Assembly (NCBI RefSeq): GCF_006542275.1
Contig: NZ_CP041217.1
Location: 5,272,501-5,336,500, forward strand
Reading direction: 5' to 3'
DNA length: 64,000 nt
From: Saccharibacillus brassicae
Lineage (GTDB): Bacteria > Bacillota > Bacilli > Paenibacillales > Paenibacillaceae
Shown here: positions 1 to 64,000 of the stretch, in pieces
Position numbering within the stretch: the first letter of the stretch is position 1
Layout of the letters: each line of letters begins with the position of its first letter
Program-made: the position numbers and the translations under genes
Notes under the pieces: model-generated
Told to the model about the DNA's origin: nothing
Databases searched by the model: none
What the model saw: the letters and a program-made list of their open reading frames with translations, nothing else

Positions 1-99
1 AATATGCACGGGCGCGGCGCCGGCGATCGACAATCCGAGCAGAAACGGCAGCAGCAGCATGGCCCAGGCGCCGTGCTGATTGGGTATGTAACGGTTGAT
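1..99 (-). CDS. YwiC-like membrane protein, N-terminal fragment
   Basis: Only the first 33 codons are in the window; the gene runs off the left edge. The visible peptide contains the block YIPNQHGAWAMLLLPFLLG, which is the N-terminal signature of the YwiC-like integral membrane family (function unknown). No ATG, GTG or TTG start lies near the ribosome site. A strong AGAGGAGG (positions 116-109, minus strand) is followed after 9 nt by ATC AAC CGT TAC, so the best-placed initiator is a non-canonical ATC at 99-97. A sequencing error at that codon is the main alternative. Family call fairly sure, start uncertain. Confidence 0.72.
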   Translation of the reverse strand, partial: MNRYIPNQHGAWAMLLLPFLLGLSIAGAAPVHI

Positions 100-374
100 C
101 GGAAACGTCCTCCTCTGTGGGCGAATACGGAACGAAGCGCTCCCAAGCGAAGCGGCGCCCGGCGAACAGGCGCCTGCCCAATCGGCATCTGTACGGAGCA
201 GCGCCTGCGGGTCTTCGTCCCTTACGGGTCCCATTCTATAGAACGGGCCCGGCGGCGACCAATGAGGGACTTCCCTGTTTCGGCCCGGGAAATGCCTAAC
301 CGCCCCGCCGCGGGGGACCGTGCATGCTATACTGAACGCAAATTTACGCACTGATCAGAAAGGTGGAATTCGAT

Positions 375-800
375 ATGGGAGGACCTTCCCTGCGGCAGCT
401 GCATGCCCATCATGCCATTCACGAAGGAGGGCTGAGCGGCGCGATCGGCAAGACGGAAGAAGTGGAGGAACTGCTCCGCGCGGGCGAGTTCGAAGTGGCC
501 CGTCAGGCGGCGGACCATCTCGTCGACTATTGGATCACGCGTATTCTCAGCCATGCCGACGCCGAAGAAGAAGGCTTTTACGCGGAAATGGCCGGCGACG
601 ATCCGCAGCGGCAGCTGTCCGTCGTGAAGCTGACGCGCGATCACGATATTATGCGCATGGTCATCGCCGATATTCGGGCAGAGCTGGCCGAAGCGGGCTT
701 GACGCCGGAAGTCATGCGGCAGTTTCAGGCGCTGATCGTCGTCAATGCCCTGCACAGCCGCGAAGAAGAACGGCTGCTGCTGGAGGAGTCTCCGCGATGA
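375..800 (+). CDS. Hemerythrin HHE domain protein
   Basis: A 141-residue, all-helical protein with the spaced His/Glu pattern of a hemerythrin-like four-helix bundle: H12/H16 in helix 1, H60-x3-E64 in helix 2, H90 in helix 3 and H127-x3-E131 in helix 4. Such proteins bind a non-heme di-iron centre and are used for oxygen, NO or redox sensing, or for iron-sulfur cluster repair. The ATG at 375 is preferred over an upstream in-frame GTG because AAAGGTGG ends 8 nt before it. The stop overlaps the start of the SEC-C gene by 4 nt (ATGA), so the two are translationally coupled. The cellular role is not shown by the sequence. Confidence 0.75.
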   Translation: MGGPSLRQLHAHHAIHEGGLSGAIGKTEEVEELLRAGEFEVARQAADHLVDYWITRILSHADAEEEGFYAEMAGDDPQRQLSVVKLTRDHDIMRMVIADIRAELAEAGLTPEVMRQFQALIVVNALHSREEERLLLEESPR

Positions 801-2713
801 CTTCCATGCCGCTCGCCCCTTTTCCCCATACGCCCGGCCGCAACGATCTTTGTCCCTGCGGCAGCGGATCGAAGTACAAAAAATGCTGCGCCCGCAAGGA
901 CGAGACGTCCCGGCACAATCTCGGGAAAAAAGCGGCGCTGGAAAGCGTGCTGCGCCGATTTTTCGAGAGTCACCCCCGCCCCGCCGAGCAAAAAAACCTG
1001 TCCGCGTGGAAAAGCGGGCTGGACGCCCGGCTGCAGGCCGCTTACGGCGCCGACAAAACGGACGCGATCGTCGGCGATACGTTTTTTTTCGGGCGTGAAG
1101 TGTCGATCTGGAACGCTTTCCTGCAGCGGGAAGCGCAGGAACCGGCAAACGCGGCGATTGCCGGCGCGCTGCGCGGATGGACCGATCCCCGGTTCGCCGT
1201 GCTGCGAATTCTGCCGAATGCCGCGGCGGCCGAAGTCGGAACAGGGTTTGAGACGGCTTCGCCGCCCGACGAAGCCGTGCAGGCAGCGGAACTGCTGACC
1301 GGCGCCCTGTTCGCCCTGCGCGCCGGCGACCCGTTCCGTCCGCAGCCGGGCACGATCGTGCTCGGCTTCTGGATTCCGGGCCTTGAGCGCAGTGAACCGC
1401 TGACGGCGCTGAACAGCCTGGTGCTGATCGAAGAGCCCGAAGAAGAGTCCGTACGCCGGCTGGAAAAACGGTTCCGGGAGTCGGGCGCGGCGGATGTCCC
1501 GCAGTTCTACCTCGACAACTTCGCTCTGGTGTACGAGACGTTCGGCCGCGAAGCGCAGCCGCCGGCCGCGGAGCCGCTGCCGCAAGTTGTCGCCGAAGCG
1601 GTCGACCGGCTGGAGAAGTGCCTCGTCGACCGCGACGTGAAGCACGACCGGCTGATGGACGTCTTCTTCCGCTTCCTCAAGCGCAAGCGCGAGAAGCCCG
1701 ATCCGGGCACGGCTGCGGCGGCGGCCGTGCTGTTTGGCCAGCGTCAGGGATGGCTGCCAAGCGAATGGGACTTCGGGCGCCTCGCCGCCAAGTTCGGCGC
1801 CGATCCGAACGAAGCCGGGCAGCTGGCGCAGGACATGCTGGCGTTCGAGCAGCGAACGTCGATCTACCGCGAAGCCGAAGAACGGATCGGCTTCCGCGTC
1901 GGCACCGATCCGGAAGCCGAGGAATTCCGCCAATGGCAGCTGTACATGCACGTCAAAGATCTCGACGTGCCGGGCGAAGCCGCGCTGCGCCGGCAGATGG
2001 ACTACTATGCCCGTCTTCCCTACTCGCCGGCGTCGCGCGAGGAAGAAGCCCAGCTTCGCGTCTACGAAGCTTATCTGGCGCGCGAATCGGCGCTCGGCGC
2101 GGAGAAGCTGGCGGAAGCGCTCCGCCTCGATCCCGACAATGCCGACGCGCTACTGCTGAGCGCGGAAGCCGAACCCGACGCGGCGCGGCGCGAAGAGCTG
2201 CTGGAGCGCGCCGAGCGGTCGGCGCTTCGCCGCTACGAGCCCGACGTGCAGCCCGCCTGGCTGCATCTGCCGAACCGGCCGTATCTGCGCATCCTGCTGC
2301 GCCGGGCCGTGCTCGACGCCGAAGCCGGCCGCGCCGCGGCCGCGTTCGAGCGGCTGTACCGGCTGCTGCGGCACAATCCGGCCGACCATCAGGGCGCGCG
2401 CTACGCCGCGCTGTCCGCCCTGCTCGCCCAAGGCGATCTGGACGCCGCCTCGAATCTGCTCGGCCATTATGCGGAAGGCTCCGGCGACAACGGATTTTAC
2501 CGCTGGTTCGAATGGGCGATCGCCTACCGCCGCGACCGGTTCGGAGCCGCTGCGGCCCAAGCGTACCGCACGGCGGTCGAAGCGAATCCCTACGCCGAGA
2601 AATACGTCCGGGATCGCCCCGCCGCGCAGCCGTATCCGCGGTCGGCCGTCGTCACGCCGCGTTCGCCGGAAGAAGCGCGGCTGATCTGGACGCTGCTGCG
2701 TCCGGCGCTGTAA
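797..2713 (+). CDS. SEC-C metal-binding domain protein with helical repeats
   Basis: 638 residues. The N-terminus carries a SEC-C zinc-binding motif, C19-x-C21-x8-C30-C31 within RNDLCPCGSGSKYKKCC. This is the module also found at the SecA C-terminus, where it binds SecB and ribosomes. The rest is acidic and rich in Ala, Leu and Arg, with TPR-like helical stretches towards the end (about residues 420-610). The ATG at 797 follows GGAGGA and overlaps the hemerythrin gene by 4 nt. The larger open frame upstream of 797 is only a shadow of the hemerythrin gene. A protein-protein adaptor or protein-quality role is inference. Confidence 0.78.
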   Translation: MTSMPLAPFPHTPGRNDLCPCGSGSKYKKCCARKDETSRHNLGKKAALESVLRRFFESHPRPAEQKNLSAWKSGLDARLQAAYGADKTDAIVGDTFFFGREVSIWNAFLQREAQEPANAAIAGALRGWTDPRFAVLRILPNAAAAEVGTGFETASPPDEAVQAAELLTGALFALRAGDPFRPQPGTIVLGFWIPGLERSEPLTALNSLVLIEEPEEESVRRLEKRFRESGAADVPQFYLDNFALVYETFGREAQPPAAEPLPQVVAEAVDRLEKCLVDRDVKHDRLMDVFFRFLKRKREKPDPGTAAAAAVLFGQRQGWLPSEWDFGRLAAKFGADPNEAGQLAQDMLAFEQRTSIYREAEERIGFRVGTDPEAEEFRQWQLYMHVKDLDVPGEAALRRQMDYYARLPYSPASREEEAQLRVYEAYLARESALGAEKLAEALRLDPDNADALLLSAEAEPDAARREELLERAERSALRRYEPDVQPAWLHLPNRPYLRILLRRAVLDAEAGRAAAAFERLYRLLRHNPADHQGARYAALSALLAQGDLDAASNLLGHYAEGSGDNGFYRWFEWAIAYRRDRFGAAAAQAYRTAVEANPYAEKYVRDRPAAQPYPRSAVVTPRSPEEARLIWTLLRPAL

Positions 2714-2799
2714 ACTCGCTTGAGATCCCGGATCGGCCGGCAGACTTGCCGTTCCGGTCCGGGATTTTTGTCGGGTATTTTCCTCCTGCAGATCGGGTG

Positions 2800-2855
2800 T
2801 TGTCTTTTTCACGGCTCTCTTGGTATAATCTTCAATGAGATTGATTATCATTATC
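2800..2855 (+). promoter_or_regulatory. SigA-type promoter with overlapping Fur box
   Basis: A -35 TTGTCT (2800-2805) and a perfect -10 TATAAT (2824-2829) are separated by 18 nt. Immediately downstream, over the expected start site, lies a 19-bp element (2837-2855) that matches the Fur consensus at 16 of 19 positions, including the whole right half ATCATTATC. This is the geometry of an iron-repressed promoter for the ferredoxin-NADP reductase gene at 2906. Confidence 0.8.
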
Positions 2856-2905
2856 CGTATAAAATCCGTATAAAGCGGCACGCTAAACGAGGAGGCCACA
2901 CAAGC

Positions 2906-3958
2906 ATGGGAGACTACGAAGTATGGGACGTTACGATTATCGGCGGAGGACCCGCGGGGTTGTTCTCCGCTTTTTATAGCGGTCTGCGCGAGATGAAGAC
3001 GAAGATTATCGAGTATCAGCCGTTTCTCGGCGGCAAAGTCCACGTCTATCCGGAGAAAATGATCTGGGACGTCGGCGGCCTGACACCGATGCCCGGCGCG
3101 AAGCTGATCGAACAGACCGTCGAACAGGGCCTTACGTTCAAGCCCGACGTCGTGCTGAACGAGAAAGTGACGTCGATCAGCCGGACGGAAGAAGACGGAC
3201 ATTTCGTGCTGCATACCCTCTCGGGCGAGCTGCATCGATCCAAATCGATCATTCTCGCCGTAGGCGGCGGCATTCTCAATCCGACCCGGCTGGACATCGA
3301 AGGCGCGGAACGGTTCGAAGTGACGAATCTGCATTACACGGTCAAGTCGATCGCGCGCTTCCGGGGCAAGACCGTGCTGATCTCCGGAGGCGGGCATTCG
3401 GCTGTCGACTGGGCCAACGAACTCGCTCCTTTTGCCGAAAAAGTGTATCTGACCTACCGCAAAGAAGAAATCAAAGGCCACGAAGCCGACATCACGAAGA
3501 TGAAAGCGAACGGCGTCGAACTGCTGCTCAGCGCGTCGATCAAGCGGCTCGTGGCGAGCGAAGACCATTCGGAGATCGAAACGGTGCTGCTGGAGAAAAA
3601 CGAAGGCCAGGAAGAGTTCGCGCTGGCCGTGGACGACGTCATTATTAGCCACGGATACGAACGCGATACGGAACTGCTCAAGAAAAGCGAGATCAAGATC
3701 GAGATGAACGAGTATCAGATTCTCGGTTCTTCGTCGAGCGAGACGTCCGTGCCGGGTATTTTCGCCGCGGGCGATATCCTGCACCACGAAGGCAAACTGC
3801 ATTTGATCGCCGGCGCTTTCCAGGATGCGGCGAACGCGGTCAACAAAGCGAAGCAGTATATCAAGCCGGACGCGGTCGGATACGGCATGGTCTCTTCCCA
3901 CAACGAGCTGTTCAAGGAGAAGAACCGCGAGATCCGCAACGAGCTGTACAACAAATAG
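2906..3958 (+). CDS. Ferredoxin/flavodoxin--NADP reductase, type 2 (YumC/YcgT family)
   Basis: 350 residues, the usual family length. It has an FAD-binding GGGPAG at about residues 13-18, a second dinucleotide motif ISGGGHSAVDW mid-protein, and the C-terminal FAAGD of thioredoxin-reductase-fold flavoproteins. It has no CxxC, which separates it from TrxB. Enzymes of this family pass electrons from NADPH to ferredoxin or flavodoxin in the cytosol. GAGGAGG precedes the ATG at 2906. The Fur box just upstream fits the YcgT branch, which as I recall is Fur-controlled in Bacillus, and suggests reducing power for iron release under iron limitation. The family is sure; YcgT rather than YumC is inference. 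Confidence 0.87.
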   Translation: MGDYEVWDVTIIGGGPAGLFSAFYSGLREMKTKIIEYQPFLGGKVHVYPEKMIWDVGGLTPMPGAKLIEQTVEQGLTFKPDVVLNEKVTSISRTEEDGHFVLHTLSGELHRSKSIILAVGGGILNPTRLDIEGAERFEVTNLHYTVKSIARFRGKTVLISGGGHSAVDWANELAPFAEKVYLTYRKEEIKGHEADITKMKANGVELLLSASIKRLVASEDHSEIETVLLEKNEGQEEFALAVDDVIISHGYERDTELLKKSEIKIEMNEYQILGSSSSETSVPGIFAAGDILHHEGKLHLIAGAFQDAANAVNKAKQYIKPDAVGYGMVSSHNELFKEKNREIRNELYNK

Positions 3959-3977
3959 AAACTGTACAACAAATAGA
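3944..3977 (+). repeat. Tandem 18-bp duplication across a stop codon
   Basis: CTGTACAACAAATAGA occurs at 3944-3959 and again at 3962-3977. The first copy encodes the last residues Leu-Tyr-Asn-Lys and the stop of the reductase gene; the second lies just after it. It looks like a recent slippage duplication with no coding effect. Confidence 0.8.
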
Positions 3978-4007
3978 TCAACGCGTAAAAAGAAACCGCC
4001 CGAACGA

Positions 4008-4053
4008 CGAAAAGTCCTCCGGTCCGCATCCCGTGCGGTCGGAGGACTTTTCG
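4008..4053. terminator. Bidirectional hairpin terminator
   Basis: A 14-bp perfect stem (CGAAAAGTCCTCCG paired with CGGAGGACTTTTCG) encloses a second small stem-loop. It lies between the convergent reductase (+) and GH43 (-) genes, and the A/T-rich stem ends serve both directions. Confidence 0.65.
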
Positions 4054-4141
4054 CGCTGCGGGCATTCGGCCGCGGCTTCCGGGGCTTGTCGCAGATTCGG
4101 CGCCGCGACAACCCGCATCGCCCGGCCGCGCCGCGTCAGAC

Positions 4142-5110
4142 TTACAGCACGGTGCGGATCGTGCCGTCTTCGTTATAATGCAGTTCCGCGAACTTGACGC
4201 AGCGCTTGTGGTTCACGCCTTCGGACATCGAGCTGTCGTGATAGAACAAATACCATTTTCCGTCGAATTCCACGATGGAATGATGCGTCGTCCAGCCGAT
4301 GACCGGGTTCAGGATCACGCCTTTGTACGTAAAAGGTCCCTGCGGATTCCGGCTGACCCCGTACACGAGCTTGTGCGTCGTGCCTGTCGAATACGAGAAG
4401 TAATACCAGCCGTTATGTTTGTGCATCCACGGCCCTTCGAAATACCGCCGCTCTTCGTCTCCCGCCAGAATCGGGTTCCCTGCTTCGTCGACGATCGAGA
4501 TTTCCGCGGCCGGTTCCCGGAACGCGAGCAGGTCGTCTGTCAGTTCCGCCACACGCGGTCCGAGAGCCGGTTGATCCGGCGCAGGCCCGTCTGTCCGCTC
4601 CGCTTCGAATTCGCCCGACTGCCATTTCTCGAGCTGTCCGCCCCACAGTCCGCCGAAGTACATATAAGAACGTCCGTCGTCGTCGACGAAGACCGCCGGG
4701 TCGATGCTGAAGCTGCCCGGAATCGGCTGCGGCTCCGCCCGGAACGGCCCCGCCGGCGATTCGGAGCTTGCGACGCCGATTCTGAAAACGCCTTCATGAT
4801 CGCGTGCGGGGAAAAAGAGGAAATATCGGCCGTCTTTGTACGCCGCGTCGGGCGCCCACATCTGCCGGGATGCCCACGGAACGTCGCGTACGTGCAGCGC
4901 TTCGCCGTGGTCGACGGCGGGCGACTCGGCGTCGTCCATCGAGAACACGTGATAGTCTTCCATTTTGTACTGGTCGCCGTTATCGTTGCTCGGCTCGTCG
5001 TGATCGAGATCGTGCGACGGGTAAATATAAATCTTGCCTTCGAACACATGGGCCGACGGGTCTGCGGTGTACATTTCGGTAATCAGCGGTTGATGGAAAT
5101 TCGGTTTCAT
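4142..5110 (-). CDS. Glycoside hydrolase family 43 (arabinofuranosidase/xylosidase type)
   Basis: 322 residues, a single five-bladed propeller without signal peptide, so probably cytoplasmic. The three GH43 acidic residues are present in order: D17 in TADPSAH (general base), D137 in SIDPAVF (pKa modulator) and E225 in FEGPW (general acid). Family members release arabinose or xylose from plant cell-wall oligosaccharides. The ATG at 5110 has AAGGAG upstream. The gene stands alone, convergent with the flavoprotein gene and with no transporter beside it. The exact substrate cannot be told from sequence. Confidence 0.85.
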   Translation of the reverse strand: MKPNFHQPLITEMYTADPSAHVFEGKIYIYPSHDLDHDEPSNDNGDQYKMEDYHVFSMDDAESPAVDHGEALHVRDVPWASRQMWAPDAAYKDGRYFLFFPARDHEGVFRIGVASSESPAGPFRAEPQPIPGSFSIDPAVFVDDDGRSYMYFGGLWGGQLEKWQSGEFEAERTDGPAPDQPALGPRVAELTDDLLAFREPAAEISIVDEAGNPILAGDEERRYFEGPWMHKHNGWYYFSYSTGTTHKLVYGVSRNPQGPFTYKGVILNPVIGWTTHHSIVEFDGKWYLFYHDSSMSEGVNHKRCVKFAELHYNEDGTIRTVL

Positions 5111-5340
5111 GAGGGCTCCTTTGTCTACGCGGGATTTGGGATAGCTGTCAAAAGTATACTTTTCGCTTTGCCGGGCCGCGGTTCCTGCTTCTGGACGTAA
5201 AATTCGTCGTTTTCGCCCGGTTTGCCGGCATTCTCTCGTTCTAATTAACCAATGTTAGATTTTCTTTCTTCGCGTGATCTTGTACAATGTAAAACAGAGC
5301 GTTTATTTTAATCAAGCAAGTGACGAAACGGAGGATTCAT

Positions 5341-6573
5341 ATGTCGGATTTTCAAACCAACCTTAACAAGTACGCCGAACTCGCGGTTAAAGTCGGCGTA
5401 AACGTACAGCCCGGACAGATCCTGATGATCGACGCCAGCGCGGATTCGCTCGAATACGTGCGGCTCGTCGTGAAGCATGCCTACGCGGCAGGCGCTAAAT
5501 TGGTCAAAGTCAACCTGGCCGACGAAGCGATCACGCGCATGCGCTACGATCTCGCTCCCGACGATTCGTTCGAGATCGCGCCGAAATGGATGGCGGCGGA
5601 ACGCGAAGAACTCGCCGAGAACGGCGGCGCCATGCTCGCGGTCGTCTCGAACAACCCCGACCTGCTGAGCGGCGTCGATCCGTCCCGGATCTCCACGCTA
5701 CAAAAAGTGTCCGGCGAAGCGCTGAGCAAATATCGCCAATACGTGCAATCCGACAAGCTCGCCTGGTCGATCGTGGCCGTTCCTTCGGCTGCCTGGGCCG
5801 CCAAAGTGTTCCCGCACCTGCCGGCGGAAGAGCAGATCCCGGCCATGTGGGATGCGATCTTCAAAGCGGTCCGCGTCGATCAGCCGGATCCGGTCGCGGC
5901 TTGGCAGCAGCATATCGAGACGCTGACCGCCAAAGCGACGTACCTCAACGGCAAGAAATACAAAGCGCTGCATTACACCGCGCCGGGCACCGATCTGACG
6001 ATCGAACTGCCGTCCACGCATCTGTGGGTCGCGGCCGACAGCGAAAGCGAGCGCGGCTGCTCGTTCGTGGCCAACATGCCGACCGAAGAAGTGTTCACGG
6101 CCGCGCTCAAGACCGGCGTCAGCGGCACCGTGTCCAGCACGAAGCCGCTCAGCTACGGCGGCAACATCATCGACAACTTTACGCTGACGTTCGAGAACGG
6201 ACGCATCGTCGACGTGAAAGCCGAACAGGGTCTGGAGACGCTCAAACGTCTCGTCGAAATGGACGAAGGTTCGCATTATATCGGCGAAGTGGCGCTCGTG
6301 CCGCACAAATCGCCGATTTCCGATTCGGGCATTCTCTACTATAATACGCTGTTCGACGAGAACGCTTCGAACCATCTCGCGATCGGCAGCGCCTACGCGT
6401 TCAATATCGAAGGCGGCAAGACGATGTCCCGCGAAGAGCTGGCCGAAGCCGGCATCAACCAGAGCATCACGCACGTCGACTTCATGATCGGTTCTGCCGA
6501 CATGAACATCGACGGCATTACCGACGACGGCAGCGCCGAACCGGTCTTCCGCGGCGGCAGCTGGGCGTTCTAA
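5341..6573 (+). CDS. Aminopeptidase, M29 family (AmpS/PepS type)
   Basis: 410 residues, the full family length. The metal-binding and catalytic residues of M29 enzymes are visible: E250 in MPTEE, E316 in YIGEVALVP, E340, H345, Y352, H378 and D380 in THVDFMIG. These are cytoplasmic two-metal exopeptidases that trim N-terminal residues from peptides. The ATG at 5341 has CGGAGGA 5-7 nt upstream; an in-frame start 21 nt earlier has no ribosome site. It is monocistronic and followed by a strong terminator. Confidence 0.9.
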   Translation: MSDFQTNLNKYAELAVKVGVNVQPGQILMIDASADSLEYVRLVVKHAYAAGAKLVKVNLADEAITRMRYDLAPDDSFEIAPKWMAAEREELAENGGAMLAVVSNNPDLLSGVDPSRISTLQKVSGEALSKYRQYVQSDKLAWSIVAVPSAAWAAKVFPHLPAEEQIPAMWDAIFKAVRVDQPDPVAAWQQHIETLTAKATYLNGKKYKALHYTAPGTDLTIELPSTHLWVAADSESERGCSFVANMPTEEVFTAALKTGVSGTVSSTKPLSYGGNIIDNFTLTFENGRIVDVKAEQGLETLKRLVEMDEGSHYIGEVALVPHKSPISDSGILYYNTLFDENASNHLAIGSAYAFNIEGGKTMSREELAEAGINQSITHVDFMIGSADMNIDGITDDGSAEPVFRGGSWAF

Positions 6574-6610
6574 ATCGTTGACTCTTCTGCCCGCATCCCG
6601 CGGGCGCGCC

Positions 6611-6655
6611 AAAAGCCCTCCTCTTCCCTTGCGGGAAGCGGGAGGGCTTTTTTTT
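6611..6655 (+). terminator. Rho-independent terminator of the aminopeptidase gene
   Basis: AAAAGCCCTCC pairs with GGAGGGCTTTT, with an inner stem between, and the hairpin is followed by a run of eight T. It may also end the convergent alcohol dehydrogenase transcript. Confidence 0.8.
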
Positions 6656-6662
6656 GGAAACT

Positions 6663-7805
6663 TTAAGGCTTCAAGATGACCTTGATGCAGTCTTCTTTTT
6701 TGCTGTCGAAAATATCGTACGCATGCTCGGCTTCGTCCAGCGGAAGCTTGTGCGTAATGATGTCCGTCGGGTCGAGTTGGCCGGTCTTGATCTGGTTGAA
6801 CAGCTCCGGCATATAGTGGATGACCGGCGCCTGGCCCGTCTTGATCGTTACGTTGCGCTCGAAGATGTGGCCGAACGGGAAGTTGTTGTAGCGCAGCCCG
6901 TACACGCCCGTCACCTGAATCGTACCGAATTTGCGCACGACGTTCGAAGCCATATGGAACGCGCCCAGTCCCCCGCCCTGCAGTTTGAGCTTCGTTTCGA
7001 CTTTTTCCATGAACGTCTTCTCGGAATCGAGGCCGACGCAGTCGATGACGACGTCCGCGCCGCCGCTCGTAATCTCCAGCAGATGCTTGTCGAGGTCGTC
7101 GTTCTCCATGAAATTGAACGTCTCCACTTTGTTCGTGCGGCGGGCGTGCTCCAGACGGTACTCGACGTGATCGACCGCGATGACGCGGGACGCGCCTTTT
7201 TGCCACGCGAACTTCTGCACCATCAGTCCGATCGGTCCGCAGCCGAGCACGATGACCGTATCCCCTTTTTTGACGCCGGCATTATCCACGCTCCAATAAG
7301 CGGTCGGAATAACGTCCGACAGGAACAGCACCTGCTCGTCCGTTACTTCGGCGTCGTTCGGGATAACGAGCGGGCCGAAGTTGCCGTACGGTACGCGCAG
7401 CAGTTCCGCCTGTCCGCCGGCAAAGCCGCCGTACGTATGGGAATAGCCGAGCATCGCGCCCGTGTCTTTGGCCGGATTGTCGTTGGCGTTGTCGCATTGG
7501 CTTTCCATCTGGTTTTGACAGAAGAAGCATTGGCCGCACGAGACGTTGAACGGAATGATGACGCGGTCGCCTTTTTTGACGTGCGTGACATCGGCTCCGA
7601 TCTCTTCGACGATGCCCATCGGTTCGTGTCCGATAATGTAGTCGTCGGTCATGCCCGGTATTTCTCCGTTGAACAGATGCAGGTCGGACCCGCAAATGGA
7701 AGTCGACGTCACGCGAATGATAATGTCGTCTCTTTTCTCCAGCTTGGGCGTGGCCACGTCCTTGACTTTGACTTTACGCTTGCCTTGATAAGTGAGTGCT
7801 TTCAT
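6663..7805 (-). CDS. Zinc-dependent alcohol dehydrogenase (formaldehyde-dehydrogenase-like MDR)
   Basis: 380 residues. Catalytic zinc ligands are C38 (ICGSD) and H60-E61 (GHEPMG). The structural zinc loop has C90, C93, C96 and C104, and the NAD-binding motif is VIVLGCGPIG. Length and the long insert after residue 270 place it with the glutathione-independent formaldehyde-dehydrogenase-like branch of the medium-chain family, often annotated AdhB or YdjJ in bacilli. The start is ATG 7805; AAGGAG lies somewhat far upstream (about 11 nt). It is transcribed divergently from the YteA-like gene across a 291-bp intergenic region. The substrate is not predictable. Confidence 0.85.
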   Translation of the reverse strand: MKALTYQGKRKVKVKDVATPKLEKRDDIIIRVTSTSICGSDLHLFNGEIPGMTDDYIIGHEPMGIVEEIGADVTHVKKGDRVIIPFNVSCGQCFFCQNQMESQCDNANDNPAKDTGAMLGYSHTYGGFAGGQAELLRVPYGNFGPLVIPNDAEVTDEQVLFLSDVIPTAYWSVDNAGVKKGDTVIVLGCGPIGLMVQKFAWQKGASRVIAVDHVEYRLEHARRTNKVETFNFMENDDLDKHLLEITSGGADVVIDCVGLDSEKTFMEKVETKLKLQGGGLGAFHMASNVVRKFGTIQVTGVYGLRYNNFPFGHIFERNVTIKTGQAPVIHYMPELFNQIKTGQLDPTDIITHKLPLDEAEHAYDIFDSKKEDCIKVILKP

Positions 7806-8096
7806 AATCGCTGATCGCTCCTTCTGGGATGGGATTGGATTTCGAACATGTGCTAGGGGCTTTCTTTTTCTCATTTAACCCGAAAGAAGCGGCCATTAAC
7901 ACCCGGGGCTTTTTAGTGCGGATTACGATTAAGCAGGTTGATCAAGAACGCCGGTCCAAGCCGCAGAACGATCTTCCGCCTTTCCGACGAACAACGGCGC
8001 AAGATTGGTTTGCCTGCCGGGCGGGTATAAAAAGAACAGAAGCACACGGGGCAAACAGCCTGTTCAAACGTGCCAACCCGAATGGAGGAAAAAAAG

Positions 8097-8900
8097 ATGA
8101 AACATTTAAACGATTCCCAAATAGATCAACTCAAGCAGCTCCTGCACGAGCGCAAAAGCGAGCTGGAGCAGCATTTCGACAACTCCGAGAACACGACGGA
8201 AGGCTTCGAGACTTCGCTCCGCGTATCGACCGGCGAACTGACGGCCGTCGACAACCACCCGGGCGATCTCGGCACGGAAGAATTCGAGCGCGGCCGGGAC
8301 ATGGCGATCGACTCCGATCTGTCCGACCGGCTTGATGAAGTGAATGCCGCGCTGAAGCGGATCGAAGACGGCACGTACGGCATCGACGTCACGACCGGCA
8401 AAGAAATCCCGTTTGAGCGGCTCGAAGCGGTCCCTTATACGGCGTATAACGTCGATACGACGCCCGAAGACGGTCCGGTGTCCGATTACCGTCCCGTGGA
8501 AGAAGACGTCATGACCCCGCCTCCTGCCGGCGCGGGCGAGAATCGCCAGCAGCATGCGGGCAAGTTCGACGACGCGAACGCCTGGCAGGCGGTCGAAAGC
8601 TACGGCAACGCCGACTCCCCCGCCATGTCCACCAAGCGCGACGTGGAGAGCTACGACGAGTTGTCCAGCGAGAACAACGTCGAAGAAGGCACGGTCGAGC
8701 CTTACGAGAACTTCACCGGCAACGATATGGCCGAAGGCAACCGAAGCGTCGAGATGACGCGTGCGGAACGCCGCTACGTGGAAGCCGGCGAAGGCGAACG
8801 CGTCGCGGAGATCGACGAATCGGTCGAAGACGAAGCCGAACTTGCCCGGGCAGCCGAGCAGGCCGCAGCGGATTCCGGCAAGCGCAGCAGCGACGAATAA
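8097..8900 (+). CDS. YteA-family (TraR/DksA-like) protein lacking the zinc cysteines
   Basis: 267 residues. Residues 1-60 form a coiled-coil-like helical hairpin, and residues 90-118 contain YGIDVTTGKEIPFERLEAVPYTAYN, the DksA/TraR zinc-finger block. All the cysteines that bind zinc in DksA are replaced, as is usual for YteA of bacilli. The C-terminal ~130 residues are acidic and low-complexity. The ATG at 8097 has GGAGG upstream. The protein may contact RNA polymerase like DksA, but without the zinc site this is inference. A sporulation or stress role is suspected only from the family name. Confidence 0.78.
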   Translation: MKHLNDSQIDQLKQLLHERKSELEQHFDNSENTTEGFETSLRVSTGELTAVDNHPGDLGTEEFERGRDMAIDSDLSDRLDEVNAALKRIEDGTYGIDVTTGKEIPFERLEAVPYTAYNVDTTPEDGPVSDYRPVEEDVMTPPPAGAGENRQQHAGKFDDANAWQAVESYGNADSPAMSTKRDVESYDELSSENNVEEGTVEPYENFTGNDMAEGNRSVEMTRAERRYVEAGEGERVAEIDESVEDEAELARAAEQAAADSGKRSSDE

Positions 8901-8937
8901 CTCCCCCATTTTCCCGTAAAATCCGCCGAAACTTCAG

Positions 8938-8967
8938 ACCCGGACGCTTAGGCGCCCGGGTTTTTTT
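8938..8967 (+). terminator. Rho-independent terminator after the YteA-like gene
   Basis: ACCCGG-A-CGC / GCG-CCCGGGT hairpin with a TTAG loop, followed by seven T. Confidence 0.72.
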
Positions 8968-9167
8968 ATATGCGTTAACTGCATGAAACTGCGAAAAAAG
9001 TAAGTATATAACGTAATATAAGCAGGTATGTAATAAAAAAAGCCCACCTTCTTCCTAATTTCGTGTAGAATATGTAGAATGATAACTATTTTCTTCCGCT
9101 GCGGAAGTCGAATCGGGCAACGCTGCCGGCTCGGACGGACCTTACAGGAACCGAGGAAGGAGCATAT

Positions 9168-9755
9168 ATGGCTCAACATCTTCAGATGCTCCTCACCCAT
9201 GACTTCGACGAATTGGACGGAGACATGCAGGAGCTTATCTACAACGAATATTACGACTTGGCGTACGGAGCGGTCTTCTATATCGTTCGCGATCATGCCG
9301 CCGCCGAAGACGTCATTCAGGAAGCGTTCCTGAAGCTGATCGGCAGACGGCCCGAATTCGAGAACGAATCGAAGTTCTTCGCCTGGCTCAAAGTCGTCAC
9401 GCGCAACAGCGCGATCAACGATTTGAGAAAAAACAAAAGGCACCGTAACCATGTGGAGGCCGACAGCGTTCTTAATCATATAGAGGCCAGGCAGGATATC
9501 GGTTCTTCGCCGGAGAAGACGGTCGAAGTGCAAATGATGGAAGAAGCGATCCTGCAGCATCTCAAAAGCATGAAGCCCGAATACCGGGCGATCATCCTCT
9601 ATCGCTGGAAATACGGCATGTCGTACAAGGAAATCGCCGATTCGCTGGGCACCAGCGAGGACATTATCAGGCAGAGGCTGTTCAGGGCGAGAGAAAATAT
9701 GCGCAAGGTGCTGCGCAAGGAATGGGAGGGCAGCGATGAAAGACGAAAAATTTGA
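9168..9755 (+). CDS. ECF-type RNA polymerase sigma factor
   Basis: 195 residues with sigma region 2 (AEDVIQEAFLKLIGRRPEFENESKF-like block, about residues 45-70) and region 4 helix-turn-helix (YKEIADSLGTSEDIIRQRLFRAR, about 160-182). The ATG at 9168 is preceded by GAAGGAG. The 3' end overlaps the next gene by 20 nt, the usual coupling of an ECF sigma factor to its membrane anti-sigma partner. The upstream region contains a doubled TGTAGAAT (9065-9081), which could include a -10 element. The target regulon is unknown. Confidence 0.86.
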   Translation: MAQHLQMLLTHDFDELDGDMQELIYNEYYDLAYGAVFYIVRDHAAAEDVIQEAFLKLIGRRPEFENESKFFAWLKVVTRNSAINDLRKNKRHRNHVEADSVLNHIEARQDIGSSPEKTVEVQMMEEAILQHLKSMKPEYRAIILYRWKYGMSYKEIADSLGTSEDIIRQRLFRARENMRKVLRKEWEGSDERRKI

Positions 9756-10557
9756 CGAGCTGTTCGACGAGGCCTTCGACCGGGCGGTCCAATCCGCCTC
9801 CCCCGTCGACCCGGAATCCCGCCGGGCCGCTTGGCAGCGAGTACAGAAAGCGCGGCAGCAGCACGACGGCAGACGGCAGCGCAAACGCACGCTCCGTTTG
9901 ACCGGCGCGGCGGCAGGGTTGATCCTGCTCGGGTCGTTCGCGTTCTCGGAGCCCGTACGGACCGGCGCGCTGACGCCGCTGTATCAGAAATTGCAGACCT
10001 GGAGCACCGGCGAAGCCGTCGTGGTCCGGGGCGACCATACGCCGGTCGATACGGAAGGCGCGCTGACCGATCCTCCTCCCGAGGGCGTCGAACAGCCGAC
10101 TTCCTCCAGCACGCAAATCGACGCGGAGCCGAACGAAAAAGTCGTTCGTTACGACAACGTGGAGATGAGCCTTGCGGACGCGACGCGCAGGCTTGCGTTT
10201 CCGATGCCGGAGTTTCCCAAGATTCCGCAAGATTTGCAGCTCGAAAAAGTGACGCTCGCCGTGCCGGACGACGGTTCGGCTCCCGATAGTTTCACGCTGT
10301 TCTACGAATCCGGCTCCGAACGCAACGTGACGATTTACGTCAGCCGGATGATCGGGCCGGACGGCACGTACAGTTTCGGTACCGACCAGGTAACCGAAGT
10401 GCGGCTCGCCAACGGCCTTACGGCGCAGTATGCCGATCAGACCGGAGAAGATATCGTGCACCTTATTCGCGGCGAACTGGACTTTTTCATCTACGGTTTG
10501 TTAAGCCGTGAAGAATTATTGGATATTGCCGGACATATCGTCGACGGCCGTTCCTGA
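9736..10557 (+). CDS. Membrane-anchored anti-sigma factor, DUF4367-like
   Basis: 273 residues: a cytoplasmic N-terminus of about 50 residues, one transmembrane helix at about 53-70, and an extracytoplasmic domain rich in beta-strand that resembles DUF4367 sensor domains. Position directly after, and overlapping, the ECF sigma gene is the main support for an anti-sigma role. It would hold the sigma factor at the membrane until an envelope signal is received. No zinc-binding anti-sigma motif (HxxxCxxC) is present. Function is inferred from context. Confidence 0.65.
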   Translation: MKDEKFDELFDEAFDRAVQSASPVDPESRRAAWQRVQKARQQHDGRRQRKRTLRLTGAAAGLILLGSFAFSEPVRTGALTPLYQKLQTWSTGEAVVVRGDHTPVDTEGALTDPPPEGVEQPTSSSTQIDAEPNEKVVRYDNVEMSLADATRRLAFPMPEFPKIPQDLQLEKVTLAVPDDGSAPDSFTLFYESGSERNVTIYVSRMIGPDGTYSFGTDQVTEVRLANGLTAQYADQTGEDIVHLIRGELDFFIYGLLSREELLDIAGHIVDGRS

Positions 10558-10609
10558 TCTTCGGTAGAAGCTTCGATCCGTCACCGTCCGATCCGGGCAC
10601 GCCGGACCT

Positions 10610-10646
10610 ACGCAAACCGCTCCCCTTCACGGGGAGCGGTTTGCGT
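10610..10646. terminator. Long hairpin terminator
   Basis: A 16-bp perfect stem (ACGCAAACCGCTCCCC with its complement) and a 5-nt loop, between the anti-sigma gene (+) and a convergent secreted-protein gene (-). The T-run is short, so it is probably shared. Confidence 0.65.
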
Positions 10647-10674
10647 TTGCGCCTCAAGCCACAAGTCGGCCGGT

Positions 10675-11229
10675 TCAGTTCGCGAACAGCAGCGTGTTGC
10701 TGAACAGCGTGCTCGTCTCGCGCAGCCCTCCGCCCGAAGCCCAATGGTCCGAGCGGACCCGGTAATAATACCCTTTTTGCACCTGCTTGGAAAAATTGAG
10801 CATGCTCGAACCCGAAGATTCGCTGATCGCCGTCGCCGTGTTTTCTAATACCCAGGCGCTGCCGTCCCATCGCTGGAGCGACAAGGCGACGCCGGAGCGG
10901 GAAGCGGCGGACGAACATACCGTCGCCGCGGACAGACGCAGCGACGACCGGCCTTCGGCCCGAATACTGCTCGTTCCGTTTTTCAAATATTTGTTGTTGG
11001 TCATTTCCTGTAGGGCATCCAGCGCCGGCGACAGGGGCGGCGGCGGCGTCAACGCGCCCGGCATCTGCGGCAGTCCGATCGGCAGCTGGATTTGAGGCGG
11101 CGACAGCTCCTGCGCCTCCTCCGTTTCGGTCGCTTGTCCGGTACCCGGTACGACCAGGGAAGCGACGATCAAAAGCGCGGCAGGCCTAGCAAAGAATTGG
11201 AAAAACGAACGGGGTCCGTATCTGTTCAT
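10675..11229 (-). CDS. Secreted protein of unknown function, DUF6147-like
   Basis: 184 residues with a Sec signal peptide (hydrophobic segment about residues 14-28, likely cleavage near GQA-TE). A proline-rich linker follows, then a C-terminal domain of about 90 residues. The block SLRLSAATVCSSAASRSG with LQRWDGSAWV and GYYYRVRSDHW resembles small secreted Bacillus proteins of the DUF6147 type. The ATG at 11229 is preferred because AAAGGAG sits 7 nt upstream; the ATG two codons earlier touches the ribosome site. Role unknown. Confidence 0.58.
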   Translation of the reverse strand: MNRYGPRSFFQFFARPAALLIVASLVVPGTGQATETEEAQELSPPQIQLPIGLPQMPGALTPPPPLSPALDALQEMTNNKYLKNGTSSIRAEGRSSLRLSAATVCSSAASRSGVALSLQRWDGSAWVLENTATAISESSGSSMLNFSKQVQKGYYYRVRSDHWASGGGLRETSTLFSNTLLFAN

Positions 11230-11277
11230 TTTCATTCTCCTTTTCATATGTACATGTGCAGTATAGCTATATAACGA

Positions 11278-11302
11278 AACAGGAACCGAAAAGGTTCCTG
11301 TT
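11278..11302 (-). terminator. Hairpin between ydbT-like and secreted-protein genes
   Basis: A perfect 10-bp stem AACAGGAACC / GGTTCCTGTT with a GAAAA loop. Read on the minus strand it ends the ydbT-like transcript and lies just before the region that must hold the promoter of the secreted-protein gene. Confidence 0.55.
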
Positions 11303-11336
11303 TTCTCCATTTTTTATGATTTTATTTGAAAAACGC

Positions 11337-12938
11337 TCATAAAAGAGGTTCGCTGCGCTTCCTGCTGTACCATTCATACAGGCGCTGCGCGTCAGCCTGC
11401 TTCAACCGGGCTACGCCGATTGAAGACCCGCCGGACCCGCCGAGCAGATGGGCTTTGACGTTCAGCATCTCCCCGCCGCGCTGCCATCGGCTGCCGCTGA
11501 TGTGAAAAGCGACGATATGCCGTTTCAGGGTGCAGTGCGTCTGCTTGGCGATGCCGCGGTTGACGATCGTCAGCCGCTGTCCGTCCAGAGCCGCCCCGCT
11601 TGAACGGAAGCTCCAATAATCGAGCCCCAGCGCGATCGGAATAAGCAGCAGCGCCCATCTTCCGGCGTGCGGGAAGAAATAGATCAGGGCGGCCGCCGCA
11701 ATTGCCGTCAGGATCAGGCCGGTGCGGATATAGCCCCACAGGGCGCGCTTGGGCGGCCGGAGTTCCGCTCCGGCGAAAGCGAACTGCGGCACGGTGCGCT
11801 CCAGCAGGTTCGCGATCTGCGACCGCGGAATAAACGGATGCAGCGCCGGGGTTTCTTTTTCCGACGATGAAGACACGACGTTGACCTCGACGTGCGCGTA
11901 GCCGAGCAGTTGGCGCAGCCAGCCTTCTCTCACCGTGACGGCCTGTACCCGGGCCGGATCGAACAGAAACTGCTTGCGTTCGAGCAGTCCGTAGCGGATC
12001 GACAGCCGTTCGCCGTCGCGGTAGAGCGAGAAGCCCGCGAACTTGACGATGAACAGCACGAGCGACAGCATCCATGCGAACAGCAGCGAGGCGGCCGCGA
12101 TGATCAGAATCGCCCGGATGCCGGTCAGATACGCCTGGGCGTTCGTGACAAGCGTGTTCATCCAGGCGTCCGGCAGCAGATCGTCGGCGAACGAGGCGAT
12201 GCCCGCCACGAAAGCGACAGCCAGACCGAGATTCAATTCGGTCAGCGCCGCCAGGAACAGGCGGCCCGGGCCGAGCCGGTAGAGCAGCACCGGCTCGGCC
12301 GTTCTTGGCCGCCCGGCAGCGGCGGCCGGCCGCTCCGGCGCCGGAAGCCCGCCTTCGGCCGGGCCGGCTTCCGGCGCTTGTGCGTCCGGCGGGGCGAAGC
12401 CTTCCGCGCCGGCCGCACCCGGTCCGCCTGCTTCGAGGCGGACGTCTTGATCCGGCGTATCGGCCGGATCGCCTGCCGCCGGATCGGCGGCGGCGCGCTC
12501 ATTCAGCGCGCGCTGCAGGCGCTCGGCCTCGCGCCGCGGCAGCACCGGCAGCACGGCGTCGCCTTCGCTTCCGCCGGGCGTCTCGATCTTCAGCTGCACG
12601 ACGCCGAGCAAGCGCTGGATCAGCGGCTGCTCCTGGCTGACGGAGTGAATGCGCGAGTAGTAGATGATCTTCTCGCTGCGCTGGATCAGCCCTTTGCGGA
12701 TCGTGATCCGGTCGCTTTCTTCTTCGTACGTGAATCGCTTCCAGCCGAAGATCTCCAGCACGCCCGACAGCAGAAGCAGCAGCAGGCCGCCGCCGGCGAT
12801 CCAGTACACCGCCGGCGTGATTTCGCCTCTCGCGACGACCTGGACGCCGAAGATGACGACGAACGGCACAAGGCCGCGCAGCACCTTCAGCATGGCGAAT
12901 ACGACGTACAGCGGCGACATCCGCTTCGGCCCGCTCAT
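11337..12938 (-). CDS. YdbT-like membrane protein with three bPH_2 domains
   Basis: 533 residues with about six membrane segments in pairs, each pair followed by a bacterial pleckstrin-homology (bPH_2) domain. The blocks TYEEESDRITIRKGLI, RDGERLSIRYGLLERKQ and LDGQRLTIVNRGI mark the three copies. A low-complexity Ala/Pro/Gly linker of about 70 residues (roughly 145-215) sits between the first and second units. It overlaps the ydbS-like gene by 4 nt. YdbS/YdbT are a conserved paired membrane system in Bacillus; biochemical function is unknown. Confidence 0.82.
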   Translation of the reverse strand: MSGPKRMSPLYVVFAMLKVLRGLVPFVVIFGVQVVARGEITPAVYWIAGGGLLLLLLSGVLEIFGWKRFTYEEESDRITIRKGLIQRSEKIIYYSRIHSVSQEQPLIQRLLGVVQLKIETPGGSEGDAVLPVLPRREAERLQRALNERAAADPAAGDPADTPDQDVRLEAGGPGAAGAEGFAPPDAQAPEAGPAEGGLPAPERPAAAAGRPRTAEPVLLYRLGPGRLFLAALTELNLGLAVAFVAGIASFADDLLPDAWMNTLVTNAQAYLTGIRAILIIAAASLLFAWMLSLVLFIVKFAGFSLYRDGERLSIRYGLLERKQFLFDPARVQAVTVREGWLRQLLGYAHVEVNVVSSSSEKETPALHPFIPRSQIANLLERTVPQFAFAGAELRPPKRALWGYIRTGLILTAIAAAALIYFFPHAGRWALLLIPIALGLDYWSFRSSGAALDGQRLTIVNRGIAKQTHCTLKRHIVAFHISGSRWQRGGEMLNVKAHLLGGSGGSSIGVARLKQADAQRLYEWYSRKRSEPLL

Positions 12939-13456
12939 TCTTCGGTCCTCCGCGCCAATTCGCCGATCGAACTTTTGAGCTGCTCGGCTTCTTCCGCTTT
13001 GAGGCCCGCGATCGAATGCGTCGTCGCCGCGGTGACGATCTTCAGTTCGGCCAGTCCGTATTTGCGCAAAATCGGACCGTGTTCCAATTCCACATGCTGC
13101 ACTTTGGTCATCGGAATCAGCGTCTCGGTGATGATGAACAGCCCTTTGCGGATTTCGATCTCTTCCTCAAACACGGCAAAACCGAATCGCCGATATAAAA
13201 TGACCGGCACCCGGAATACCGCGAACGCGAACAGGAGCGCAAAGCCGAGCGTCACAAGCCCCCCGATCCACAGCGGCAGCCACGTCCAGTCGAAAACGGC
13301 GCCAAGCACGGTCAGCGCGAGCGCGATCAGCAGCGGAATCGCGTAGAAATAAGCGCTGCCGAGCCGCGAAGCCGCGATCCAGTCCGGATGCAGGCGCCTG
13401 AACCGGTCTTCCTTTCTTCCTTCTTGTGCTTCGTGTTCTTCGTTCAGCTCCATCAT
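12935..13456 (-). CDS. YdbS-like bPH_2 membrane protein
   Basis: 173 residues: two transmembrane helices at about 33-80, then one bPH_2 domain (FEEEIEIRKGLFIITETLIPMTKVQHVE block). GGAGGG lies before two adjacent ATG codons (13456 and 13453); either could be used. Overlap with the following ydbT-like gene indicates an operon and probably a complex. The long open frame upstream of 13456 is not gene-like and has no ribosome site. Confidence 0.82.
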   Translation of the reverse strand: MMELNEEHEAQEGRKEDRFRRLHPDWIAASRLGSAYFYAIPLLIALALTVLGAVFDWTWLPLWIGGLVTLGFALLFAFAVFRVPVILYRRFGFAVFEEEIEIRKGLFIITETLIPMTKVQHVELEHGPILRKYGLAELKIVTAATTHSIAGLKAEEAEQLKSSIGELARRTEE

Positions 13457-13583
13457 CGATCCCTCCATACGTCCCAGCGTATCGGTATTTTTCGGCCAAG
13501 TCAATGAACGTCCTTCCCGCTCGGACCCGGCGTTCTCCGTAGGCTTCGATACGCAGACGGACGCGGAAAGTTCCCCATATCGA

Positions 13584-13618
13584 CAAAAAAGCCCGCCGGG
13601 CTTGCGGCCGGCGGACTT
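13584..13618 (-). terminator. Terminator of the CNNM/CorC gene
   Basis: On the minus strand a GC-rich stem (core CCGCCGG / CCGGCGG) is followed by a run of T (13590-13584). Confidence 0.7.
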
Positions 13619-13658
13619 GAATCCAAAGTATAGAGAATCAGGTTCATGCGTTTCGGGT

Positions 13659-15116
13659 TCAGGCTCCCGCTTCGATCCGTTTGGCCGCAAGGGCCGCCAC
13701 GGGTTCCGTTTCGAAGTTGTCTTCCGGTTCCCGCGCTTCGTTCGGCGCGTCCGGTGCCCCGTCGACCGGCGCGTCTTCGGCGCAGTCTTCGCGCTCCGGC
13801 ATCCGGTCGGCTTCGGGCAGCGGCTTCAGGATTCGCACGCGCGAGATCCGCTTCTGCTCCGTCTCGTCGACGATAAACGTGCAGCCTTCATGATCGACCG
13901 ACTGGCCTTTTTGCGGCGGCAGTTCGTCGATTCTCGCGTACAGCCAGCCGCCGATCGTGTCGTAATCGTCGAAGTTCAGTTCGAAGCCGAACTGGTTATT
14001 CACGTCTTCGATCAGCATCATGCCGTCGATCGAATAACTGAACTCGCCGGCTTGTTCCGTCTCCGGACGTTCTTCTTCGTCGAATTCGTCCTGAATTTCG
14101 CCGACGATCTCTTCCATGATGTCTTCGAGCGTGACCAGACCGGCGGTACCGCCGTATTCGTCGACGAGCATCGCGATCTGCGTGCGGCTGCGCTGCATCA
14201 ACTTCATCAGCTCGCTGATGCGGATCGATTCCGGCACCGCGATGATCGGACGGATCAGGCTGTCGTAATCGGCTTCCGGCGAACGCATCAGGTCTTTGAT
14301 ATGGATAAAGCCGATAATATGGTCTTTATCCTGCTCGCAGACCGGATACCGCGTCCGCATGCCGTCGTAAGCCGTCTCCAGGTTTTCTTCGCGCGACACA
14401 TTCGTGTACAGACAGATCATCTCGGTCCGCGGAATCATGACTTCCCGCGCCGTCGTGTCGGCAAACTCGAAAATGTTGTCGACGAGCGCCATCTCCGTAT
14501 TGTCGATCAGCCCGTTCTTGTTGCTTTCTTTGACCAGAATCCGGATTTCTTCTTCGGTATGCGCCGAGTCGAGCTCCGACGCCGGTTCGATCTTCAGCAC
14601 GCGCAGCAGCGCGTTCGCCATCCCGTTCAATACCCAGATAAACGGAAACATCGTTTTGTAGAACAGCACCATCGGAGCGGCCGCGATCATCGCTACCGAT
14701 TCCGGCTTGCGGATCGCCATCGATTTCGGGGCCAATTCCCCGATCACGATATGCAGCACCGTGATAAGCACGAACGCGATCGCTACGGCCGTGCCGTGAA
14801 TCGCCACTTCGTTGGTCCAGCCCAGAGCGTGGAACAGCGGGCGCAAAAACGATGCGACCGCCGGTTCCCCGATCCAGCCGAGTCCGAGCGAAGCGAGCGT
14901 AATGCCGAGCTGGCACGCGGACAAGTAAGCGTCCAGATTGTTGACCATGCTTTTGGCGAATCCGGCACGTTTGCTTCCGGCGTCCGCCAGCGTGGCGATC
15001 CGGCTCTCCCGGATCCGGACCATCGCGAATTCCGCCGCCACGAAAAATCCGTTCAACCCGACAAGCAGCACGACCATCAAAATACTTAACCAACCGGGCA
15101 AGGGGTCACTAGTCAA
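13659..15116 (-). CDS. CNNM/CorC-HlyC family metal transporter (hemolysin-like)
   Basis: 485 residues in the classic order: DUF21 transmembrane domain with about four helices (residues 1-195), a paired CBS module (about 210-335, including VMIPRTEMICLYTN and LVDEYGGTAGLVTLEDIMEEIVGEIQDEFD), and a CorC_HlyC domain (about 350-430). In Bacillus the homologues (MpfA/YhdP group) export Mg2+. The best start is a TTG at 15116, because the nearest ATG is in another frame and stops after four codons. An AAGGAGGTGG lies further upstream (about 15180) in front of a possible 12-codon leader ORF. Family sure; start and metal uncertain. Confidence 0.82.
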   Translation of the reverse strand: MTSDPLPGWLSILMVVLLVGLNGFFVAAEFAMVRIRESRIATLADAGSKRAGFAKSMVNNLDAYLSACQLGITLASLGLGWIGEPAVASFLRPLFHALGWTNEVAIHGTAVAIAFVLITVLHIVIGELAPKSMAIRKPESVAMIAAAPMVLFYKTMFPFIWVLNGMANALLRVLKIEPASELDSAHTEEEIRILVKESNKNGLIDNTEMALVDNIFEFADTTAREVMIPRTEMICLYTNVSREENLETAYDGMRTRYPVCEQDKDHIIGFIHIKDLMRSPEADYDSLIRPIIAVPESIRISELMKLMQRSRTQIAMLVDEYGGTAGLVTLEDIMEEIVGEIQDEFDEEERPETEQAGEFSYSIDGMMLIEDVNNQFGFELNFDDYDTIGGWLYARIDELPPQKGQSVDHEGCTFIVDETEQKRISRVRILKPLPEADRMPEREDCAEDAPVDGAPDAPNEAREPEDNFETEPVAALAAKRIEAGA

Positions 15117-15307
15117 TATACATCCCGTTCTCCGCGCCGCTCAGACGAGCGTCATGCTGCGAGAAAACGGGTCCACCTCCTTCGTTTTCCTATATGATGT
15201 TGAATAACCGTCCTCGACGACTGTTTGCCTTGCGGTCCCAAGGCCCGAGCTAGCAACTCCCCAATTTCGTTCACTCCGTTTCTTTTTTAGCTATAACTAT
15301 CATTATA
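15117..15307 (-). promoter_or_regulatory. Structured 5' leader of the CNNM/CorC gene with promoter
   Basis: On the minus strand a -10 TATAAT (15307-15302) starts a leader of about 190 nt. In order it contains GGGGAGTTGC followed by the self-complementary GCTAGC, a hairpin GCCTT...AAGGC, a hairpin CGTC-GAG-GACG, GTT-ATTC-AAC, an AAGGAGGTGG, and a short GTG-initiated reading frame of about 12 codons that ends before the true start. A leader this structured in front of a Mg/metal exporter suggests a metal-sensing riboswitch or leader-peptide attenuator. It does not match a class I can name with confidence (yybP-ykoY and M-box were considered). Confidence 0.4.
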
Positions 15308-15344
15308 AGTGCAAGTTATCCGCAGCAAAATAGGAATCAACGCT

Positions 15345-15378
15345 TAAAAAAGCCAAAAAACCGCCTTAAAAGCGGTTT
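15345..15378 (-). terminator. Terminator of the methyltransferase gene
   Basis: On the minus strand AAACCGC-TTTTAAG-GCGGTTT is followed by TTTGGCTTTTTT. It separates the methyltransferase gene from the CNNM promoter. Confidence 0.72.
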
Positions 15379-15438
15379 AGGGCCGATCTGCTCGCCTCAT
15401 TCTCACCTGTGTCGTTCGCGGCGCCTTCCTGCACGCTT

Positions 15439-16359
15439 TTACGACAGTTTGTCTGAATATTTATGCGAAATTAAGGTAAATGTTTTGGGAATGCCTTTGT
15501 CGAAGCTGTCTCCCGACAGATTCGGTTCTTCGGTCAGGCTCGACACGATCAGTCCGCTCTGCGCGGCCGCCGTGACGATTTCGCCCAGATTCCATTTGCG
15601 CAGCCGCACTTTGGCGGTCTCGCCTTCCGCATATTTGGCAAAAGAAGCATCCTGTTCTTCCAGCGTCGAGTCGAAATAATCGCCGTCCACTTTGTGCTTG
15701 CGAATCTTTGCCGTCGTGCCCCGGGACGAGATCAGCTTGGTCGAGACCGGGTGGAAATCGCGCAGCACGAAGCGTCCGCCCGGCGCGAGCAGCGTATGGG
15801 CAAGGTTCATGAACGGCGCAAGGTCGGTGAAGTAATGCAAAATGCCCATCTCCGCGACCACGACGTCGAACGTGCCGGCCAAATCCGTCGTGTCGAGCTT
15901 CAGCACGTCGGAGACGAGATACGCAAGCGGCACTCCGGCGGACGCTGCCAGTTCGAGCGCGTACCGGCGGTTGCCCGGCGAGAAGTCGGCCACGGTGACG
16001 GAAGCGCCGAGCAGCGCGAGCGCGACCGCTTTGCTGCCGTTCGAGCCCATCAGGTTCATGATCCGCAGGCCTGCCGGATCGCCGATCGTCTCGCCCAGCA
16101 CCGACAGCGACTTGAGCGGCTGCCGGGCAATCCGCCCGGCGGCTTCTTCGGGCGTTCCGAACCGCTGCACCCACGCTTCGTAAGTCTCCCGATTCCACGC
16201 TTCTTCGTTAAAAGGATTCGACGCCGCCGCCTTCGTCGCCTCTTCTCCCTCTCCGCTGGCGCGATCGGAATCCGGATTGCGTTCTTGGCCGTCGCCTTGG
16301 CCGTGTTCCCGGTCTTCGCCCGGATGGCGGTCCTGCTTAGGGTTCTCTTCGTTGTTCAT
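15439..16359 (-). CDS. Class I SAM-dependent methyltransferase
   Basis: 306 residues. A charged, low-complexity N-terminal tail of about 45 residues precedes a Rossmann methyltransferase core. Motif I is IMNLMGSNGSKAVALALLGASVTVADFS, with the acidic residue that binds the SAM ribose at VADFS, and the post-motif block is FDVVVAEMGILHYF. The C-terminal part (HPVSTKLISSRG) is seen in small-molecule methyltransferases. ATG 16359 is used; AAGGAGAGG lies about 12 nt upstream. The substrate is not identifiable. It is 49 bp downstream of the unknown gene on the same strand, so possibly co-transcribed. Confidence 0.8.
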   Translation of the reverse strand: MNNEENPKQDRHPGEDREHGQGDGQERNPDSDRASGEGEEATKAAASNPFNEEAWNRETYEAWVQRFGTPEEAAGRIARQPLKSLSVLGETIGDPAGLRIMNLMGSNGSKAVALALLGASVTVADFSPGNRRYALELAASAGVPLAYLVSDVLKLDTTDLAGTFDVVVAEMGILHYFTDLAPFMNLAHTLLAPGGRFVLRDFHPVSTKLISSRGTTAKIRKHKVDGDYFDSTLEEQDASFAKYAEGETAKVRLRKWNLGEIVTAAAQSGLIVSSLTEEPNLSGDSFDKGIPKTFTLISHKYSDKLS

Positions 16360-16407
16360 GAATCCGCACGTCCTCTCCTTCAACATCGGTCCCAGTCGGC
16401 CGATATT

Positions 16408-17868
16408 CTATTCCTGTATCAAAATGAGCCCGCGTTCGATCGCCGGCGACGGATCGGCCTTGAGCAGGCCGATTGCCTGCAACACGCGCAGATTGGGCAG
16501 ATGGCACAGATCTTCGAGCGAATGCACGTCGAAATATCCGTCTTCCCCGCTGCCGAACGGCACGATCTGGTGGTGCACCTGCTGCCCGCCGGCAACGACC
16601 AACTTGGTCACGTGGGCGAGATCCTGCTCCGTCAGAACGAGCCGTTCGAAATATTCCCGGATTTCGGGAATCGGGCGGTCGCCTTCCGCCGCAATCGAAA
16701 TTTCGCGCAGCGCGTATTCCTGCACGAATACGCCGATATCGAAGCGGGGCTGCAGCACCTGCTGCTTGTACATCAATTCTTCGATCACCGACAGCTTGAA
16801 GTTGAAATCGCGGAACTGTACCCCGCCTTCGCCGCTTGGCATCGTATCGGCCGCGATGCGGGCCACGACCCGGTTGGCTTCCCGAAGCGTCTGCGCCGCT
16901 TGGCGTTCGAGGTCGGTCTGCCGGTTCTGCCCGGCGACAAGGTCCAGCACCAGACGGCGATCCGGCGAACGCGCAATCTGGAGCAGCGGCTGCCGAAGCA
17001 GCGGATAATAGACGAACGTGTCGATAAACTCGTCGAACTGCGCGTCCGTCCACGCCGGCATGCGCTGCGCGAGAATGTCGAGCACCGGCCCGATGCCCCG
17101 TTCCAGAGCCGGCGCGCCTTCTCCCATGAACGCTTTTGCCAGGCCGAGATACGCTTTGCCTTTGCGTTCTTTGGGAAGTTCCAGCTTCATGTAAAAGTCG
17201 ATCAGTTCGGCAAGTTCGACCATGTAACGGTCATGATAGCCGAGCAGGTAGACATGCAAGGGACTGCAGGCCGGATAAAAAGCGCGGATCAGCTCCGGCA
17301 GCAGCCCGGCCGCTTCGCTGCGCAGATCGTCGTCGTCCATGTAATGCGGATGGTTAAAATAAATTTCGAACACCGCTGCTGCGGCGCGCGAAAGCCCCTG
17401 ACGAACAGGAGCGTCGGGCGCAAGCGCCGCCGCCTGCCCGACCCACCGGCCAAGCAAAGACAGCACGCGTCCGTGGTTGAGGCGCAGTTCGCCCCGCAGC
17501 GCGTACGAACTTTCCAGCGAAGCTTTGCGCAGCGCAAACAATTCGGCCAGTTTGGCCGTTTTGCGCGCCGATTCGGGCTCGCAGAACGTTTCTTTTTCCA
17601 ATACGGCCAGCATCTTATCGTAGAACCAGACGCGTTCCTCGGCGGTTAGCAGAACGAACATCGACCAGGCTTCGTTGATCTGTTCGTCCACGCGTTTTTG
17701 GGCTTCTTCCTCAAGCTCGAAATCGTCCACCCATTCAAAAGAAGCTTCGATCAGCTCGCGTCCTTCCGGTTCGGGCACAAAGCCCTGAAGCCGGGTCAAC
17801 AACCGCTGCGAAAGTTCGAAAGGCTCCTCGTCGGGGTCGGTCCGAAGCAGGTCTTGGAGCTTGGTCAT
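16408..17868 (-). CDS. Unknown conserved-looking cytoplasmic protein
   Basis: 486 residues, acidic and predominantly alpha-helical, with no signal peptide or transmembrane helix. I see no catalytic motif. Periodic leucines suggest helical-repeat (ARM/TPR-like) packing, and the last ~70 residues (DVHSLEDLCHLPNLRVLQAIGLL) look like a compact C-terminal domain. GGAGG precedes the ATG at 17868. Codon use matches the neighbours. I do not recognise the family. It precedes the methyltransferase gene on the same strand. Confidence 0.7.
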   Translation of the reverse strand: MTKLQDLLRTDPDEEPFELSQRLLTRLQGFVPEPEGRELIEASFEWVDDFELEEEAQKRVDEQINEAWSMFVLLTAEERVWFYDKMLAVLEKETFCEPESARKTAKLAELFALRKASLESSYALRGELRLNHGRVLSLLGRWVGQAAALAPDAPVRQGLSRAAAAVFEIYFNHPHYMDDDDLRSEAAGLLPELIRAFYPACSPLHVYLLGYHDRYMVELAELIDFYMKLELPKERKGKAYLGLAKAFMGEGAPALERGIGPVLDILAQRMPAWTDAQFDEFIDTFVYYPLLRQPLLQIARSPDRRLVLDLVAGQNRQTDLERQAAQTLREANRVVARIAADTMPSGEGGVQFRDFNFKLSVIEELMYKQQVLQPRFDIGVFVQEYALREISIAAEGDRPIPEIREYFERLVLTEQDLAHVTKLVVAGGQQVHHQIVPFGSGEDGYFDVHSLEDLCHLPNLRVLQAIGLLKADPSPAIERGLILIQE

Positions 17869-17990
17869 CGTAGTTCCTCCCCGTGCATGTATGCCTCGCT
17901 TAACAATTTCCGTTCTTATATAGTAGCATTTTGTTCACGCGTTGCACCAGTCCGGCTTTTTAAGTTATCGAATCGCCGTTATTTCCACCG

Positions 17991-19526
17991 TCATTCGTTT
18001 GCCTCAAGCGAGTGCGCTTGAACGTGCGACAGCGTGGGGAATTCCCGATAGCCGGTGAAGACGACGCGAAGCTTCGCGGTAAGCACCGGAGCGAACCGGA
18101 CGATGCGGCGATAGCCGACGACGCTTCCCTGCGCGACCGTCACCCAGGTTCCCGCAGGTCGCTCTTCGTCGCGTGCCGCCCCTTCCGCGAGATCCGGTTC
18201 GGTCTCCGTCCACGCCCGGATCTCGAACTGTTCGATCCGCTGCCCGGCCGGCAGATGTTCGCCGAGCGATACCGCGTCGATCGACTTCGCGTGCGGCAGC
18301 GACCATTCGACCCACGGCTCTGCCTCCCCGGCGGCCGGCTTCCATGGGAAAATCCCGCTGCCGGCTGCGCGGGCGGACGCATCTACGGCCGCACCGGCGG
18401 ATAACGGCGACAGATCCGCCACCGCCGCCGGCAGCCCGTCTTCCGCGCCGGCGCGGCCGGAGACGGCAAACGCGGCGCCGCGCATGAGCGAGTCGTCTTG
18501 GAGCCGGGCAATCCGCTCTCCCAGCCCAAGCAGCGCAGCCCGGTCCGGCGCTGCGATCTCGCCCCGCGCATTCGGCGGGACGTTCAGCAGGAACGTCGCG
18601 TTGCCGCCCACCGCGTTCACGTAAATCCGGAACAGTTCGTCGGCGCCGCGCACCCGGTCGTCTTCCTCCGCATGATAGAACCAGCCCGGGCGGATCGACG
18701 TATTGACTTCCGCCGGATACCAGACCCAGTCTCCGTCGTACGCGGCGATCGCCTGCCGGCTGCCCAGATCCGCTTCCATCGACTCGAAAGATCGCGAGAA
18801 AGCGCCGTCGTCGGCCTGCTGCGACTTCTCCGCCGTCTTCTCGGCGTCCCGCAGCGGGGCCGGCACGACGCTCCATTCTTCGGCGCGCGTCTCGCCCGCT
18901 TCGTTGCCGACCCAGCGGATATCCGGCCCGCAGACGCTGATGACGCAGTCCGGCTGAAGCCGCCGCACCGTGTCGTAGTAGCGGTCCCAATCGTACTGCT
19001 GACGCCTGCCGCTCGGTCCTTCGCCGTTCGCTCCGTCGAGCCAGACGCAGGCGACCTCGCCGTAGCCGGTCAGCAGTTCTTCAAGCTGGTTCACGTAGAA
19101 GTCGTCGTACGGCGCGCCTTCCCCGTAGCGGCTCTCCGTGCGGTCCCACGGCGACAGGTAGACGCCGAACTTCAAGCCGCGGCGCCGGCAGGCGTCCGAG
19201 ACTTCGCGCACGAGATCGCCCCGGCCGCCCTTCCACGGCGCGTTCGCTACCGTATGCGCCGAATGGCGGCTCGGCCACAGGCAGAATCCGTCGTGATGCT
19301 TGCAGGTCAGAATGACCGCGCGCATGCCGGAAGCTTGGAGCAGCGCCGCCCATTCGTCCGCGTTCAGCCGATCGGGATCGAACAGCGCCGGATCTTCATG
19401 CCCTTCTCCCCATTCCCGCCCGGTCATCGTGTTCATGCCGAAATGGATGAATCCGTAAAATTCGAGCCGCTGCCAGTTCAACTGCCGCGGCGAAGGTGCG
19501 ATTTGCGCGATTTCGTGCAGGTTCAT
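17991..19526 (-). CDS. Alpha-L-fucosidase, glycoside hydrolase family 29
   Basis: 511 residues without signal peptide, so intracellular. The N-terminal (beta/alpha)8 barrel has FIHFGMNT (about 26-33), KHHDGFCLW (76-84) and the nucleophile D164 in VWLDGANGEG. A C-terminal beta-rich domain (about 350-511) follows. GH29 enzymes remove alpha-linked fucose by a retaining mechanism. ATG 19526 is chosen, with AAAGG upstream; the GTG three codons earlier is too close to it. The gene is divergent from a GH30 gene with 168 bp between, suggesting a shared control region and a shared glycan substrate. Confidence 0.86.
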   Translation of the reverse strand: MNLHEIAQIAPSPRQLNWQRLEFYGFIHFGMNTMTGREWGEGHEDPALFDPDRLNADEWAALLQASGMRAVILTCKHHDGFCLWPSRHSAHTVANAPWKGGRGDLVREVSDACRRRGLKFGVYLSPWDRTESRYGEGAPYDDFYVNQLEELLTGYGEVACVWLDGANGEGPSGRRQQYDWDRYYDTVRRLQPDCVISVCGPDIRWVGNEAGETRAEEWSVVPAPLRDAEKTAEKSQQADDGAFSRSFESMEADLGSRQAIAAYDGDWVWYPAEVNTSIRPGWFYHAEEDDRVRGADELFRIYVNAVGGNATFLLNVPPNARGEIAAPDRAALLGLGERIARLQDDSLMRGAAFAVSGRAGAEDGLPAAVADLSPLSAGAAVDASARAAGSGIFPWKPAAGEAEPWVEWSLPHAKSIDAVSLGEHLPAGQRIEQFEIRAWTETEPDLAEGAARDEERPAGTWVTVAQGSVVGYRRIVRFAPVLTAKLRVVFTGYREFPTLSHVQAHSLEANE

Positions 19527-19631
19527 GGGGTTCACGACCTTTCCGTTTTTTTCATGAAGACTTCCTTATTTGGCTTTCTGTTCGATTCGGGGGCCGGGCG
19601 CATAATCCTGCACACTGTCCGAAAATTTTCG

Positions 19632-19660
19632 TTTTGTATCCGCTTACTTGAAGGTATACT
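19632..19660 (+). promoter_or_regulatory. Candidate promoter for the GH30 gene
   Basis: -10 TATACT (19655-19660), a 17-nt spacer and a weak -35 TTTTGT (19632-19637). The start site would be about 28 nt before the GTG start. No clear catabolite (cre) site was seen in the intergenic region. Confidence 0.4.
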
Positions 19661-19694
19661 AAGGCTGAACGAGACGCTTGAAGGAGGGATTCGG

Positions 19695-21107
19695 GTGGAA
19701 AAGGAAATCATTCCGATCACGGTCGACCTGTCCGCGGAGCAGCAGACTTTCGAAGGTTGGGGGACGTCCCTCGCCTGGTGGGCCAACGTCGTCGGCGGCT
19801 GGAGTACAGAGCGCCGCACGGAAATCGTGGAGAAGCTGTACGACGCGGAAAAAGGGCTGGGCCTCAACATCGCGCGCTACAACATCGGCGGCACGAAGGA
19901 CGAGCACGATCCGTACCTGCATTACGGCAAAGCGATTTTGTCGTATCAAAACGAAGACCGGTCGTGGGACTGGTCGCGCGACGCCCGCCAGCGCTCCGTA
20001 GCGCAGCAGATCCGGGAGATCGCGGAGCAGCCGATTTTCGAAGCTTTTTCCAACAGCCCGCCCTGGTGGATGACCTGTTCCTACGATCCGCATGCCGAAG
20101 ACGGCGCGGACGGGTGCACGACGGGCGGCCTCGACGGAACCGGCAATTTGCGCGTCGGAAGCGAAACGGAATTCGCCGATTATCTGACGGAGACGGTCAA
20201 GCATTTCCGCGACGAATGGGGCGTTGTTTTCCGCACGCTGGCGCCTTTTAACGAACCGGTCGCCGATTGGTGGAAGTATCGGATCGCCCGGCAGGAAGGC
20301 GCCCATATCGGTCCGGAGCAGCAGCAGACGGTCATCCGGGCCGTACATGCCGCGCTTGCGGCGAAAGGCTTGACGGAGACGGCGATCAGCGCTTCCGACG
20401 AATCGCTCGTGCGGATGGCGCTGGAGACGTGGCAGGATTTCGCGCCTGAGGTCAAAGAGTATGTGGCGCAGGTCAATACGCACACGTACCCCGATCCCGA
20501 ACACGATCCCCTTCCGCTCAGGGACGCGGTGTCCGCCGACGGCAAAAGGCTGTGGATGTCGGAAGTCGGCTACGAGAACGGGCAGCATCCGACCGTCGAT
20601 CCGCAGTCGATGGACGGCGTAATGCCGCTTGCGCGCGGCATCGCGCGCGACTTGAACGACATGCGGGCCGAAGCGTGGGTCTACTGGCAGGCCGTCGAGA
20701 GCGACGTCAGCACGTGGGGTCTGATCTTTGCTCCGTTCGAGCACAACGAATCGGAAGATTACGCCCTGTACAAGCAGTATTACGCGCTCGGCAATTACAG
20801 CCGGTTTATTCGTCCGGGCAGCGTGATCCTGCGCAGCGGCGGCGCCGGTTCGGTCGCGGCGTTCGATCCTTCCCGGCGGCGCCTGGTCCTTGTCACGCTG
20901 AACGACAGCGACACGGAATCGGTGCATTACCGGTACCGGATCGAAGGCCGGGACTTCGCGGCTTCCGCTTCGCCGATCGTCGTCCGCGCCTACCGGACGA
21001 CGGCGGACGAGAATCTGGCGCAGCTGGACCCTCTCCACGGAGACGGGGACGGATTTGTCGCCGAAGCGATTCCCGGCTCGGTGACGACTTACGTCATCGA
21101 TCTCTAA
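19695..21107 (+). CDS. Glycoside hydrolase family 30 (endo-beta-1,6-galactanase-like)
   Basis: 470 residues without signal peptide. The (beta/alpha)8 barrel carries the acid/base E187 in LAPFNEPVADWW and the nucleophile E290 in RLWMSEVGYENG, the two clan-A glutamates. A C-terminal beta-sandwich (about 390-470) follows, as in GH30. The N-terminal QTFEGWGTSLAWWANVVGG motif is typical of the galactanase-type subfamily. The start is GTG 19695 with AAGGAGGG 6 nt upstream. The lack of a secretion signal suggests action on imported oligosaccharides, together with the divergent GH29 fucosidase. The substrate is inference. Confidence 0.83.
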   Translation: MEKEIIPITVDLSAEQQTFEGWGTSLAWWANVVGGWSTERRTEIVEKLYDAEKGLGLNIARYNIGGTKDEHDPYLHYGKAILSYQNEDRSWDWSRDARQRSVAQQIREIAEQPIFEAFSNSPPWWMTCSYDPHAEDGADGCTTGGLDGTGNLRVGSETEFADYLTETVKHFRDEWGVVFRTLAPFNEPVADWWKYRIARQEGAHIGPEQQQTVIRAVHAALAAKGLTETAISASDESLVRMALETWQDFAPEVKEYVAQVNTHTYPDPEHDPLPLRDAVSADGKRLWMSEVGYENGQHPTVDPQSMDGVMPLARGIARDLNDMRAEAWVYWQAVESDVSTWGLIFAPFEHNESEDYALYKQYYALGNYSRFIRPGSVILRSGGAGSVAAFDPSRRRLVLVTLNDSDTESVHYRYRIEGRDFAASASPIVVRAYRTTADENLAQLDPLHGDGDGFVAEAIPGSVTTYVIDL

Positions 21108-21175
21108 CCTCCAAGTCGAACTCTCGAAAAACGTTGGAACTTCTAAAAGTCGAAACTTCTAAAATCGAAACGTCA

Positions 21176-21218
21176 AAAAGACCTTTTCCGTACGCCTATG
21201 CGTCAGAAAAGGTCTTTT
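21176..21218 (+). terminator. Terminator after the GH30 gene
   Basis: AAAAGACCTTTTC pairs with GAAAAGGTCTTTT across a 15-nt loop. It is preceded by short direct repeats of the type CTTCTAAAA(G)TCGAAAC (21140-21172). Confidence 0.75.
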
Positions 21219-21289
21219 ACCTGTTGGCATTCATGGAAGGAAACCCCGATTTCTCCGGAACAAGGACGAATGCTTCGTCCTCTGTCGGA

Positions 21290-21691
21290 TTATTGGCCTG
21301 CAAAGAAAGCTTCGTTGCCGGAATAGAAATAGCCCGTCGTGTCGCTGAAGACGACATAATCGATGCTGCTGAGCGTGACGACCATGCGTTGGCCGAAGTC
21401 CGCGCTCAGGACGATGTGGTCGCTGCCTGCCGCTTCGAGCCGCCCTTGAATCGAAGTCGAAGTCACTCCCGCTCCGGCATTTGTGCCCGGTACGATGTAG
21501 AAAGTGCCTGTGCGGCCCAGATTGTTCTGCAGCGTGGCCATCACATTCGGTTGATCGTAATTGGTCTGCGGAATGGAGGCGTCAATCATCGGTGCGCCCG
21601 ATCTCGCCACGGGGTTCCGGAATCCCGCTCCGCTTCTGCCTGTCATGCCGCTGCTAATCCGGTAGGTCACCGGCGAATATAAGTATTCCAT
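21290..21691 (-). CDS. GerQ-like spore coat protein
   Basis: 133 residues. The C-terminal ~75 residues (NNLGRTGTFYIVPG ... IQGRLEAAGSDHIVLSADFGQRMVVTLSSIDYVVF) resemble the GerQ core (TFYMTF, GxIEAAGRDHIIIS, YLLLxxYLDYVTF). GerQ is a coat protein cross-linked by transglutaminase and needed for CwlJ function in germination. The N-terminal lysine cluster used for cross-linking in Bacillus GerQ is absent; the whole protein has no lysine. GAGGAGG precedes ATG 21691. This points to an endospore former. The family call is by eye. Confidence 0.5.
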   Translation of the reverse strand: MEYLYSPVTYRISSGMTGRSGAGFRNPVARSGAPMIDASIPQTNYDQPNVMATLQNNLGRTGTFYIVPGTNAGAGVTSTSIQGRLEAAGSDHIVLSADFGQRMVVTLSSIDYVVFSDTTGYFYSGNEAFFAGQ

Positions 21692-21905
21692 CTCAATTCC
21701 TCCTCGTGTTTTGCGCGGATGTCCGCGAAGTAGATAAAGCCGCGTTCACGTCCGACCGTCCGTACATGCAACTTGGGAGAAGGCAAAATTGCGATTAGAG
21801 TGTAGTCAGATGCTCCGTATTCTTCCTATTACCCGGATATGGACCCTTCAAACCTTATTTTTACATCTTGCATGACAAAAAATCGACCAAAGCTTGCTTG
21901 ATGTC

Positions 21906-21944
21906 AAAAAAGCGGACAGCGCATGATACGCTGTCCGCTTCTTT
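21906..21944 (-). terminator. Terminator of the SDR gene
   Basis: A 12-bp perfect stem AAGCGGACAGCG / CGCTGTCCGCTT with a T-run on the minus strand. Confidence 0.78.
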
Positions 21945-21961
21945 TCGACAATAATCGTCTT

Positions 21962-22708
21962 CTATTCCGCGTAAATCATTTTTCGTGTCATGCCGCCGTC
22001 CAGCACCAGTTCGGTTCCTGTCAGGAATGTGTTGTTCGGATGCGTCAGATACAGGCAGGCGCGGGCTACGTCATCCGGCGTGCCTACGCGGCCGGCCGGG
22101 TGCTGCTTGTGGTCTTCTTCGCGCAGTTGATCATATTCTTTGGTCTCGATCCAGCCGGGACTCACGCAGTTGACCCGGATGCCGTCGTCGCCGAGCGAAA
22201 TCGCGAGCGAATGCGTGAGCGCCAGAATCGCGCCTTTGGAAGCGGCATACGCTTCGAAGTTCGGTTCGGACATATGGGCACGTGTCGAGCACAGATTGAC
22301 GACGGACCCTTTGCCGTGCTTGCGCATATGCAGCGCCGCTTCCCGCGTCGCGAGAAACGTTCCGCGTACGTTCGTATTCAGCACGTCGTCCCATTCTTTG
22401 ACCGTCAGTTCGTACGGCGATTTCCAGATGCCGAATCCGGCGTTGTTGATCAGAATATCGATCTGCCCGAACGCTTCGATCGTCTCGCGCATCAGATGCG
22501 TAATGTCCGCTTCCTGCGAGACGTCGCACGGCACGAAGATCGCTTCTCCGCCTTCGCTACGGATCTCGGCGGCTGCGGCCGCTCCTTCGGGTTCCTGCGT
22601 ATCGGCAAGCACGACCCGTGCTCCTTTTTCCGCGTAACTCTTGGCAACGGCGCGTCCGATTCCTTGGGCGGCGCCGGTTACGATCACCGTCATCGATTCA
22701 AAGTCCAT
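21962..22708 (-). CDS. Short-chain dehydrogenase/reductase (glucose-1-dehydrogenase-like)
   Basis: 248 residues, the classical SDR length. The cofactor motif is TGAAQGIG (11-18), followed by NNAG, the catalytic S141, and Y154-x3-K158 in YAASK. The acidic residue after beta-2 (VLADTQ) favours NAD(H). ATG 22708 has AAAAGGAG upstream; the longer open frame is spurious. A TGTGA-N6-TCACT palindrome lies about 165 bp upstream. The substrate is unknown. Confidence 0.84.
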   Translation of the reverse strand: MDFESMTVIVTGAAQGIGRAVAKSYAEKGARVVLADTQEPEGAAAAAEIRSEGGEAIFVPCDVSQEADITHLMRETIEAFGQIDILINNAGFGIWKSPYELTVKEWDDVLNTNVRGTFLATREAALHMRKHGKGSVVNLCSTRAHMSEPNFEAYAASKGAILALTHSLAISLGDDGIRVNCVSPGWIETKEYDQLREEDHKQHPAGRVGTPDDVARACLYLTHPNNTFLTGTELVLDGGMTRKMIYAE

Positions 22709-22866
22709 GTCGCTGTCAGCTCCTTTTCTTTTCACCGTATTATTAACCAAACGGCCGGCCGGCGCAAACGCCGCAAGGCAGGGAGCTTCCGTCCGCACAC
22801 GGCAAAAAGTCCTCCGCGGGATAGGGGCGAAAGACTTTTGATCCGGAAGACCGTACTCTTTTTAAT

Positions 22867-22882
22867 TGTGAATACATTCACT
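22867..22882. promoter_or_regulatory. Fnr/Rex-type palindrome upstream of the SDR gene
   Basis: The sequence TGTGA-ATACAT-TCACT matches the Crp/Fnr consensus TGTGA-N6-TCACA at 9 of 10 positions. The core GTGAAT-AC-ATTCAC is a perfect palindrome. It also fits Rex (TTGTGAA-N4-TTCACAA) with two mismatches. No convincing -10 lies at the matching distance towards the SDR gene, so activity is uncertain. Confidence 0.42.
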
Positions 22883-22930
22883 TAATACACCGCGCTTCGC
22901 TGCGTTTTGCAGGTGTTGGAGCGTTCGAAG

Positions 22931-23113
22931 TTAAGCGTAGTACAGGTTCAGCAGCGCGTGGGTCTCGGCCGGTTCCGTTTCTTGTTCGTTCAGCAGACCT
23001 TGTTCCGTCCAGCAGGCCAGGCATTGTTCTTCGGTATCGCAGAGGTGGGCGTCCTGGCAGTTGTAGCAGAGCGTCAAATAGTTGCGGGTCATTTGTTGGG
23101 TTGCGGTGGTCAT
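22931..23113 (-). CDS. Cysteine-rich miniprotein (60 aa), possible metal binder
   Basis: 60 residues. Five cysteines occur as C16-x2-C19, C25 and C31-x2-C34, with H23 between them, a pattern fit for a zinc ribbon or a small iron/zinc site. The remainder is acidic. ATG 23113 has GAGGAG at good spacing; the upstream in-frame ATG (23149) has no ribosome site. A perfect Fnr/Crp-type box is centred 84 nt upstream of the start codon. I do not recognise the family; the anaerobic or redox link is inference from the box. Confidence 0.68.
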   Translation of the reverse strand: MTTATQQMTRNYLTLCYNCQDAHLCDTEEQCLACWTEQGLLNEQETEPAETHALLNLYYA

Positions 23114-23189
23114 GTGGATCACTCCTCGTTGGTTTTTGTTTGTGTACATTCTTTATATTTAAAAAATAACACATTTTCCGACGTACGTA

Positions 23190-23205
23190 TGTGATTTATT
23201 TCACA
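23190..23205 (-). promoter_or_regulatory. Perfect Fnr/Crp-type operator (class II position)
   Basis: TGTGA-TTTATT-TCACA is a perfect match to the Gram-positive Fnr/Crp consensus. On the minus strand a -10-like TTATTT (23169-23164) would place the start near 23157, about 41 nt from the box centre. That is the classic activating position of Bacillus Fnr. It would drive the Cys-rich miniprotein gene. Confidence 0.62.
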
Positions 23206-23221
23206 TAAATAAAAGAAAATG

Positions 23222-23249
23222 AAAAACGCCCTCTTGTTCGAGAGCGTCT
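23222..23249 (-). terminator. Terminator of the BNR-repeat lipoprotein gene
   Basis: An imperfect stem ACGCTCT / AGAGGGCGT with a CGAACA loop, followed by TTTTTC on the minus strand. Confidence 0.6.
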
Positions 23250-23274
23250 TGTCGATGTTCCTGCCGGGTGCCGG

Positions 23275-24564
23275 TCAGATCACGTTCCACGTCACGCCAC
23301 CGTCCAGCGTCTGCATAAGCAGCGAACGGCGAAGTTTGGTTTTGCCGATCAGGATCCAGCCTACCTTGTCCGTCACGAACTCCACCTGGAAAATCTCCGG
23401 GTACTTGTCCATGTTCTCCCGAAGCTTCTTGCTCTGCGGCAGCGCCTTCCAGTTCTTGCCGCCGTTTGTCGTGCGGTACACGAGCGGTCCGCGCACCATC
23501 CATCCGTTCATCCGGTCGAGAAAGATCGGCGCGATCTGGAAATTGAGCGCTTCCTGCGCCGGCACGTCGAACGGAACAGGCTTCCAGCCCGTGCCTCCGT
23601 TCTGGGTGAAGGCTCCGCTGTACTGCACCGTGTCGCGCTGCTTGCAGCCGATCGGTACCCACGAACCCGAACCGTTCTTGTAAGCCTGCGGCTTGCCGTT
23701 CAGGTAGGCATCGCATTCGCCGATCGTCTTCTCGCCGGCGAAGAAGGAAGACGATTTGACCCAGTTGCGCCCCCCGTCCGTCGTCCGGTAGACCGAAGGC
23801 TTCCCGAGTTCGAGCAGGGTCGCGTAGCCGCTGCCGTCGGACTCGAAGCGCATGCCCGACAGATAGCCGATTTCCGGCAGCGGATTGGACGATCCGCCCG
23901 GCTGCGAGCCGCTCGCCGTGCGCATGACCGGCGTCCAGCTCTCTCCCCCGTCCAGCGTGCGGTACAGCGTCTTGTCTTCTCTTCCTGCGGCGTCGGACGT
24001 CTTGGTCGTCATCAGCCAGCCTTTTTCGTTATCGGTAAAAGAAAACGCGGCCGGCAGCTCGTCCGTTCGCCCGAGCGTGGACAGCGCCCAGTTCTCTCCG
24101 CGATCCGCCGTACGCAGCACCAGCGTCTCTTCGGACAGTCCCGAGCTGCGTACGATCCAGCCGTGCGCCGTGTCGGTGAAAAACACTTCCTTGCCGTATT
24201 CGGGCACCGTCGAGAACGCGATCTGTTCCGACGGCGACAGCGGCACCCAGTTCTTGCCGTTGTTGCCGGTCAGATAGACGCGCAGGGCGCTGCGGGTCAA
24301 GCCCCAGGCCATGCCCGTCTTGCCGTTGAACAGATGCATCTCGGTGAGGCGCGTCTGGACGACGTATTGTTCATATTCGTTCGCGCTGCCGCCCTCTTCG
24401 GGTTCGACAAGCGTGATTTCCTGACCTCCGCCGCCATCGTCGGTCGGTTGATCCTGTACCGCCGGTTGGGATACCGCGTCCTCCTTGGAGGTGTCTTCGC
24501 TGCATCCGGCCAGCACGATCAGCATGGCAAGCAGGGGCAGCAGCACCCTTCTTCCGATACGCAT
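23275..24564 (-). CDS. Lipoprotein with YCF48/BNR-type beta-propeller repeats
   Basis: 429 residues. The signal peptide has lipobox LAGC with C21 as the lipidated cysteine. An acidic, Gln/Gly-rich linker (about 22-65) leads into a propeller built from repeats with the signature of sialidase/YCF48 domains: TTDGGRNWVKS, RTLDGGESWTPV, TTNGGKNWKAL, QTLDGGVTWNVI. It should sit on the outer face of the membrane. No sialidase catalytic set is visible, so a binding or assembly role is more likely. Start ATG 24564 after AAGGGGG. Confidence 0.78.
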   Translation of the reverse strand: MRIGRRVLLPLLAMLIVLAGCSEDTSKEDAVSQPAVQDQPTDDGGGGQEITLVEPEEGGSANEYEQYVVQTRLTEMHLFNGKTGMAWGLTRSALRVYLTGNNGKNWVPLSPSEQIAFSTVPEYGKEVFFTDTAHGWIVRSSGLSEETLVLRTADRGENWALSTLGRTDELPAAFSFTDNEKGWLMTTKTSDAAGREDKTLYRTLDGGESWTPVMRTASGSQPGGSSNPLPEIGYLSGMRFESDGSGYATLLELGKPSVYRTTDGGRNWVKSSSFFAGEKTIGECDAYLNGKPQAYKNGSGSWVPIGCKQRDTVQYSGAFTQNGGTGWKPVPFDVPAQEALNFQIAPIFLDRMNGWMVRGPLVYRTTNGGKNWKALPQSKKLRENMDKYPEIFQVEFVTDKVGWILIGKTKLRRSLLMQTLDGGVTWNVI

Positions 24565-24678
24565 CGCGGCCGCCCCCTTTGATTCCGAAGTAAAGGCGCT
24601 TGAAGCGCCCGTAAATCCTGTAACCGCGCAATTCCTTCGTCATTATAGCATAAAAGATACCGAGCGTCTCCGCGGCGC

Positions 24679-25371
24679 TCAGCCCTGCCCGAGCCAGATA
24701 TAGATCGGCACGAACAGCAGCGAAGTGACGATGCCGGACAGCCCCATCGCCAGCGCGCCGAAGCTGCCCGCCGTCTCCGACTCCTGCAAGCTTCGCGCCG
24801 TTCCGAAACCGTGCGCGGCGCTGCCCATCGCCAGCCCGAAATAGACAGGATCGCGCAGCCCGGCCCGGCGCAGGAAAGCCGGACCGAGCACGCCGCCCAG
24901 CACGCCCGTCACGACGCTGAACATGACCGACAGCTCCGGCGTGCCCCCGAGCGCACGCGAGATTTCAATGCCGATCGGCGAACTGACCGATTTCGGCAAA
25001 ATGCTCAGCAGCACCTCGCGCGAGCCATGCGTGATGTACACGAGCAGGCCGGCGCTGACGATCCCGGTCACCGATCCCGCCAACACGGACAGCAGCACCG
25101 CGGCCATCCGCTGCCGGATCAGCGCCCGGTGCTTGTAGATCGGCACGCCCAGCGCGACCGTGGCCGGACCGAGCAGCGCGGTCAACAGATCGACTTCGCC
25201 CTGGAAGTCGGCGATCGGGAACCGCAGCAGCGCCAGCACGGCCAGGATGATCGCGCTGCTGCCCAGAATCGGGTGCAGCCACGGCAGCCGGGCATGCACG
25301 CCCCGGGCAATCGCGTAGGCGCCGATCGTCAATGTCAGGCCGAAGAGAGGATCATGCAGAAAATGATTCAT
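24679..25371 (-). CDS. LrgB/PftB-type membrane protein
   Basis: 230 residues with about eight hydrophobic segments and the LrgB signature (LPKSVSSPIGIEISRALGG and MGSAAHGFGTARS). LrgB works with LrgA. In Bacillus the homologous PftAB pair facilitates pyruvate transport, and in staphylococci LrgAB is linked to murein hydrolase control. The start overlaps the lrgA-like gene by 20 nt. The adjacent L-lactate dehydrogenase gene favours the pyruvate-transport role; that part is inference. Confidence 0.84.
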   Translation of the reverse strand: MNHFLHDPLFGLTLTIGAYAIARGVHARLPWLHPILGSSAIILAVLALLRFPIADFQGEVDLLTALLGPATVALGVPIYKHRALIRQRMAAVLLSVLAGSVTGIVSAGLLVYITHGSREVLLSILPKSVSSPIGIEISRALGGTPELSVMFSVVTGVLGGVLGPAFLRRAGLRDPVYFGLAMGSAAHGFGTARSLQESETAGSFGALAMGLSGIVTSLLFVPIYIWLGQG

Positions 25372-25723
25372 GGTCCGCCTCCTCTTCTTGGGGCGACGCT
25401 TTGCGGGCGACGATGCCCGTTACCCACAGGACGGCGAACGTGCTGCCGACGACGCCGACCACGATCGAGAACGCGCTTGCGCCGAGCAAAGGAAACAGCG
25501 CCGCGGCGCCGATCACGTAAGGGATAAAAAACAGCAGCAGATGGCTCGTCAGCAGGCGCGCCGATTGTTCCACCCATTCCAGCTTGACGACTCTGCCGAA
25601 TAACGCGGCCAAAAACAGCAGCAGCCCGATGACATTGCCCGGCAGCGGCAGATGCAGTCCTTCGTGCAGCAGGACGCCGGTCAGGCTGAATCCGAGCAGG
25701 ATTGCGAACCCGCGCATAATCAT
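25352..25723 (-). CDS. LrgA/CidA-type membrane protein
   Basis: 123 residues, four transmembrane helices, with the CidA/LrgA block LPLPGNVIGLLLFLAALFGRVVKLEWVEQSARLLTSHLLLFFIP. It forms an operon with the lrgB-like gene. AAGAGG precedes two possible ATG starts (25723 and 25717). A palindrome CCGAAAACGTTTCGG lies just upstream at 25740 and may take part in regulation. Confidence 0.84.
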   Translation of the reverse strand: MIMRGFAILLGFSLTGVLLHEGLHLPLPGNVIGLLLFLAALFGRVVKLEWVEQSARLLTSHLLLFFIPYVIGAAALFPLLGASAFSIVVGVVGSTFAVLWVTGIVARKASPQEEEADHESFSA

Positions 25724-25739
25724 TCAACCTCTTTTCCAA

Positions 25740-25754
25740 CCGAAAACGTTTCGG
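25740..25754. promoter_or_regulatory. Palindrome resembling a CcpA (cre) site
   Basis: CCGAAAACGTTTCGG is a near-perfect palindrome with the cre-like core GAAAACGTTT between lrgAB and ldh. The outer bases differ from the consensus TGNAANCGNTNNCA, so assignment to CcpA is weak. Confidence 0.3.
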
Positions 25755-25826
25755 ATATTTGGGCAAACCCTTTTGAATTATAGCAAAAATCGACAATGTT
25801 CGCGAAAAGAGTTTTGGGCCAATTTC

Positions 25827-25855
25827 GTGACAGGTGGCTTTTTACCGTGTAGACT
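25827..25855 (+). promoter_or_regulatory. Promoter of the L-lactate dehydrogenase gene
   Basis: -35 GTGACA, a 17-nt spacer, and -10 TAGACT. No Rex operator was recognised in this intergenic region. Confidence 0.55.
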
Positions 25856-25927
25856 GGTTAAAAGTTAAGAGGATCTCTTTATGCTTCCTCTCATCTCACT
25901 AAATTAAAGAATTGGAGTGAATTGGAC

Positions 25928-26857
25928 ATGACAACTTCATCCACGCGTTCCCGCCGTGTCGTCGTGATTGGCACGGGCGACGTGGGAGCCACGACAGCCT
26001 ACACGCTTCTGCTTAGGCAGCGGATGACCGAGCTGGTTCTGATCGACGTTAACAAGGAGCTTGCCCTGGGGCAGGCGCTCGACATGAATCACGGGCTGCC
26101 GTTCGTCGGCGGCGTCAAAGTCTGGGCCGGCGACTATTCCGACTGCAAAGACGCGGCCGTCGTCATCATCGCGGCCGGCGCGGCGCAGCGTCCGGGCGAG
26201 AACCGGATCGATCTGCTCAACCGCAACGCGGGCATCTTCGACCAGATCATCGGCAATATCGTCAAATACAACGATAACGGCATCATTCTCGTCGCGACGA
26301 ATCCGGTCGATATTCTCTCGTACGTCTCGTACAAGAAAAGCGGCTGGCCGGCTCACCGCGTCATCGGTTCGGGCACGCTGCTCGACAGCGCGCGCTTCCG
26401 CTACCTGATCGGCAAGCAGAAGAACCTGGACCCGCGCAGCATTCACGCCCATATTATCGGCGAGCACGGCGATTCGGAACTTCCGGTCTGGAGCATGGCG
26501 AACGTCGCCGGCGCGGATCTCAACTTGTCGACCGGTGATCAGGACCAGATCTTCGACAACACGAAGAATGCCGCCTACGAGATCATCAACGCCAAAGGCT
26601 CGACGTACTACGCGATCGCGCTGGCGCTTGACCGGATCGTGACGGCGATTTTGCAAAACGAAAGCTCCGTGCTGAACGTCTCGACGCTGCTGGACAACTA
26701 CCACGGCATCTCCGACGTCTACCTCGGCCTCCCGTGCGTCGTCGACGCTTCCGGCGTGCGCGAGCATCTGGAAATCCCGATGAACGACAAGGAACTGGAA
26801 CTGCTCAACGCTTCGGCGAACAAGCTCAAATCGGAAATTGCCAAGGTCAATCTGTAA
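25928..26857 (+). CDS. ldh: L-lactate dehydrogenase
   Basis: 309 residues. NAD motif GTGDVG (15-20), aspartate D40 after beta-2 (VLIDVN), R88 in AAQRPGENR, D153 and R156 in LDSARFR, and catalytic H180 in IIGEHGDSE. Q87 before R88 on the mobile loop is the lactate-dehydrogenase residue, where malate dehydrogenases have Arg. It reduces pyruvate to L-lactate with NADH in the cytoplasm. ATG 25928 has GGAGTG upstream. It is divergent from lrgAB and ends at a strong terminator. Confidence 0.92.
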   Translation: MTTSSTRSRRVVVIGTGDVGATTAYTLLLRQRMTELVLIDVNKELALGQALDMNHGLPFVGGVKVWAGDYSDCKDAAVVIIAAGAAQRPGENRIDLLNRNAGIFDQIIGNIVKYNDNGIILVATNPVDILSYVSYKKSGWPAHRVIGSGTLLDSARFRYLIGKQKNLDPRSIHAHIIGEHGDSELPVWSMANVAGADLNLSTGDQDQIFDNTKNAAYEIINAKGSTYYAIALALDRIVTAILQNESSVLNVSTLLDNYHGISDVYLGLPCVVDASGVREHLEIPMNDKELELLNASANKLKSEIAKVNL

Positions 26858-26954
26858 ACCGTTTTCGGAAAGGGGCCGGCACGTCTGCTACCGATCAAAA
26901 GCCCGGCTCTTCTTAATCCCGTCCGCCGGGACGCCGAGGTCCGCTATCCATGAC

Positions 26955-26993
26955 CGAAAAACCCGATTCTCCTTATGGAGAATCGGGTTTTTC
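26955..26993. terminator. Strong bidirectional terminator
   Basis: An 18-bp perfect stem from CGAAAAACCCGATTCTCC to its complement with a TTAT loop; A-tract and T-tract within the stem serve both strands. It separates ldh from the convergent unknown gene. Confidence 0.85.
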
Positions 26994-26997
26994 GACG

Positions 26998-28116
26998 TTA
27001 CAAGCGAACCGGTTCGGCCCGCAGCAGTTCGCCGGACACGGCTTCGCACACGAATTCGCTCTCTTCGACCCACATCAGCGAAGCCTGCTTGATGTCGCCG
27101 GTGCCGGTGCCCGTGCCGCCGTCGCCGAGCGCGTAATACGGCAGAACCCGAATCTGCCCCCGCAGCTTGTTCCACGCTTCGGCCGGGGACAGCCGCGGCT
27201 TGGCGAACACTTCGGCGAACCGTTCGCTGCGGACGCGGCGAAAATGCAGTTCGTCCGAAGCGGCGGATAACCGTCCGGTCCGTCGCTCGACGTACAGGTC
27301 GAGGCAGGCGCCGAGCACGGGCAGCCCGTTCACGAGCCGATACAGGCGGACATGCACGAATCCGCCGGCCAGCGGACGGAACGACGAGCGTTCCCGCCCC
27401 GCGAGAAAAGCCCAGCGGTACGCCCGCGGCCGGGCGCCGCGCAGCAAATAATCGAGCACGGCCGCGCGCACGCGCCGCATCTCGTCGCGCTCAAGCGGCA
27501 GCGGCTGTTCCGGCCGCCGCGAATCCGCGGGCGGAATCGACGCCTGCGGCGGCCGGATCGGCGCCGCGGGACTGCGCTTCGGCGGGGCCGATCCCCGCAG
27601 GTCGATCCATTCCCACGGGCCGAGCCGTTCGCTCTGCCCGATCCGCTGCCCGGTCCGGTCGTAGGCGCGCGGCGGGAACAGATAGAACGGCCGGACACCC
27701 GAAGCATCCAGCGAATAGGCGCCGCGCAGGCACGAAGCTTCTTCGGGCGGCCCGATCGGCTCCGGCGGCGGACCGGCGGCCGCGTCCGGGTCGTCGAACC
27801 GGCAGGGCGCCCAATCCGTCTGCAGGTCGCGGAACTCGCCGGAGACCGCGATCCGCAGAAACAGGCGCGGTCCGCGGTAAAAAGGAATGCCGCCCCGCTG
27901 CCGGGCATACTCCAGCAGCATCTCGTCGTTGTCGAGCTCCAGCGCCCGGACCGGCATCAGTTCGTCCGGCTCGATATCCGGCCGGACGCGCGCGATCGCT
28001 TCGAGCGCAATCGCCGCGTAATGCGATTTTTCCCGTTCGGACAAAAAGCGTACGCCTCCGCCCGACATTTCGGTGCGAACTCCCGATAGCGGGTCGCGGC
28101 TGCCGCGCGTGCTCAA
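26998..28116 (-). CDS. Unknown protein with C-terminal YcdB/PepSY-like region
   Basis: 372 residues with no signal peptide. It is Arg/Pro-rich in the middle (about 120-215). The last ~140 residues (AYRWAFLAGRERSSF ... SPAEAWNKLRGQIRVLPYYAL ... LMWVEESEFVCEAVSGELL) resemble the repeat found in YcdB/YPEB-type domains. The start is a TTG at 28116 with GGAGGAGGAGA 7-8 nt upstream. It follows the DUF3900 gene by 21 bp, so the two form an operon. I do not assign a function. Confidence 0.62.
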   Translation of the reverse strand: MSTRGSRDPLSGVRTEMSGGGVRFLSEREKSHYAAIALEAIARVRPDIEPDELMPVRALELDNDEMLLEYARQRGGIPFYRGPRLFLRIAVSGEFRDLQTDWAPCRFDDPDAAAGPPPEPIGPPEEASCLRGAYSLDASGVRPFYLFPPRAYDRTGQRIGQSERLGPWEWIDLRGSAPPKRSPAAPIRPPQASIPPADSRRPEQPLPLERDEMRRVRAAVLDYLLRGARPRAYRWAFLAGRERSSFRPLAGGFVHVRLYRLVNGLPVLGACLDLYVERRTGRLSAASDELHFRRVRSERFAEVFAKPRLSPAEAWNKLRGQIRVLPYYALGDGGTGTGTGDIKQASLMWVEESEFVCEAVSGELLRAEPVRL

Positions 28117-28137
28117 AGGCGTCTCCTCCTCCGGATG

Positions 28138-29229
28138 TTAGTAAGGCAGACCGTCGCCGGGCTCGTCCCTGCGTTCGAGCAGACGCTTGGCCACCGCCTC
28201 GAAATCGTCGGGCTGAAGCAGTTCGATCGGCGAATGGCCTTTGTCGAACGTAAACGATTCCCCTTCCAGAATGACCGCGTAACGGCCGTTCAGGCGCGTG
28301 ATATGCACGCCGTAGCCGAAATCGGCCAGCAGGCCTTTGATCTGCGTATTGCCAAGCTTGAAGCGCACTTCGATGTCCGGCTGGAACTCGGTAATCCGTT
28401 CCACCGTCTCCATGACCTGCTCCGGTTCCCATTTGCCCTGAATGTCCCGCTTGTCGCTTGCGGTCCACAATTCCAGGTCGTGCTCCTCGCGCTGGCGTTC
28501 TTCGCTCGTCTCGTCGGGCCATTTCTCTTCGACGTAAGTCTGCACGAATTCCATGACGCGTTCGTTCACGATCTCCGGCATGGACTGCTCGTAGACGACA
28601 AATTTCAGGAAGTCTTCGAAGTAGCGGGCATGCGAAGGCTGGTGGATCTTCAGCTCCCATTCTTCGGTCATGCCCGCTTCCGGCATATGCGGATACATGA
28701 TCGACTTGATGCTTTTGGTGCTGATCGCCATTTCGACTTCGTCGATCAGGTTCTGCTCGTCCGAGATACGCGCGATCTTGTTCTCGAAATCGCATTTCAT
28801 GACAAAAATGAACGGATCGTCGGAATGCGTCGTCATTTTGGCCCGGGTGAGGACCAGCGCGCCGCCCCGTACCGAACCGGTATCCAGATAATTGCGCACC
28901 AGATCGTCGCAGGCGTTTTTGAAATCTTCTTTGCCGTCCGCGGTTCGCATCCGGTTGAGCATGTTGAAGTTCGGATTGCTGTCCAGTTCGTAGCCCGGCT
29001 CCACAATAAACGTGCCGATTTTGGTCGGCGCCTGCTCGGTCAGCGGATTTTTCTCCACTTTTCGTTTGGCGATGCGGGAAAATTCGCTATCCAAAAACTT
29101 TTTGACCGGACTGTCTTCGTAATCGTAGTCGTCCAGGGTCTGATAATGTTTGTACCCTCGCGCTCCCTGGCCTTCGCGGCCTTCCACCTGGATGACGAAG
29201 AAAGATAAATACTCGATATCGAAACGCAT
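28138..29229 (-). CDS. DUF3900 domain protein
   Basis: 363 residues. The N-terminus RFDIEYLSFFVIQVEG and blocks such as KIGTFIVEPGYELDSNPNFNM, RGGALVLTRAKM and KIHQPSHARYFEDFLKFV match the DUF3900 family of Bacillus and Paenibacillus (with the DUF3898-type C-terminal half). The protein is cytoplasmic, of unknown function. Structural similarity to the nucleoid-associated NdpA/YejK group is a guess I cannot test here. AAGGGG lies about 12 nt before ATG 29229. Confidence 0.78.
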   Translation of the reverse strand: MRFDIEYLSFFVIQVEGREGQGARGYKHYQTLDDYDYEDSPVKKFLDSEFSRIAKRKVEKNPLTEQAPTKIGTFIVEPGYELDSNPNFNMLNRMRTADGKEDFKNACDDLVRNYLDTGSVRGGALVLTRAKMTTHSDDPFIFVMKCDFENKIARISDEQNLIDEVEMAISTKSIKSIMYPHMPEAGMTEEWELKIHQPSHARYFEDFLKFVVYEQSMPEIVNERVMEFVQTYVEEKWPDETSEERQREEHDLELWTASDKRDIQGKWEPEQVMETVERITEFQPDIEVRFKLGNTQIKGLLADFGYGVHITRLNGRYAVILEGESFTFDKGHSPIELLQPDDFEAVAKRLLERRDEPGDGLPY

Positions 29230-29345
29230 TTCTGTTTAGACCCCTTTTGCTGCCGACCCGCCTGTGCGGAATCGGCCAGCCTGGATTGGCTGCCGCGCCT
29301 GCCGGAAGATGCTGCCCGATCCGGCGGCGAACGGCCCGTCTGCCT

Positions 29346-29374
29346 ACGATAGCATGCCCGGAGCAAATGAACAA
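29346..29374 (-). promoter_or_regulatory. Candidate promoter of the DUF3900 operon
   Basis: On the minus strand -35 TTGTTC (29374-29369), 17-nt spacer, -10 TATCGT (29351-29346), about 115 nt before the start codon. The 29230-29575 interval holds this and the terminator below, and no gene. Confidence 0.45.
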
Positions 29375-29453
29375 TCGGAATCGGCCGGGAAAATGCGCTG
29401 TTTTCGCCGAATATCACGCTTACTCCGGGCCAGGCGGCCCACCTTTTTTTTCG

Positions 29454-29494
29454 TCAAAAAAAACGCGGCCCGCCATGTTCGGCGCAACCGCGTT
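29454..29494 (-). terminator. Terminator of the 120-aa protein gene
   Basis: On the minus strand AACGCGG ... CCGCGTT with an inner GCGCC/GGCG pairing, followed by a run of eight T. Confidence 0.75.
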
Positions 29495-29575
29495 ATGCTG
29501 CATAAGGTCGGACTGTTCGGAAGGTACGGCCGCCCGTTCTTCAGGCGTACGCGCTCCGAATACCTGCCGCCCGTG

Positions 29576-29938
29576 TTACTTGCCCTGGCGCTGCTGCATA
29601 AATTCCAGCCCTTTTTGCAGCAGTTCCTGCATCGAGCCGAACTTCGTATTGGCATTGACCTTTTCGTCCAGTTCCTGCGGAGGCACGTTTTGCAGATCGT
29701 TGGCGTTCGTGCCGCCGATCCCGAATTTTTGCAGCATTTCGGCCGCGGATTTGAACGGCGTATGCTGCTGCAAAAATTCGGAGTTCAGCAGTTGGTCGAG
29801 CGGAAGCTTCTGCAGCAGCTCGCCGAGCGGAAGTTTGTTCAGCATCTCCGACAATCCGCCCAGACCGCCCGCGCCCTGGCCTCCGCTTCCCTGCAGTTTG
29901 CCCAGCATGTCTCCGAGTCCTCCAAGATTGAATCCCAT
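29576..29938 (-). CDS. Small Gly/Leu/Gln-rich protein of unknown function
   Basis: 120 residues. The N-terminal third is glycine-rich with GL repeats (GGLGDMLGKLQGSGGQ); the remainder is amphipathic helix with repeated MLxKLPL/LLQKLPL units. No signal peptide. GAGGAGG precedes ATG 29938. It lies 31 bp downstream of the recombinase gene on the same strand and could be co-transcribed. Not recognised. Confidence 0.62.
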   Translation of the reverse strand: MGFNLGGLGDMLGKLQGSGGQGAGGLGGLSEMLNKLPLGELLQKLPLDQLLNSEFLQQHTPFKSAAEMLQKFGIGGTNANDLQNVPPQELDEKVNANTKFGSMQELLQKGLEFMQQRQGK

Positions 29939-29969
29939 AATAATAGCCTCCTCTTATAGTTCGTACTTG

Positions 29970-30920
29970 TTACGAACCTTTACCCGGATTCGGCGGCAGC
30001 TTAACATCGAGCCGGCTCATCGCTTCTTCCTTCTCGCGATTTGTCACGTGCGTATACACGGTCGTCGTCTGGATCGAGGCATGGCCGAGCATCTCCTGCA
30101 CCGTGCGCAGATCCGCGCCGCGGCGCAGCAGCATGGTCGCGAACGAATGGCGCAGCTTGTGGCTGGAATACGGGATACGCTGGTTCGGCTCCAGATCCTG
30201 CTGGAAACGGTCGAATGTGTCGGCGGCCAGCTGCTGGATCGCGCGGATCGACATCCGGCGCCCTTTTTGCGAGACAAAAAGGGCTTCCTCGCGTTCCGTC
30301 CACGGCGAGAGGCGCTGCGCGATCGCTTCTTCCAGCATTCCGCCGACCGCTTCGGGCACGGGCAGCGTCCGCCATTTGCGCCCTTTGCCGAACACCTGGA
30401 GCGTCCGCCGCTCGGCGTTGTAATGGGACACGTTCAGCGCATGCACTTCGCCGACCCGCAGTCCCATATAAGCCATGAGCAGGAAAATCGCCAGATTGCG
30501 CCCGCGGTATTTGCCTTCGACCGCTTCGAGAAATTCCGCGATCTGCCGCTCGTCCATATAGACGGGAGCCCGGTTCGTTTCCGTTTTCGCTTTTTTGATG
30601 CCGAACGCCGGGTTCTGATCGAGCAGCTCCAGCTCGATCAGCGCTTTGAAAAAGCACTGCACCGCGGCATGTTTCCGGTTGCGCGTCGCGTCTCCCGCTC
30701 CTTCGCGCCGCGCGTTGGACAGGAACGACATGACATGGATTTTTTTTACCGTGTCCAGCTCCCGTTCCTTCAACGCAATCAGAAAATGCCGGACGTCGCT
30801 GAGGTAGTTTTTTTGCGTATAGTCGGTATAGCCCGCGTCCTGCATCCAGATGAGGAAAGCTTCCAAATACTCGGCATAGCTCTCGCACGCTTCGTCGTCG
30901 GGAATACGTATGGTCGTCAT
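29970..30920 (-). CDS. Tyrosine recombinase (XerC/XerD-like)
   Basis: 316 residues. The N-terminal SAM-like core-binding domain (about 12-105) precedes a catalytic domain with the full active-site set: R155 in GLRVGEVHAL, K179 or K182 in GKGRKWR, H254 and R257 in HKLRHSFATML, H280 in LGHASIQTT and nucleophile Y289 in VYTHV. Size and motifs fit Xer-type recombinases (CodV/RipX group) as well as integrases of this size. The start is ATG 30920 (GGAG about 10 nt upstream). The 5' end faces a dif-like site at 31134-31161, the first of five in the following 16 kb, which suggests that it acts on them. Whether it is the housekeeping Xer or a dedicated enzyme is not decidable here. Confidence 0.84.
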   Translation of the reverse strand: MTTIRIPDDEACESYAEYLEAFLIWMQDAGYTDYTQKNYLSDVRHFLIALKERELDTVKKIHVMSFLSNARREGAGDATRNRKHAAVQCFFKALIELELLDQNPAFGIKKAKTETNRAPVYMDERQIAEFLEAVEGKYRGRNLAIFLLMAYMGLRVGEVHALNVSHYNAERRTLQVFGKGRKWRTLPVPEAVGGMLEEAIAQRLSPWTEREEALFVSQKGRRMSIRAIQQLAADTFDRFQQDLEPNQRIPYSSHKLRHSFATMLLRRGADLRTVQEMLGHASIQTTTVYTHVTNREKEEAMSRLDVKLPPNPGKGS

Positions 30921-31133
30921 GTGCAATTCGCTCCGTTCTCTGAATCAAAGTCTGTTTACCGCTGTTTCTTCTATTATACAAGCAATGCGTGCGGGGATGC
31001 GACGGAAGTCGGCCGCAAGTTTAATTCGGAACTCAAGCAACGATCTCTGCCTGTGAAGCGTTCATGCTAATAGATGTATATAAATGGGATTTGTTGGAGC
31101 TTGATAGCGGATAAAAAAATAGATTATTTTAAC

Positions 31134-31161
31134 TAGTGACATATTAATTATTATGTAAACT
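31134..31161 (+). other. dif-like Xer recombination site A
   Basis: 28 bp in the 11+6+11 layout of dif: left arm TAGTGACATAT, centre TAATTA, right arm TTATGTAAACT. The right arm is identical to that of the Bacillus subtilis dif site as I remember it; the left arm is degenerate. It lies between the recombinase start and the ribosome site of the PQQ-repeat gene, so it also overlaps that gene's likely transcription start. Confidence 0.62.
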
Positions 31162-31179
31162 ATGAAAGGAGAACCGCTC

Positions 31180-32442
31180 ATGAATATTTCGCAAAAAGTC
31201 ATTTGGGGACTGCTCGCTTCCGCGCTGCTTATTCCGGGGCAGGCCGTGCCGATCGAGCTCGGCTTGTCTTCCGGCGGCGCCGCATCGACTCCGGTCGGGG
31301 AGCCTAAGCCTTCTGTCCCTTTGGAAACCGGCGATCCCGTCCGGACGCTTCGCCCCGTCTGGACCGCCGCCGTCGATTTCGATGCCGAAGATCCGGAGTC
31401 GTCTTTTGGAGCGCAAACGTCCGAAGGGTTGATTTATTCCGTCTCGCAGGGACGGATACGCGCTGTCGAGGCGTCCAATGGCCGTCTCCGGTGGACGTCC
31501 GCCCACAAGACGATCTGCAATCCGGCGATCGGCAGCGGCATGCTGTCCTATATGGACGAGGCGGGCCGTATTGTGCGGCTGGAAGCTTCGACCGGCAACA
31601 TACTGTCTATCATCAAGGCCGACGGCCTTCCCCCTGCGGGCCGGGTCCGTCTGTCGATCGCAGCCGGTCAAGTGTATGCCGCCGACGCCGAGCACTTCCG
31701 CGTCTATGCAGGGCGGACAGGACGGCTGGTCTGGAAAATCCCCGCCCGACCGGACACCTCGTATCCGAAACTGCAAGGCGTCCATAACGGCGTGGCGATC
31801 GTGTCCGTCGAGACGAGCGGCGCAATTCTGGCGACCCGATACGAAGGGTACGATGTCGCCTCCGGTCGGCGTGTGTGGGAATTGATCGGCAGTCATGGCG
31901 ATCTGCTCGCTGTTCGCAAAGGGCATTTCTATGCCCGCAGCCTCCTGCCGGGTACCGAACGGTACGACGGTTCCGCCGTCATCGACCAAGTGGATATTCG
32001 CAGCGGCAAACTATTGTCTTCGCTGGAATACCGTTCCGCTGCGATCTCAACGCCCGCGATCGCGGGTCAGATACTGATCGGGAACGATCGGCTGTATGCG
32101 ATCGTCTCCGGCCTCTCCGGCCCGGGTCAGCCGACAGGTCAAGGCGCGATCGGCCGTTTCGAGTTGGGGCAGCCCGAAACGCCGGTTCCGCTTCTCGAAT
32201 ACGGGAACGGCCGATCGCCTGTCAGGCTGGACCTGATCGGTTCCCAAGCCTATGCGGCGCAGGCGAACGGGAACGTCTACTTGATCGATCTTCGGTCTTC
32301 CCGTACCTTAGGCGTTGTCGAGACCAGCAGCTCCACGTTCGGGCCGGTGCTGTCGGCAGGCGGGATGACCCTCATCCAGGCGGAAGGGAAACTGATCGCG
32401 GTCGAACGCCCTGAAATGAACGGGTATGTTTCACAAAATTAA
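31180..32442 (+). CDS. Exported PQQ-like beta-propeller protein
   Basis: 420 residues with a Sec signal peptide (hydrophobic 9-22, likely cleavage near GQAVP). The mature part shows repeated blades of the PQQ/outer-membrane-assembly-factor type: LIYSVSQGRIRAVEASNGRLRW, YAADAEHFRVYAGRTGRLVWKI, VASGRRVWEL, YLIDLRSSRTLG. PQQ binding itself is not implied; such propellers usually bind partners or ligands outside the cell. AAAGGAG precedes ATG 31180; an ATG at 31162 lies before the ribosome site and inside the edge of site A, and is rejected. Confidence 0.75.
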   Translation: MNISQKVIWGLLASALLIPGQAVPIELGLSSGGAASTPVGEPKPSVPLETGDPVRTLRPVWTAAVDFDAEDPESSFGAQTSEGLIYSVSQGRIRAVEASNGRLRWTSAHKTICNPAIGSGMLSYMDEAGRIVRLEASTGNILSIIKADGLPPAGRVRLSIAAGQVYAADAEHFRVYAGRTGRLVWKIPARPDTSYPKLQGVHNGVAIVSVETSGAILATRYEGYDVASGRRVWELIGSHGDLLAVRKGHFYARSLLPGTERYDGSAVIDQVDIRSGKLLSSLEYRSAAISTPAIAGQILIGNDRLYAIVSGLSGPGQPTGQGAIGRFELGQPETPVPLLEYGNGRSPVRLDLIGSQAYAAQANGNVYLIDLRSSRTLGVVETSSSTFGPVLSAGGMTLIQAEGKLIAVERPEMNGYVSQN

Positions 32443-32577
32443 ATTTTGTGGTATATAGTCGAAGTGGGCCTCACCCGGAATACATAGCGATCGCCCACCT
32501 GTTACGGGATATGAGTTTTCCTAAGTTTCTCCCAATTTGCGAAGGTGCCAAACGGTACCGAAAGGAGCCCGATTTCC

Positions 32578-33525
32578 ATGACCGATGCCAAAAAGCCCGT
32601 GCTTGAACCTGCCGCTCAGCAGTTTGCCGACGACAACGCGAAGCCTCCTTTCTTGTCCGACCTCGGACCGGAAAAAGGCCGTGAGACCGTAGACGAAGTG
32701 CAAGCCGGCGACGTGTACAAACCGGATGTCGAGCTTGAAGACAAAAGCATTCCCGGCGGTCCAAAAGGCGAGGTGTCGATCCGCGTCCTGCGTCCGAAAG
32801 GCTCGACCGGCCCGCTTCCCGTGCTGCTCTATATCCACGGAGCCGGTTGGGTGTTCGGCAACGCGCATACGCATGACCGCTTGATCCGCGAACTTGCGGT
32901 CGGCGCGGAAGTGGCGGTCGTCTTCCCGAATTACAGCCTGTCCCCGGAAAATAAATACCCGGTCGCGATCGAAGAGATCTACGCGGTGCTGGAATGGATC
33001 TCCGCGCAGGGAGAAGCCGAAGGCTTCGACACGTCGAAGCTGTACGTGGGCGGCGACAGCGTCGGCGGCAACATGACCGCGGCGATCACGCTGATGACCA
33101 AAGAACGCGGCGGCCCGGCGATTGCCAAGCAGCTGCTGTTCTATCCGGTCACGGACGCTTCGTTCGAGACGGAATCGTACAACCAGTTCGCGGAAGGCTA
33201 CTTCCTGATGAAGGACGGCATGAAATGGTTCTGGGATCAGTACACGACCGATCCGGACGAACGCAACCAGATCACGGCCTCCCCGCTGCGCGCCACGACC
33301 GAGCAGCTGCAAGGTCTGCCGGAAGCGCTTGTCATTACCGGCGAAGCCGACGTGCTGCGCGACGAAGGCGAAGCGTACGCCAACAAGCTGCGCGAAGCCG
33401 GCGTTCCGGTCACGGCCGCCCGCTTCCAGGGCATCATCCACGACTTCGTGATGCTGAACACGCTCGCGGAGACGAATGCCAAGAAGGGCGCCATGCTGCT
33501 GGCGAACGCCTGGTTGAAAGGCTGA
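32578..33525 (+). CDS. Alpha/beta hydrolase, acetyl-esterase (HSL/GDXG) type
   Basis: 315 residues. The oxyanion-hole motif appears as YIHGAGWVFG (a variant of HGGG), the nucleophile elbow is GGDSVGGN, and the C-terminal acid and histidine fit RDEGEAYANKL and GIIHDF. These are hormone-sensitive-lipase-like esterases that act on small acyl esters. GAAAGGAG precedes ATG 32578. The 135-bp upstream region contains GTGGGC/GCCCAC and GGTGCC/GGTACC inverted repeats of unclear meaning. Confidence 0.82.
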   Translation: MTDAKKPVLEPAAQQFADDNAKPPFLSDLGPEKGRETVDEVQAGDVYKPDVELEDKSIPGGPKGEVSIRVLRPKGSTGPLPVLLYIHGAGWVFGNAHTHDRLIRELAVGAEVAVVFPNYSLSPENKYPVAIEEIYAVLEWISAQGEAEGFDTSKLYVGGDSVGGNMTAAITLMTKERGGPAIAKQLLFYPVTDASFETESYNQFAEGYFLMKDGMKWFWDQYTTDPDERNQITASPLRATTEQLQGLPEALVITGEADVLRDEGEAYANKLREAGVPVTAARFQGIIHDFVMLNTLAETNAKKGAMLLANAWLKG

Positions 33526-33548
33526 TCCTTTCTCGCCTATACACAGTA

Positions 33549-33580
33549 AAAAGAGCCGCTCGATCAGAGCGGCTCTTTTA
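33549..33580. terminator. Bidirectional terminator
   Basis: AAAAGAGCCGCT pairs with AGCGGCTCTTTT around CGATCAG, between the esterase (+) and the DUF4179 anti-sigma gene (-). Confidence 0.8.
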
Positions 33581-33588
33581 TTTGCGTT

Positions 33589-35037
33589 TTACTCTGATGC
33601 AGCGGGGATCGCTTTTGGGCGCCCCGGTATGGCTTTGTCCCATTCGAGCGGAATTTCGACAGATTCAAACTTCGGCTGTTTCGAAGTTGTGGCCGCAAAC
33701 CCGGTGAGTTCGTCCGGGTCCATCGGTGGGAAGATTGCTTCGAATAAAAGCTCGTTTTTGGATATACGCTGCGGATTGTAATAAGCGACGTAGTCGCCAT
33801 CCGTTTTTGAAGAATTGAAATATGGAAACCATGTCTGTACGTTGAGATCGCTGTATTTCAATTGTACAACCGTTCGTTCCTTCTGGAAATCGATATTCGT
33901 CAGCGTCATCGTTTCTCCGTCGAAGCCGGTCAGTGTGATCGGTGTTTTACCTTCAAAAGGCTGGGTAGCGGTGCCTGTATTCGTATCGTCCATCGTTTGG
34001 GATTCGAAGATATGAAGTTTGAGCGAAGAAGGCTTGGGATTGGTAGGTACAAAAGGATCAAGCACCTCCACCCATTGTACGCTTCCTTCTTCAAAATCGT
34101 CTCCCGTCATCCACTGCTGATAGAAACGGGTATCGACATCGTCGTAATACATAATACCTTTCGTGGAAATCTGGCCCGTAGCTTTCTGAGCCATCCGAAT
34201 CAGGTTGAAAGTCGGGCCGGAGGAAACCTCGGTCAAAGTAAATGCATTTCCTTCATAAGTGAAAGAGGTTCCCGGATAAAAGGTTGAAGTCAGCTTATCC
34301 GTTTTGGCCGAAGATAGAGGGATCTTGGCTTCCCACTTTCCGTTTTTCGTAGCAAGCCGGCTGACTTTCAGGTCTACGCTGAGGGCTGTCGGCCCGTTAT
34401 ATGATTTAAACATGTAGGTAAGGGTACCTGCGAATCGATGACTGCCCAAAAAGGTCTTCGAACGGGTAGAACTCTGATCCCATTCTTTGCCGTCCGCAGA
34501 AGTCTTCAATTTATAGTCGAATGAAGCATTTTTCTCGTTCAAGTCCGCACCGCCGCTTTGATCGTCGACCACATAATCGATCATGACCCGACCACCATCA
34601 TAGTATGCTTTAACCAGTGTCAGCGTGACGTCCTGATCTTTCAATACGATATTCAACGGAGTCGACAGTTTTTCGATTTGTTCATCTACCACGCGTCTAC
34701 CCGTAGTCGGTGCATAAATATCGCGCAGTTCCCGGAATTTTATGTCCGACACGTCTGAAACGGCAGGCATCGGCTTGGAGGAGTCGAGCAGCCGAATACC
34801 GAAGATGGCTGCCGCCGCAAGCAGCAGAACCGCGACAACCGCAAACACTCTCCTGAATCGACTGCCTGATCCGGATTCTTTGACTTGTCTCATTTGTTTA
34901 AGTTCTCCTTCCCAGACGGACTCAAACGAGAGATCAGTTGTTAGGTTCGCAATCGTTCCGGAACCTTCATGCTTCAAACGCTGCGCCAGTTCCTGTTTCT
35001 GAATATCGTGTTCGACCGTTCTGTTGTCGCGGATCAT
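33589..35037 (-). CDS. DUF4179-type membrane anti-sigma factor
   Basis: 482 residues: cytoplasmic N-terminus of about 70 residues, one transmembrane helix (about 73-93: VFAVVAVLLLAAAAIFGIRLL), then an extracytoplasmic region of about 390 residues with a DUF4179 domain and a beta-rich C-terminal domain. It overlaps the preceding ECF sigma gene by 4 nt (ATGA), with GGAGG before the ATG at 35037. This is the standard layout of a sigma/anti-sigma pair in Paenibacillus. The longer open frame running into the sigma gene is spurious. Confidence 0.75.
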   Translation of the reverse strand: MIRDNRTVEHDIQKQELAQRLKHEGSGTIANLTTDLSFESVWEGELKQMRQVKESGSGSRFRRVFAVVAVLLLAAAAIFGIRLLDSSKPMPAVSDVSDIKFRELRDIYAPTTGRRVVDEQIEKLSTPLNIVLKDQDVTLTLVKAYYDGGRVMIDYVVDDQSGGADLNEKNASFDYKLKTSADGKEWDQSSTRSKTFLGSHRFAGTLTYMFKSYNGPTALSVDLKVSRLATKNGKWEAKIPLSSAKTDKLTSTFYPGTSFTYEGNAFTLTEVSSGPTFNLIRMAQKATGQISTKGIMYYDDVDTRFYQQWMTGDDFEEGSVQWVEVLDPFVPTNPKPSSLKLHIFESQTMDDTNTGTATQPFEGKTPITLTGFDGETMTLTNIDFQKERTVVQLKYSDLNVQTWFPYFNSSKTDGDYVAYYNPQRISKNELLFEAIFPPMDPDELTGFAATTSKQPKFESVEIPLEWDKAIPGRPKAIPAASE

Positions 35038-35591
35038 CGCAGTTCCTCCTTGCTCTTGACATAGCCGGGCATACCATAATCCAGCAGATCCGGGTTTACT
35101 CTCAACTTCGCAAGTCCTGCCGCCAGTCTCGATTTGCACGTGCCGAGCGGGATGTCGAGCGTCTCCGCGGCTTCCTTGAGCGGAATTTCCGCATAATAAT
35201 GCAGCAGAATCACTTCGCGGCTCTTGCGCGGCAGTCGGCCGACGGCATGCCACAGTTCCAGCTGCCGTTCGTTCAGCAGCGCGACCGCTTCGGCTGTCCG
35301 TTCCGCCGCTCGGTCCGGTACCTGCCCGAACAACGTCTGCCATTTCAATTTGCGGTAATGGCTGCGCGCCAGGTTCACGGAAATACGCGCCAGCCAGGGC
35401 CGAACCGCTGCGTCGTCTGCCGCTTCGCCGCGATACTGATCGTATTTGCGGAAAGCGCGGATAAACGTCTCCTGGGTCAGATCGTCCGCGAGCGCTTTGG
35501 ATTTGGTCAGCGCCAGCAAAATGCCGAATACCGCTTTCGAATGCCGCTCGAACAGCCGCCTGGCCTCTTCCGAGCTTAACGCCTCGTTCAT
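35034..35591 (-). CDS. ECF-type RNA polymerase sigma factor
   Basis: 185 residues. Region 2 includes ALADDLTQETFIRAFRKYDQYRG (about 33-55) and region 4 is PLKEAAETLDIPLGTCKSRLAAGLAKLR (about 140-167). The start is ATG 35591, preceded by AAAAGGAGGGG. It is coupled to the DUF4179 gene. The upstream region holds dif-like site B about 85 bp before the start. Second ECF pair in this window; its sequence differs clearly from that at 9168. Confidence 0.85.
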   Translation of the reverse strand: MNEALSSEEARRLFERHSKAVFGILLALTKSKALADDLTQETFIRAFRKYDQYRGEAADDAAVRPWLARISVNLARSHYRKLKWQTLFGQVPDRAAERTAEAVALLNERQLELWHAVGRLPRKSREVILLHYYAEIPLKEAAETLDIPLGTCKSRLAAGLAKLRVNPDLLDYGMPGYVKSKEELR

Positions 35592-35676
35592 AGTGTCCCC
35601 TCCTTTTGTCTGACCCGTATACGCTTTGAATCGGGATCGAGTTCGCTTTTTCAAAAAAATGATTTTGCGAGCCGTT

Positions 35677-35704
35677 AGTTTACCGTAATATTATTATGTA
35701 ACTA
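35677..35704 (-). other. dif-like Xer recombination site B (inverted)
   Basis: Read on the minus strand: left arm TAGTTACATAA, centre TAATAT, right arm TACGGTAAACT. The left arm has the CATAA end shared with the other sites; the right arm keeps GTAAACT but has three changes. Orientation is opposite to sites A, C, D and E. It lies upstream of the ECF sigma gene. Confidence 0.5.
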
Positions 35705-35711
35705 AAATTCA

Positions 35712-35747
35712 AAAAGTCCGCTGTCCGATTACCGGAAGCAGACTTTT
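35712..35747 (-). terminator. Terminator after the 2H phosphoesterase gene
   Basis: On the minus strand AAAAGTC-T-GCT pairs with AGC-G-GACTTTT, followed by TTTTTG. Confidence 0.6.
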
Positions 35748-35772
35748 CGCGTTCAACGTCATGGACCCGAAC

Positions 35773-35886
35773 TCACCCGAACGTTACGAAACCCATAGCC
35801 TTTTTGGCCGCCAGCAGCGTTTGACCTGCCTCTTCCGCCGCCCGCCGGGCTCCGCGTTTCAATATTTCCAACGTTCCGTTTACGTC
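35773..35886 (-). pseudogene. Remnant of a tRNA-synthetase C-terminus (TrpRS-like)
   Basis: A 37-codon open stretch without start encodes ILKRGARRAAEEAGQTLLAA followed by KKAMGFV. This is very like the last helix of tryptophanyl-tRNA synthetases (LxxGAxxARxxAxxTLxxVxxxMGF). It directly follows, and overlaps by a few bases in another frame, the end of the 2H phosphoesterase gene. The body of the synthetase is missing, so this looks like the scar of a deletion or insertion. Recognition is by eye only. Confidence 0.45.
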
Positions 35887-36545
35887 TTACTTCTCGTTCG
35901 CAGATCCGTATCATAATGCAGCATATCATTGAAAATAGCAAAAACCGGCTCCGTCATTTCGAATACAATCTCTTCGCGTCGGAGAAAATCCGTATATTCG
36001 CCGCTTATCCGCTGTGCGGTCGCTTCCTGCTGCGCGTCAAGTGCGGCAAGCCGATACGAAAAGGTCAGATGAAACGAATAATGATCGTGATCTTCGTGTC
36101 GAAGGCCCGCTGCCTGCGCCAACTGCTCGCGGTAAAGCGCGATACGCCGCGCATCGGACTCGGCAGCCGGTTCCAGCCGGATATTGCAATCTTCGCAGGC
36201 GTAAGCGCGCATCATGATCGGCCCCGGCTGGGTCGTCCGCTCGAAGGCCGATTGCAAATAGCGATCGACTTCGGCAAAAGAGGCATCCGGCGGCAAAAGC
36301 GCGGGCCACCTGGGCGTACCGCGATCAATCTCGCGGCAGAGTTTCAATACGGTCACGTGAAACGATTCATAGGGCAAAAAAGCATAACAGTTTGCAAGGC
36401 CGGAAGAGCGGAATCGTTGGCTCACTTCTTTGGCCAGCCGATATACGGCAAACCGGTCTTCGCGAATGAAGCTAATGACCGTATTGCCCGGATAAGGCTT
36501 GGCTTGCCCGTCGGGATCGAACTTGAGGCTTGTTTCGTGTGGCAT
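35880..36545 (-). CDS. DUF1868 / 2H phosphoesterase-like protein
   Basis: 221 residues with two HxT motifs, H63-x-T65 in SFHVTVL and H159-x-T161 in SFHLTFSY, the hallmark of the 2H phosphoesterase fold (2'-5' RNA ligase and cyclic phosphodiesterase relatives). Length and the start (GNTVISFI) suit the DUF1868 branch. It probably opens cyclic or 2'-5' phosphodiester bonds; the substrate is unknown. AGGAGG lies 9 nt before ATG 36545. Confidence 0.75.
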   Translation of the reverse strand: MPHETSLKFDPDGQAKPYPGNTVISFIREDRFAVYRLAKEVSQRFRSSGLANCYAFLPYESFHVTVLKLCREIDRGTPRWPALLPPDASFAEVDRYLQSAFERTTQPGPIMMRAYACEDCNIRLEPAAESDARRIALYREQLAQAAGLRHEDHDHYSFHLTFSYRLAALDAQQEATAQRISGEYTDFLRREEIVFEMTEPVFAIFNDMLHYDTDLRTRSKT

Positions 36546-36586
36546 GCATACATCCTCCTCGCTCCGGAAAAAGTTTCGGATTGTTA

Positions 36587-38275
36587 CTAACGCTGCTGCC
36601 GATATACAAACAAAATGGCCGCGGTCGATACGAGCATGATCAGCACCGAATAGACAAAGCTTAACATTTGCGCTTGAGGGTCCGCTTCAGGAGAAGTGGC
36701 TGCATGCAGCACGACGCCCAGCGGCTGATAGAACGGATGGAATAAAAAGACGGACAGATCGTATTCGGCCAGCAACCCGATAAAGTTCAGCAGAAACACG
36801 GACAGCACAAGCGGAAGCAAAATCGGGAACAGCACTTTCCAGTACAGACTCCACGCCGAAGCTCCCAGATTTTTGGCGGCTTCTTCCAGCGTTCCGTCCA
36901 TACCGGCGTAAGCGGCTTTGATCATGCGCAGCGTGAACGGGGTCACCAGAATCAGGTAGCCGATGCCCAATAGATACACCGTTCCCGTCAACACCGTACC
37001 GCCGACGAGCGGATTGGAACGATTGAAAGTCATGAGCAGCCCGAGCGCGATCAGCGTAGACGGCAGAAACCACGGGATTTGCAGCGCAAATTCGATGCCT
37101 TCCGTCCAGCGATTGCTCTGCTTCGTAATCAACCTCCCGATCCACAGCATGAGCAGCACGATAACCAAACTCGCGGCGGCCGCATACCCGATACTGGTGA
37201 ACAGAGGCTGAATGCCCGCTACCGATTCGAACACGGCTTGGTAATGGTCCAGCGAAAAATGGCTCGGGTCGAACACTCCGGCGTACAGGTCGGTTACCGG
37301 CATAAAAGAGAAGCCGATCACGGCGAGCAGCGGCGCGATTTGAACGACAGCGATCAGATGCGCGGCGACCGTAACCGCGATACGCACCCGCGGAGAACGA
37401 ATCGTTTGTTTGACCAGATTCGTTTTCACTTTGGATACGGACAAGTACTGCCCCTTTTTTTCGATCCGAATCGAAATGAGCAAAGCGACCACGGTGATGC
37501 AGCCGAGAAAAATAGCGAGTACGGCCGCATAATTCCGGGTCGTTAACGTCTGCGAAAACGAATAAATCAATGTGTTGATCGTCTCGAAGTGCGGCCCTCC
37601 CAAAATCTGCGGGGTAGCCAGCGCGGAAATGCCGCCAATAAAAGCGATGATCGAGGCCGCCAACAAAGCCGGCTTCAGACACGGCAGCACGATTTTCGTC
37701 AATACTTTCAATTTGCCTGCTCCGATATTGCGCGCCGCTTCGATCGTCTGGTTGTCGATCGAACGGAGCGAATTGCGTACAAACAAAATATAGGTAGAAG
37801 TGCCGGCAAAAGTCAACTCGATCAACACTGCCCAAAAACCTTGAAACCAGGAGGTCGGCAGCCCCGGAACGAGCGCCGTGACAAATCCTTTGCTGCCGTA
37901 CAAAAAGTTGTAAGCCATGACAAGCACCATTCCGTTGCAAATAAGCGGGGAATGATAAGCGATCGCCAACCAGCGGCTGCCTTTGATATGGAAATAGTCC
38001 AGCACCAGAATTTGAAACAAACCGAGTACGGCTACCGTAACCGTCAGGCTGCCGCCCAGCAGAAGCGAGTTGCCCAGACTGCCCATCGCGCGGTCGGAAG
38101 CCACAATATTCAGGATCGGCTTCGGATCGAACAGCCCTTGAGGCATCATCGTCGTATGGATCAACGATAAATTCGGATAGACGAGAAAGGTGAAGATCGC
38201 CCAGAGAAGGCCGAGACTTAGACCGATCGGCACGATCGCTCGCTGCGGCCGATAACGAATCGACTTCTTGTTCAT
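36587..38275 (-). CDS. ABC importer permease, two fused transmembrane domains (Fe3+/AEP type)
   Basis: 562 residues with about twelve helices: two BPD_transp_1 units in one chain. The EAA-type ATPase-docking loops are TIEAARNIGAGKLKVLTKIVLPCLKPAL in the first half and TLEEAAKNLGASAWSLYWKVLFPILLP in the second. Fused permeases of this kind serve ferric iron, 2-aminoethylphosphonate or related anion importers. It overlaps the ATPase gene by 4 nt and is last in the operon PP2C-like, receptor, ATPase, permease. Confidence 0.86.
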   Translation of the reverse strand: MNKKSIRYRPQRAIVPIGLSLGLLWAIFTFLVYPNLSLIHTTMMPQGLFDPKPILNIVASDRAMGSLGNSLLLGGSLTVTVAVLGLFQILVLDYFHIKGSRWLAIAYHSPLICNGMVLVMAYNFLYGSKGFVTALVPGLPTSWFQGFWAVLIELTFAGTSTYILFVRNSLRSIDNQTIEAARNIGAGKLKVLTKIVLPCLKPALLAASIIAFIGGISALATPQILGGPHFETINTLIYSFSQTLTTRNYAAVLAIFLGCITVVALLISIRIEKKGQYLSVSKVKTNLVKQTIRSPRVRIAVTVAAHLIAVVQIAPLLAVIGFSFMPVTDLYAGVFDPSHFSLDHYQAVFESVAGIQPLFTSIGYAAAASLVIVLLMLWIGRLITKQSNRWTEGIEFALQIPWFLPSTLIALGLLMTFNRSNPLVGGTVLTGTVYLLGIGYLILVTPFTLRMIKAAYAGMDGTLEEAAKNLGASAWSLYWKVLFPILLPLVLSVFLLNFIGLLAEYDLSVFLFHPFYQPLGVVLHAATSPEADPQAQMLSFVYSVLIMLVSTAAILFVYRQQR

Positions 38276-39306
38276 GGCGCATGCCGATCCGTGAACCGGA
38301 TCAGATCGCTTTTGCCGATGTACAGCCGTTTGCGATCGCCTCTCCGTATGGCCGGGTCGACTTCGTTGGATAGGCAGCCGATCTGTTCGTCGTCTACGCG
38401 GAAGATGCGCTTGACGTTCAATCCGTAAAATTCCTCGATCTCGAATTCGGCATCCAGTACATAATAATCAGCCGCCAGCCGCTCGGGAATCCGTTCTTTG
38501 ACATGTTCGGCACGTACATAAGCCCGCTCCCGGGAGTGAAGTTCGAAATCGGCGTTCGACTGCTTGAGCCGGGCGACCGTGGACGGATGCAGCCGATTGG
38601 CTTCGCCGATAAAGTCGACCACGAATTCGGAGGCCGGGCGGTAATAGATGTCGTGCGGCGTGCCGACCTGTTCGATCGCACCCGCATTGAATACGGCGAT
38701 CCGGTCCGAGAGAATCAGGGCTTCTTCCTGGTCGTGGGTGACGTAGACCATCGTGACGCCGGAAGCGGCCTGAATTCGTTTCAACTCGCCGCGCAGCTTT
38801 TTGCGCAGTCGGGCATCCAGATTGGAGAGCGGCTCATCCAGCACGATAATGTCCGGATTGAGCGCCAGCGTACGCGCGATGGCTACCCGCTGCTGCTGTC
38901 CGCCGGACAATTCGGTTATCGGCTTGTCCAACTGCTCGTCTGTCAGGTTAACCAGATGCGCGACCTCTTCCAGTCTGGTGCGAATCCGGTCTTTGGGCCA
39001 TTTCTGTTCTTTCAGACCGAACACGATATTTTGTTTGACGGTCATCGTCGGGAATAACGCATAGTTTTGAAAAACCATGCCGATCTTCCGCTGTTCGACC
39101 GGCATATGCGTAATATCGATTCCGTTTACGTGAATGCTTCCCTGCGTCGGTACAAGGAATCCGGTAATCGCTTTTAAAGTCGTCGTTTTGCCGCAGCCGG
39201 AAGGACCCAAAAAGGTGAAAAATTCGCCTTTTCGGATATCCAGCGACAGATTTTGAACGACCGCTTTGCGATTGAATCCGATTTCGAGCCCGTCAAGCCG
39301 GATCAT
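38272..39306 (-). CDS. ABC importer ATPase (PotA/FbpC-like)
   Basis: 344 residues. Walker A GPSGCGKTT (34-42), Q-loop in GMVFQNYALFPTMTV, signature LSGGQQQRVAIAR, Walker B IIVLDEPLSNLD, H-loop YVTHDQ. A C-terminal TOBE-like regulatory region follows (about 240-344). I chose ATG 39306 (GGGGGCGAAG upstream); an ATG eight codons earlier at 39330 overlaps the receptor stop codon by 4 nt and could be used by coupling. It drives the fused permease. Confidence 0.88.
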   Translation of the reverse strand: MIRLDGLEIGFNRKAVVQNLSLDIRKGEFFTFLGPSGCGKTTTLKAITGFLVPTQGSIHVNGIDITHMPVEQRKIGMVFQNYALFPTMTVKQNIVFGLKEQKWPKDRIRTRLEEVAHLVNLTDEQLDKPITELSGGQQQRVAIARTLALNPDIIVLDEPLSNLDARLRKKLRGELKRIQAASGVTMVYVTHDQEEALILSDRIAVFNAGAIEQVGTPHDIYYRPASEFVVDFIGEANRLHPSTVARLKQSNADFELHSRERAYVRAEHVKERIPERLAADYYVLDAEFEIEEFYGLNVKRIFRVDDEQIGCLSNEVDPAIRRGDRKRLYIGKSDLIRFTDRHAP

Positions 39307-39326
39307 CTCTTCGCCCCCGTTCGGAT

Positions 39327-40451
39327 TCATTGGATGTATTCCAGTTGGATTTTGGCTGTCCATTGATCCATCATCGAATTGACGTACTCCCAATCCGCGT
39401 CCTGCGGTTTCGTTTTTTGCAAGACCGTTTGCATAAACGGATCGATTTGCGCCTGCGCTTGTTCGTTGACGACGAGGCTGCCGTATCGGGAAGCGTAATC
39501 GCCCATCGGTTTGGCGCTGCCGAGCCAGTCGGCAAAACGGATCGATTCTTCCACGGCGGCGGAATTGCCGCTTCGGATCACGCCGAGTTGATTCGTATTC
39601 GTCGGTTCCCCGGTCCGGCTGTACAGAATCAGCGGTTCCATTTGATACGTATCGATAAACGATTTGAGGCCGGAAGCGTAAATGTAAGAGATCGGAATTT
39701 TTCCGTCGACCAGATTTTGCGCTTCTTTTTCGCTTTTGGGCGTTGCATAGCCGTGTGCGAAATACTGCTTGATCGCTTCCCAGCCGGCCGCGGAAACGCC
39801 AAGTTCGCCGGCCGGATCGAGATATTGGGCCAGAATGCCGCCGATCACGGCGCGGTTGGTCGTACCGCCAAAGTCTGTCGGAACCGCGTATTTGCCTTGG
39901 AACTGCGGGTTTTCCCATAAATCCTGATAGCTTGTCGGCGCGGATGCTGATGTATACAATTTCGGATTGGCGATCAGCAGTTTGGGCTGAAGTTCATAAG
40001 ACCAGCTGTAATCGCTGCGAGGGACGCTTCCGTCGATTTGATCCGCCCACCGAGGCTTCCACGGTTCCAGCGCATGGGCATCCTGCATGGATTTGAACAT
40101 CGTATCGGCCGGACCCCAGACTACGTTCAGGGTCGGATTATTGACTTCGCCGATGACGCGCGCCGTCAGATCGCCTCCGCCGAGTCCGACCAGCGTAATA
40201 TCGAATCCCGCTTCTTTGGCGGCGGCTGCCAACCATTGGTCCCGTCCGTCCCCCATATTGTTCGTTGCCACGATAATCGGTTGTCCGGTCGGCTGTTGGG
40301 CCAAAATGTCGGCCATGTTCCGCTCGGGCGACGCATTGGTCGCGCCGGCGGCCGCGCCGCCCGGCGCCGGGCCGGCTGTCGGTGCGCATGCCGTCAATAC
40401 GAGACCCCACATAAGCAGCATGACACTTAACGAAAGCTTTAAAGTTCTCAC
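39327..40451 (-). CDS. ABC importer substrate-binding lipoprotein
   Basis: 374 residues with a lipoprotein signal peptide ending LVLTAC. A Gly/Ala/Pro linker leads to a class-II periplasmic-binding fold of the ferric-iron/AEP/thiamine group; the block VVWGPADTMFKSMQDAHALEPW is typical of that group (compare VVxSGGxxxLxxxxExGxLxPY). No iron-binding tyrosine pair near the C-terminus stands out, so iron is not the favoured ligand. The start is a GTG at 40451 with GAGGAAG upstream. It lies 13 nt after the PP2C-like gene. Confidence 0.82.
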   Translation of the reverse strand: MRTLKLSLSVMLLMWGLVLTACAPTAGPAPGGAAAGATNASPERNMADILAQQPTGQPIIVATNNMGDGRDQWLAAAAKEAGFDITLVGLGGGDLTARVIGEVNNPTLNVVWGPADTMFKSMQDAHALEPWKPRWADQIDGSVPRSDYSWSYELQPKLLIANPKLYTSASAPTSYQDLWENPQFQGKYAVPTDFGGTTNRAVIGGILAQYLDPAGELGVSAAGWEAIKQYFAHGYATPKSEKEAQNLVDGKIPISYIYASGLKSFIDTYQMEPLILYSRTGEPTNTNQLGVIRSGNSAAVEESIRFADWLGSAKPMGDYASRYGSLVVNEQAQAQIDPFMQTVLQKTKPQDADWEYVNSMMDQWTAKIQLEYIQ

Positions 40452-40464
40452 GTTAATCTTCCTC

Positions 40465-41277
40465 TCAAATTTGGAATTTGACGTACGTTCGATCGTCGAA
40501 GCTTCCGGCCTGCGCGGTTCTGCCTTTGGTGGAACGATACTGTTTGTAGCACAGCGGATCTTCCCGAAGCTGCTTTTGCAAACGATCTTCGGTCTGTTCA
40601 AGGGTGGATTCGAGCCAGGGATAACCGTCGCTGGCCAACACGATCTCGTGCGGTTCTTCGTCCAACTGGAAAATACGCAGCAGGCGCTCCGGAACCGGTT
40701 CTCCGTTCAGCACGGCATACCCGTAATCCGGGATATTGCGATTGGCGAACCGGCACGCTTGCTGAATCCACGGCAAGATAAAGGATCGGCCCTCGTCTTC
40801 GCCAGTCGGCGGGTCGTTCGGGTCGTTTGATCGAGACTCGTGCAGCGTCAGGATCAGACTGCGCATTTCGGACAACACGCTGTCGCTTTTTTTGGGATTT
40901 TCATGATGCCGACCGTCAATCAGAAGCTGGCAATCTCCGATCAACCAGATTTGTCGGTAATGACGGGAATAAACAGCGGCGACCGCTTGAAATTGTTGTT
41001 CGTAAGGACGAAGAGGAGACAGCGAACGCCATTTTTCCAGAAAATCCTCGTTCACCGCATCCACGAATTGATAGACGGTCGTTTGAGGCGGCAGCTGTTT
41101 AATCCGCTGGCGCACCATTTCCATCGCAAGTCGGCCTGACGTTTTTTCGTCGTAACGCATCGGTATTTTGCTCGTTACGCCATCGACCACAGCGATAAAA
41201 TGATCGGTGACGACCAGGGCATCTTCGTTGGCTTCTTTTTGATTTTTGCTCACGCTGGTGTGTTGGATAATGTGGAT
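40465..41277 (-). CDS. PP2C-like protein phosphatase family protein in the ABC operon
   Basis: About 270 residues. Metal-binding aspartates of a PP2C fold are visible in NEDALVVTDHFIAVVDGVTS, in IGDCQLL and in IVLASDGYPW, and SFDDRTYV is at the C-terminus. No canonical start lies near the AAGGAG at 41290-41285; it is followed by ATC ATC CAC ATT ATC. The likely initiator is ATC at 41277 (7-nt spacing) or 41280, by analogy with relatives that begin close to IIQHTS. The in-frame ATG at 41358 lies upstream of a -10-like TACAAT and is unlikely. First gene of the transporter operon. Role unknown: signalling phosphatase or enzyme on the transported compound. Confidence 0.66.
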   Translation of the reverse strand: MHIIQHTSVSKNQKEANEDALVVTDHFIAVVDGVTSKIPMRYDEKTSGRLAMEMVRQRIKQLPPQTTVYQFVDAVNEDFLEKWRSLSPLRPYEQQFQAVAAVYSRHYRQIWLIGDCQLLIDGRHHENPKKSDSVLSEMRSLILTLHESRSNDPNDPPTGEDEGRSFILPWIQQACRFANRNIPDYGYAVLNGEPVPERLLRIFQLDEEPHEIVLASDGYPWLESTLEQTEDRLQKQLREDPLCYKQYRSTKGRTAQAGSFDDRTYVKFQI

Positions 41278-41496
41278 GATAGGGCTCCTTTCCGGTCGCG
41301 GCCTGTTTGGTTTTGCCTCTGTATTGTAGCTCCGCCGCTTCGCGAAGGGCATGTTCAAACCTCTTCGAAAGATTGCAATTCGTCTTTTGGACGCGGCGGA
41401 GTCGAATTCATCAAAAAATGACGTTTGCCTTCATCGCAATTTACGTATAACAGGTATAGTTGGGAGTGCCACGAAACGATAAAGACGGAGGAGGTC

Positions 41497-42387
41497 ATGA
41501 ACCTGAAGATGATCCCTACTGCGTATGCCAAGAAGCCGAGCATGGAACAACGCGACTATCAGATTCATTACAATCGCGATACCGCGCTCACCCCGTTGAA
41601 AAGCCGGTTAAAAAGCCACGTTCATCCGCATTACGAACTGTATTTTCTAATATCCGGCCAGGTGAATTACCATGTGGACCCACACCGGTTTGCGCTGAAA
41701 TCTGGAGATATGATCTTGATTCGTCCGGGCCAGCCGCATCACGCGGAACTGATTCAGTCGAAAGATCCGTATGAGCGTTATATCTTGTGGCTGCACCCCT
41801 CTTATTTGGAAAATAGCTCGACGGAATCAACCGATTTGCAGATTGCTTTCAAAAGTATTAATTTTCAAGACAGCCATTTGAGCCTGAGCGGCGATATGAT
41901 CGTGCTGCTGGACAATTTGCTGCATCGGATCTGGGTCCAATCGCAGTTGCAGGAGTACGGAGCCGACCTGCTGGCCCGCATTTACATCAAAGAACTGCTC
42001 ATCATAGTAGCCCGCGCCAAGTTGAACGATCCACCCTGCGAACGATCCAAGCCTTTGAACAATGAGAAATTGCTCGCCGAGACGCTGGACTATATCCATG
42101 CACATATTCACGAAGCGATGACGGTTGAGCATATTGCGAATCATTTGTTTGTCAGCCGGTCGTTTTTATCGAAAATGTTTACCGCAAACATGAACATCTC
42201 GCTGCATAAATATATCGTCCAAAAAAAGATGAGCTTTGCCAAACAGGAACTGCTGTCCGGGGAGTCCATTCATCTCATTTGCGAAAAATTCGGCTTCGGG
42301 GATTACAGCACCTTCTATCGGGCTTTTCAACGCGAGTTCGGCATGTCGCCGCGGCTGTACGTGCAAAGTATGAAGGATGTCCGGTAA
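41497..42387 (+). CDS. AraC-family regulator with N-terminal cupin
   Basis: 296 residues. The N-terminal cupin-like sensor (HVHPHYELYFLISGQVNYHVD, then DMILIRPGQPHHAELI) precedes two helix-turn-helix motifs (MTVEHIANHLFVSRSFLSKMFTANM and IHLICEKFGFGDYSTFYRAFQREFGMSP). GGAGGAGG precedes ATG 41497. It is divergent from the PP2C/ABC operon over about 220 bp and is very probably its regulator, with the ligand bound by the cupin. Confidence 0.86.
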   Translation: MNLKMIPTAYAKKPSMEQRDYQIHYNRDTALTPLKSRLKSHVHPHYELYFLISGQVNYHVDPHRFALKSGDMILIRPGQPHHAELIQSKDPYERYILWLHPSYLENSSTESTDLQIAFKSINFQDSHLSLSGDMIVLLDNLLHRIWVQSQLQEYGADLLARIYIKELLIIVARAKLNDPPCERSKPLNNEKLLAETLDYIHAHIHEAMTVEHIANHLFVSRSFLSKMFTANMNISLHKYIVQKKMSFAKQELLSGESIHLICEKFGFGDYSTFYRAFQREFGMSPRLYVQSMKDVR

Positions 42388-42439
42388 GACGGAATTCGTA
42401 TCGGAGTTTCCCGCCAGAATGTCTTCAGAAAAAAATGTG

Positions 42440-42467
42440 AAGTTTCATAATTATTATTATGTAAACT
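42440..42467 (+). other. dif-like Xer recombination site C
   Basis: 28 bp: left arm AAGTTTCATAA, centre TTATTA, right arm TTATGTAAACT. The best dif match of the five. It lies 53 bp after the AraC stop codon, in a place where no promoter is needed. Confidence 0.66.
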
Positions 42468-42609
42468 ACAAATCAGAGAAGCGCTGCGCTATTCGAGGCG
42501 GTTTTGGAGGAGGTCATTTTAAAGGGTTAAACTAGAAATTCGCTCATTAAAACCCTTCGATTAAGGTGGGAAAGGAGCCGGATTCCGATAAACTAATCGA
42601 TTTAAAAGG

Positions 42610-42645
42610 AAACAGCGTATAATTTATATTATACGCTGTTTTTTT
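42610..42645 (+). terminator. Perfect AT-rich terminator inside the cassette
   Basis: AAACAGCGTATAAT pairs perfectly with ATTATACGCTGTTT around a TTAT loop, followed by a T-run on the plus strand. The only plus-strand sequence before it and after site C is about 140 bp without a start codon. It would therefore end either AraC read-through or a small RNA. Confidence 0.78.
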
Positions 42646-42661
42646 AATACTTAAAAAGCTT

Positions 42662-42907
42662 CTAAATTGCAGATCGAAGGATCTTTATTCCCTCCTCGAA
42701 AACGGCTTTTAAACCCGCCAATTCGGCATCGGTCCAGCTTGAAGTGAACCGTTCCCCGTCTTTTCTCAAGCTTGGAGGATTGGTTCCGTAGAAAAGGCGG
42801 TCGTAAATGTATGAATTCTTTGCGTGATTTTCGCAAAAATTAACTCCGATCGAATAAGCGACATCGCCCATGATGTTCCAGAAATCGAGAAACTCGTTAC
42901 AGTCCAC
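42662..42907 (-). CDS. Small unknown cassette protein (81 aa)
   Basis: 81 residues, GTG start at 42907 with a weak AGGA upstream. Acidic, aromatic-rich (several Tyr, Phe, Trp) and helical, without signal peptide. Base composition is clearly lower in GC than in neighbouring genes, a sign of separate origin. A -10-like TATAAT for this gene falls within dif-like site D. Not recognised; small proteins in mobile cassettes are often immunity or toxin/antitoxin components, but nothing here proves that. Confidence 0.5.
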   Translation of the reverse strand: MDCNEFLDFWNIMGDVAYSIGVNFCENHAKNSYIYDRLFYGTNPPSLRKDGERFTSSWTDAELAGLKAVFEEGIKILRSAI

Positions 42908-42933
42908 GTATCCTGTCTTATGAATTCATTCTT

Positions 42934-42961
42934 CATGTACATAATTATAGTTATGTAAACT
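42934..42961 (+). other. dif-like Xer recombination site D
   Basis: 28 bp: left arm CATGTACATAA, centre TTATAG, right arm TTATGTAAACT. The two arms are near-perfect inverted repeats over TACATAA / TTATGTA. Same orientation as A, C and E. It lies 27 bp upstream of the 81-aa gene. Confidence 0.64.
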
Positions 42962-43177
42962 ATAATTATTCCTTGAAGGCCAAAAATAAAATTACGATAA
43001 ATTTAAAGCCGGTCTCCGATATGCGGAATAACGAATAAAGCGGATCTCTGTATTCTTGCATTTGCCTCCCCCGCTTCGTTCATTACGTACAGATATGCAC
43101 AAAAAAGACGAAGAGCCGCAGCTCTCCGCCTTCTCTATTCTTCTTTTCCGTGCCTCTAACCCTGTCCGAACCCCGGC

Positions 43178-44044
43178 TCAGTACCGATCCAGAATCGTAT
43201 TCGTCTTGAGCGAATCGGCCGGAATCAACCAGCCTTCCGCATTCAGCTCGTCCATCAGCTCGGCCCGGTTGGCGGCAGCTGCCGAATAATCGTCCGTTTT
43301 AAAAGAAATCTCGATCAGCGGCTCGGTACCGGTGCCGGAAGCGTTCAACAGCGGCAGCACTTCGATATCGATCTCGACTCCGTTGAACTCGCCGGCATAC
43401 TTGGTCACTTCGATCGGACCGTGTACGCGGGATTTTTTGAGCGTGTCTTTGCCCCAACCGTTCGAACGCGTCTTCTCCAGCTTGCCCGGGATTTCTTTGA
43501 CGAGCAGTTCCAGCGCTTTGCTGGCGGAAGGCAGGATCAGGCCGGTGGAGGCTTTGACCTTCTTCGTATTGGAGAAGCCCAGCGTCTGTTTGCCGTAACC
43601 CCAATCGACTTCGGCTTCGTAATTCGTGTCGGAAGAATCGAATCCTGCGGCGTTTGCAGCGCTCAGGGCGGCGTCGATCTGTCCGTTTTGCACCGCGAAG
43701 CGCTTTTTGTACGTCAGTTCGTAGTCGCTTTTGTCTTCTTTTTTACGAAAACGCACGTTCCAGCCTTCGCCGTTCAAGTCCTGGGCATTCGTGTCGAAGT
43801 ATTCCACCAGTTGGCGCTTGGGCGCGGACGTAATCTCAAAAGCCGCGTTGACCGAAGCTTGCAGCGATCCGTTTGCGTTCAGCACGTCGCTTGAATCGAG
43901 CAGGAATTTTACTTCGTAAGTCGGTGTCGCGTTCGAAGCGGCATGCGCCTGCGGCGCGGCACCCCAGCTCGTGAAGAGAACGGCGGCGCTCAAAGCGGTA
44001 ACGGTGAGCTTTTTGGTGAATGCGTTTGGACTTTTCGTGTTCAT
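43178..44044 (-). CDS. Exported CYTH-like domain protein
   Basis: 288 residues with a clear Sec signal peptide (about 1-35, cleavage near AHA-AS). The mature protein begins with YEVKFLLDSSD and continues with LVEYFDTNAQDLNGEGWNVRFRKKEDKSDYELTYKKR, the strand pattern of a CYTH/triphosphate-tunnel fold (acidic/basic tunnel residues ExK and RxRxK). It ends with an acidic strand EIDIEVLPLL and FEISFK-type strand LIEISFKTDDY. CYTH enzymes act on triphosphates or polyphosphate and are normally intracellular, so export is unusual. AAGGAG lies about 13 nt before ATG 44044. Confidence 0.68.
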   Translation of the reverse strand: MNTKSPNAFTKKLTVTALSAAVLFTSWGAAPQAHAASNATPTYEVKFLLDSSDVLNANGSLQASVNAAFEITSAPKRQLVEYFDTNAQDLNGEGWNVRFRKKEDKSDYELTYKKRFAVQNGQIDAALSAANAAGFDSSDTNYEAEVDWGYGKQTLGFSNTKKVKASTGLILPSASKALELLVKEIPGKLEKTRSNGWGKDTLKKSRVHGPIEVTKYAGEFNGVEIDIEVLPLLNASGTGTEPLIEISFKTDDYSAAAANRAELMDELNAEGWLIPADSLKTNTILDRY

Positions 44045-44184
44045 TGCGGTTGATCCACTCCTTCGAAGGTTGGGGTTGATTACCTTCTCACTTTAAAGGG
44101 GCAGGATCAGGGCGAAATGAACGCGAACGCGGATTCTGGTAAAAAATGGCCATACTTTGCTGATGGAACCCAAGATTTTATCGA

Positions 44185-45084
44185 TTAAGGCTTCAAAAAT
44201 CCGGGTTCCAAATAACTCGGATTCGGATACGTATAGAACCCTTCTCCGGTCGCTTTGCCGAGTTTGCCCTGATCGACGTAGTCGTTCTTGAGCAGGTCCG
44301 CGACGGCCTGATACGCTTCGTCGCCGGTATGCTCCGCACGGGTGCGGGCGATATGGTAGGCGGTGTTGATGCCGACGATATCGAGCATGCCGAACGGGCC
44401 GACAGGAGCACCGGTCGCGACCATCCACGTTTTGTCGATCGTCTCGATATCGGCGATGCCGGTCACGAGCAGCTTTTGCGCCGAACTGAGCAGCGGAACG
44501 AGCAGCGAGTTCACGATGTAACCGGCTTGTTCTTTTTGCAGAGGAAGGGCGACCATGCCGATCTGTTTGGCGAACGCGACGACGTCATTGAAGACGTGCT
44601 CGTCGGTTGTCGCATGCTTCATGATCTCGGCGGTGTTGTTTTTCCAGATCTCGTTGGCAAAATGCAGCGCCAAAAATTGCTCCGGACGGCCGGTGGCGTG
44701 CGCAAATTGGCTCGGCAGCAGCGTCGACGAATTGGTCGCGAAGATCGTATGCGCCGGAGCGGCCAGAGCCAATTTTTGATAGAAGTCGATTTTGATCTCG
44801 AGCGATTCCGGCACCGATTCGATGACCAGATCGGCGTTCGCCGCCGCCAGAGCAAGGTCGCTTTGGAACGTGAACCTTGCCATCGCCGCTTCCAACGCTT
44901 CGTTGGTTGCGCCCAGATCCGCTTGATAGAGAGGCTTGAGCTGTTCAATCCGTTCTTTGGCCCGGTTCAGTGCTTCGTCGTTAATATCGTAGACCGTAAC
45001 CGCAAACCCGTGAAAAGCGGTCTGAAAAGCGATTTGACTGCCCAACACGCCGCTGCCGGCGATCAAAATATTCGTATATTCCAT
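44185..45084 (-). CDS. 3-hydroxyacyl-CoA dehydrogenase (3-hydroxybutyryl-CoA type)
   Basis: 299 residues. NAD motif GSGVLGSQIA (10-19), acidic residue after beta-2 (VYDIND), catalytic region TNSSTLLPSQFAHATGRPEQFLALHFANE with the active-site histidine in ALHFAN, and a C-terminal helical dimerisation domain. It oxidises 3-hydroxyacyl-CoA (or reduces acetoacetyl-CoA) in fatty-acid or butyrate metabolism. It stands alone without other beta-oxidation genes. ACAGGAG precedes ATG 45084; a good promoter with a palindrome lies upstream. Confidence 0.84.
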   Translation of the reverse strand: MEYTNILIAGSGVLGSQIAFQTAFHGFAVTVYDINDEALNRAKERIEQLKPLYQADLGATNEALEAAMARFTFQSDLALAAANADLVIESVPESLEIKIDFYQKLALAAPAHTIFATNSSTLLPSQFAHATGRPEQFLALHFANEIWKNNTAEIMKHATTDEHVFNDVVAFAKQIGMVALPLQKEQAGYIVNSLLVPLLSSAQKLLVTGIADIETIDKTWMVATGAPVGPFGMLDIVGINTAYHIARTRAEHTGDEAYQAVADLLKNDYVDQGKLGKATGEGFYTYPNPSYLEPGFLKP

Positions 45085-45128
45085 TAGTCAAACATCTCCT
45101 GTATTTTAAAATGAACGCGTCCTATAAA

Positions 45129-45172
45129 AGTTGATCACAACTATATTGTATCCTACTTTTATATAAAGTCAA
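45129..45172 (-). promoter_or_regulatory. Promoter of the hydroxyacyl-CoA dehydrogenase gene with operator-like palindrome
   Basis: Minus strand: -35 TTGACT (45172-45167), 16-nt spacer, -10 TACAAT (45150-45145). Directly downstream is the perfect palindrome AGTTG-ATCA-CAACT (45129-45142), positioned over the start site as a repressor (TetR- or MarR-type) would need. No regulator gene is adjacent. Confidence 0.6.
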
Positions 45173-45202
45173 CTTCAAAGTTTCAGAACGACATTTTAAT
45201 GT

Positions 45203-46171
45203 TCAGTCAGTCTGATCCAGTACCAACCCGGCACTATATTTCGCCCACTTGGCGAACTTGCCGGTCTGCTCCGGCGCGCAGTCGATCGCCCACCGCACCG
45301 TATCGAACGAACGCAGCAGCATAAGCTCCCGGGCTTCGCTGAGCTGTTCGGGCGAGAGTCCGTACCCTTCCGCAAACGCGCCGAACTGCGCCGCATCCGG
45401 GGTTCCGTCGCGAAACTGCGTCAGCATGAGCTGGATCACGTCACCATGAGGGACCGGATATACTTCCGCGCCGCCCCAATCGAGCAGCGAGATGGCGCCG
45501 TCCTCTTCGCCTTCTGCCTGTTCTTCTGGGTCTACCAGCACGTTTTTGGCCGACAAATCGCCGTGAATCAAGCCGAAGCGGAACGTTTGCGCGGCCAATT
45601 TTTCGAAAATCGCTTTGGCCTGCTTCGACTGCGTCTTCGTGATCACGCCAAGACCAAGCAGCGGGTCCGACTCGGTCAAGCTGTCGATATTGTACCGGAT
45701 ATAACCGTGCCAACTGCCGTCCGAACCCGGATGCGGCGGATTCAAGAAGAGGCCGTGCGCGGGATCGCTCAGCTCTCCTCCGTATCCCTGCACCGGAATC
45801 TCATGAATGACGCGCGCGTATTCGCCGAGCCGCCGCCAGATTCGGATGTCCGCACCGGCCGTCTCCAATCCGTTCTCGCCTTCGACGAAAGATTGAAGCA
45901 TATACGCCTGTCCGTCTTCGATCCCGATTGCAAGCACCCGGGGACCCGGAATGCCGGCTGCGGCCGCCTGTTCGAGACACCATTTTTCTTTGGCGTATTC
46001 CGTATAAGAATCGGCCTGATTCAGACGAACGATTGCTTTGCGCCGCTCGGTGTCGACCCGGTAGACCTGATTGACGAAGCCCAGGCCGACGATAAGCGCA
46101 GCGGAAACGATTTTTTCGTCGTAAAAACGGCTGACAATCTTGGCGGCCAGCTGCTGTAGCTCTGCGGGCAT
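45203..46171 (-). CDS. Aminoglycoside phosphotransferase-family kinase
   Basis: 322 residues with a kinase-like fold: nucleotide-binding N-lobe (FVNQVYRVDT, then KAIVRL), Brenner motif FGLIHGDLSAKNVLV with the catalytic aspartate in HGDL, and metal-binding D in ISLLDWGGAE. The family covers antibiotic kinases but also choline, homoserine and other small-molecule kinases; resistance is not implied. GAGGAGG precedes ATG 46171. It is divergent from the membrane protein gene at 46270. Confidence 0.8.
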   Translation of the reverse strand: MPAELQQLAAKIVSRFYDEKIVSAALIVGLGFVNQVYRVDTERRKAIVRLNQADSYTEYAKEKWCLEQAAAAGIPGPRVLAIGIEDGQAYMLQSFVEGENGLETAGADIRIWRRLGEYARVIHEIPVQGYGGELSDPAHGLFLNPPHPGSDGSWHGYIRYNIDSLTESDPLLGLGVITKTQSKQAKAIFEKLAAQTFRFGLIHGDLSAKNVLVDPEEQAEGEEDGAISLLDWGGAEVYPVPHGDVIQLMLTQFRDGTPDAAQFGAFAEGYGLSPEQLSEARELMLLRSFDTVRWAIDCAPEQTGKFAKWAKYSAGLVLDQTD

Positions 46172-46269
46172 GGCGTTCCCCTCCTCCTCTGTTTGAGATC
46201 AAGAACTTGTCGTTAATAATAGAAAGTCTGCGCTTCTCGTGCAAAATGTTCAGAAAGGTGGAATTTATC

Positions 46270-47031
46270 GTGAAATACTCCGATTCCGGGACCTCTTCTT
46301 CCGCGTTCGGCGCGGTTTCGAGGAACTTCCTGCAGCGACACAAACGCCGCATCGCGATCATTCTTTCTATTTTGGGACTGGTCGCCCTGATCGTTGTGAT
46401 CCATCATTTTAACTCGAAAGGGTTCGATTTGGACGGCAGCCGGTACACTTCGCAATCCGTACAGGGCGATACGGCCTTTTATCAAGCCCGTTTCAAGCCT
46501 CCGATTGAAGTCCGCCGCGATTCGTCGGGCCGGGAGATCCGGATCAAGGACCAGACGTACCGAATCACGGAGGGAACCTATTCGGGTTCGGAAGCAGGCG
46601 TGGATCTTGTGTACACGGTGGCTTATCCGAACGGCAGCAGCCGGCAGGCCGCCGTATGGAACGGTTTTCTCGTGAATCTCGACGGCCGCGGCGAACCGAT
46701 CATCATGACGGTATCGGCTTCTTCAACCGACAAGCCGTCCGACGCGAACGGCCGCTCCGCCTATACGGCCGCCCAGCTCGTTGCGGCCGCTTACCCGCAG
46801 TTCCATGAGAAGCCCGGCAATCCGGCGATTTTCGTCGCGCTGCTGCTGTTGGCGGCTTTCGGCGGGTGCTTGTCGCGCTACCGACGGTTTCAGGACTTCC
46901 TGTTCAAGCTGCGCGGCAGCGGACTCTGGGTCCGTGATCCCGAACCGAGCGAGTTTTATTACGCCATGAGCCGCTTCGGCGGGATGGCGATCCTGGTCGG
47001 GGCATTGTTCGCTTCGCTGTTTCAACTTTAG
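46270..47031 (+). CDS. Membrane protein of unknown function, three helices
   Basis: 253 residues: transmembrane helix at about 34-52, an extracytoplasmic domain of about 135 residues (DQTYRITEGTYSGSEAGVDLVYTV), then two helices (about 192-207 and 236-252). The start is GTG 46270 with AAAGGTGG 8 nt upstream; an earlier in-frame ATG has no ribosome site. The TAG stop codon (47029-47031) is itself the first three bases of dif-like site E. Not recognised. Confidence 0.65.
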   Translation: MKYSDSGTSSSAFGAVSRNFLQRHKRRIAIILSILGLVALIVVIHHFNSKGFDLDGSRYTSQSVQGDTAFYQARFKPPIEVRRDSSGREIRIKDQTYRITEGTYSGSEAGVDLVYTVAYPNGSSRQAAVWNGFLVNLDGRGEPIIMTVSASSTDKPSDANGRSAYTAAQLVAAAYPQFHEKPGNPAIFVALLLLAAFGGCLSRYRRFQDFLFKLRGSGLWVRDPEPSEFYYAMSRFGGMAILVGALFASLFQL

Positions 47032-47056
47032 TTCCATAATAATGATTATGTAAAAA
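47029..47056 (+). other. dif-like Xer recombination site E
   Basis: 28 bp: left arm TAGTTCCATAA, centre TAATGA, right arm TTATGTAAAAA (last three bases differ from the other sites). It begins at the stop codon of the membrane protein gene and lies before its terminator, so it cannot be a promoter element of a neighbouring gene. Confidence 0.55.
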
Positions 47057-47076
47057 AGTTTAACACTAAACAGATC

Positions 47077-47114
47077 AAGGCAGCCCGGAAGCAGCAACCG
47101 GACTGCCTTTTTTT
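47077..47114 (+). terminator. Terminator of the membrane protein gene
   Basis: AAGGCAG-CCCGG pairs with CCGGACTGCCTT, followed by a T-run; convergent with the HAD gene. Confidence 0.75.
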
Positions 47115-47757
47115 ATAACACCCCGGCATTAAAGCCCTGAATCGCGGTCAGCACTTCGCCGGGACGGGAAGCCATGAAATCGGGCGACATCCGGCGCATC
47201 GATTCCAGCGAATCGTACCCCCAAGCGGCCGACACCATATTCACGCCGGTTCGGTGGCCCGCTTTGATATCGCGCAGCTCATCCCCGATATACAGCACTT
47301 CTTCCGGCTTGAGATCGTTGCGCTTGAGAAAAGTGTTGATCGCCCGGTGTTTGCCGAACAGGCTGCGCGAAGAACGGATCTGCTCGAATTGGTCGATGCC
47401 CTGATGCTGGAGAAAAGCCCGGATATTGCGTTCCAGGTTGGAAGAAATGATGCTGAGCGGATAGCCCTGGGCATGCAGCTGTTCGATCAGGTCGCCGATT
47501 CCCGGCTTGACTTCCAGCTCTTCGAGGCCGCGATGGTATCCCCACAAAATATTCAAGCCGAGTGCCGGCATCCGGTACAGCGGAATACCGAGCGCTTTGC
47601 GCCGCTGGCTGATGGATCGGCCGGCAAAAGGACCTTTGTCGTCGTCGCGGATCGGCCGATAGCCGTGCTTTTTGGCGGCCCGGTTATAGATTTTGCTGAT
47701 CAGCGGCCGCGAATTGACGATCGTGCCGTCAAAGTCGAAGATGATATGTCGAATCAT
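47113..47757 (-). CDS. HAD-superfamily phosphatase (paralogue 1)
   Basis: 214 residues. Motif I DFDGT with D8 and D10, motif II ISSN, motif III around SLFGKHRAINTFLKR, and motif IV GDELRDIKAGHRTG. An alpha-helical cap (about 18-80) places it with PGP/beta-PGM-like HADs. GGAGG precedes ATG 47757. A close paralogue lies at 54368-55030 on the same strand, differing mainly in the cap and C-terminus. Substrate unknown. Confidence 0.84.
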   Translation of the reverse strand: MIRHIIFDFDGTIVNSRPLISKIYNRAAKKHGYRPIRDDDKGPFAGRSISQRRKALGIPLYRMPALGLNILWGYHRGLEELEVKPGIGDLIEQLHAQGYPLSIISSNLERNIRAFLQHQGIDQFEQIRSSRSLFGKHRAINTFLKRNDLKPEEVLYIGDELRDIKAGHRTGVNMVSAAWGYDSLESMRRMSPDFMASRPGEVLTAIQGFNAGVL

Positions 47758-47886
47758 GATCCATGGCCTCCTTGCATGCCGGGTGTTATGGCGATCGGCC
47801 CGGCTGCTTACTCTCTTCTTGTATTACATGCAAAAAAGGGAGCTGAAACAAAAAGATCCCCTTTCTTGCGAACGATTCCGTTTTTC

Positions 47887-48792
47887 CTACAACGGCGTTT
47901 CTCTCAGCCAATCGGACAGATGATCCGTAAATTTCGCCAGCAGCGCCGAACGGTAGCGCTGCTTGTTCGTGACGCTATAGACGAAGCGATTGAGGCCGAT
48001 GCCCGGGATATTCCTCATCTGGAGCAGGCCGCGTTCGATCTCGTCCTTCACCGCCAGGCGGGACACGAAAGAGACATGCTCGCCGAGCCGCACGGTCTGC
48101 TTGATCGCTTCCAGCGAATCGAATTCAAGGTACGACGGCAGACGCCGCGAATGGGTCTCCAGCCATTTCTCGGTCAGGCGCCGGGTACTCGATTCCATCC
48201 CGTGCATGACGAAGTAAGACGAAGCGATCTGCTCCGGCGTCGGCTCGGCCACTCCGGCAAGCTTGTGCGAAGGCGCGAAAATAAGCACGAGTTCGTCCCG
48301 GCAGATCGGTTCGGCGAGCAGTTCCGGCGATTCCAGCGAGTCGGTCGACGCGATGCCGAGATCGATCTCGTGGCGCTCCAGCATGTCCCGGACAGCGGGC
48401 GCGGTCTTGACCGACAGCGACACCTGCACGCCCGGATGGACACGCGCGAAGCGGTGCAGCACGCCGGGCAAAATATAGGTGGCGGGTACGTAACTGGCGC
48501 CGATCCGCAGGCTGCCTTTGCGCAGCGTGTCGAACTCGCTTACCGCGCGCTGCGCTTCGCCGGCCAGCGCGCCGATCTTGACCGCGTAATGCTGAAGCGC
48601 GCAGCCGGCGTCCGTCAGCACGATTTTGCCCATCCGGGTCTCGAACAGCTTGACGCCGAAGTCTTTCTCCATGTTTTTCATGTGAAAAGTGACGGTCGGC
48701 TGCTTCAGGTTCAAAATTTCCGCCACCGTCGTGATCTTGTTATGTTTTTCGAGCAGCTCCACGATCTTCAGTTTGGTCAGATTCAAGTTCAT
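47887..48792 (-). CDS. LysR-family transcriptional regulator
   Basis: 301 residues. The N-terminal winged helix (KLKIVELLEKHNKITTVAEILNLKQPTVTFHMKNMEKDFGVKLFE) precedes a type-2 periplasmic-binding co-inducer domain (about 90-295). GAAGGAAGG precedes ATG 48792. It is divergent from the ABC importer operon at 48991 with an inverted repeat between, so it most likely controls that operon in response to the transported compound or a product. Confidence 0.88.
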   Translation of the reverse strand: MNLNLTKLKIVELLEKHNKITTVAEILNLKQPTVTFHMKNMEKDFGVKLFETRMGKIVLTDAGCALQHYAVKIGALAGEAQRAVSEFDTLRKGSLRIGASYVPATYILPGVLHRFARVHPGVQVSLSVKTAPAVRDMLERHEIDLGIASTDSLESPELLAEPICRDELVLIFAPSHKLAGVAEPTPEQIASSYFVMHGMESSTRRLTEKWLETHSRRLPSYLEFDSLEAIKQTVRLGEHVSFVSRLAVKDEIERGLLQMRNIPGIGLNRFVYSVTNKQRYRSALLAKFTDHLSDWLRETPL

Positions 48793-48862
48793 CGTTCGTT
48801 GACCTTCCTTCCCTTGCGGGCCTCTCGCGCACCCTTACTATCAGTAAAATCTATGAATATTA

Positions 48863-48891
48863 ACAGAATTCATTGGAAAAATTAATTCTGT
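48863..48891. promoter_or_regulatory. Probable LysR operator
   Basis: Perfect 8-bp inverted arms ACAGAATT and AATTCTGT separated by 13 nt in the divergent region between the LysR gene and the ABC operon. Size and position suit a LysR dimer site. Confidence 0.55.
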
Positions 48892-48990
48892 GTTGATTTT
48901 CCGTTAATACGGGCTGCGAACAAGGACGTTAAACTGAATTTGTAAGCAGCGATGACGCTGACAGTTGACTGAAGCAGGGAAGGAATGGCC

Positions 48991-50076
48991 ATGGACTTAT
49001 ACATTGAAGGATTGAGCAAAACGTTCGGATCGACCGCGGCGCTGCATCCGACGGACCTAACCGTCAAAGCCGGCACGTTCACGACGCTGCTTGGCCCGTC
49101 CGGGTGCGGCAAGACGACGCTGCTGCGCATGATCGCGGGTCTGGAGACGCCGGATACCGGCACGATCTCGATCGGCGGCGACTCGCTGTTCGACGCTTCG
49201 CGCAAACGCAGCGTACCGGCGCACAAACGCGGGTTCGGCATGGTATTTCAGGATTTCGCGCTCTGGCCGCATATGACCGTGTTCGAGAACGTCGCTTTCG
49301 GTCTGCGCACAAGCCGCCGGACACAAGATTTGCAGGGCACCGTCACCCGGGCGCTGGACAAAGTGCAGCTCGGCGCGATGAAAGACCGCTATCCGCATCA
49401 GCTCTCCGGCGGACAGCAGCAGCGGGTCGCTTTTGCCCGGGCGGTCGCGGTCGAGCCCAAGCTCGTCCTGTTCGACGAACCGCTCAGCGCGCTGGATGCT
49501 GCGCTGCGCGAAGAGATGCGGGTCGAGATGCTGTCGCTCGTCCGGGATCTGGGCCTGACGGCTCTGTACGTGACGCACGACCAGATCGAAGCGATGTCGA
49601 TGTCCGACGAGATCGTCGTCATGCAGGGCGGGCGGGTGCTGCAGCGGGGCACGCCCGAAGAGATTTACGCGAAGCCGTCGGACCCGTTCGTGGCCCGCTT
49701 TATCGGCCGCTCGAATTGGATCGCCCCTTCTTCCGCTCCGGCAGACGCCGCGCAGGCTGCCGACGATCCCGATTCGACTCTTGACCCGAACCCGGATTCG
49801 AACAATCTCCGCCCGGAACCGCCCGGCACGCTCGCGATGTTCCGTCCCGAACATCTGCGCTGGGAACCGCTCGGCGAAGGAAACTGCGACGCCTACGAAG
49901 TCGAGATCTTGCAATCCAGCTACATGGGCGACCGCTACGAAGTGCATGTGCAGGCCGACGGTCAGCCGGAGCGCTGGACCGCTTACCATGACTGCCGCAT
50001 CCCGGCGGGCAGCCGTATGACGGTCTATCTCCCCCGCAAGAAATTGCATCGCCTGAACGTTGTGCCGCACGCTTAA
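48991..50076 (+). CDS. ABC importer ATPase (PotA/FbpC-like)
   Basis: 361 residues. Walker A GPSGCGKTT (35-43), Q-loop MVFQDFALWPHMTV, signature LSGGQQQRVAFAR, Walker B LVLFDEPLSALD, H-loop YVTHDQ. After a Pro/Asp-rich linker (about 248-278) comes a TOBE-like domain. The start is ATG 48991 (AAGGA at 6-nt spacing); an ATG two codons earlier touches the ribosome site. First gene of a four-gene operon. Confidence 0.88.
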   Translation: MDLYIEGLSKTFGSTAALHPTDLTVKAGTFTTLLGPSGCGKTTLLRMIAGLETPDTGTISIGGDSLFDASRKRSVPAHKRGFGMVFQDFALWPHMTVFENVAFGLRTSRRTQDLQGTVTRALDKVQLGAMKDRYPHQLSGGQQQRVAFARAVAVEPKLVLFDEPLSALDAALREEMRVEMLSLVRDLGLTALYVTHDQIEAMSMSDEIVVMQGGRVLQRGTPEEIYAKPSDPFVARFIGRSNWIAPSSAPADAAQAADDPDSTLDPNPDSNNLRPEPPGTLAMFRPEHLRWEPLGEGNCDAYEVEILQSSYMGDRYEVHVQADGQPERWTAYHDCRIPAGSRMTVYLPRKKLHRLNVVPHA

Positions 50077-50133
50077 CCTGTCGTTTGCCCGCTTTCTTTT
50101 ATACTTAAATCAGATTTCCCAGGAGGAATACTT

Positions 50134-51222
50134 ATGTGGAACCGTACTTTTACCGTAAAAAGCAAACTCGCCCGTACCGCCCCGATCGCGCTGACGCTCG
50201 CTTTCGGCATGGCTCTGACCGCCTGCGGCAGCGCAGGCAGCTCGACGCCGACCGCCGCCGCCGACCCGGCCGCCGCTGCCGGAAGCACGCCGGCCAAGCA
50301 GACGCAAAGCGCCGACACCAAGCTTACCGTCTACACCGCCGGTCCCGAAGGACTGGCCAACAAGATCATTGAAGGCTACGAAGCCGAAAGCGGCGTAGAC
50401 GTGGAAGTGTTCCAGGGCACGACCGGCAAAATTCTGGCCCGCCTCGAAGCGGAGAAAAGCAATCCCGCGGCCGACGTCGTCATCCTCGCGTCTCTTCCGG
50501 CTGCACAGGGACTCAAAGCCGACGGATTGACTCTGCCGTATCCGGACGCGAAAAACGCGGATAAGCTCAATCCCGACTGGTCGGATGCGGACGGCCATTA
50601 CTTCAGCGCCAGCGCTTCCGCTCTCGGTATCGCCTACAACACCAAGTTGATCACGACGCCGCCGAAGTCCTGGTCGGATCTGAGCAAGCCGGAATACAAA
50701 GACCAGGTGAATATTCCCGATCCTTCCCTGTCCGGTTCGGCGCTCGACTTCATGACCGGTTACCTGAACGCGAACGGGGATGCGGGCTGGTCGCTGTTCG
50801 AGAGCTACAAAGCGAACGGCGTAACGCTTGCCGGCGCGAACAAGGAAGCGCTCGACCCGGTCATCACGGGCGCCAAAGGCATCGTCGCTTCGGCTGTCGA
50901 TTACATGACGTACAGCGCCAAAGCCAAAGGCGAGCCGATCGATATCGTCTATCCGAGCGAAGGTACCGTGATCAGCCCGAGACCGGCCGCCATCCTCAAT
51001 ACGACCGAACACGAAGCCAACGCCCAAGCTTTTATCGACTATCTGCTGTCCGACGAAGCGCAGCATCTCGTATCCGACGCCTACCTCATGCCGGGACGTA
51101 CCGACATCAAAGCCGAAAACCGGGCCAATCTCGACGAAATTCCGCAGCTGAAGGTAGACTGGGACTGGATGAACGAGAACGGAGCCGACGTGACGGAACG
51201 GTTCCTGAAGCTGTTCAAGTAA
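50134..51222 (+). CDS. ABC importer substrate-binding lipoprotein
   Basis: 362 residues. Lipoprotein signal peptide with lipobox ALTAC (C at about 30), an Ala/Thr/Pro linker, then a class-II binding fold that starts LTVYTAGPEGLANKIIEGYEAESGVDVEVFQGTTGKILARL, typical of the ferric-iron/phosphonate receptor group. The block GIAYNTKLITTPPKSWSDL is also characteristic. Tyrosines near 200-260 are few, so the ligand may be an organic phosphonate or phosphate rather than iron. AGGAGG precedes ATG 50134. Confidence 0.85.
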   Translation: MWNRTFTVKSKLARTAPIALTLAFGMALTACGSAGSSTPTAAADPAAAAGSTPAKQTQSADTKLTVYTAGPEGLANKIIEGYEAESGVDVEVFQGTTGKILARLEAEKSNPAADVVILASLPAAQGLKADGLTLPYPDAKNADKLNPDWSDADGHYFSASASALGIAYNTKLITTPPKSWSDLSKPEYKDQVNIPDPSLSGSALDFMTGYLNANGDAGWSLFESYKANGVTLAGANKEALDPVITGAKGIVASAVDYMTYSAKAKGEPIDIVYPSEGTVISPRPAAILNTTEHEANAQAFIDYLLSDEAQHLVSDAYLMPGRTDIKAENRANLDEIPQLKVDWDWMNENGADVTERFLKLFK

Positions 51223-51223
51223 G

Positions 51224-52903
51224 ATGAACCTTTCTCCGACGCCAAAACCGATCCGGAGCGTGTCGGTCCTGCTGGCCCTGTTGGTCCTGACGCTCCTGAT
51301 CGTGATCCCCCTGATCCAAATCTTTATCCAAAGCGTGTATCGGGACGGGGAGCTGCAGCTTGCAGCTCCCTTCCGTACGATTGCGGACGCCGATTTGGCC
51401 AAAGTGATGCTCAATACGGTCTGGCTCGGCCTCTGCGTCATCGTCGGTACGACGCTGCTGGCGCTTCCGCTGGCCTGGATCATGGTCCATACGCCGCTCG
51501 GACGCATCCGGGGACTGGAAGTGATTCTGCTCATTCCGTTCATGACGCCGCCGTATATCGGGTCAATGGGCTGGATTCTGTTTATGCAAAAAAACGGCTA
51601 CCTGGAACAGCTTGTCCCGGCTCTGGGACGTATCGCCCCTTCCTTCTTCAGCTTCGGCGGCATGATCGCGATCATGAGCCTGCATCTGTTCCCGTTTCTG
51701 TACCTGCTGCTGCGCGGAGCGCTGGAGCGGATCGGCGGGAGTCTGGAAGAAGCGGCTTCCGTGCTGGGTGCTCCGGCGTGGTACCGGTTTCGCCGCATCG
51801 TCGTTCCGCTGCTGCTGTCGTCGTTCGGCATGGGCGCCATGCTGATCTTCGTCAAGACGATCGCGGAGTTCGGCACACCGGCCACGTTCGGCAAGCGGAT
51901 CGGCTACGACGTCATGACGTCCGAGATCCATCGGTACGTCTCCAGCTGGCCGATCGATTTCGGCAAAGCGACTTCGCTCTCTTCGCTGCTGCTGAGCGTC
52001 TGCCTGCTCATGTGGTACGTGCAGTCCGTCTTGAACCGGCGGTACACGTACAGCCTCGTCGGCGGCAAAGGCTCGCGGCGTTCCGCCGAATCCGGACGCG
52101 GCCCGGTCTTGTGGCTGGGCGGATTGTTCGTCCTGCTGCTGCTCGTGTTCTCGATCGGCATCCCCTACTTCTCGATTATCGCGGCTTCGACGATGAAGCT
52201 GCGCGGGGAAGGGCTGTCCTGGAGCAACACGACGCTCGACGCGTACCGGGAGCTGCTGAGCTTCGGCACGCCGGGCATGAAAGCGCTCATGAACAGCATC
52301 TGGCTCGCGCTGGCCGCTTCGAGTGTCGCCGCCGTGCTCGGTACCTGGTTCGCGCTCACGATTCGCCGTTCCAAAACGGCCAGGCAGCGTTCGGTCGACC
52401 TGCTCAGCCTGCTGCCCAATACAGTGCCCGGCATCGTGATCGTCGTCGGCCTGATCCTGCTCTGGAACTCGCCGTGGATGCCGATTCCGCTCTACAACAC
52501 GGCCGGCATCGTCATCTTGACTTATGTCGTGCTGTTCGTGCCGTATACGGTGCAGTACGTCAAAAGCGCGGCCGGGCAAATCGACGATTCCCTGCTGCAG
52601 GCCGGTCAGGTGTTCGGCGGCCGACCGTCGTACCTGCTGGCGCGTATCACGCTGCCGCTGATCCTGCCGGGCATTATTGCCGGCTGGACGATGACGTTCA
52701 CGATCTCTTCGCGCGAATTGGTCGGCTCCCTGCTGATCCTGCCGCCGTCGATGCAGACGTCGGCCACGTTCATCTTCGCCCAGTTCGAACAGGGACAGGT
52801 ATCGCTCGGCATGGCGATGGCCGTCGTGTCGGTCGGCTTCACTACCCTTATTCTCGTGATTATGGAGAGCCTCGGCTCGAAAAGAAAGTGGAATGCGCGA
52901 TGA
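51224..52903 (+). CDS. ABC importer permease, two fused transmembrane domains
   Basis: 559 residues, about twelve helices in two BPD_transp_1 units. EAA loops: SLEEAASVLGAPAWYRFRRIVVPLLL in the first half and SLLQAGQVFGGRPSYLLARITLPLILPG in the second. The start follows the receptor stop by 1 nt, so translation is coupled. Same architecture as the permease at 36587-38275 but clearly divergent in sequence. Confidence 0.87.
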   Translation: MNLSPTPKPIRSVSVLLALLVLTLLIVIPLIQIFIQSVYRDGELQLAAPFRTIADADLAKVMLNTVWLGLCVIVGTTLLALPLAWIMVHTPLGRIRGLEVILLIPFMTPPYIGSMGWILFMQKNGYLEQLVPALGRIAPSFFSFGGMIAIMSLHLFPFLYLLLRGALERIGGSLEEAASVLGAPAWYRFRRIVVPLLLSSFGMGAMLIFVKTIAEFGTPATFGKRIGYDVMTSEIHRYVSSWPIDFGKATSLSSLLLSVCLLMWYVQSVLNRRYTYSLVGGKGSRRSAESGRGPVLWLGGLFVLLLLVFSIGIPYFSIIAASTMKLRGEGLSWSNTTLDAYRELLSFGTPGMKALMNSIWLALAASSVAAVLGTWFALTIRRSKTARQRSVDLLSLLPNTVPGIVIVVGLILLWNSPWMPIPLYNTAGIVILTYVVLFVPYTVQYVKSAAGQIDDSLLQAGQVFGGRPSYLLARITLPLILPGIIAGWTMTFTISSRELVGSLLILPPSMQTSATFIFAQFEQGQVSLGMAMAVVSVGFTTLILVIMESLGSKRKWNAR

Positions 52904-54222
52904 TGAAATTACAGGTATGGGGCGGCGCCGGCGAACATGGCCGGTCCTGCTATCGCATTGTGGGCGAACGCTGCCGCCTGCTGCTCGACTGCGGCGTCAA
53001 GAAGGAAGAACGCGGCCTCTACCCGCTGCTCGAACCGGCGGAAATTCCGCAGCTGACGGCCGCTTTTCTCTCCCATGCGCATGAAGACCACGCCATGGCG
53101 CTGCCCCTGCTCTACAAGCACGGGTATGCGGGCGAGATCTGGACGACGCGGGCGACGGTTCGCCAGCTGCGCAAAGGATTCGACGGCTGGAAGCGGTTCG
53201 TCGCTTCCCGCGGAGGCTTGCTCCCTTACGAACAGGAACATATCGACGCGATGAAGTTTCGCTTCCTCGAAGATTACGCGCCTCCGCGTCAAGCGTTCGA
53301 CTGGGTCCCCGCACCCGGCGAAGAACCGATTCGCCTCATGTGGGGACGCACAGGACATCTGGCCGGCTCCGTCTGGCTGCGGATCGAAGCGGAAGGCAAG
53401 CGGGTGTTCTTCTCCGGCGACTACAGCCGGGAATCGGCGCTGCTGGAAGCCGATTCGCCCGAAAGCCCGGAGGAGAAATCGGGCTTGTCCACGAGGATCA
53501 GCGACCTGTCGATCGTGGACAACGCGTACGGCACGGACGACGAGCCGCAGGCGTCCAAGCTGGAACGGCTGCGGACGTCGATCTTGTCTGTATTGGAACG
53601 CGGCGGGCGGACGCTGCTGCCGCTGCCGGCGTTCGGACGCAGCCAGGATCTGCTGATCTGGGCGTGCCGGTATCTGTCGCCGTATCCGATCGTCGTCGAG
53701 CGGATCATCTGGCAGGGCTTGATGGATCTGCTCGACGATCCGCTCTGGCTGCGTGCGGGAAGCGCGGAGTCGATCCGCCGGTTGACGCAGGACTGCGTCA
53801 ACCGCCTGATCCTCGTCGATAGCGAGGAAGAACGCGCGGACGCGCTGCGGCGGGAAGGGCCCTGCCTTATCCTGGCGCCTGACGGGATGCTGGAATCGGC
53901 GGTCTCGCAGCGTTATCTGGAGCATCTTGCGCCAGGTGCGGATCACCTCGTCGTGCTGACCGGGCACGCTTCCCGGGGCACGCGGGCCCGCCAGCTGCTC
54001 GATCGGCAGCTGCCCGGCGTGCGCTGCCGGGTCATGCACCAGTTCTACAAAGTCCATCAAGGCATCGGAGACGTCAGGTTGATGCTGGACGAAGCGCCGG
54101 CCTCGTCGGTCGTACTGGTCCATGCGCCCGATACGGACACGCATGAAGTCTGCCGCATTTTGCGAAGCGAAGGCCGAACCGGCCTGTTCTCGCTTACGCC
54201 GGGCATGGAAATCGTCATTTGA
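52900..54222 (+). CDS. MBL-fold beta-CASP nuclease-like protein in the ABC operon
   Basis: 440 residues. The metallo-beta-lactamase motif S-H59-A-H61-E-D63-H64 binds two zincs; FFSGDYS supplies a further ligand. A beta-CASP insertion (about 225-390, DNAYGTDDEPQ, GRTLLPLPAFGRSQDLLI) and a C-terminal RMMBL-like end (VMHQFYKVHQGIGDVRLML) follow the order of RNase J / CPSF-type nucleases. The ATG at 52900 overlaps the permease stop (4 nt). RNA cleavage is the family activity; why it is joined to a transporter is unclear. Phosphodiesterase action on an imported compound is an alternative. Confidence 0.78.
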   Translation: MMKLQVWGGAGEHGRSCYRIVGERCRLLLDCGVKKEERGLYPLLEPAEIPQLTAAFLSHAHEDHAMALPLLYKHGYAGEIWTTRATVRQLRKGFDGWKRFVASRGGLLPYEQEHIDAMKFRFLEDYAPPRQAFDWVPAPGEEPIRLMWGRTGHLAGSVWLRIEAEGKRVFFSGDYSRESALLEADSPESPEEKSGLSTRISDLSIVDNAYGTDDEPQASKLERLRTSILSVLERGGRTLLPLPAFGRSQDLLIWACRYLSPYPIVVERIIWQGLMDLLDDPLWLRAGSAESIRRLTQDCVNRLILVDSEEERADALRREGPCLILAPDGMLESAVSQRYLEHLAPGADHLVVLTGHASRGTRARQLLDRQLPGVRCRVMHQFYKVHQGIGDVRLMLDEAPASSVVLVHAPDTDTHEVCRILRSEGRTGLFSLTPGMEIVI

Positions 54223-54238
54223 GCGGCTGATTGACTTG

Positions 54239-54278
54239 AAAAAGCCCGTTATCCCTCTGGAGGGATAACGGGCTTTTT
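54239..54278. terminator. Strong terminator after the ABC/MBL operon
   Basis: An 18-bp stem AAAAAGCCCGTTATCCCT with its complement and a CTGG loop, ending in a T-run; may also serve the convergent HAD gene. Confidence 0.85.
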
Positions 54279-54367
54279 ACTTGATTTTCGACGCTATTTT
54301 TGAGGAAGAGATCCAAAGCAAATGCTAAACAAATGCTTGCTTGAAAACTTAAAATAACGCTTACATT

Positions 54368-55030
54368 TTACAGGGCACCTGCCGCTCTCCCTGCGCTTGC
54401 GTTGAACCCTTCGATCGCCGCCGAGACTTCGCCCGGGTAAAACGCCATAAAGTCGGGCGAGAAACGCGTCATCAGTTCCGACGAATCGTAGCCCCAGGCT
54501 GCCGCGATCATCTTGATGCCCGAACGCTGACCGGCCTGGATGTCCCGCAGCTCGTCGCCGATATACAGCGCTTCGCGCGGATGCAGCTTGTTGTCGCGCA
54601 GGAACGAATGGATAGCGCGGTGCTTGCCGAACAGGCTGAAGCACGAGCGGACCTGTACGAACTGGCTGATCTCGTTATGGCGCAGGAACGAACGGATATT
54701 GCTCTCCAGATTGGACGAGATGATGCTGAGCTGGTAGCCCTGTGCGTTCAATTCCCGAATCAGGTCGCCTACGCCGTCCTTGAGTTCGAGCGTTTTGATC
54801 TTCCGGCGGTACTCCGAGAACAGCTGGAAGCCGAGAAACGGAAGACGATACAGCGGAATGCCGAGCGTCTTGGAACGTTGGCGTATGGACAGACCGGCAA
54901 ATGGCTCCGACGTATCGTCGCCGATCGGTTGATAGCCGTGCTTGGCCGCCAGGCTGTTGTACAGCTCGACAATAAGAGGCCGGGAATTAACAATCGTTCC
55001 GTCGAAATCGAAGATCACATGCCTAATCAT
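54368..55030 (-). CDS. HAD-superfamily phosphatase (paralogue 2)
   Basis: 220 residues. MIRHVIFDFDGTIVNSRPL is nearly identical to the N-terminus of the HAD protein at 47113-47757, and motifs ISSN, LFGKHRAIHSFLR and GDELRDIQAGQRSG are shared over the whole length. ATG 55030 follows GGAGGT. The two copies bracket the LysR/ABC/MBL block in the same orientation, which suggests duplication or insertion of that block. Substrate unknown. Confidence 0.83.
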   Translation of the reverse strand: MIRHVIFDFDGTIVNSRPLIVELYNSLAAKHGYQPIGDDTSEPFAGLSIRQRSKTLGIPLYRLPFLGFQLFSEYRRKIKTLELKDGVGDLIRELNAQGYQLSIISSNLESNIRSFLRHNEISQFVQVRSCFSLFGKHRAIHSFLRDNKLHPREALYIGDELRDIQAGQRSGIKMIAAAWGYDSSELMTRFSPDFMAFYPGEVSAAIEGFNASAGRAAGAL

Positions 55031-55812
55031 AGTCCATACCTCCTCTGGAAATGTGTTCCTGTCCTCTTTATCTTTATATAACCGTTTTCTTGTCTTATTC
55101 TCTATTATAACGGATTTCGCGGACGAATAATGAACAATATCTTTTAATTTCGAATTATTATTTTGCAGCCGGCCTGCAAAACGCAGCTTTCTGCTCGTTT
55201 TCTCCGAAATAGCTGCGTGAGAACATCTATTTTGCTTAGTTATGCGTGCGCGGAGTCGAATAACTGCGCAGGAGCACTTATTTCCGGTCATAACTACCGC
55301 AAGCTATCTTTTCCCGCAAAATAAGTGGATATAAGCAGTTATTCGGCATTTCTGCGGTTTTCAGCTCGAATAAGTGCTGCTATGCACTTAATAATTTTGA
55401 GCCTACGAATCGGGTCGTAATCGAGGCGTAGGCTCTAAGAGATCCGAACAAGTTTGAAGAAGCCGGAAGAGGTCTGAATAGGTATGAAGAAGTTGGAAGA
55501 GATCTAAAAAGAAAGTTCTGAAGTTGTCCTAAGAGGTATGAAGAGGTATGAATAAACCCGAAGTTGTCCGAAGGTTGCGTCCGTGATCGTGCCTCCACAT
55601 GTCCGCGCAGCATAAATTCCCGGCACGCGGCATGCGCACGCAACCTTTCGGCATGCCAAATAACCCGGGCCGCCAAACGGCTCCGGGTTATTCGATCTTT
55701 CGTGACTACCCGCCTTTTCGCTACTGCACGCCTTTTGGTGACTACCCGCCTTTACGCTACTACGCCTTTTAACTACCGTATGCCTCATCGTGACTGCACG
55801 CCTATCGCTGGC
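55031..55812. other. Gene-free, repeat-rich intergenic region
   Basis: No plausible gene in 782 bp. 55150-55390 is a mosaic of short direct and inverted repeats built on AATAAGTG, GCACTTATT and GTTATTCG, like the dispersed non-coding repeats of Paenibacillus genomes. 55399-55435 is a hairpin with arms GAGCCTACG / CGTAGGCTC. 55436-55560 is a purine-rich run of variants of GAAGAGGTATGAA. 55659-55692 is a 10-bp hairpin AATAACCCGG / CCGGGTTATT. 55702-55813 is the tandem array listed separately. An open frame on the minus strand here gives only repetitive peptide and no ribosome site. Confidence 0.7.
55702..55773. repeat. 36-bp tandem repeat, two copies plus degenerate units
   Basis: Copies 55702-55737 and 55738-55773 both begin GTGACTACCCGCCTTT and continue CGCTACT...ACGCCTTTT. 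Each is itself built from two units of about 18 bp (CTACCCGCCTTTTCG and CTACTGCACGCCTTTTG), and decayed units run on to about 55813, close to the end of the PdxH-type gene. Confidence 0.72.
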
Positions 55813-56499
55813 TCAAGGCCACAACAATCCGTGTTCCCACGCACCGTTTGCAGCGAGCCGATACTGGACCCGCGTATGTTTGCGATCCGCATCGGCCTGC
55901 CAGAACTCGGCTTCTTCGAGCCGGAGCGCGAACAGCCGCCACAGCGGCGTGACCGCGTCCGCGTCCTGCCGCAGAATCTCCCGCTGCTCGGCGAGCGCCT
56001 GATCCAGCTGCGCTTTGCTATCTAAGCGCTCGCTCTGCCGGCCGAGCATGGCAAGTGCCCGCGCTTCGGTCCCGCGCCGCCTCAGATCGTCGGCCCCTTC
56101 CTGCGCCCCGGTATCCGTGACGCTGCCGCGCAGGCGGATCTGCCGGCCGAGCGCCGGCCAATAGAAGGTCAGCGCCGCATGCGGCACCTGCTGCAGCTGT
56201 CGGCCTTTGCGGCTCTCCAGCCCGGAAGCGAAAAAGAACGTCTCGCCGTGCACGTCTTTGAGAATCAGGACCCGCGCGTCGGGCCGCCCGTCTTCGTCGA
56301 CGGTAGACAGCGTCGCGGCATGCGGTTCGGCTGCTTTCTCCCCAAGCGCCTGCTCGAACCAGTTCAAGAACAGCTCGCCCGGCCGATCCGGCAGCGCCGA
56401 CGTCTCAAAAGGATCAAACGGACCTTCCAGCGATTTCAATCCCCGAAACAGCGGATTCCGGTTGTCTTTGCCGCCGCCGCTCGGCTTATGGTCGCCCAT
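55813..56499 (-). CDS. Pyridoxamine 5'-phosphate oxidase family protein (PdxH-like)
   Basis: 228 residues. FMN-binding split-barrel pattern: ARVLILKDVHGETFFFASGLESRKGRQLQQVPHAALTFYWPALGRQIRLRG, and the C-terminal WRLFALRLEEAEFWQADADRKHTRVQYRL typical of PdxH. It would oxidise pyridoxamine/pyridoxine phosphate to PLP with FMN, or be a related flavin oxidase. ATG 56499 lies 4 nt after the stop of the aldo/keto reductase gene, so the two are coupled; no independent ribosome site is seen. Confidence 0.8.
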   Translation of the reverse strand: MGDHKPSGGGKDNRNPLFRGLKSLEGPFDPFETSALPDRPGELFLNWFEQALGEKAAEPHAATLSTVDEDGRPDARVLILKDVHGETFFFASGLESRKGRQLQQVPHAALTFYWPALGRQIRLRGSVTDTGAQEGADDLRRRGTEARALAMLGRQSERLDSKAQLDQALAEQREILRQDADAVTPLWRLFALRLEEAEFWQADADRKHTRVQYRLAANGAWEHGLLWP

Positions 56500-56503
56500 C
56501 GGC

Positions 56504-57370
56504 TTAAGCCAGATTGCTGAGCGTCTCGAAATCTTCGTCGCTCAGCTGCAGGCCGGCTGCCGCCATATTGTCTTCCAGATGGGCGACGGACGACGTGCCC
56601 GGAATCGGCAGGATCGCCGGCGACCGTCTGAGCAGCCAGGCGAGCGCGATTTGGGCCGGCTTGGCATTTAGGCGCTTGGACATTTCGTCCAGCGGTCCTC
56701 CGTCTCGGGCCAATTCGCCGGTCGCGAGCGGGAACCACGGAATGAAGGCGATTCCGCCGGATTCCGCTTCTTCCAGCACGTCTTCCGCTTTGCGGTTCGA
56801 CAGATTGTACAGATTCTGCACCGATACGATATCGGTAATCTCGCGCGCTTCGCGCAGCTGTTCGACGCTGACTTCGCTCAGCCCGATATGCCGGATCTTG
56901 CCTTCCTTGCGCAGCAGCTCCAGTTCGCCGAGCTGGTCGGCCAGCGGCACTTTCGGATCGATCCGGTGCAGCTGGAACAGATCGATCCGCTCCAGACCGA
57001 GCAGTCTCAGGCTCATCTCCGCCTGCTGGCGCAAATATTCCGGACGTCCGACCGGACGCCAATCGTTCGGACCCGAGCGGGTCAGGCCGGCTTTGGTGGC
57101 AATGACCATATCGTCGCTGTACGGATGCAGCGCTTTGCGGATCAGCGGTTCGGCGACGGCCGGACCGTAAGAATCGGCGGTATCGATAAAGTTGACGCCG
57201 AACTCGGCGACGCGCTTGAGTACGCGGACCGCTTCGTCGGGGTCTTTCGGATCTCCCCAGACGCCGGGACCCGTCAGCTGCATCGTGCCGTAGCCCAGCC
57301 GGTTAACCGTCATATCGCCTCCGATCGTGAAAGTACCGGATTGAGCGGCGTTTACGTTCGTTGAAGTCAT
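56504..57370 (-). CDS. Aldo/keto reductase
   Basis: 288 residues, (beta/alpha)8 barrel. Catalytic tetrad: D and Y in [11 protein letters not shown] in IATKAG, H in FQLHRIDP. The C-terminal [17 protein letters not shown] binds the NADPH phosphate. GAGAGGAG precedes ATG 57370; an upstream in-frame start is not supported. Co-transcribed with the PdxH-like gene; an AKR next to a PdxH could be a pyridoxal reductase, which I offer only as a possibility. Confidence 0.85.
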
Positions 57371-57487
57371 GGAATCGCTCCTCTCAGAATTAAAAGAAGC
57401 ATCCGGCACGTACACCCGGATGCCGTTACCCTTTCTTCATTACCCGCCGCAAGCCGGCCGCAATCTAAAGCTGCGAGCCGGCCGGAT

Positions 57488-57539
57488 CTATTCCGTCAAC
57501 CTATTCCGTAATCCTATTCCATGATCCTACTCCGCGATC
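57488..57539. repeat. Four 13-bp tandem repeats across a stop codon
   Basis: Units CTATTCCGTCAAC, CTATTCCGTAATC, CTATTCCATGATC, CTACTCCGCGATC at 57488, 57501, 57514 and 57527. The last unit contains the final codons and TAG stop of the Cof-type HAD gene on the minus strand; the others lie in its 3' untranslated region. Confidence 0.8.
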
Positions 57540-58411
57540 AGTCCGTATTTGAGGAAGCTGCGGTACAGCCCGTCTTCTTGAATCGTGCCCGTCACGTGGT
57601 CGGCGACCGCTTTCAGTTCGTCCCGCGCGTCGCCCATGGCGATGCCGACCGCGCAGTATTGCAGCATTTCCATGTCGTTCAGCCCGTCGCCGATCGCGAT
57701 CGTGTCCGCGACCGAACGATTCAGGTGCACGAGCACGTCGGCGATCGCGACCGCTTTGTGTACGCCGGGTACGGCCAGTTCGCCGCTGTCTTTGCCGAAG
57801 ATGGGCACGGTGCACTGCAGCACTTCGAATTTGCCTTCGAACTCGGCCTTGATGAGATCGAACGGCAGGTCGCTTTCGAGGAAACACACTTTGTTGACGT
57901 CGCTTTTGTACAGATCGGTCTCCCCGTACGTGAGCGCGCCGAGAAACGGATGCGGCGCGCGTTCGAACTGTTCCCGCGCGCCGGGGTCGTTGGCGACGTC
58001 GCCGTGGATCAGCGCGATCAAGCGGTCCTGCAGATTGCGGCTGGCGTACAGCCCGGCATTGGATTCCAGATAGAAATGGATCCCGTGCCGTTCGAAAAAG
58101 TCTACCATATGCCGCACGTCCGCTTCCGATACCTGTTTGTGGTACAGCGTCTCGCCGCCGCATTCGACGTAGCCGCCGCCCGCACCGATCAAGCCGTCGA
58201 AGCCGATCTCCCAGATGACGTCGTAGATCTCGGGCTTGGAACGTCCGGTGCACAGGTAGAGCCGGTGTCCGTTCGCGCGCGCCTGCCGGCAGGCCGCAAT
58301 CGCGGAAGGAGGAACGGTTCCGTAGTCGTCGACGAGCGTTCCGTCAATATCGATAAACACCAATTTGGACGAAGCTTCCGCGGTATCTCTTGGATCGGTT
58401 GAATAAGTCAT
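57527..58411 (-). CDS. Cof-type HAD-IIB hydrolase
   Basis: 294 residues. Motif I FIDIDGTLVDDYG, motif II LCTGR, a large C2-type cap (about 85-200), and motif IV IAIGDGLNDMEML. Members dephosphorylate sugar phosphates, flavin precursors or related metabolites. GGGAGGCG precedes ATG 58411. The C-terminus (FLKYGLIAE) runs into the 13-bp tandem repeat. Confidence 0.84.
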   Translation of the reverse strand: MTYSTDPRDTAEASSKLVFIDIDGTLVDDYGTVPPSAIAACRQARANGHRLYLCTGRSKPEIYDVIWEIGFDGLIGAGGGYVECGGETLYHKQVSEADVRHMVDFFERHGIHFYLESNAGLYASRNLQDRLIALIHGDVANDPGAREQFERAPHPFLGALTYGETDLYKSDVNKVCFLESDLPFDLIKAEFEGKFEVLQCTVPIFGKDSGELAVPGVHKAVAIADVLVHLNRSVADTIAIGDGLNDMEMLQYCAVGIAMGDARDELKAVADHVTGTIQEDGLYRSFLKYGLIAE

Positions 58412-58600
58412 GATGGATACGCCTCCCGGTTAGAAAATAGGACTGAAAAAAGAATCGGCGCTTGGCCGACACTCCCTGCTTCCTACCGTACAGGCTGGAA
58501 CGCGTTTCACGTCAAGCTTTTCCCAACAGTCGGATCATTCTCTCCACGATCTGATTATTCTCTCGACGCTCGGATCATTCGCCTGCGGGAGCGGAAAACG

Positions 58601-59776
58601 TCAGGTACGGATTTTGCGGAAAAACTCGATGATGTCGCCGCTCAGCAGCTCCGGTTGTTCCAACGCCGCAAAGTGGCCGCCGCGGTCGAACTCGGTCCAA
58701 TGCCGGACGTTATATTTCTCTTCCGCCAGAGCGCGAATCGGATACGATACGTCTTTGGGGAACACGGCGACGCCGAGCGGAGGCGCATCCTCCGAAGACA
58801 GTCCTTCCGGCAGCGGCGGCTGCTGCGCATGCATGGTCTCGTAATACAGGCGGGCGGAAGAACCGGCGGTCGCCGTCAGCCAATAGATGGTGACGTTGGT
58901 CAGCAGACGGTCGCGGTCGATCGCTTCTTCGGGCAGCCCGGTCTTGTCTGTCCATTCGTAAAATTTCTCGATGATCCACGCCAACTGTCCGGACGGCGAA
59001 TCGGTCAGCGCGTAAGACAGCGTCTGCGGACGGGTTCCCTGCTGTACGGAGTAACCCGACTGCTCTTTGGCATAATGTTTCATTTTGTCGAGCTGCTCGC
59101 GGTCCCGGGGCTTGAGCTTGGCCAGCTGCTTCGGATTTTCCGGCGGCGGGGTCATCAGCATATTGACATGGACGCCGACCACGCCGACCGGGTCCCGGGC
59201 GCCGATTTCCAGCGAGATCACAGAGCCCCAGTCTCCGCCCTGCGTGCCGTACCGTTCGTAGCCGAGCCGCTTCATGAGGGTGACGAACATACCGGCGATC
59301 ACTTTATGATCCAGGCCCGCCTGCGAAGTCGGACCGGAGAATCCGTAGCCCGGCAGCGAAGGAATGACCAGATGGAACGCGTCCGAAGACGGCCTGCCGT
59401 ATTCCTGCGGGCGGGTGAGCGGACCGATCAGGTCCAGAAATTCGACGATCGAACCGGGCCAGCCATGAAGAAGCAGCAGCGGCAGCGCATCCGGTTCGGG
59501 CGAGCGGATATGCAGGAAATGGACGTTCTCCCCGCCGATCTGCGTCATGAACTGCGGGTAGGCGTTCAGCTCGGCCTCATGTGTGCGCCAATCGTAGCCG
59601 CTGCGCCAGTAATCGGCCAGCTCGCGCATATAGCTCAGCGGCACGCCGTAATTCCAGCCGCCGCCCGGCGCTTCTTCCGGCCACCGGGTATGGGACAGCC
59701 GCTGCTTCAGATCATCAAGATCGCTTTGCGGAATATCGATCCGATACGGTTGAACGATCGGTTGTTCGTTTGGCAT
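58601..59776 (-). CDS. Epoxide hydrolase (microsomal type, EHN domain)
   Basis: 391 residues. The N-terminal EHN region (PYRIDIPQSDLDDLKQRLSHTRWPEE) precedes an alpha/beta-hydrolase core with LLLLHGWPGSIVEF (oxyanion hole), nucleophile D in TQGGDWGSVISL, a lid, and the catalytic H in RGGHFAALEQPELL. It opens epoxides to diols; natural substrate unknown. GGGAGGA precedes ATG 59776; the longer Lys-rich extension upstream is not coding. Confidence 0.86.
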   Translation of the reverse strand: MPNEQPIVQPYRIDIPQSDLDDLKQRLSHTRWPEEAPGGGWNYGVPLSYMRELADYWRSGYDWRTHEAELNAYPQFMTQIGGENVHFLHIRSPEPDALPLLLLHGWPGSIVEFLDLIGPLTRPQEYGRPSSDAFHLVIPSLPGYGFSGPTSQAGLDHKVIAGMFVTLMKRLGYERYGTQGGDWGSVISLEIGARDPVGVVGVHVNMLMTPPPENPKQLAKLKPRDREQLDKMKHYAKEQSGYSVQQGTRPQTLSYALTDSPSGQLAWIIEKFYEWTDKTGLPEEAIDRDRLLTNVTIYWLTATAGSSARLYYETMHAQQPPLPEGLSSEDAPPLGVAVFPKDVSYPIRALAEEKYNVRHWTEFDRGGHFAALEQPELLSGDIIEFFRKIRT

Positions 59777-59862
59777 GAAGATTCCTCCCGTTGTGTCGGA
59801 TTTGGACGTTCTTTTCTTTTTACCCCGTCTTTTTACCCCGAATCCCTGCTTTTTCGTCACGC

Positions 59863-59887
59863 AAAAAAAGGCGCCGAAGCGGCACCT
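59863..59887 (-). terminator. Terminator of the DUF3592 gene
   Basis: Minus strand GGTGCC-GCTTC-GGCGCC followed by seven T, immediately after the stop codon. Confidence 0.75.
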
Positions 59888-60301
59888 TCACAGCAGAAGC
59901 GCGAATCCGACGGCCAGAAAAACGACGCCGAGCACGATCGGACCGGTCTGCTTGCGCAGCGCGTCGGTTCCGCCCAAAATTTCGAACGCCGCGGTATGGT
60001 CAGGCCGGTAATGGACGTCGACCTTCGCGCCGATCGGCGGCTGCGGCGACGGATTTCCGACCTGCGACACCTGTTCGATCGGACCGGCGCCGGCATCGAA
60101 CCGGACGACCGGATAATATTTGATGCCGGTACTGCTTCGTTCGAATCCGGTATCCGCCAATTCTTCGTAACGGACGATCTGTCCCGGCACGGTATGTTCG
60201 CTTTGCGCAAGTTTGCGCTGCCGGGCGCCGGAATACAACCCGAATGCGATAAAAGCTGCGCCTAGGATCCAAAAAATGATTTCGCTGCCTGCTCCGTTCA
60301 A
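59888..60301 (-). CDS. DUF3592 membrane protein
   Basis: 137 residues: transmembrane helix (about 8-24), a DUF3592 beta domain (GQIVRYEELADTGFERSSTGIKYYPVVRFDAG ... VDVHYRPDHTAAFEI), and a C-terminal helix (about 121-137). The start is TTG 60301 with GGGAGGG 6 nt upstream; no ATG is nearby. Function unknown. Confidence 0.78.
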   Translation of the reverse strand: MNGAGSEIIFWILGAAFIAFGLYSGARQRKLAQSEHTVPGQIVRYEELADTGFERSSTGIKYYPVVRFDAGAGPIEQVSQVGNPSPQPPIGAKVDVHYRPDHTAAFEILGGTDALRKQTGPIVLGVVFLAVGFALLL

Positions 60302-60476
60302 ACGATTCCCTCCCCCGGTGTTCGGCGTTTATGGCGTTTATTCGGTAACTTACCTCCGAAAACGCGTTTCCAATCATTTCTTTTTTTCATCCGGACCCAA
60401 AAAGCCTTAACCGTTTTCGAATCTGGCCGATATATACGAAGAGAACTTGGAATATACCGTTATGAGGAGGATTACG

Positions 60477-62189
60477 TTGAAATTGTTCAAAAACTTTTCC
60501 GTGGCCAAAAAACTGATCATGCTGATCGCGATCAGCGCGATCGCGCTCGGCGCAGTCGGGTTTACCGGCTTGAATTACATCCGGCAGCTGTCCAAAGATT
60601 CGCAGATCATGTACAGCGACAATCTGATTCCGCTTGGCAAAGTCATGCAGGCCCGGATCAACGCGCGTGCAAGCGACGCCTATACGCTTGAACTGCTGAC
60701 CGCAACCGATACCGCGCGCGTGCAGGAGCTTCGGGAAGAGATTACGTCGGCCTGGGAAGAGATCGACGCGATCGCCGACGAACTGGACGGAGGTCCGCTG
60801 ACTTCGGAGCAGCAGCAAATTCTCGATCAATACCGGGGGCAGGCCGTGCAGCTTCAAAGCGATCGTGCCAAGGTGCTTGACCTGATCGCAGCCGGCCAAT
60901 CCGGCGAAGCTTACAGCCTGTACACTTCGACGGTCGAGCCCAGCCGCAAAGCGGTCAACGATTCGCTCAAAGCGCTGCAGGCTTCGAACATCGAAACGGC
61001 CGGCGCCATCAACGAGAAAAGCCAGTCCAACCTGGACGACATCACGATTCTTGTCATCGGCCTGATCGTGCTCGCGCTCGCCTTGCTCGTCGGGATCGGC
61101 ACGCTGATTGCCCGTTCGATCGTACGTCCGGTCAAGGAATTGGTTCGCCTGCTCGCCCAGGCGGAGAACGGCGACTTCACGGTCAAAGGCACGTACGTCT
61201 CTACAGACGAGATCGGCGAACTGTCGGCTTCGTTCAACCAGATGACGGGCAAGCTCCAGACGGTGTTCGGCTCCGTGCAGGAATCGGCTTACATCGTCGC
61301 TTCTTCGTCGGAAGAGCTGAGCGCGAGCGCCGAGCAGAACAGCCGGGCCAGCGAGCATATCACGCAGGTCGTGCAGGAACTGGCGACAGGTGCGGATCAT
61401 CAATCCAGCAAAGTCGAATATAGTTCCAGAGCCATCACCGACATTACGGAGCATACACGCAATATCGCGGCTTATACCGCGGATATGCGCCGAGACGTGC
61501 TGCACGCATCCGAAGCGTCTTCCGAAGGCAGCCGTTCGATCGGCGAAGCCGGCCGGCAGATGAACGCGATCTCGGCCAACGTCGGCAGCCTGTCCGAAGC
61601 GGTGCAAAGCCTGGGCCGCCGGTCGGGCGAGATCGAGCAGATTACGCGCGTCATCTCGGAAATTTCCGGACAGACCAATCTGCTGGCGTTGAACGCGGCG
61701 ATCGAAGCGGCCCGCGCCGGCGAACACGGCCGGGGCTTCGCGGTCGTCGCCGACGAAGTGCGCAAGCTTGCCGAACAGTCGAACAATTCCACGAAGCAGA
61801 TCGCCGCGCTGATCGACCTGATCCGTCAGGATACGGACACGACGATCCGCACGATGGAGAGCACGGCCGGGGAAGTACAATCCGGTCTTGAGATCGTCGG
61901 CGAAGCCGGTCGTTCGTTCGACAAAATCGAACGCGCCGTCGGCGAAGCGGTCGCCCAGATCGGCAAAGTGACCGAGACGCTCGAACGCCTGTCCGGCGGA
62001 ACGGGCCAGGTGAACGATGCCATCGTCGACGTGCAGGGCATCGCCCGCGAATCGGCCATGAATACGCAGAACATCTCGGCTGCCACCGAGCAGCAGCTCG
62101 CTTCGATGGAAGAAATCTCGTCTTCTTCGCAGGCGCTCGCCGTGCTGGCCGACGATTTGCAGACGATCATCAAGCAGTTCAAGATTTGA
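60477..62189 (+). CDS. Methyl-accepting chemotaxis protein
   Basis: 570 residues. Transmembrane helix 1 at about 13-33, a four-helix-bundle (4HB_MCP) ligand domain (about 34-185), transmembrane helix 2 (about 188-208), HAMP (about 210-262), then the coiled-coil signalling domain with the hairpin tip [41 protein letters not shown]. The start is TTG 60477, 6 nt after GAGGAGG. It passes a chemical signal to CheA/CheW; the ligand is unknown. Confidence 0.92.
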
Positions 62190-62214
62190 TTGCGATTGGA
62201 TAAATGTCAAACAC

Positions 62215-62250
62215 AAAAAGGAAGCGCCGACGCCGGCGCTTCCTTTTTTA
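62215..62250 (+). terminator. Terminator of the chemoreceptor gene
   Basis: AAAAAGGAAGCGCC pairs with GGCGCTTCCTTTTT, T-run at the end. Confidence 0.85.
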
Positions 62251-62359
62251 ATGTCTTTTTTTATGCCTTTTTTAATCCTTTTGTTAATGCCTTTTTCGCA
62301 GCCCTGCGCAATTCCCGATCATGCCCGGCCATGCGGTTCGTGCCCCGTTTCCCGTTCGG

Positions 62360-62731
62360 CTAAGCCTCGACCCGGTTGATCCGCAGAACCAACCGGCTGC
62401 GGCGTCCGAGCGTCAACTCGACCGGCTGTCCCAGCGGGAAGTTTTCCGGTTGTTGGGAAGCATCGATGACGCAGCTTTTGTGGCTGCCGTTAGGCAGCGT
62501 GACCCAGACTTGGTTGCGGTGCCGGCTCTTGACGGCTCCGCGGATTTTGGAAAAGTCTTTGATCGCGAGATCCAGCGCGGCTACGGATACGAGGTATAAC
62601 CCGATCAGTCCGGCCAGCCCGAAAAAGACGAGCAGCGCCGTATTGCCGTCTGCCCCCAGATTGCTCCACACCTGCCAGATTCCGATAAGCAGCATGAACG
62701 AAGCGGTGAAAAGCGTTGTTTTGATCTGCAC
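62360..62731 (-). CDS. Small membrane protein of unknown function
   Basis: 123 residues: two transmembrane helices (about 5-22 and 31-51) and a C-terminal basic beta domain (about 65-123: VWVTLPNGSHKSCVIDASQQPENFPLGQPVELTLGRRSRLVLRI). The start is a GTG at 62731 with AAAGGAGAGG 10 nt upstream. It follows the next gene (63150-62752) by 20 bp and is probably in the same operon. Not recognised. Confidence 0.62.
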   Translation of the reverse strand: MQIKTTLFTASFMLLIGIWQVWSNLGADGNTALLVFFGLAGLIGLYLVSVAALDLAIKDFSKIRGAVKSRHRNQVWVTLPNGSHKSCVIDASQQPENFPLGQPVELTLGRRSRLVLRINRVEA

Positions 62732-62751
62732 TCGGGTACGTCCTCTCCTTT

Positions 62752-63150
62752 TTAGGCGAAAATATCTGTCATATCCCGCTTGGTGAAAATCGGCGGAATA
62801 TCGGATGCGGCCGCGAAAGCGAGAAACAACGCTTCCGCCCCCGCCGCGTCGAACGTCTCGCTGACCTGCCGCTCCCGCTTGGTGCGCAGGCGCAGCGGTC
62901 CGGTCTTCTCGACGTGCTCGACGACGTGGCCGATCGCGTAATGCCGAAACCCGTCGCCGGCCGCCCGCCGCATCTCGACGATCATCCGGTCCGCAGAACC
63001 GGCGCACTGGATGTACAGATGGTCGCTGACGGACAGGACGCAGAACGTGCGGTCGGCATCGTTCATCAGCCGCAGCTTTTGCCCGATCGACTCCGGCTGC
63101 ACGTCCTGTTCGAGCACTTCACCCCGGTTTTCTTCATAGCGAAAATCCAT
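62752..63150 (-). CDS. Small cytoplasmic protein of unknown function
   Basis: 132 residues, beta-rich first half (TFCVLSVSDHLYIQCAG) and helical end (AAGAEALFLAFAAASDIPPIFTKRDMTDIF). No signal peptide or membrane helix. GGAGGATGGAGA precedes ATG 63150. First gene of a two-gene unit with the membrane protein at 62731. Not recognised. Confidence 0.6.
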   Translation of the reverse strand: MDFRYEENRGEVLEQDVQPESIGQKLRLMNDADRTFCVLSVSDHLYIQCAGSADRMIVEMRRAAGDGFRHYAIGHVVEHVEKTGPLRLRTKRERQVSETFDAAGAEALFLAFAAASDIPPIFTKRDMTDIFA

Positions 63151-63236
63151 GTCTCCATCCTCCCGTTCTTCGCCGGGGCGCACAGCCCGTATTTCGACCG
63201 TCCGATTGCCCGGCGTATGTAACCGAAGCCCCTAAT

Positions 63237-63265
63237 AGACGACGAAACGCGAAGTTTCGTCGTCT
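63237..63265. terminator. Perfect 12-bp hairpin terminator
   Basis: AGACGACGAAAC pairs with GTTTCGTCGTCT around a 5-nt loop, between the flavoprotein gene (ending 63336) and the unknown pair. Confidence 0.65.
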
Positions 63266-63335
63266 AGGTTTATTTTATACGCAGCAGGCGCGGGGAACAA
63301 GGCGGAAGTCCGGCGAACGGAATATCGCTAGGCGA

Positions 63336-64000
63336 TCAACGGTTCGGCACCGCGCTGCGGGATTCCCAGTCGGCTTCCAGCAGATCGGAGTTGATCATTA
63401 CGGCCGCCATCGAACCTGCGGCCACGGCGGCGGCAACCTGGTATTTCTGCGAAGCGCCGTCGCCCGCTCCGAATACGCCGCTGACGTCCGAGCGTCCGAA
63501 TTCGTCGACCGCCATCGCGCCGGATTCGGTCACGGCGCAGCCGAGCACAGCCGGCAGCTCCGAACCGGGAGCGAGCTTCGGCGCGAAGAAGATCGCCGTG
63601 CGCGCAACTTCCGTTCCGTCTTCCAACACGATCGCCCGCGTCTGCCCGGATTCCGACGAGATGCGGACAATCGGGGATTCGTAGACCGGCACGCCTTTGC
63701 CGCGCAGCAGTTCCTTGTCCCCGTCGGACAAAGCTTCTCCTTCTCCGTGGACAAACAGCGCGATATCGTCGGTCCAGCCGGACACGACACGGGTCAAATG
63801 CATCGCATGGGCGCTGCTCGCGATAATCGCGATCGGACGGTCCCGCATTTCCCAGCCGTCGCAGTAAGGACAGACAAAAGCGCTTTTGCCGTAGACATCC
63901 TGCAGCCCTTCGAGCTCGATCGGCAGGTCCTGCATGCCGACGGCGAACAGAAGCTTGCGTGCCCGGTAAGTCCGGCCGCTGCCGGTCGTGACTTCGAACC
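63336..64000 (-). CDS. Thioredoxin-reductase-like FAD/NAD(P) oxidoreductase, C-terminal part
   Basis: Partial; the N-terminal FAD domain lies beyond the window edge. The visible part (about 221 residues) has GRTYRARKLLFAVG, a redox motif C-P-Y-C in SAFVCPYCDGWEMRDRPIAI, the second dinucleotide region, and the closing VFGAGDGASQKYQVAAAVAAGS block. The CPYCDGWE form of the disulfide is found in TrxB-like enzymes that act on small disulfides rather than in canonical TrxB (CATC). Open to the end of the sequence; partner unknown. Confidence 0.82.
   Translation of the reverse strand, partial: FEVTTGSGRTYRARKLLFAVGMQDLPIELEGLQDVYGKSAFVCPYCDGWEMRDRPIAIIASSAHAMHLTRVVSGWTDDIALFVHGEGEALSDGDKELLRGKGVPVYESPIVRISSESGQTRAIVLEDGTEVARTAIFFAPKLAPGSELPAVLGCAVTESGAMAVDEFGRSDVSGVFGAGDGASQKYQVAAAVAAGSMAAVMINSDLLEADWESRSAVPNR

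Follow-up and report, generated by a model that had tools for sequence, protein, structure and literature searches.

A probable array of Xer-shuffled dif modules at the replication terminus of Saccharibacillus brassicae

The window, as we call the whole 64-kb stretch of DNA analysed here, comes from a chromosome of the Saccharibacillus group and covers its replication terminus. A gene for a Xer-type tyrosine recombinase (F4) lies there about 213 bp from the first of five dif-like sites, which bound four intervals. The features are given below, with site sequences in the order left arm, centre, right arm.

29576..29938, minus strand: small protein F1, 120 aa, without a Pfam or NCBIfam family
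29970..30920, minus strand: Xer-type tyrosine recombinase F4, 316 aa (PF00589, E 2.6e-35)
31134..31161, plus strand: dif-like site 1, TAGTGACATAT TAATTA TTATGTAAACT, with the exact B. subtilis-type right arm; Xer gene on one side, PQQ/BamB-like gene on the other
31162..35676: interval 1, with genes for a PQQ/BamB-like protein, an alpha/beta hydrolase, a DUF4179/DUF5643-like protein (under cut-off) and an ECF sigma factor
35677..35704, minus strand: dif-like site 2, with the variant right arm TACGGTAAACT; ECF sigma gene on one side, species-specific ABC block on the other
35705..42439: interval 2, with genes for a 2H-phosphodiesterase-like protein, an ABC permease, an ABC ATPase, a solute-binding protein, an unknown protein and an AraC-type regulator
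42440..42467, plus strand: dif-like site 3, AAGTTTCATAA TTATTA TTATGTAAACT, following the AraC-type gene
42468..42933: interval 3, 0.47 kb, G+C 0.41, without a called gene and probably a remnant
42934..42961, plus strand: dif-like site 4, CATGTACATAA TTATAG TTATGTAAACT; the 3′ end of the CYTH-like gene is 216 bp away
42962..47028: interval 4, with genes for a CYTH-like protein (under cut-off), a 3-hydroxyacyl-CoA dehydrogenase, an APH-type phosphotransferase and an unknown protein
47029..47056, plus strand: dif-like site 5, TAGTTCCATAA TAATGA TTATGTAAAAA; bases 1-3 are the stop codon of the ORF at 46270-47031

Each site has the architecture of a dif site, 28 bp with two 11-bp arms that form an imperfect inverted repeat around 6 bp. 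A search of the window for this 11+6+11 pattern with at most three mismatches returned exactly five sites, the same five, one of them inverted, that the original prediction had picked out. The expectation in the shuffled window is 0.00, and none of 100 shuffles held five or more. Throughout the 5.62-Mb genome, which is a single contig, these are the only matches at that stringency, all inside 16 kb, and a backwards control gave none. The right arm TTATGTAAACT was likewise predicted to recur at least three times, far above chance; it has three copies in the window, all exact, against 0.12 expected with one mismatch allowed, and the two remaining sites do carry close variants of it (TACGGTAAACT and TTATGTAAAAA). 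No further exact copy exists elsewhere in the genome, and for the exact right arm we reject the notion that the canonical dif lies elsewhere and the cluster is a decoy, since all three copies are in the cluster. Matches with at most one mismatch number 33 in the genome, fewer than the control's 57. The identity of this arm with that of B. subtilis dif, as stated in the original prediction, is borne out in print: PMC3025954 gives ACTTCCTAGAATATATATTATGTAAACT for B. subtilis dif and GGTGCGCATAATGTATATTATGTTAAAT for E. coli dif. In window order the sites are oriented +,-,+,+,+, such that intervals 1 and 2 have opposite bounding sites and intervals 3 and 4 like ones, a departure from alternation that would count against modules of the Acinetobacter type, although the orientation of several sites is uncertain because the two arms are so alike. 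A known RNA element or a tRNA attachment site was considered and discarded: Rfam gave no match at gathering score, and no tRNA was found, in the window.

Mapping against the terminus and the GC-skew switch places the array where a dif site should be. The dnaA gene at 2,544,693 puts the antipode at 5,354,427, 35–51 kb from the array, and the switch in skew falls somewhere from 5.22 to 5.2325 Mb, 71–100 kb from the array. In two related genomes the position is looser: the distance from array to antipode is 190–203 kb in G008, and in G011 the array is far from the antipode, yet 23–131 kb beyond the skew switch. As a single dif is expected at the terminus, at least one of the sites is presumably the resident dif.

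Sites of this kind are present in 15 of the 16 genus genomes, and the 15 regions read hold 71 of them, at four to six per cluster. Six further weak profile matches in these regions (scores 14.1–18.4) were removed by hand; at that score the profile has no match in 400 kb of the window's genome away from the array. Information content across the 71 sites is 17.3 bits in the right arm, 11.4 in the left arm and 6.0 in the centre. Chromosomes with more than one site, five here and four to six in every genus region, lead us to speak of an array of dif-type sites and not of 'the dif'. A profile trained on the genus finds 139 sites in 80 F4 loci (116 of them in the 69 loci outside the training genomes; none in shuffles), and the strict pattern occurs in 74 of 118 family genomes, with no control matches. 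Two or more sites are listed for 43 genomes, and in 38 of these they all lie on one contig, with a median span of 14.7 kb.

F4 is a divergent member of the Xer family. Its putative catalytic residues (R155, K179, H254, R257, H280 and Y289) are invariant in the 11 sequences of alignment A1. The best NCBIfam match is XerC at 193.7 bits (cut-off 335), with XerD at 173.7 (cut-off 330), so that F4 is neither a canonical XerC nor a canonical XerD; nor is it XerS (108.8 bits, cut-off 267). The genome also encodes a XerS that passes its cut-off, some 51 kb from the array; its XerD gene is at 246,464 and a XerC-like gene at 1,432,723. None of the 12 family genomes tested has a gene over the XerC cut-off, although only 2 of 14 control genomes do. 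Of 71 loci outside Saccharibacillus, 40 have a site that starts no more than 200 bp beyond the F4 match. The linkage has exceptions. F4 is about 210–230 kb from the array in G002 and G003. In G015, which has no match at three mismatches, a single strict site and F4 are about 240 kb apart, and the F4 locus (L203) has no site. The strict site occurs in 21 of the 32 family genomes that lack F4 (E <= 1e-80), compared with 53 of the 86 that have it; even at 1e-35 no A1 match turns up in 12 genomes that have sites but not F4, which is weak evidence. A role for F4 as the sole or necessary recombinase is thus unsupported, given that some genomes without it still have clusters. These genomes have other genes that match the XerC model weakly, in G026 about 27 kb from the cluster, so another divergent Xer may act there. 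Carriage of F4 on plasmids was also considered and rejected. The best plasmid match, pHD01 (69.8%), holds fumC, bioB, gerQ and xerS together with the lactate dehydrogenase and DUF3900 genes of the chromosomal flank, and its incomplete feature table has no rep gene, so it is apparently a contig from a chromosome terminus that was deposited as a plasmid. Other plasmid relatives are distant (40–48%); among the three examined, a profile match precedes the gene by about 0.4 kb in L299, lies about 8 kb off in L301 and is absent from L300. In phages, all matches are below 60% identity.

The intervals resemble modules of the Acinetobacter type, in that genes are flanked on both sides by dif-like sites and none of the seven PF00589 matches falls inside an interval, F4 being outside, beside site 1. 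The ABC-transporter block of interval 2 has a site at each end and is species-specific: a search of the other 15 genus genomes at 1e-30 gave no match to its permease, and among 71 named loci and 15 viral stretches the genes of this interval matched nothing but ABC ATPases, at about 30%. At site 2, homology to genome G010 stops 16 bp past the site centre in both genomes. The F1 gene stands alone between two sites in some relatives. PADLOC found no defence system among ten proteins; the ABC ATPase gave ATPase-type matches, and one phosphotransferase match was weak. Across the genus, the genes between the sites change from species to species while the sites persist, as the prediction of variable content among relatives had it, at the level of species. 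The variable gene blocks suggest that the terminus serves as a platform for gene swapping.

Comparative tests point in the same direction with unequal force. Gene families unique among ten regions make up 39 of 167 in the arrays and 21 of 238 in the 12-kb flanks (p 1e-4). In the Saccharibacillus clade, adjacency is conserved in 35 of 83 comparisons across site gaps, as against 198 of 253 across other array gaps (permutation p 0.0004), an effect that fades when only long gaps are counted (p 0.024 for at least 60 bp, 0.088 for at least 100 bp and 0.23 for at least 150 bp) and is absent from the five-genome P. dauci group (9/12 versus 31/40). At the nucleotide level, homology is broken in 354 of 453 site comparisons and 2991 of 6675 pseudo-site comparisons among 66 Paenibacillus loci (p 7e-5 per position), where the pseudo-sites were drawn from whole 20-kb loci and the test is therefore partly one of array against flank. 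The same test is borderline in Saccharibacillus (64/74 versus 195/254, p 0.05) and not significant in the P. dauci group (p 0.19). In five P. polymyxa-group loci a shared flank begins at a site: identity over 200 bp to its right is 0.85–0.95 in all 10 pairs, and to its left 0.01–0.19 in six pairs and 0.36–0.64 in four. Furthermore, P. terrae, P. brasilensis and Paenibacillus sp. BJ-4 share a 2.7-kb block that runs from site to site, and block Y of the P. polymyxa group keeps an about constant extent beside different neighbours at 80–92% identity, with no near-identical recent copy found. An alignment of P. terrae with P. maysiensis as a possible 'empty junction' has a left junction that is not clean, the stretch beside the site being unlike. 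Recombination, an excision circle or an empty site within one species was not seen.

We consider it probable that the host Xer system shuffles dif modules in an array at the terminus, and the dif-module interpretation of the original prediction is supported. The five sites would be dif-type Xer recombination sites, at least one of which would serve as the chromosome's dif. Circular or donor DNA with a dif-like site would be joined to the terminus, or lost from it, by the host Xer recombinases, each gain of a module leaving an extra site and each loss removing one. XerD is the likeliest enzyme to act on the conserved arm TTATGTAAACT, and a divergent partner would take the variable left arm; for this lineage the probable partner is the Xer-type recombinase whose gene adjoins the array. 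We infer Xer binding, strand exchange, the identity of the acting Xer and the source of the modules.

A less likely account has one working dif, the other sites being old inert copies that mark past events in a terminus where insertion and recombination, homologous or illegitimate, are tolerated. Variability is general in terminus regions, as this account would expect; it also fits the changed right arm in two sites, the weakening of the adjacency test by the control for gap length, and precise homology ends that are hardly enriched at sites over other gaps (high-identity homology ends within 22 bp of the centre at 25 of 193 sites and 165 of 1545 pseudo-sites). However, four to six sites in each of 15 genus regions, with clusters in many other genera, are unlike decay, and the shared flank that begins at a site in five genomes also speaks against it, as does conservation of 76–100% in the right-arm columns, a figure inflated because the sites were chosen by similarity.

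We regard it as improbable that the array was left behind by autonomous elements (phage or IMEX) that inserted at dif one after another, and not by passive modules. IMEX insertion at dif is known (PMC5357621), each insertion would duplicate the site, and the strict site occurs in 15 IMG/VR contigs, which may have no tie to Paenibacillaceae; but Pfam finds no phage, secretion or mobilisation family among the 14 called interval genes, nor replication, transfer or phage genes such as an IMEX would own, and F4 and F1 have no match in the 15 viral stretches. That the sites are transcription factor operators, for instance of the array's AraC-type regulator, is very improbable and was rejected: they are palindromic and intergenic (none of the 71 centres is inside a called gene) and site 1 is just upstream of a gene, but there are five genome-wide and not hundreds before a coherent regulon, all are terminal, the genes converge in 15 of the 66 gaps that bear a site (in 17 of 114 that bear none), with no promoter to serve, the genes vary between species while the sites stay, the family of the AraC gene is not represented in the other 14 regions, and the arm matches the B. 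subtilis dif arm exactly.

The array of dif modules may have a wider counterpart, which we put forward tentatively and with less than even confidence: across the Paenibacillaceae, the dimer-resolution site could have been turned into an integron-like platform, its dif sites in a fixed array at the terminus, run by XerD with, in many lineages, a dedicated divergent XerC-type recombinase beside it, that acquires, inverts and discards modules while still resolving dimers. If so, a family mostly of soil and plants would use its terminus as a platform for gene exchange, and would resolve dimers amid several competing dif sites instead of one, even though, with extra copies present, each activation of the Xer system at the terminus ought to lead to deletions. 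Survival of the array under dimer resolution, and replacement of XerC by a divergent Xer encoded at the terminus, become testable. Dif modules would also be extended from Acinetobacter and its relatives to Gram-positives and to ordinary metabolic and transport genes.

We found no account of a terminal dif array with a linked Xer in Paenibacillaceae in the literature searched, which yielded nothing relevant on Paenibacillus or Saccharibacillus dif arrays and had most subscription journals outside its reach. To that extent the original prediction's statement that no chromosomal counterpart is described in Paenibacillaceae holds. Outside the family, PMC12907356 and PMC6449649 describe dif modules in Acinetobacter on chromosomes as well as plasmids, including the chromosomal dif module island of strain M10. 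Among known systems, IMEX likewise place foreign DNA between dif-like sites at the terminus, in their case as one element, whereas the array has several short intervals and lacks the families noted above. XerS/difSL and XerH/difH share the linkage of a Xer gene to a presumed site at the terminus (PMC2731167), but here the dif architecture is classical and F4 is not XerS. B. subtilis dif, acted on by CodV/RipX, has the same 28-bp plan, an identical right arm and the same terminus position, as a single site in place of four to six and with a different left arm (consensus TATTTACATAA here, ACTTCCTAGAA there). The dif and pdif modules of Acinetobacter, as portrayed in those papers, are alike in that genes without a recombinase of their own are bounded by 28-bp Xer sites, and modules stand in a row with sites common to neighbours and content that varies between strains. 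There, extra chromosomal sites are usually distant from dif1 and look like the pdif sites of plasmids, and orientations in the islands alternate; the sites described here do not seem to alternate strictly, and they cluster, in a Gram-positive family, at the replication terminus, in many cases with a dedicated Xer gene next to them.

We find that the five dif-like sites originally predicted in the window are precisely those returned, against none expected, by a search with the pattern TAGTTNCATAA-N6-TTATGTAAACT at up to three mismatches. Extended to the whole genome, as had been proposed, the count (one contig, 5,619,468 bp, with the window at 5,272,501-5,336,500) remains five, all in the cluster, with no control matches. 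The exact right arm has three copies genome-wide, every one inside the cluster; with up to one mismatch it gives 33 genome matches, below the 57 of a backwards control. The right arm is, as had been noted, identical to that printed for B. subtilis dif, ACTTCCTAGAATATATATTATGTAAACT, and the inner left arm carries the CATAA of the printed E. coli dif, GGTGCGCATAATGTATATTATGTTAAAT (PMC3025954). Information content is 17.3 bits in the right arm, 11.4 bits in the left arm and 6.0 bits in the centre. In a second site class, one arm deviates from TTATGTAAACT at inner bases (e.g. TACGGTAAACT). Such sites occur in 9 of 10 Saccharibacillus-clade regions, mostly one per region.

Class-2 sites in the window and in genus genomes (G numbers), and other features
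Window 35677-35704, minus strand: class-2 site
G001 1091375: class-2 site
G004 1069757: class-2 site
G005 641589: class-2 site
G007 239315: class-2 site
G010 232331: class-2 site
G011 3930964: class-2 site
G012 428402: class-2 site
G013 320647: class-2 site
Window 29970-30920, minus strand: tyrosine recombinase F4, 316 aa, about 213 bp from site 1
Window 29576-29938: small protein F1
Genome 246,464: XerD, over the XerD cut-off
Genome 1,432,723: XerC-like gene, under its cut-off
G000:C1:5370706-5371668 (own genome, beyond the window, terminus region): XerS, over cut-off, about 51 kb past the array

Family F59, which we take from its sequence to be tryptophanyl-tRNA synthetase-like, adjoins a site in the arrays of six genomes (G001, G003, G005, G007, G011, G012), and that site is class-2 in five of the six.

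Mapped against the replication terminus and the GC-skew switch, the array lies at the terminus, 71-100 kb beyond the switch. With dnaA at 2,544,693 the antipode falls at 5,354,427, which places the array (5,303,634-5,319,556) 35-51 kb from it. In 20-kb samples, negative skew extends to 2.54 Mb and positive skew covers 2.8 to 5.22 Mb; the switch falls between 5.22 and 5.2325 Mb, beyond which skew is negative, or about zero at 5.2645-5.2805 Mb. The arrays of G002 and G008 are 29-39 kb and 190-203 kb off their antipodes. That of G011 (3.928-3.951 Mb) is 1.6 Mb off, a distance on which a possible assembly error in the scaffold bears; it is nevertheless near the skew switch (between 3.82 and 3.905 Mb), which argues that the array tracks the switch rather than geometry.

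The pattern, at up to three mismatches, is found in 15 of 16 genus genomes, with 41 matches (two sites being counted on both strands) against 6 in the control; two matches beyond clusters, in G005 and G012, are probably chance. The remaining genome, G015, carries a single strict site, which lies about 240 kb away from F4. A profile trained on 35 of the sites from the 15 genus regions scores 77 sites there at 14 or more, 71 of which were kept (4-6 per genome) after six weak ones were dropped by hand; it gives no such hit in 400 kb of the S. brassicae genome away from the array. In 80 named F4 loci the profile picks up 139 sites, of which 116 fall in the 69 loci from genomes not used for training; shuffles give none. 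Across the family, the strict pattern occurs in 74 of 118 genomes with no control hits, and among the sites listed, 38 of the 43 genomes with at least two have them confined to a single contig (median span 14.7 kb, largest 204 kb).

Variation of the intervals among relatives, the expectation from dif modules, was confirmed in a comparison across species: blocks between the flanks are present, absent or reordered, and sites separate many of them. For 15 regions, genes were called with a caller of our own and clustered into families by blastp. The left flank of most Saccharibacillus regions closes with F9-F1-F4, and the right flank opens with F10, often followed by F18-F3-F34. Two anchors, the sigma factor gene F50 and the CYTH-like F35, are common to the window, G010 and G004, enclosing respectively the ABC/AraC block, F387-F83-F79-F95-F94-F93, and F97 with F0, with sites at both ends of this content in all three. 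At 1e-30, none of the other 15 genus genomes yields a match to the ABC permease encoded in the window's block. When the ten Saccharibacillus-clade regions are compared with one another, rather than with whole genomes, families confined to a single region account for 39/167 array genes vs 21/238 in the 12-kb flanks (p 1e-4). In the same clade, adjacency is kept in 35/83 comparisons across site gaps vs 198/253 across other array gaps (permutation p 0.0004). The effect fades with longer gaps (p 0.024, 0.088 and 0.23 at minimum gaps of 60, 100 and 150 bp), so that avoidance of operons by the sites explains part of it; in the five-genome P. dauci group adjacency is alike (9/12 comparisons across site gaps vs 31/40 across others). 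The F1 family (114-122 aa, without a known family) stands alone between two sites in the arrays of G002, G003, G008 and G009, and in 71 loci five of eight F1 matches (L193, L200, L202, L218, L225; 42-48% identity) have a site 66-98 bp before them.

At the nucleotide level, homology in 66 Paenibacillus loci is broken in 354/453 informative site comparisons vs 2991/6675 at pseudo-sites (0.68 vs 0.50 per position, p 7e-5), pseudo-sites being drawn from whole loci, which makes this partly a comparison of array with flank. Breaks number 64/74 vs 195/254 in Saccharibacillus (p 0.05) and 7/10 vs 9/15 in the P. dauci group (p 0.19). High-identity homology ending within 22 bp of the centre is not clearly enriched (25/193 sites vs 165/1545 pseudo-sites); for 35 of the 38 homology ends that fall at sites, homology in the partner also ends at a site. 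The P. polymyxa group provides the plainest example: five loci have a common right flank (0.85-0.95 identity) that begins at a site; over 200 bp on the opposite side identity is 0.01-0.19 in six of ten pairs and 0.36-0.64 in four, with 0.11 for random sequence. Writing a bar for each site, P. terrae PIC167 has the order Xer|X|Y|Z|flank, and the order in P. maysiensis is Xer|Y|W|flank; at single-base resolution the left junction of this pair is not clean. Block Y (2.7 kb) spans site to site in three species.

In 12 of 15 genus genomes the array is no more than about 6 kb from F4; the distance is 11 kb in G006 and about 210-230 kb in G002 and G003. Of 71 loci outside Saccharibacillus, 40 have a site that starts within 200 bp past the F4 match. 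Its presumed catalytic residues are invariant in an alignment of 11 sequences. It scores 194 bits with the XerC model (cut-off 335) and 174 bits with the XerD model (cut-off 330), and its best relatives with solved structures are XerA, a XerC-like protein and XerD. No match above the XerC cut-off was found in 12 family genomes tested; a canonical XerC may be missing from the family, though just 2 of 14 control genomes pass. In three of six F4-bearing genomes (G052, G116, G061), XerC-model matches at 1e-50 comprise one XerD-like gene and F4 only, which suggests that F4 may be the XerC-type partner. A role for F4 as the necessary enzyme is disfavoured by strict sites in 21/32 family genomes without it (E <= 1e-80), vs 53/86 with it. 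Twelve site-bearing genomes of the former kind have no match to the F4 alignment at 1e-35, in a search run without a positive control; in one of these, G026, a different weak XerC-model gene lies about 27 kb away from the site cluster. The 115-kb 'plasmid' record pHD01 (NZ_CP013204.1; L302-L304) has xerS, F4, fumC, bioB and gerQ together with three dif-like sites, and its feature table shows no rep gene; its content resembles that of a contig from the chromosomal terminus filed as a plasmid.

This analysis shows that multiple dif-type sites cluster at the terminus, that a Xer gene is linked to them, and that blocks between sites have been gained, lost and reordered. The modules would be integrated and excised by Xer recombination; XerD would act on the right arm, which is conserved, and a divergent partner would act on the left arm, which is weaker. 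For tyrosine recombinases, strand exchange between unlike centres should be unproductive; we propose that the array may escape deletion during dimer resolution because its centres differ.

Dif modules are carried by Acinetobacter plasmids, and extra dif sites resembling pdif are reported in 19 of 20 Acinetobacter chromosomes, usually one to five and distant from dif1, with 14-15 in two strains (PMC6449649); one strain has a chromosomal island of modules in a row (PMC12907356). A large dif prediction reports unique sites, its text as consulted making no mention of Paenibacillus (PMC3025954), and our literature search found no description of such arrays for Paenibacillaceae. In XerS/difSL and XerH/difH, Xer genes are described as linked to their own sites (PMC2731167). 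Relative to known dif modules, the interest of the present arrays rests on their terminal clustering, the linked Xer gene and their spread across the family.
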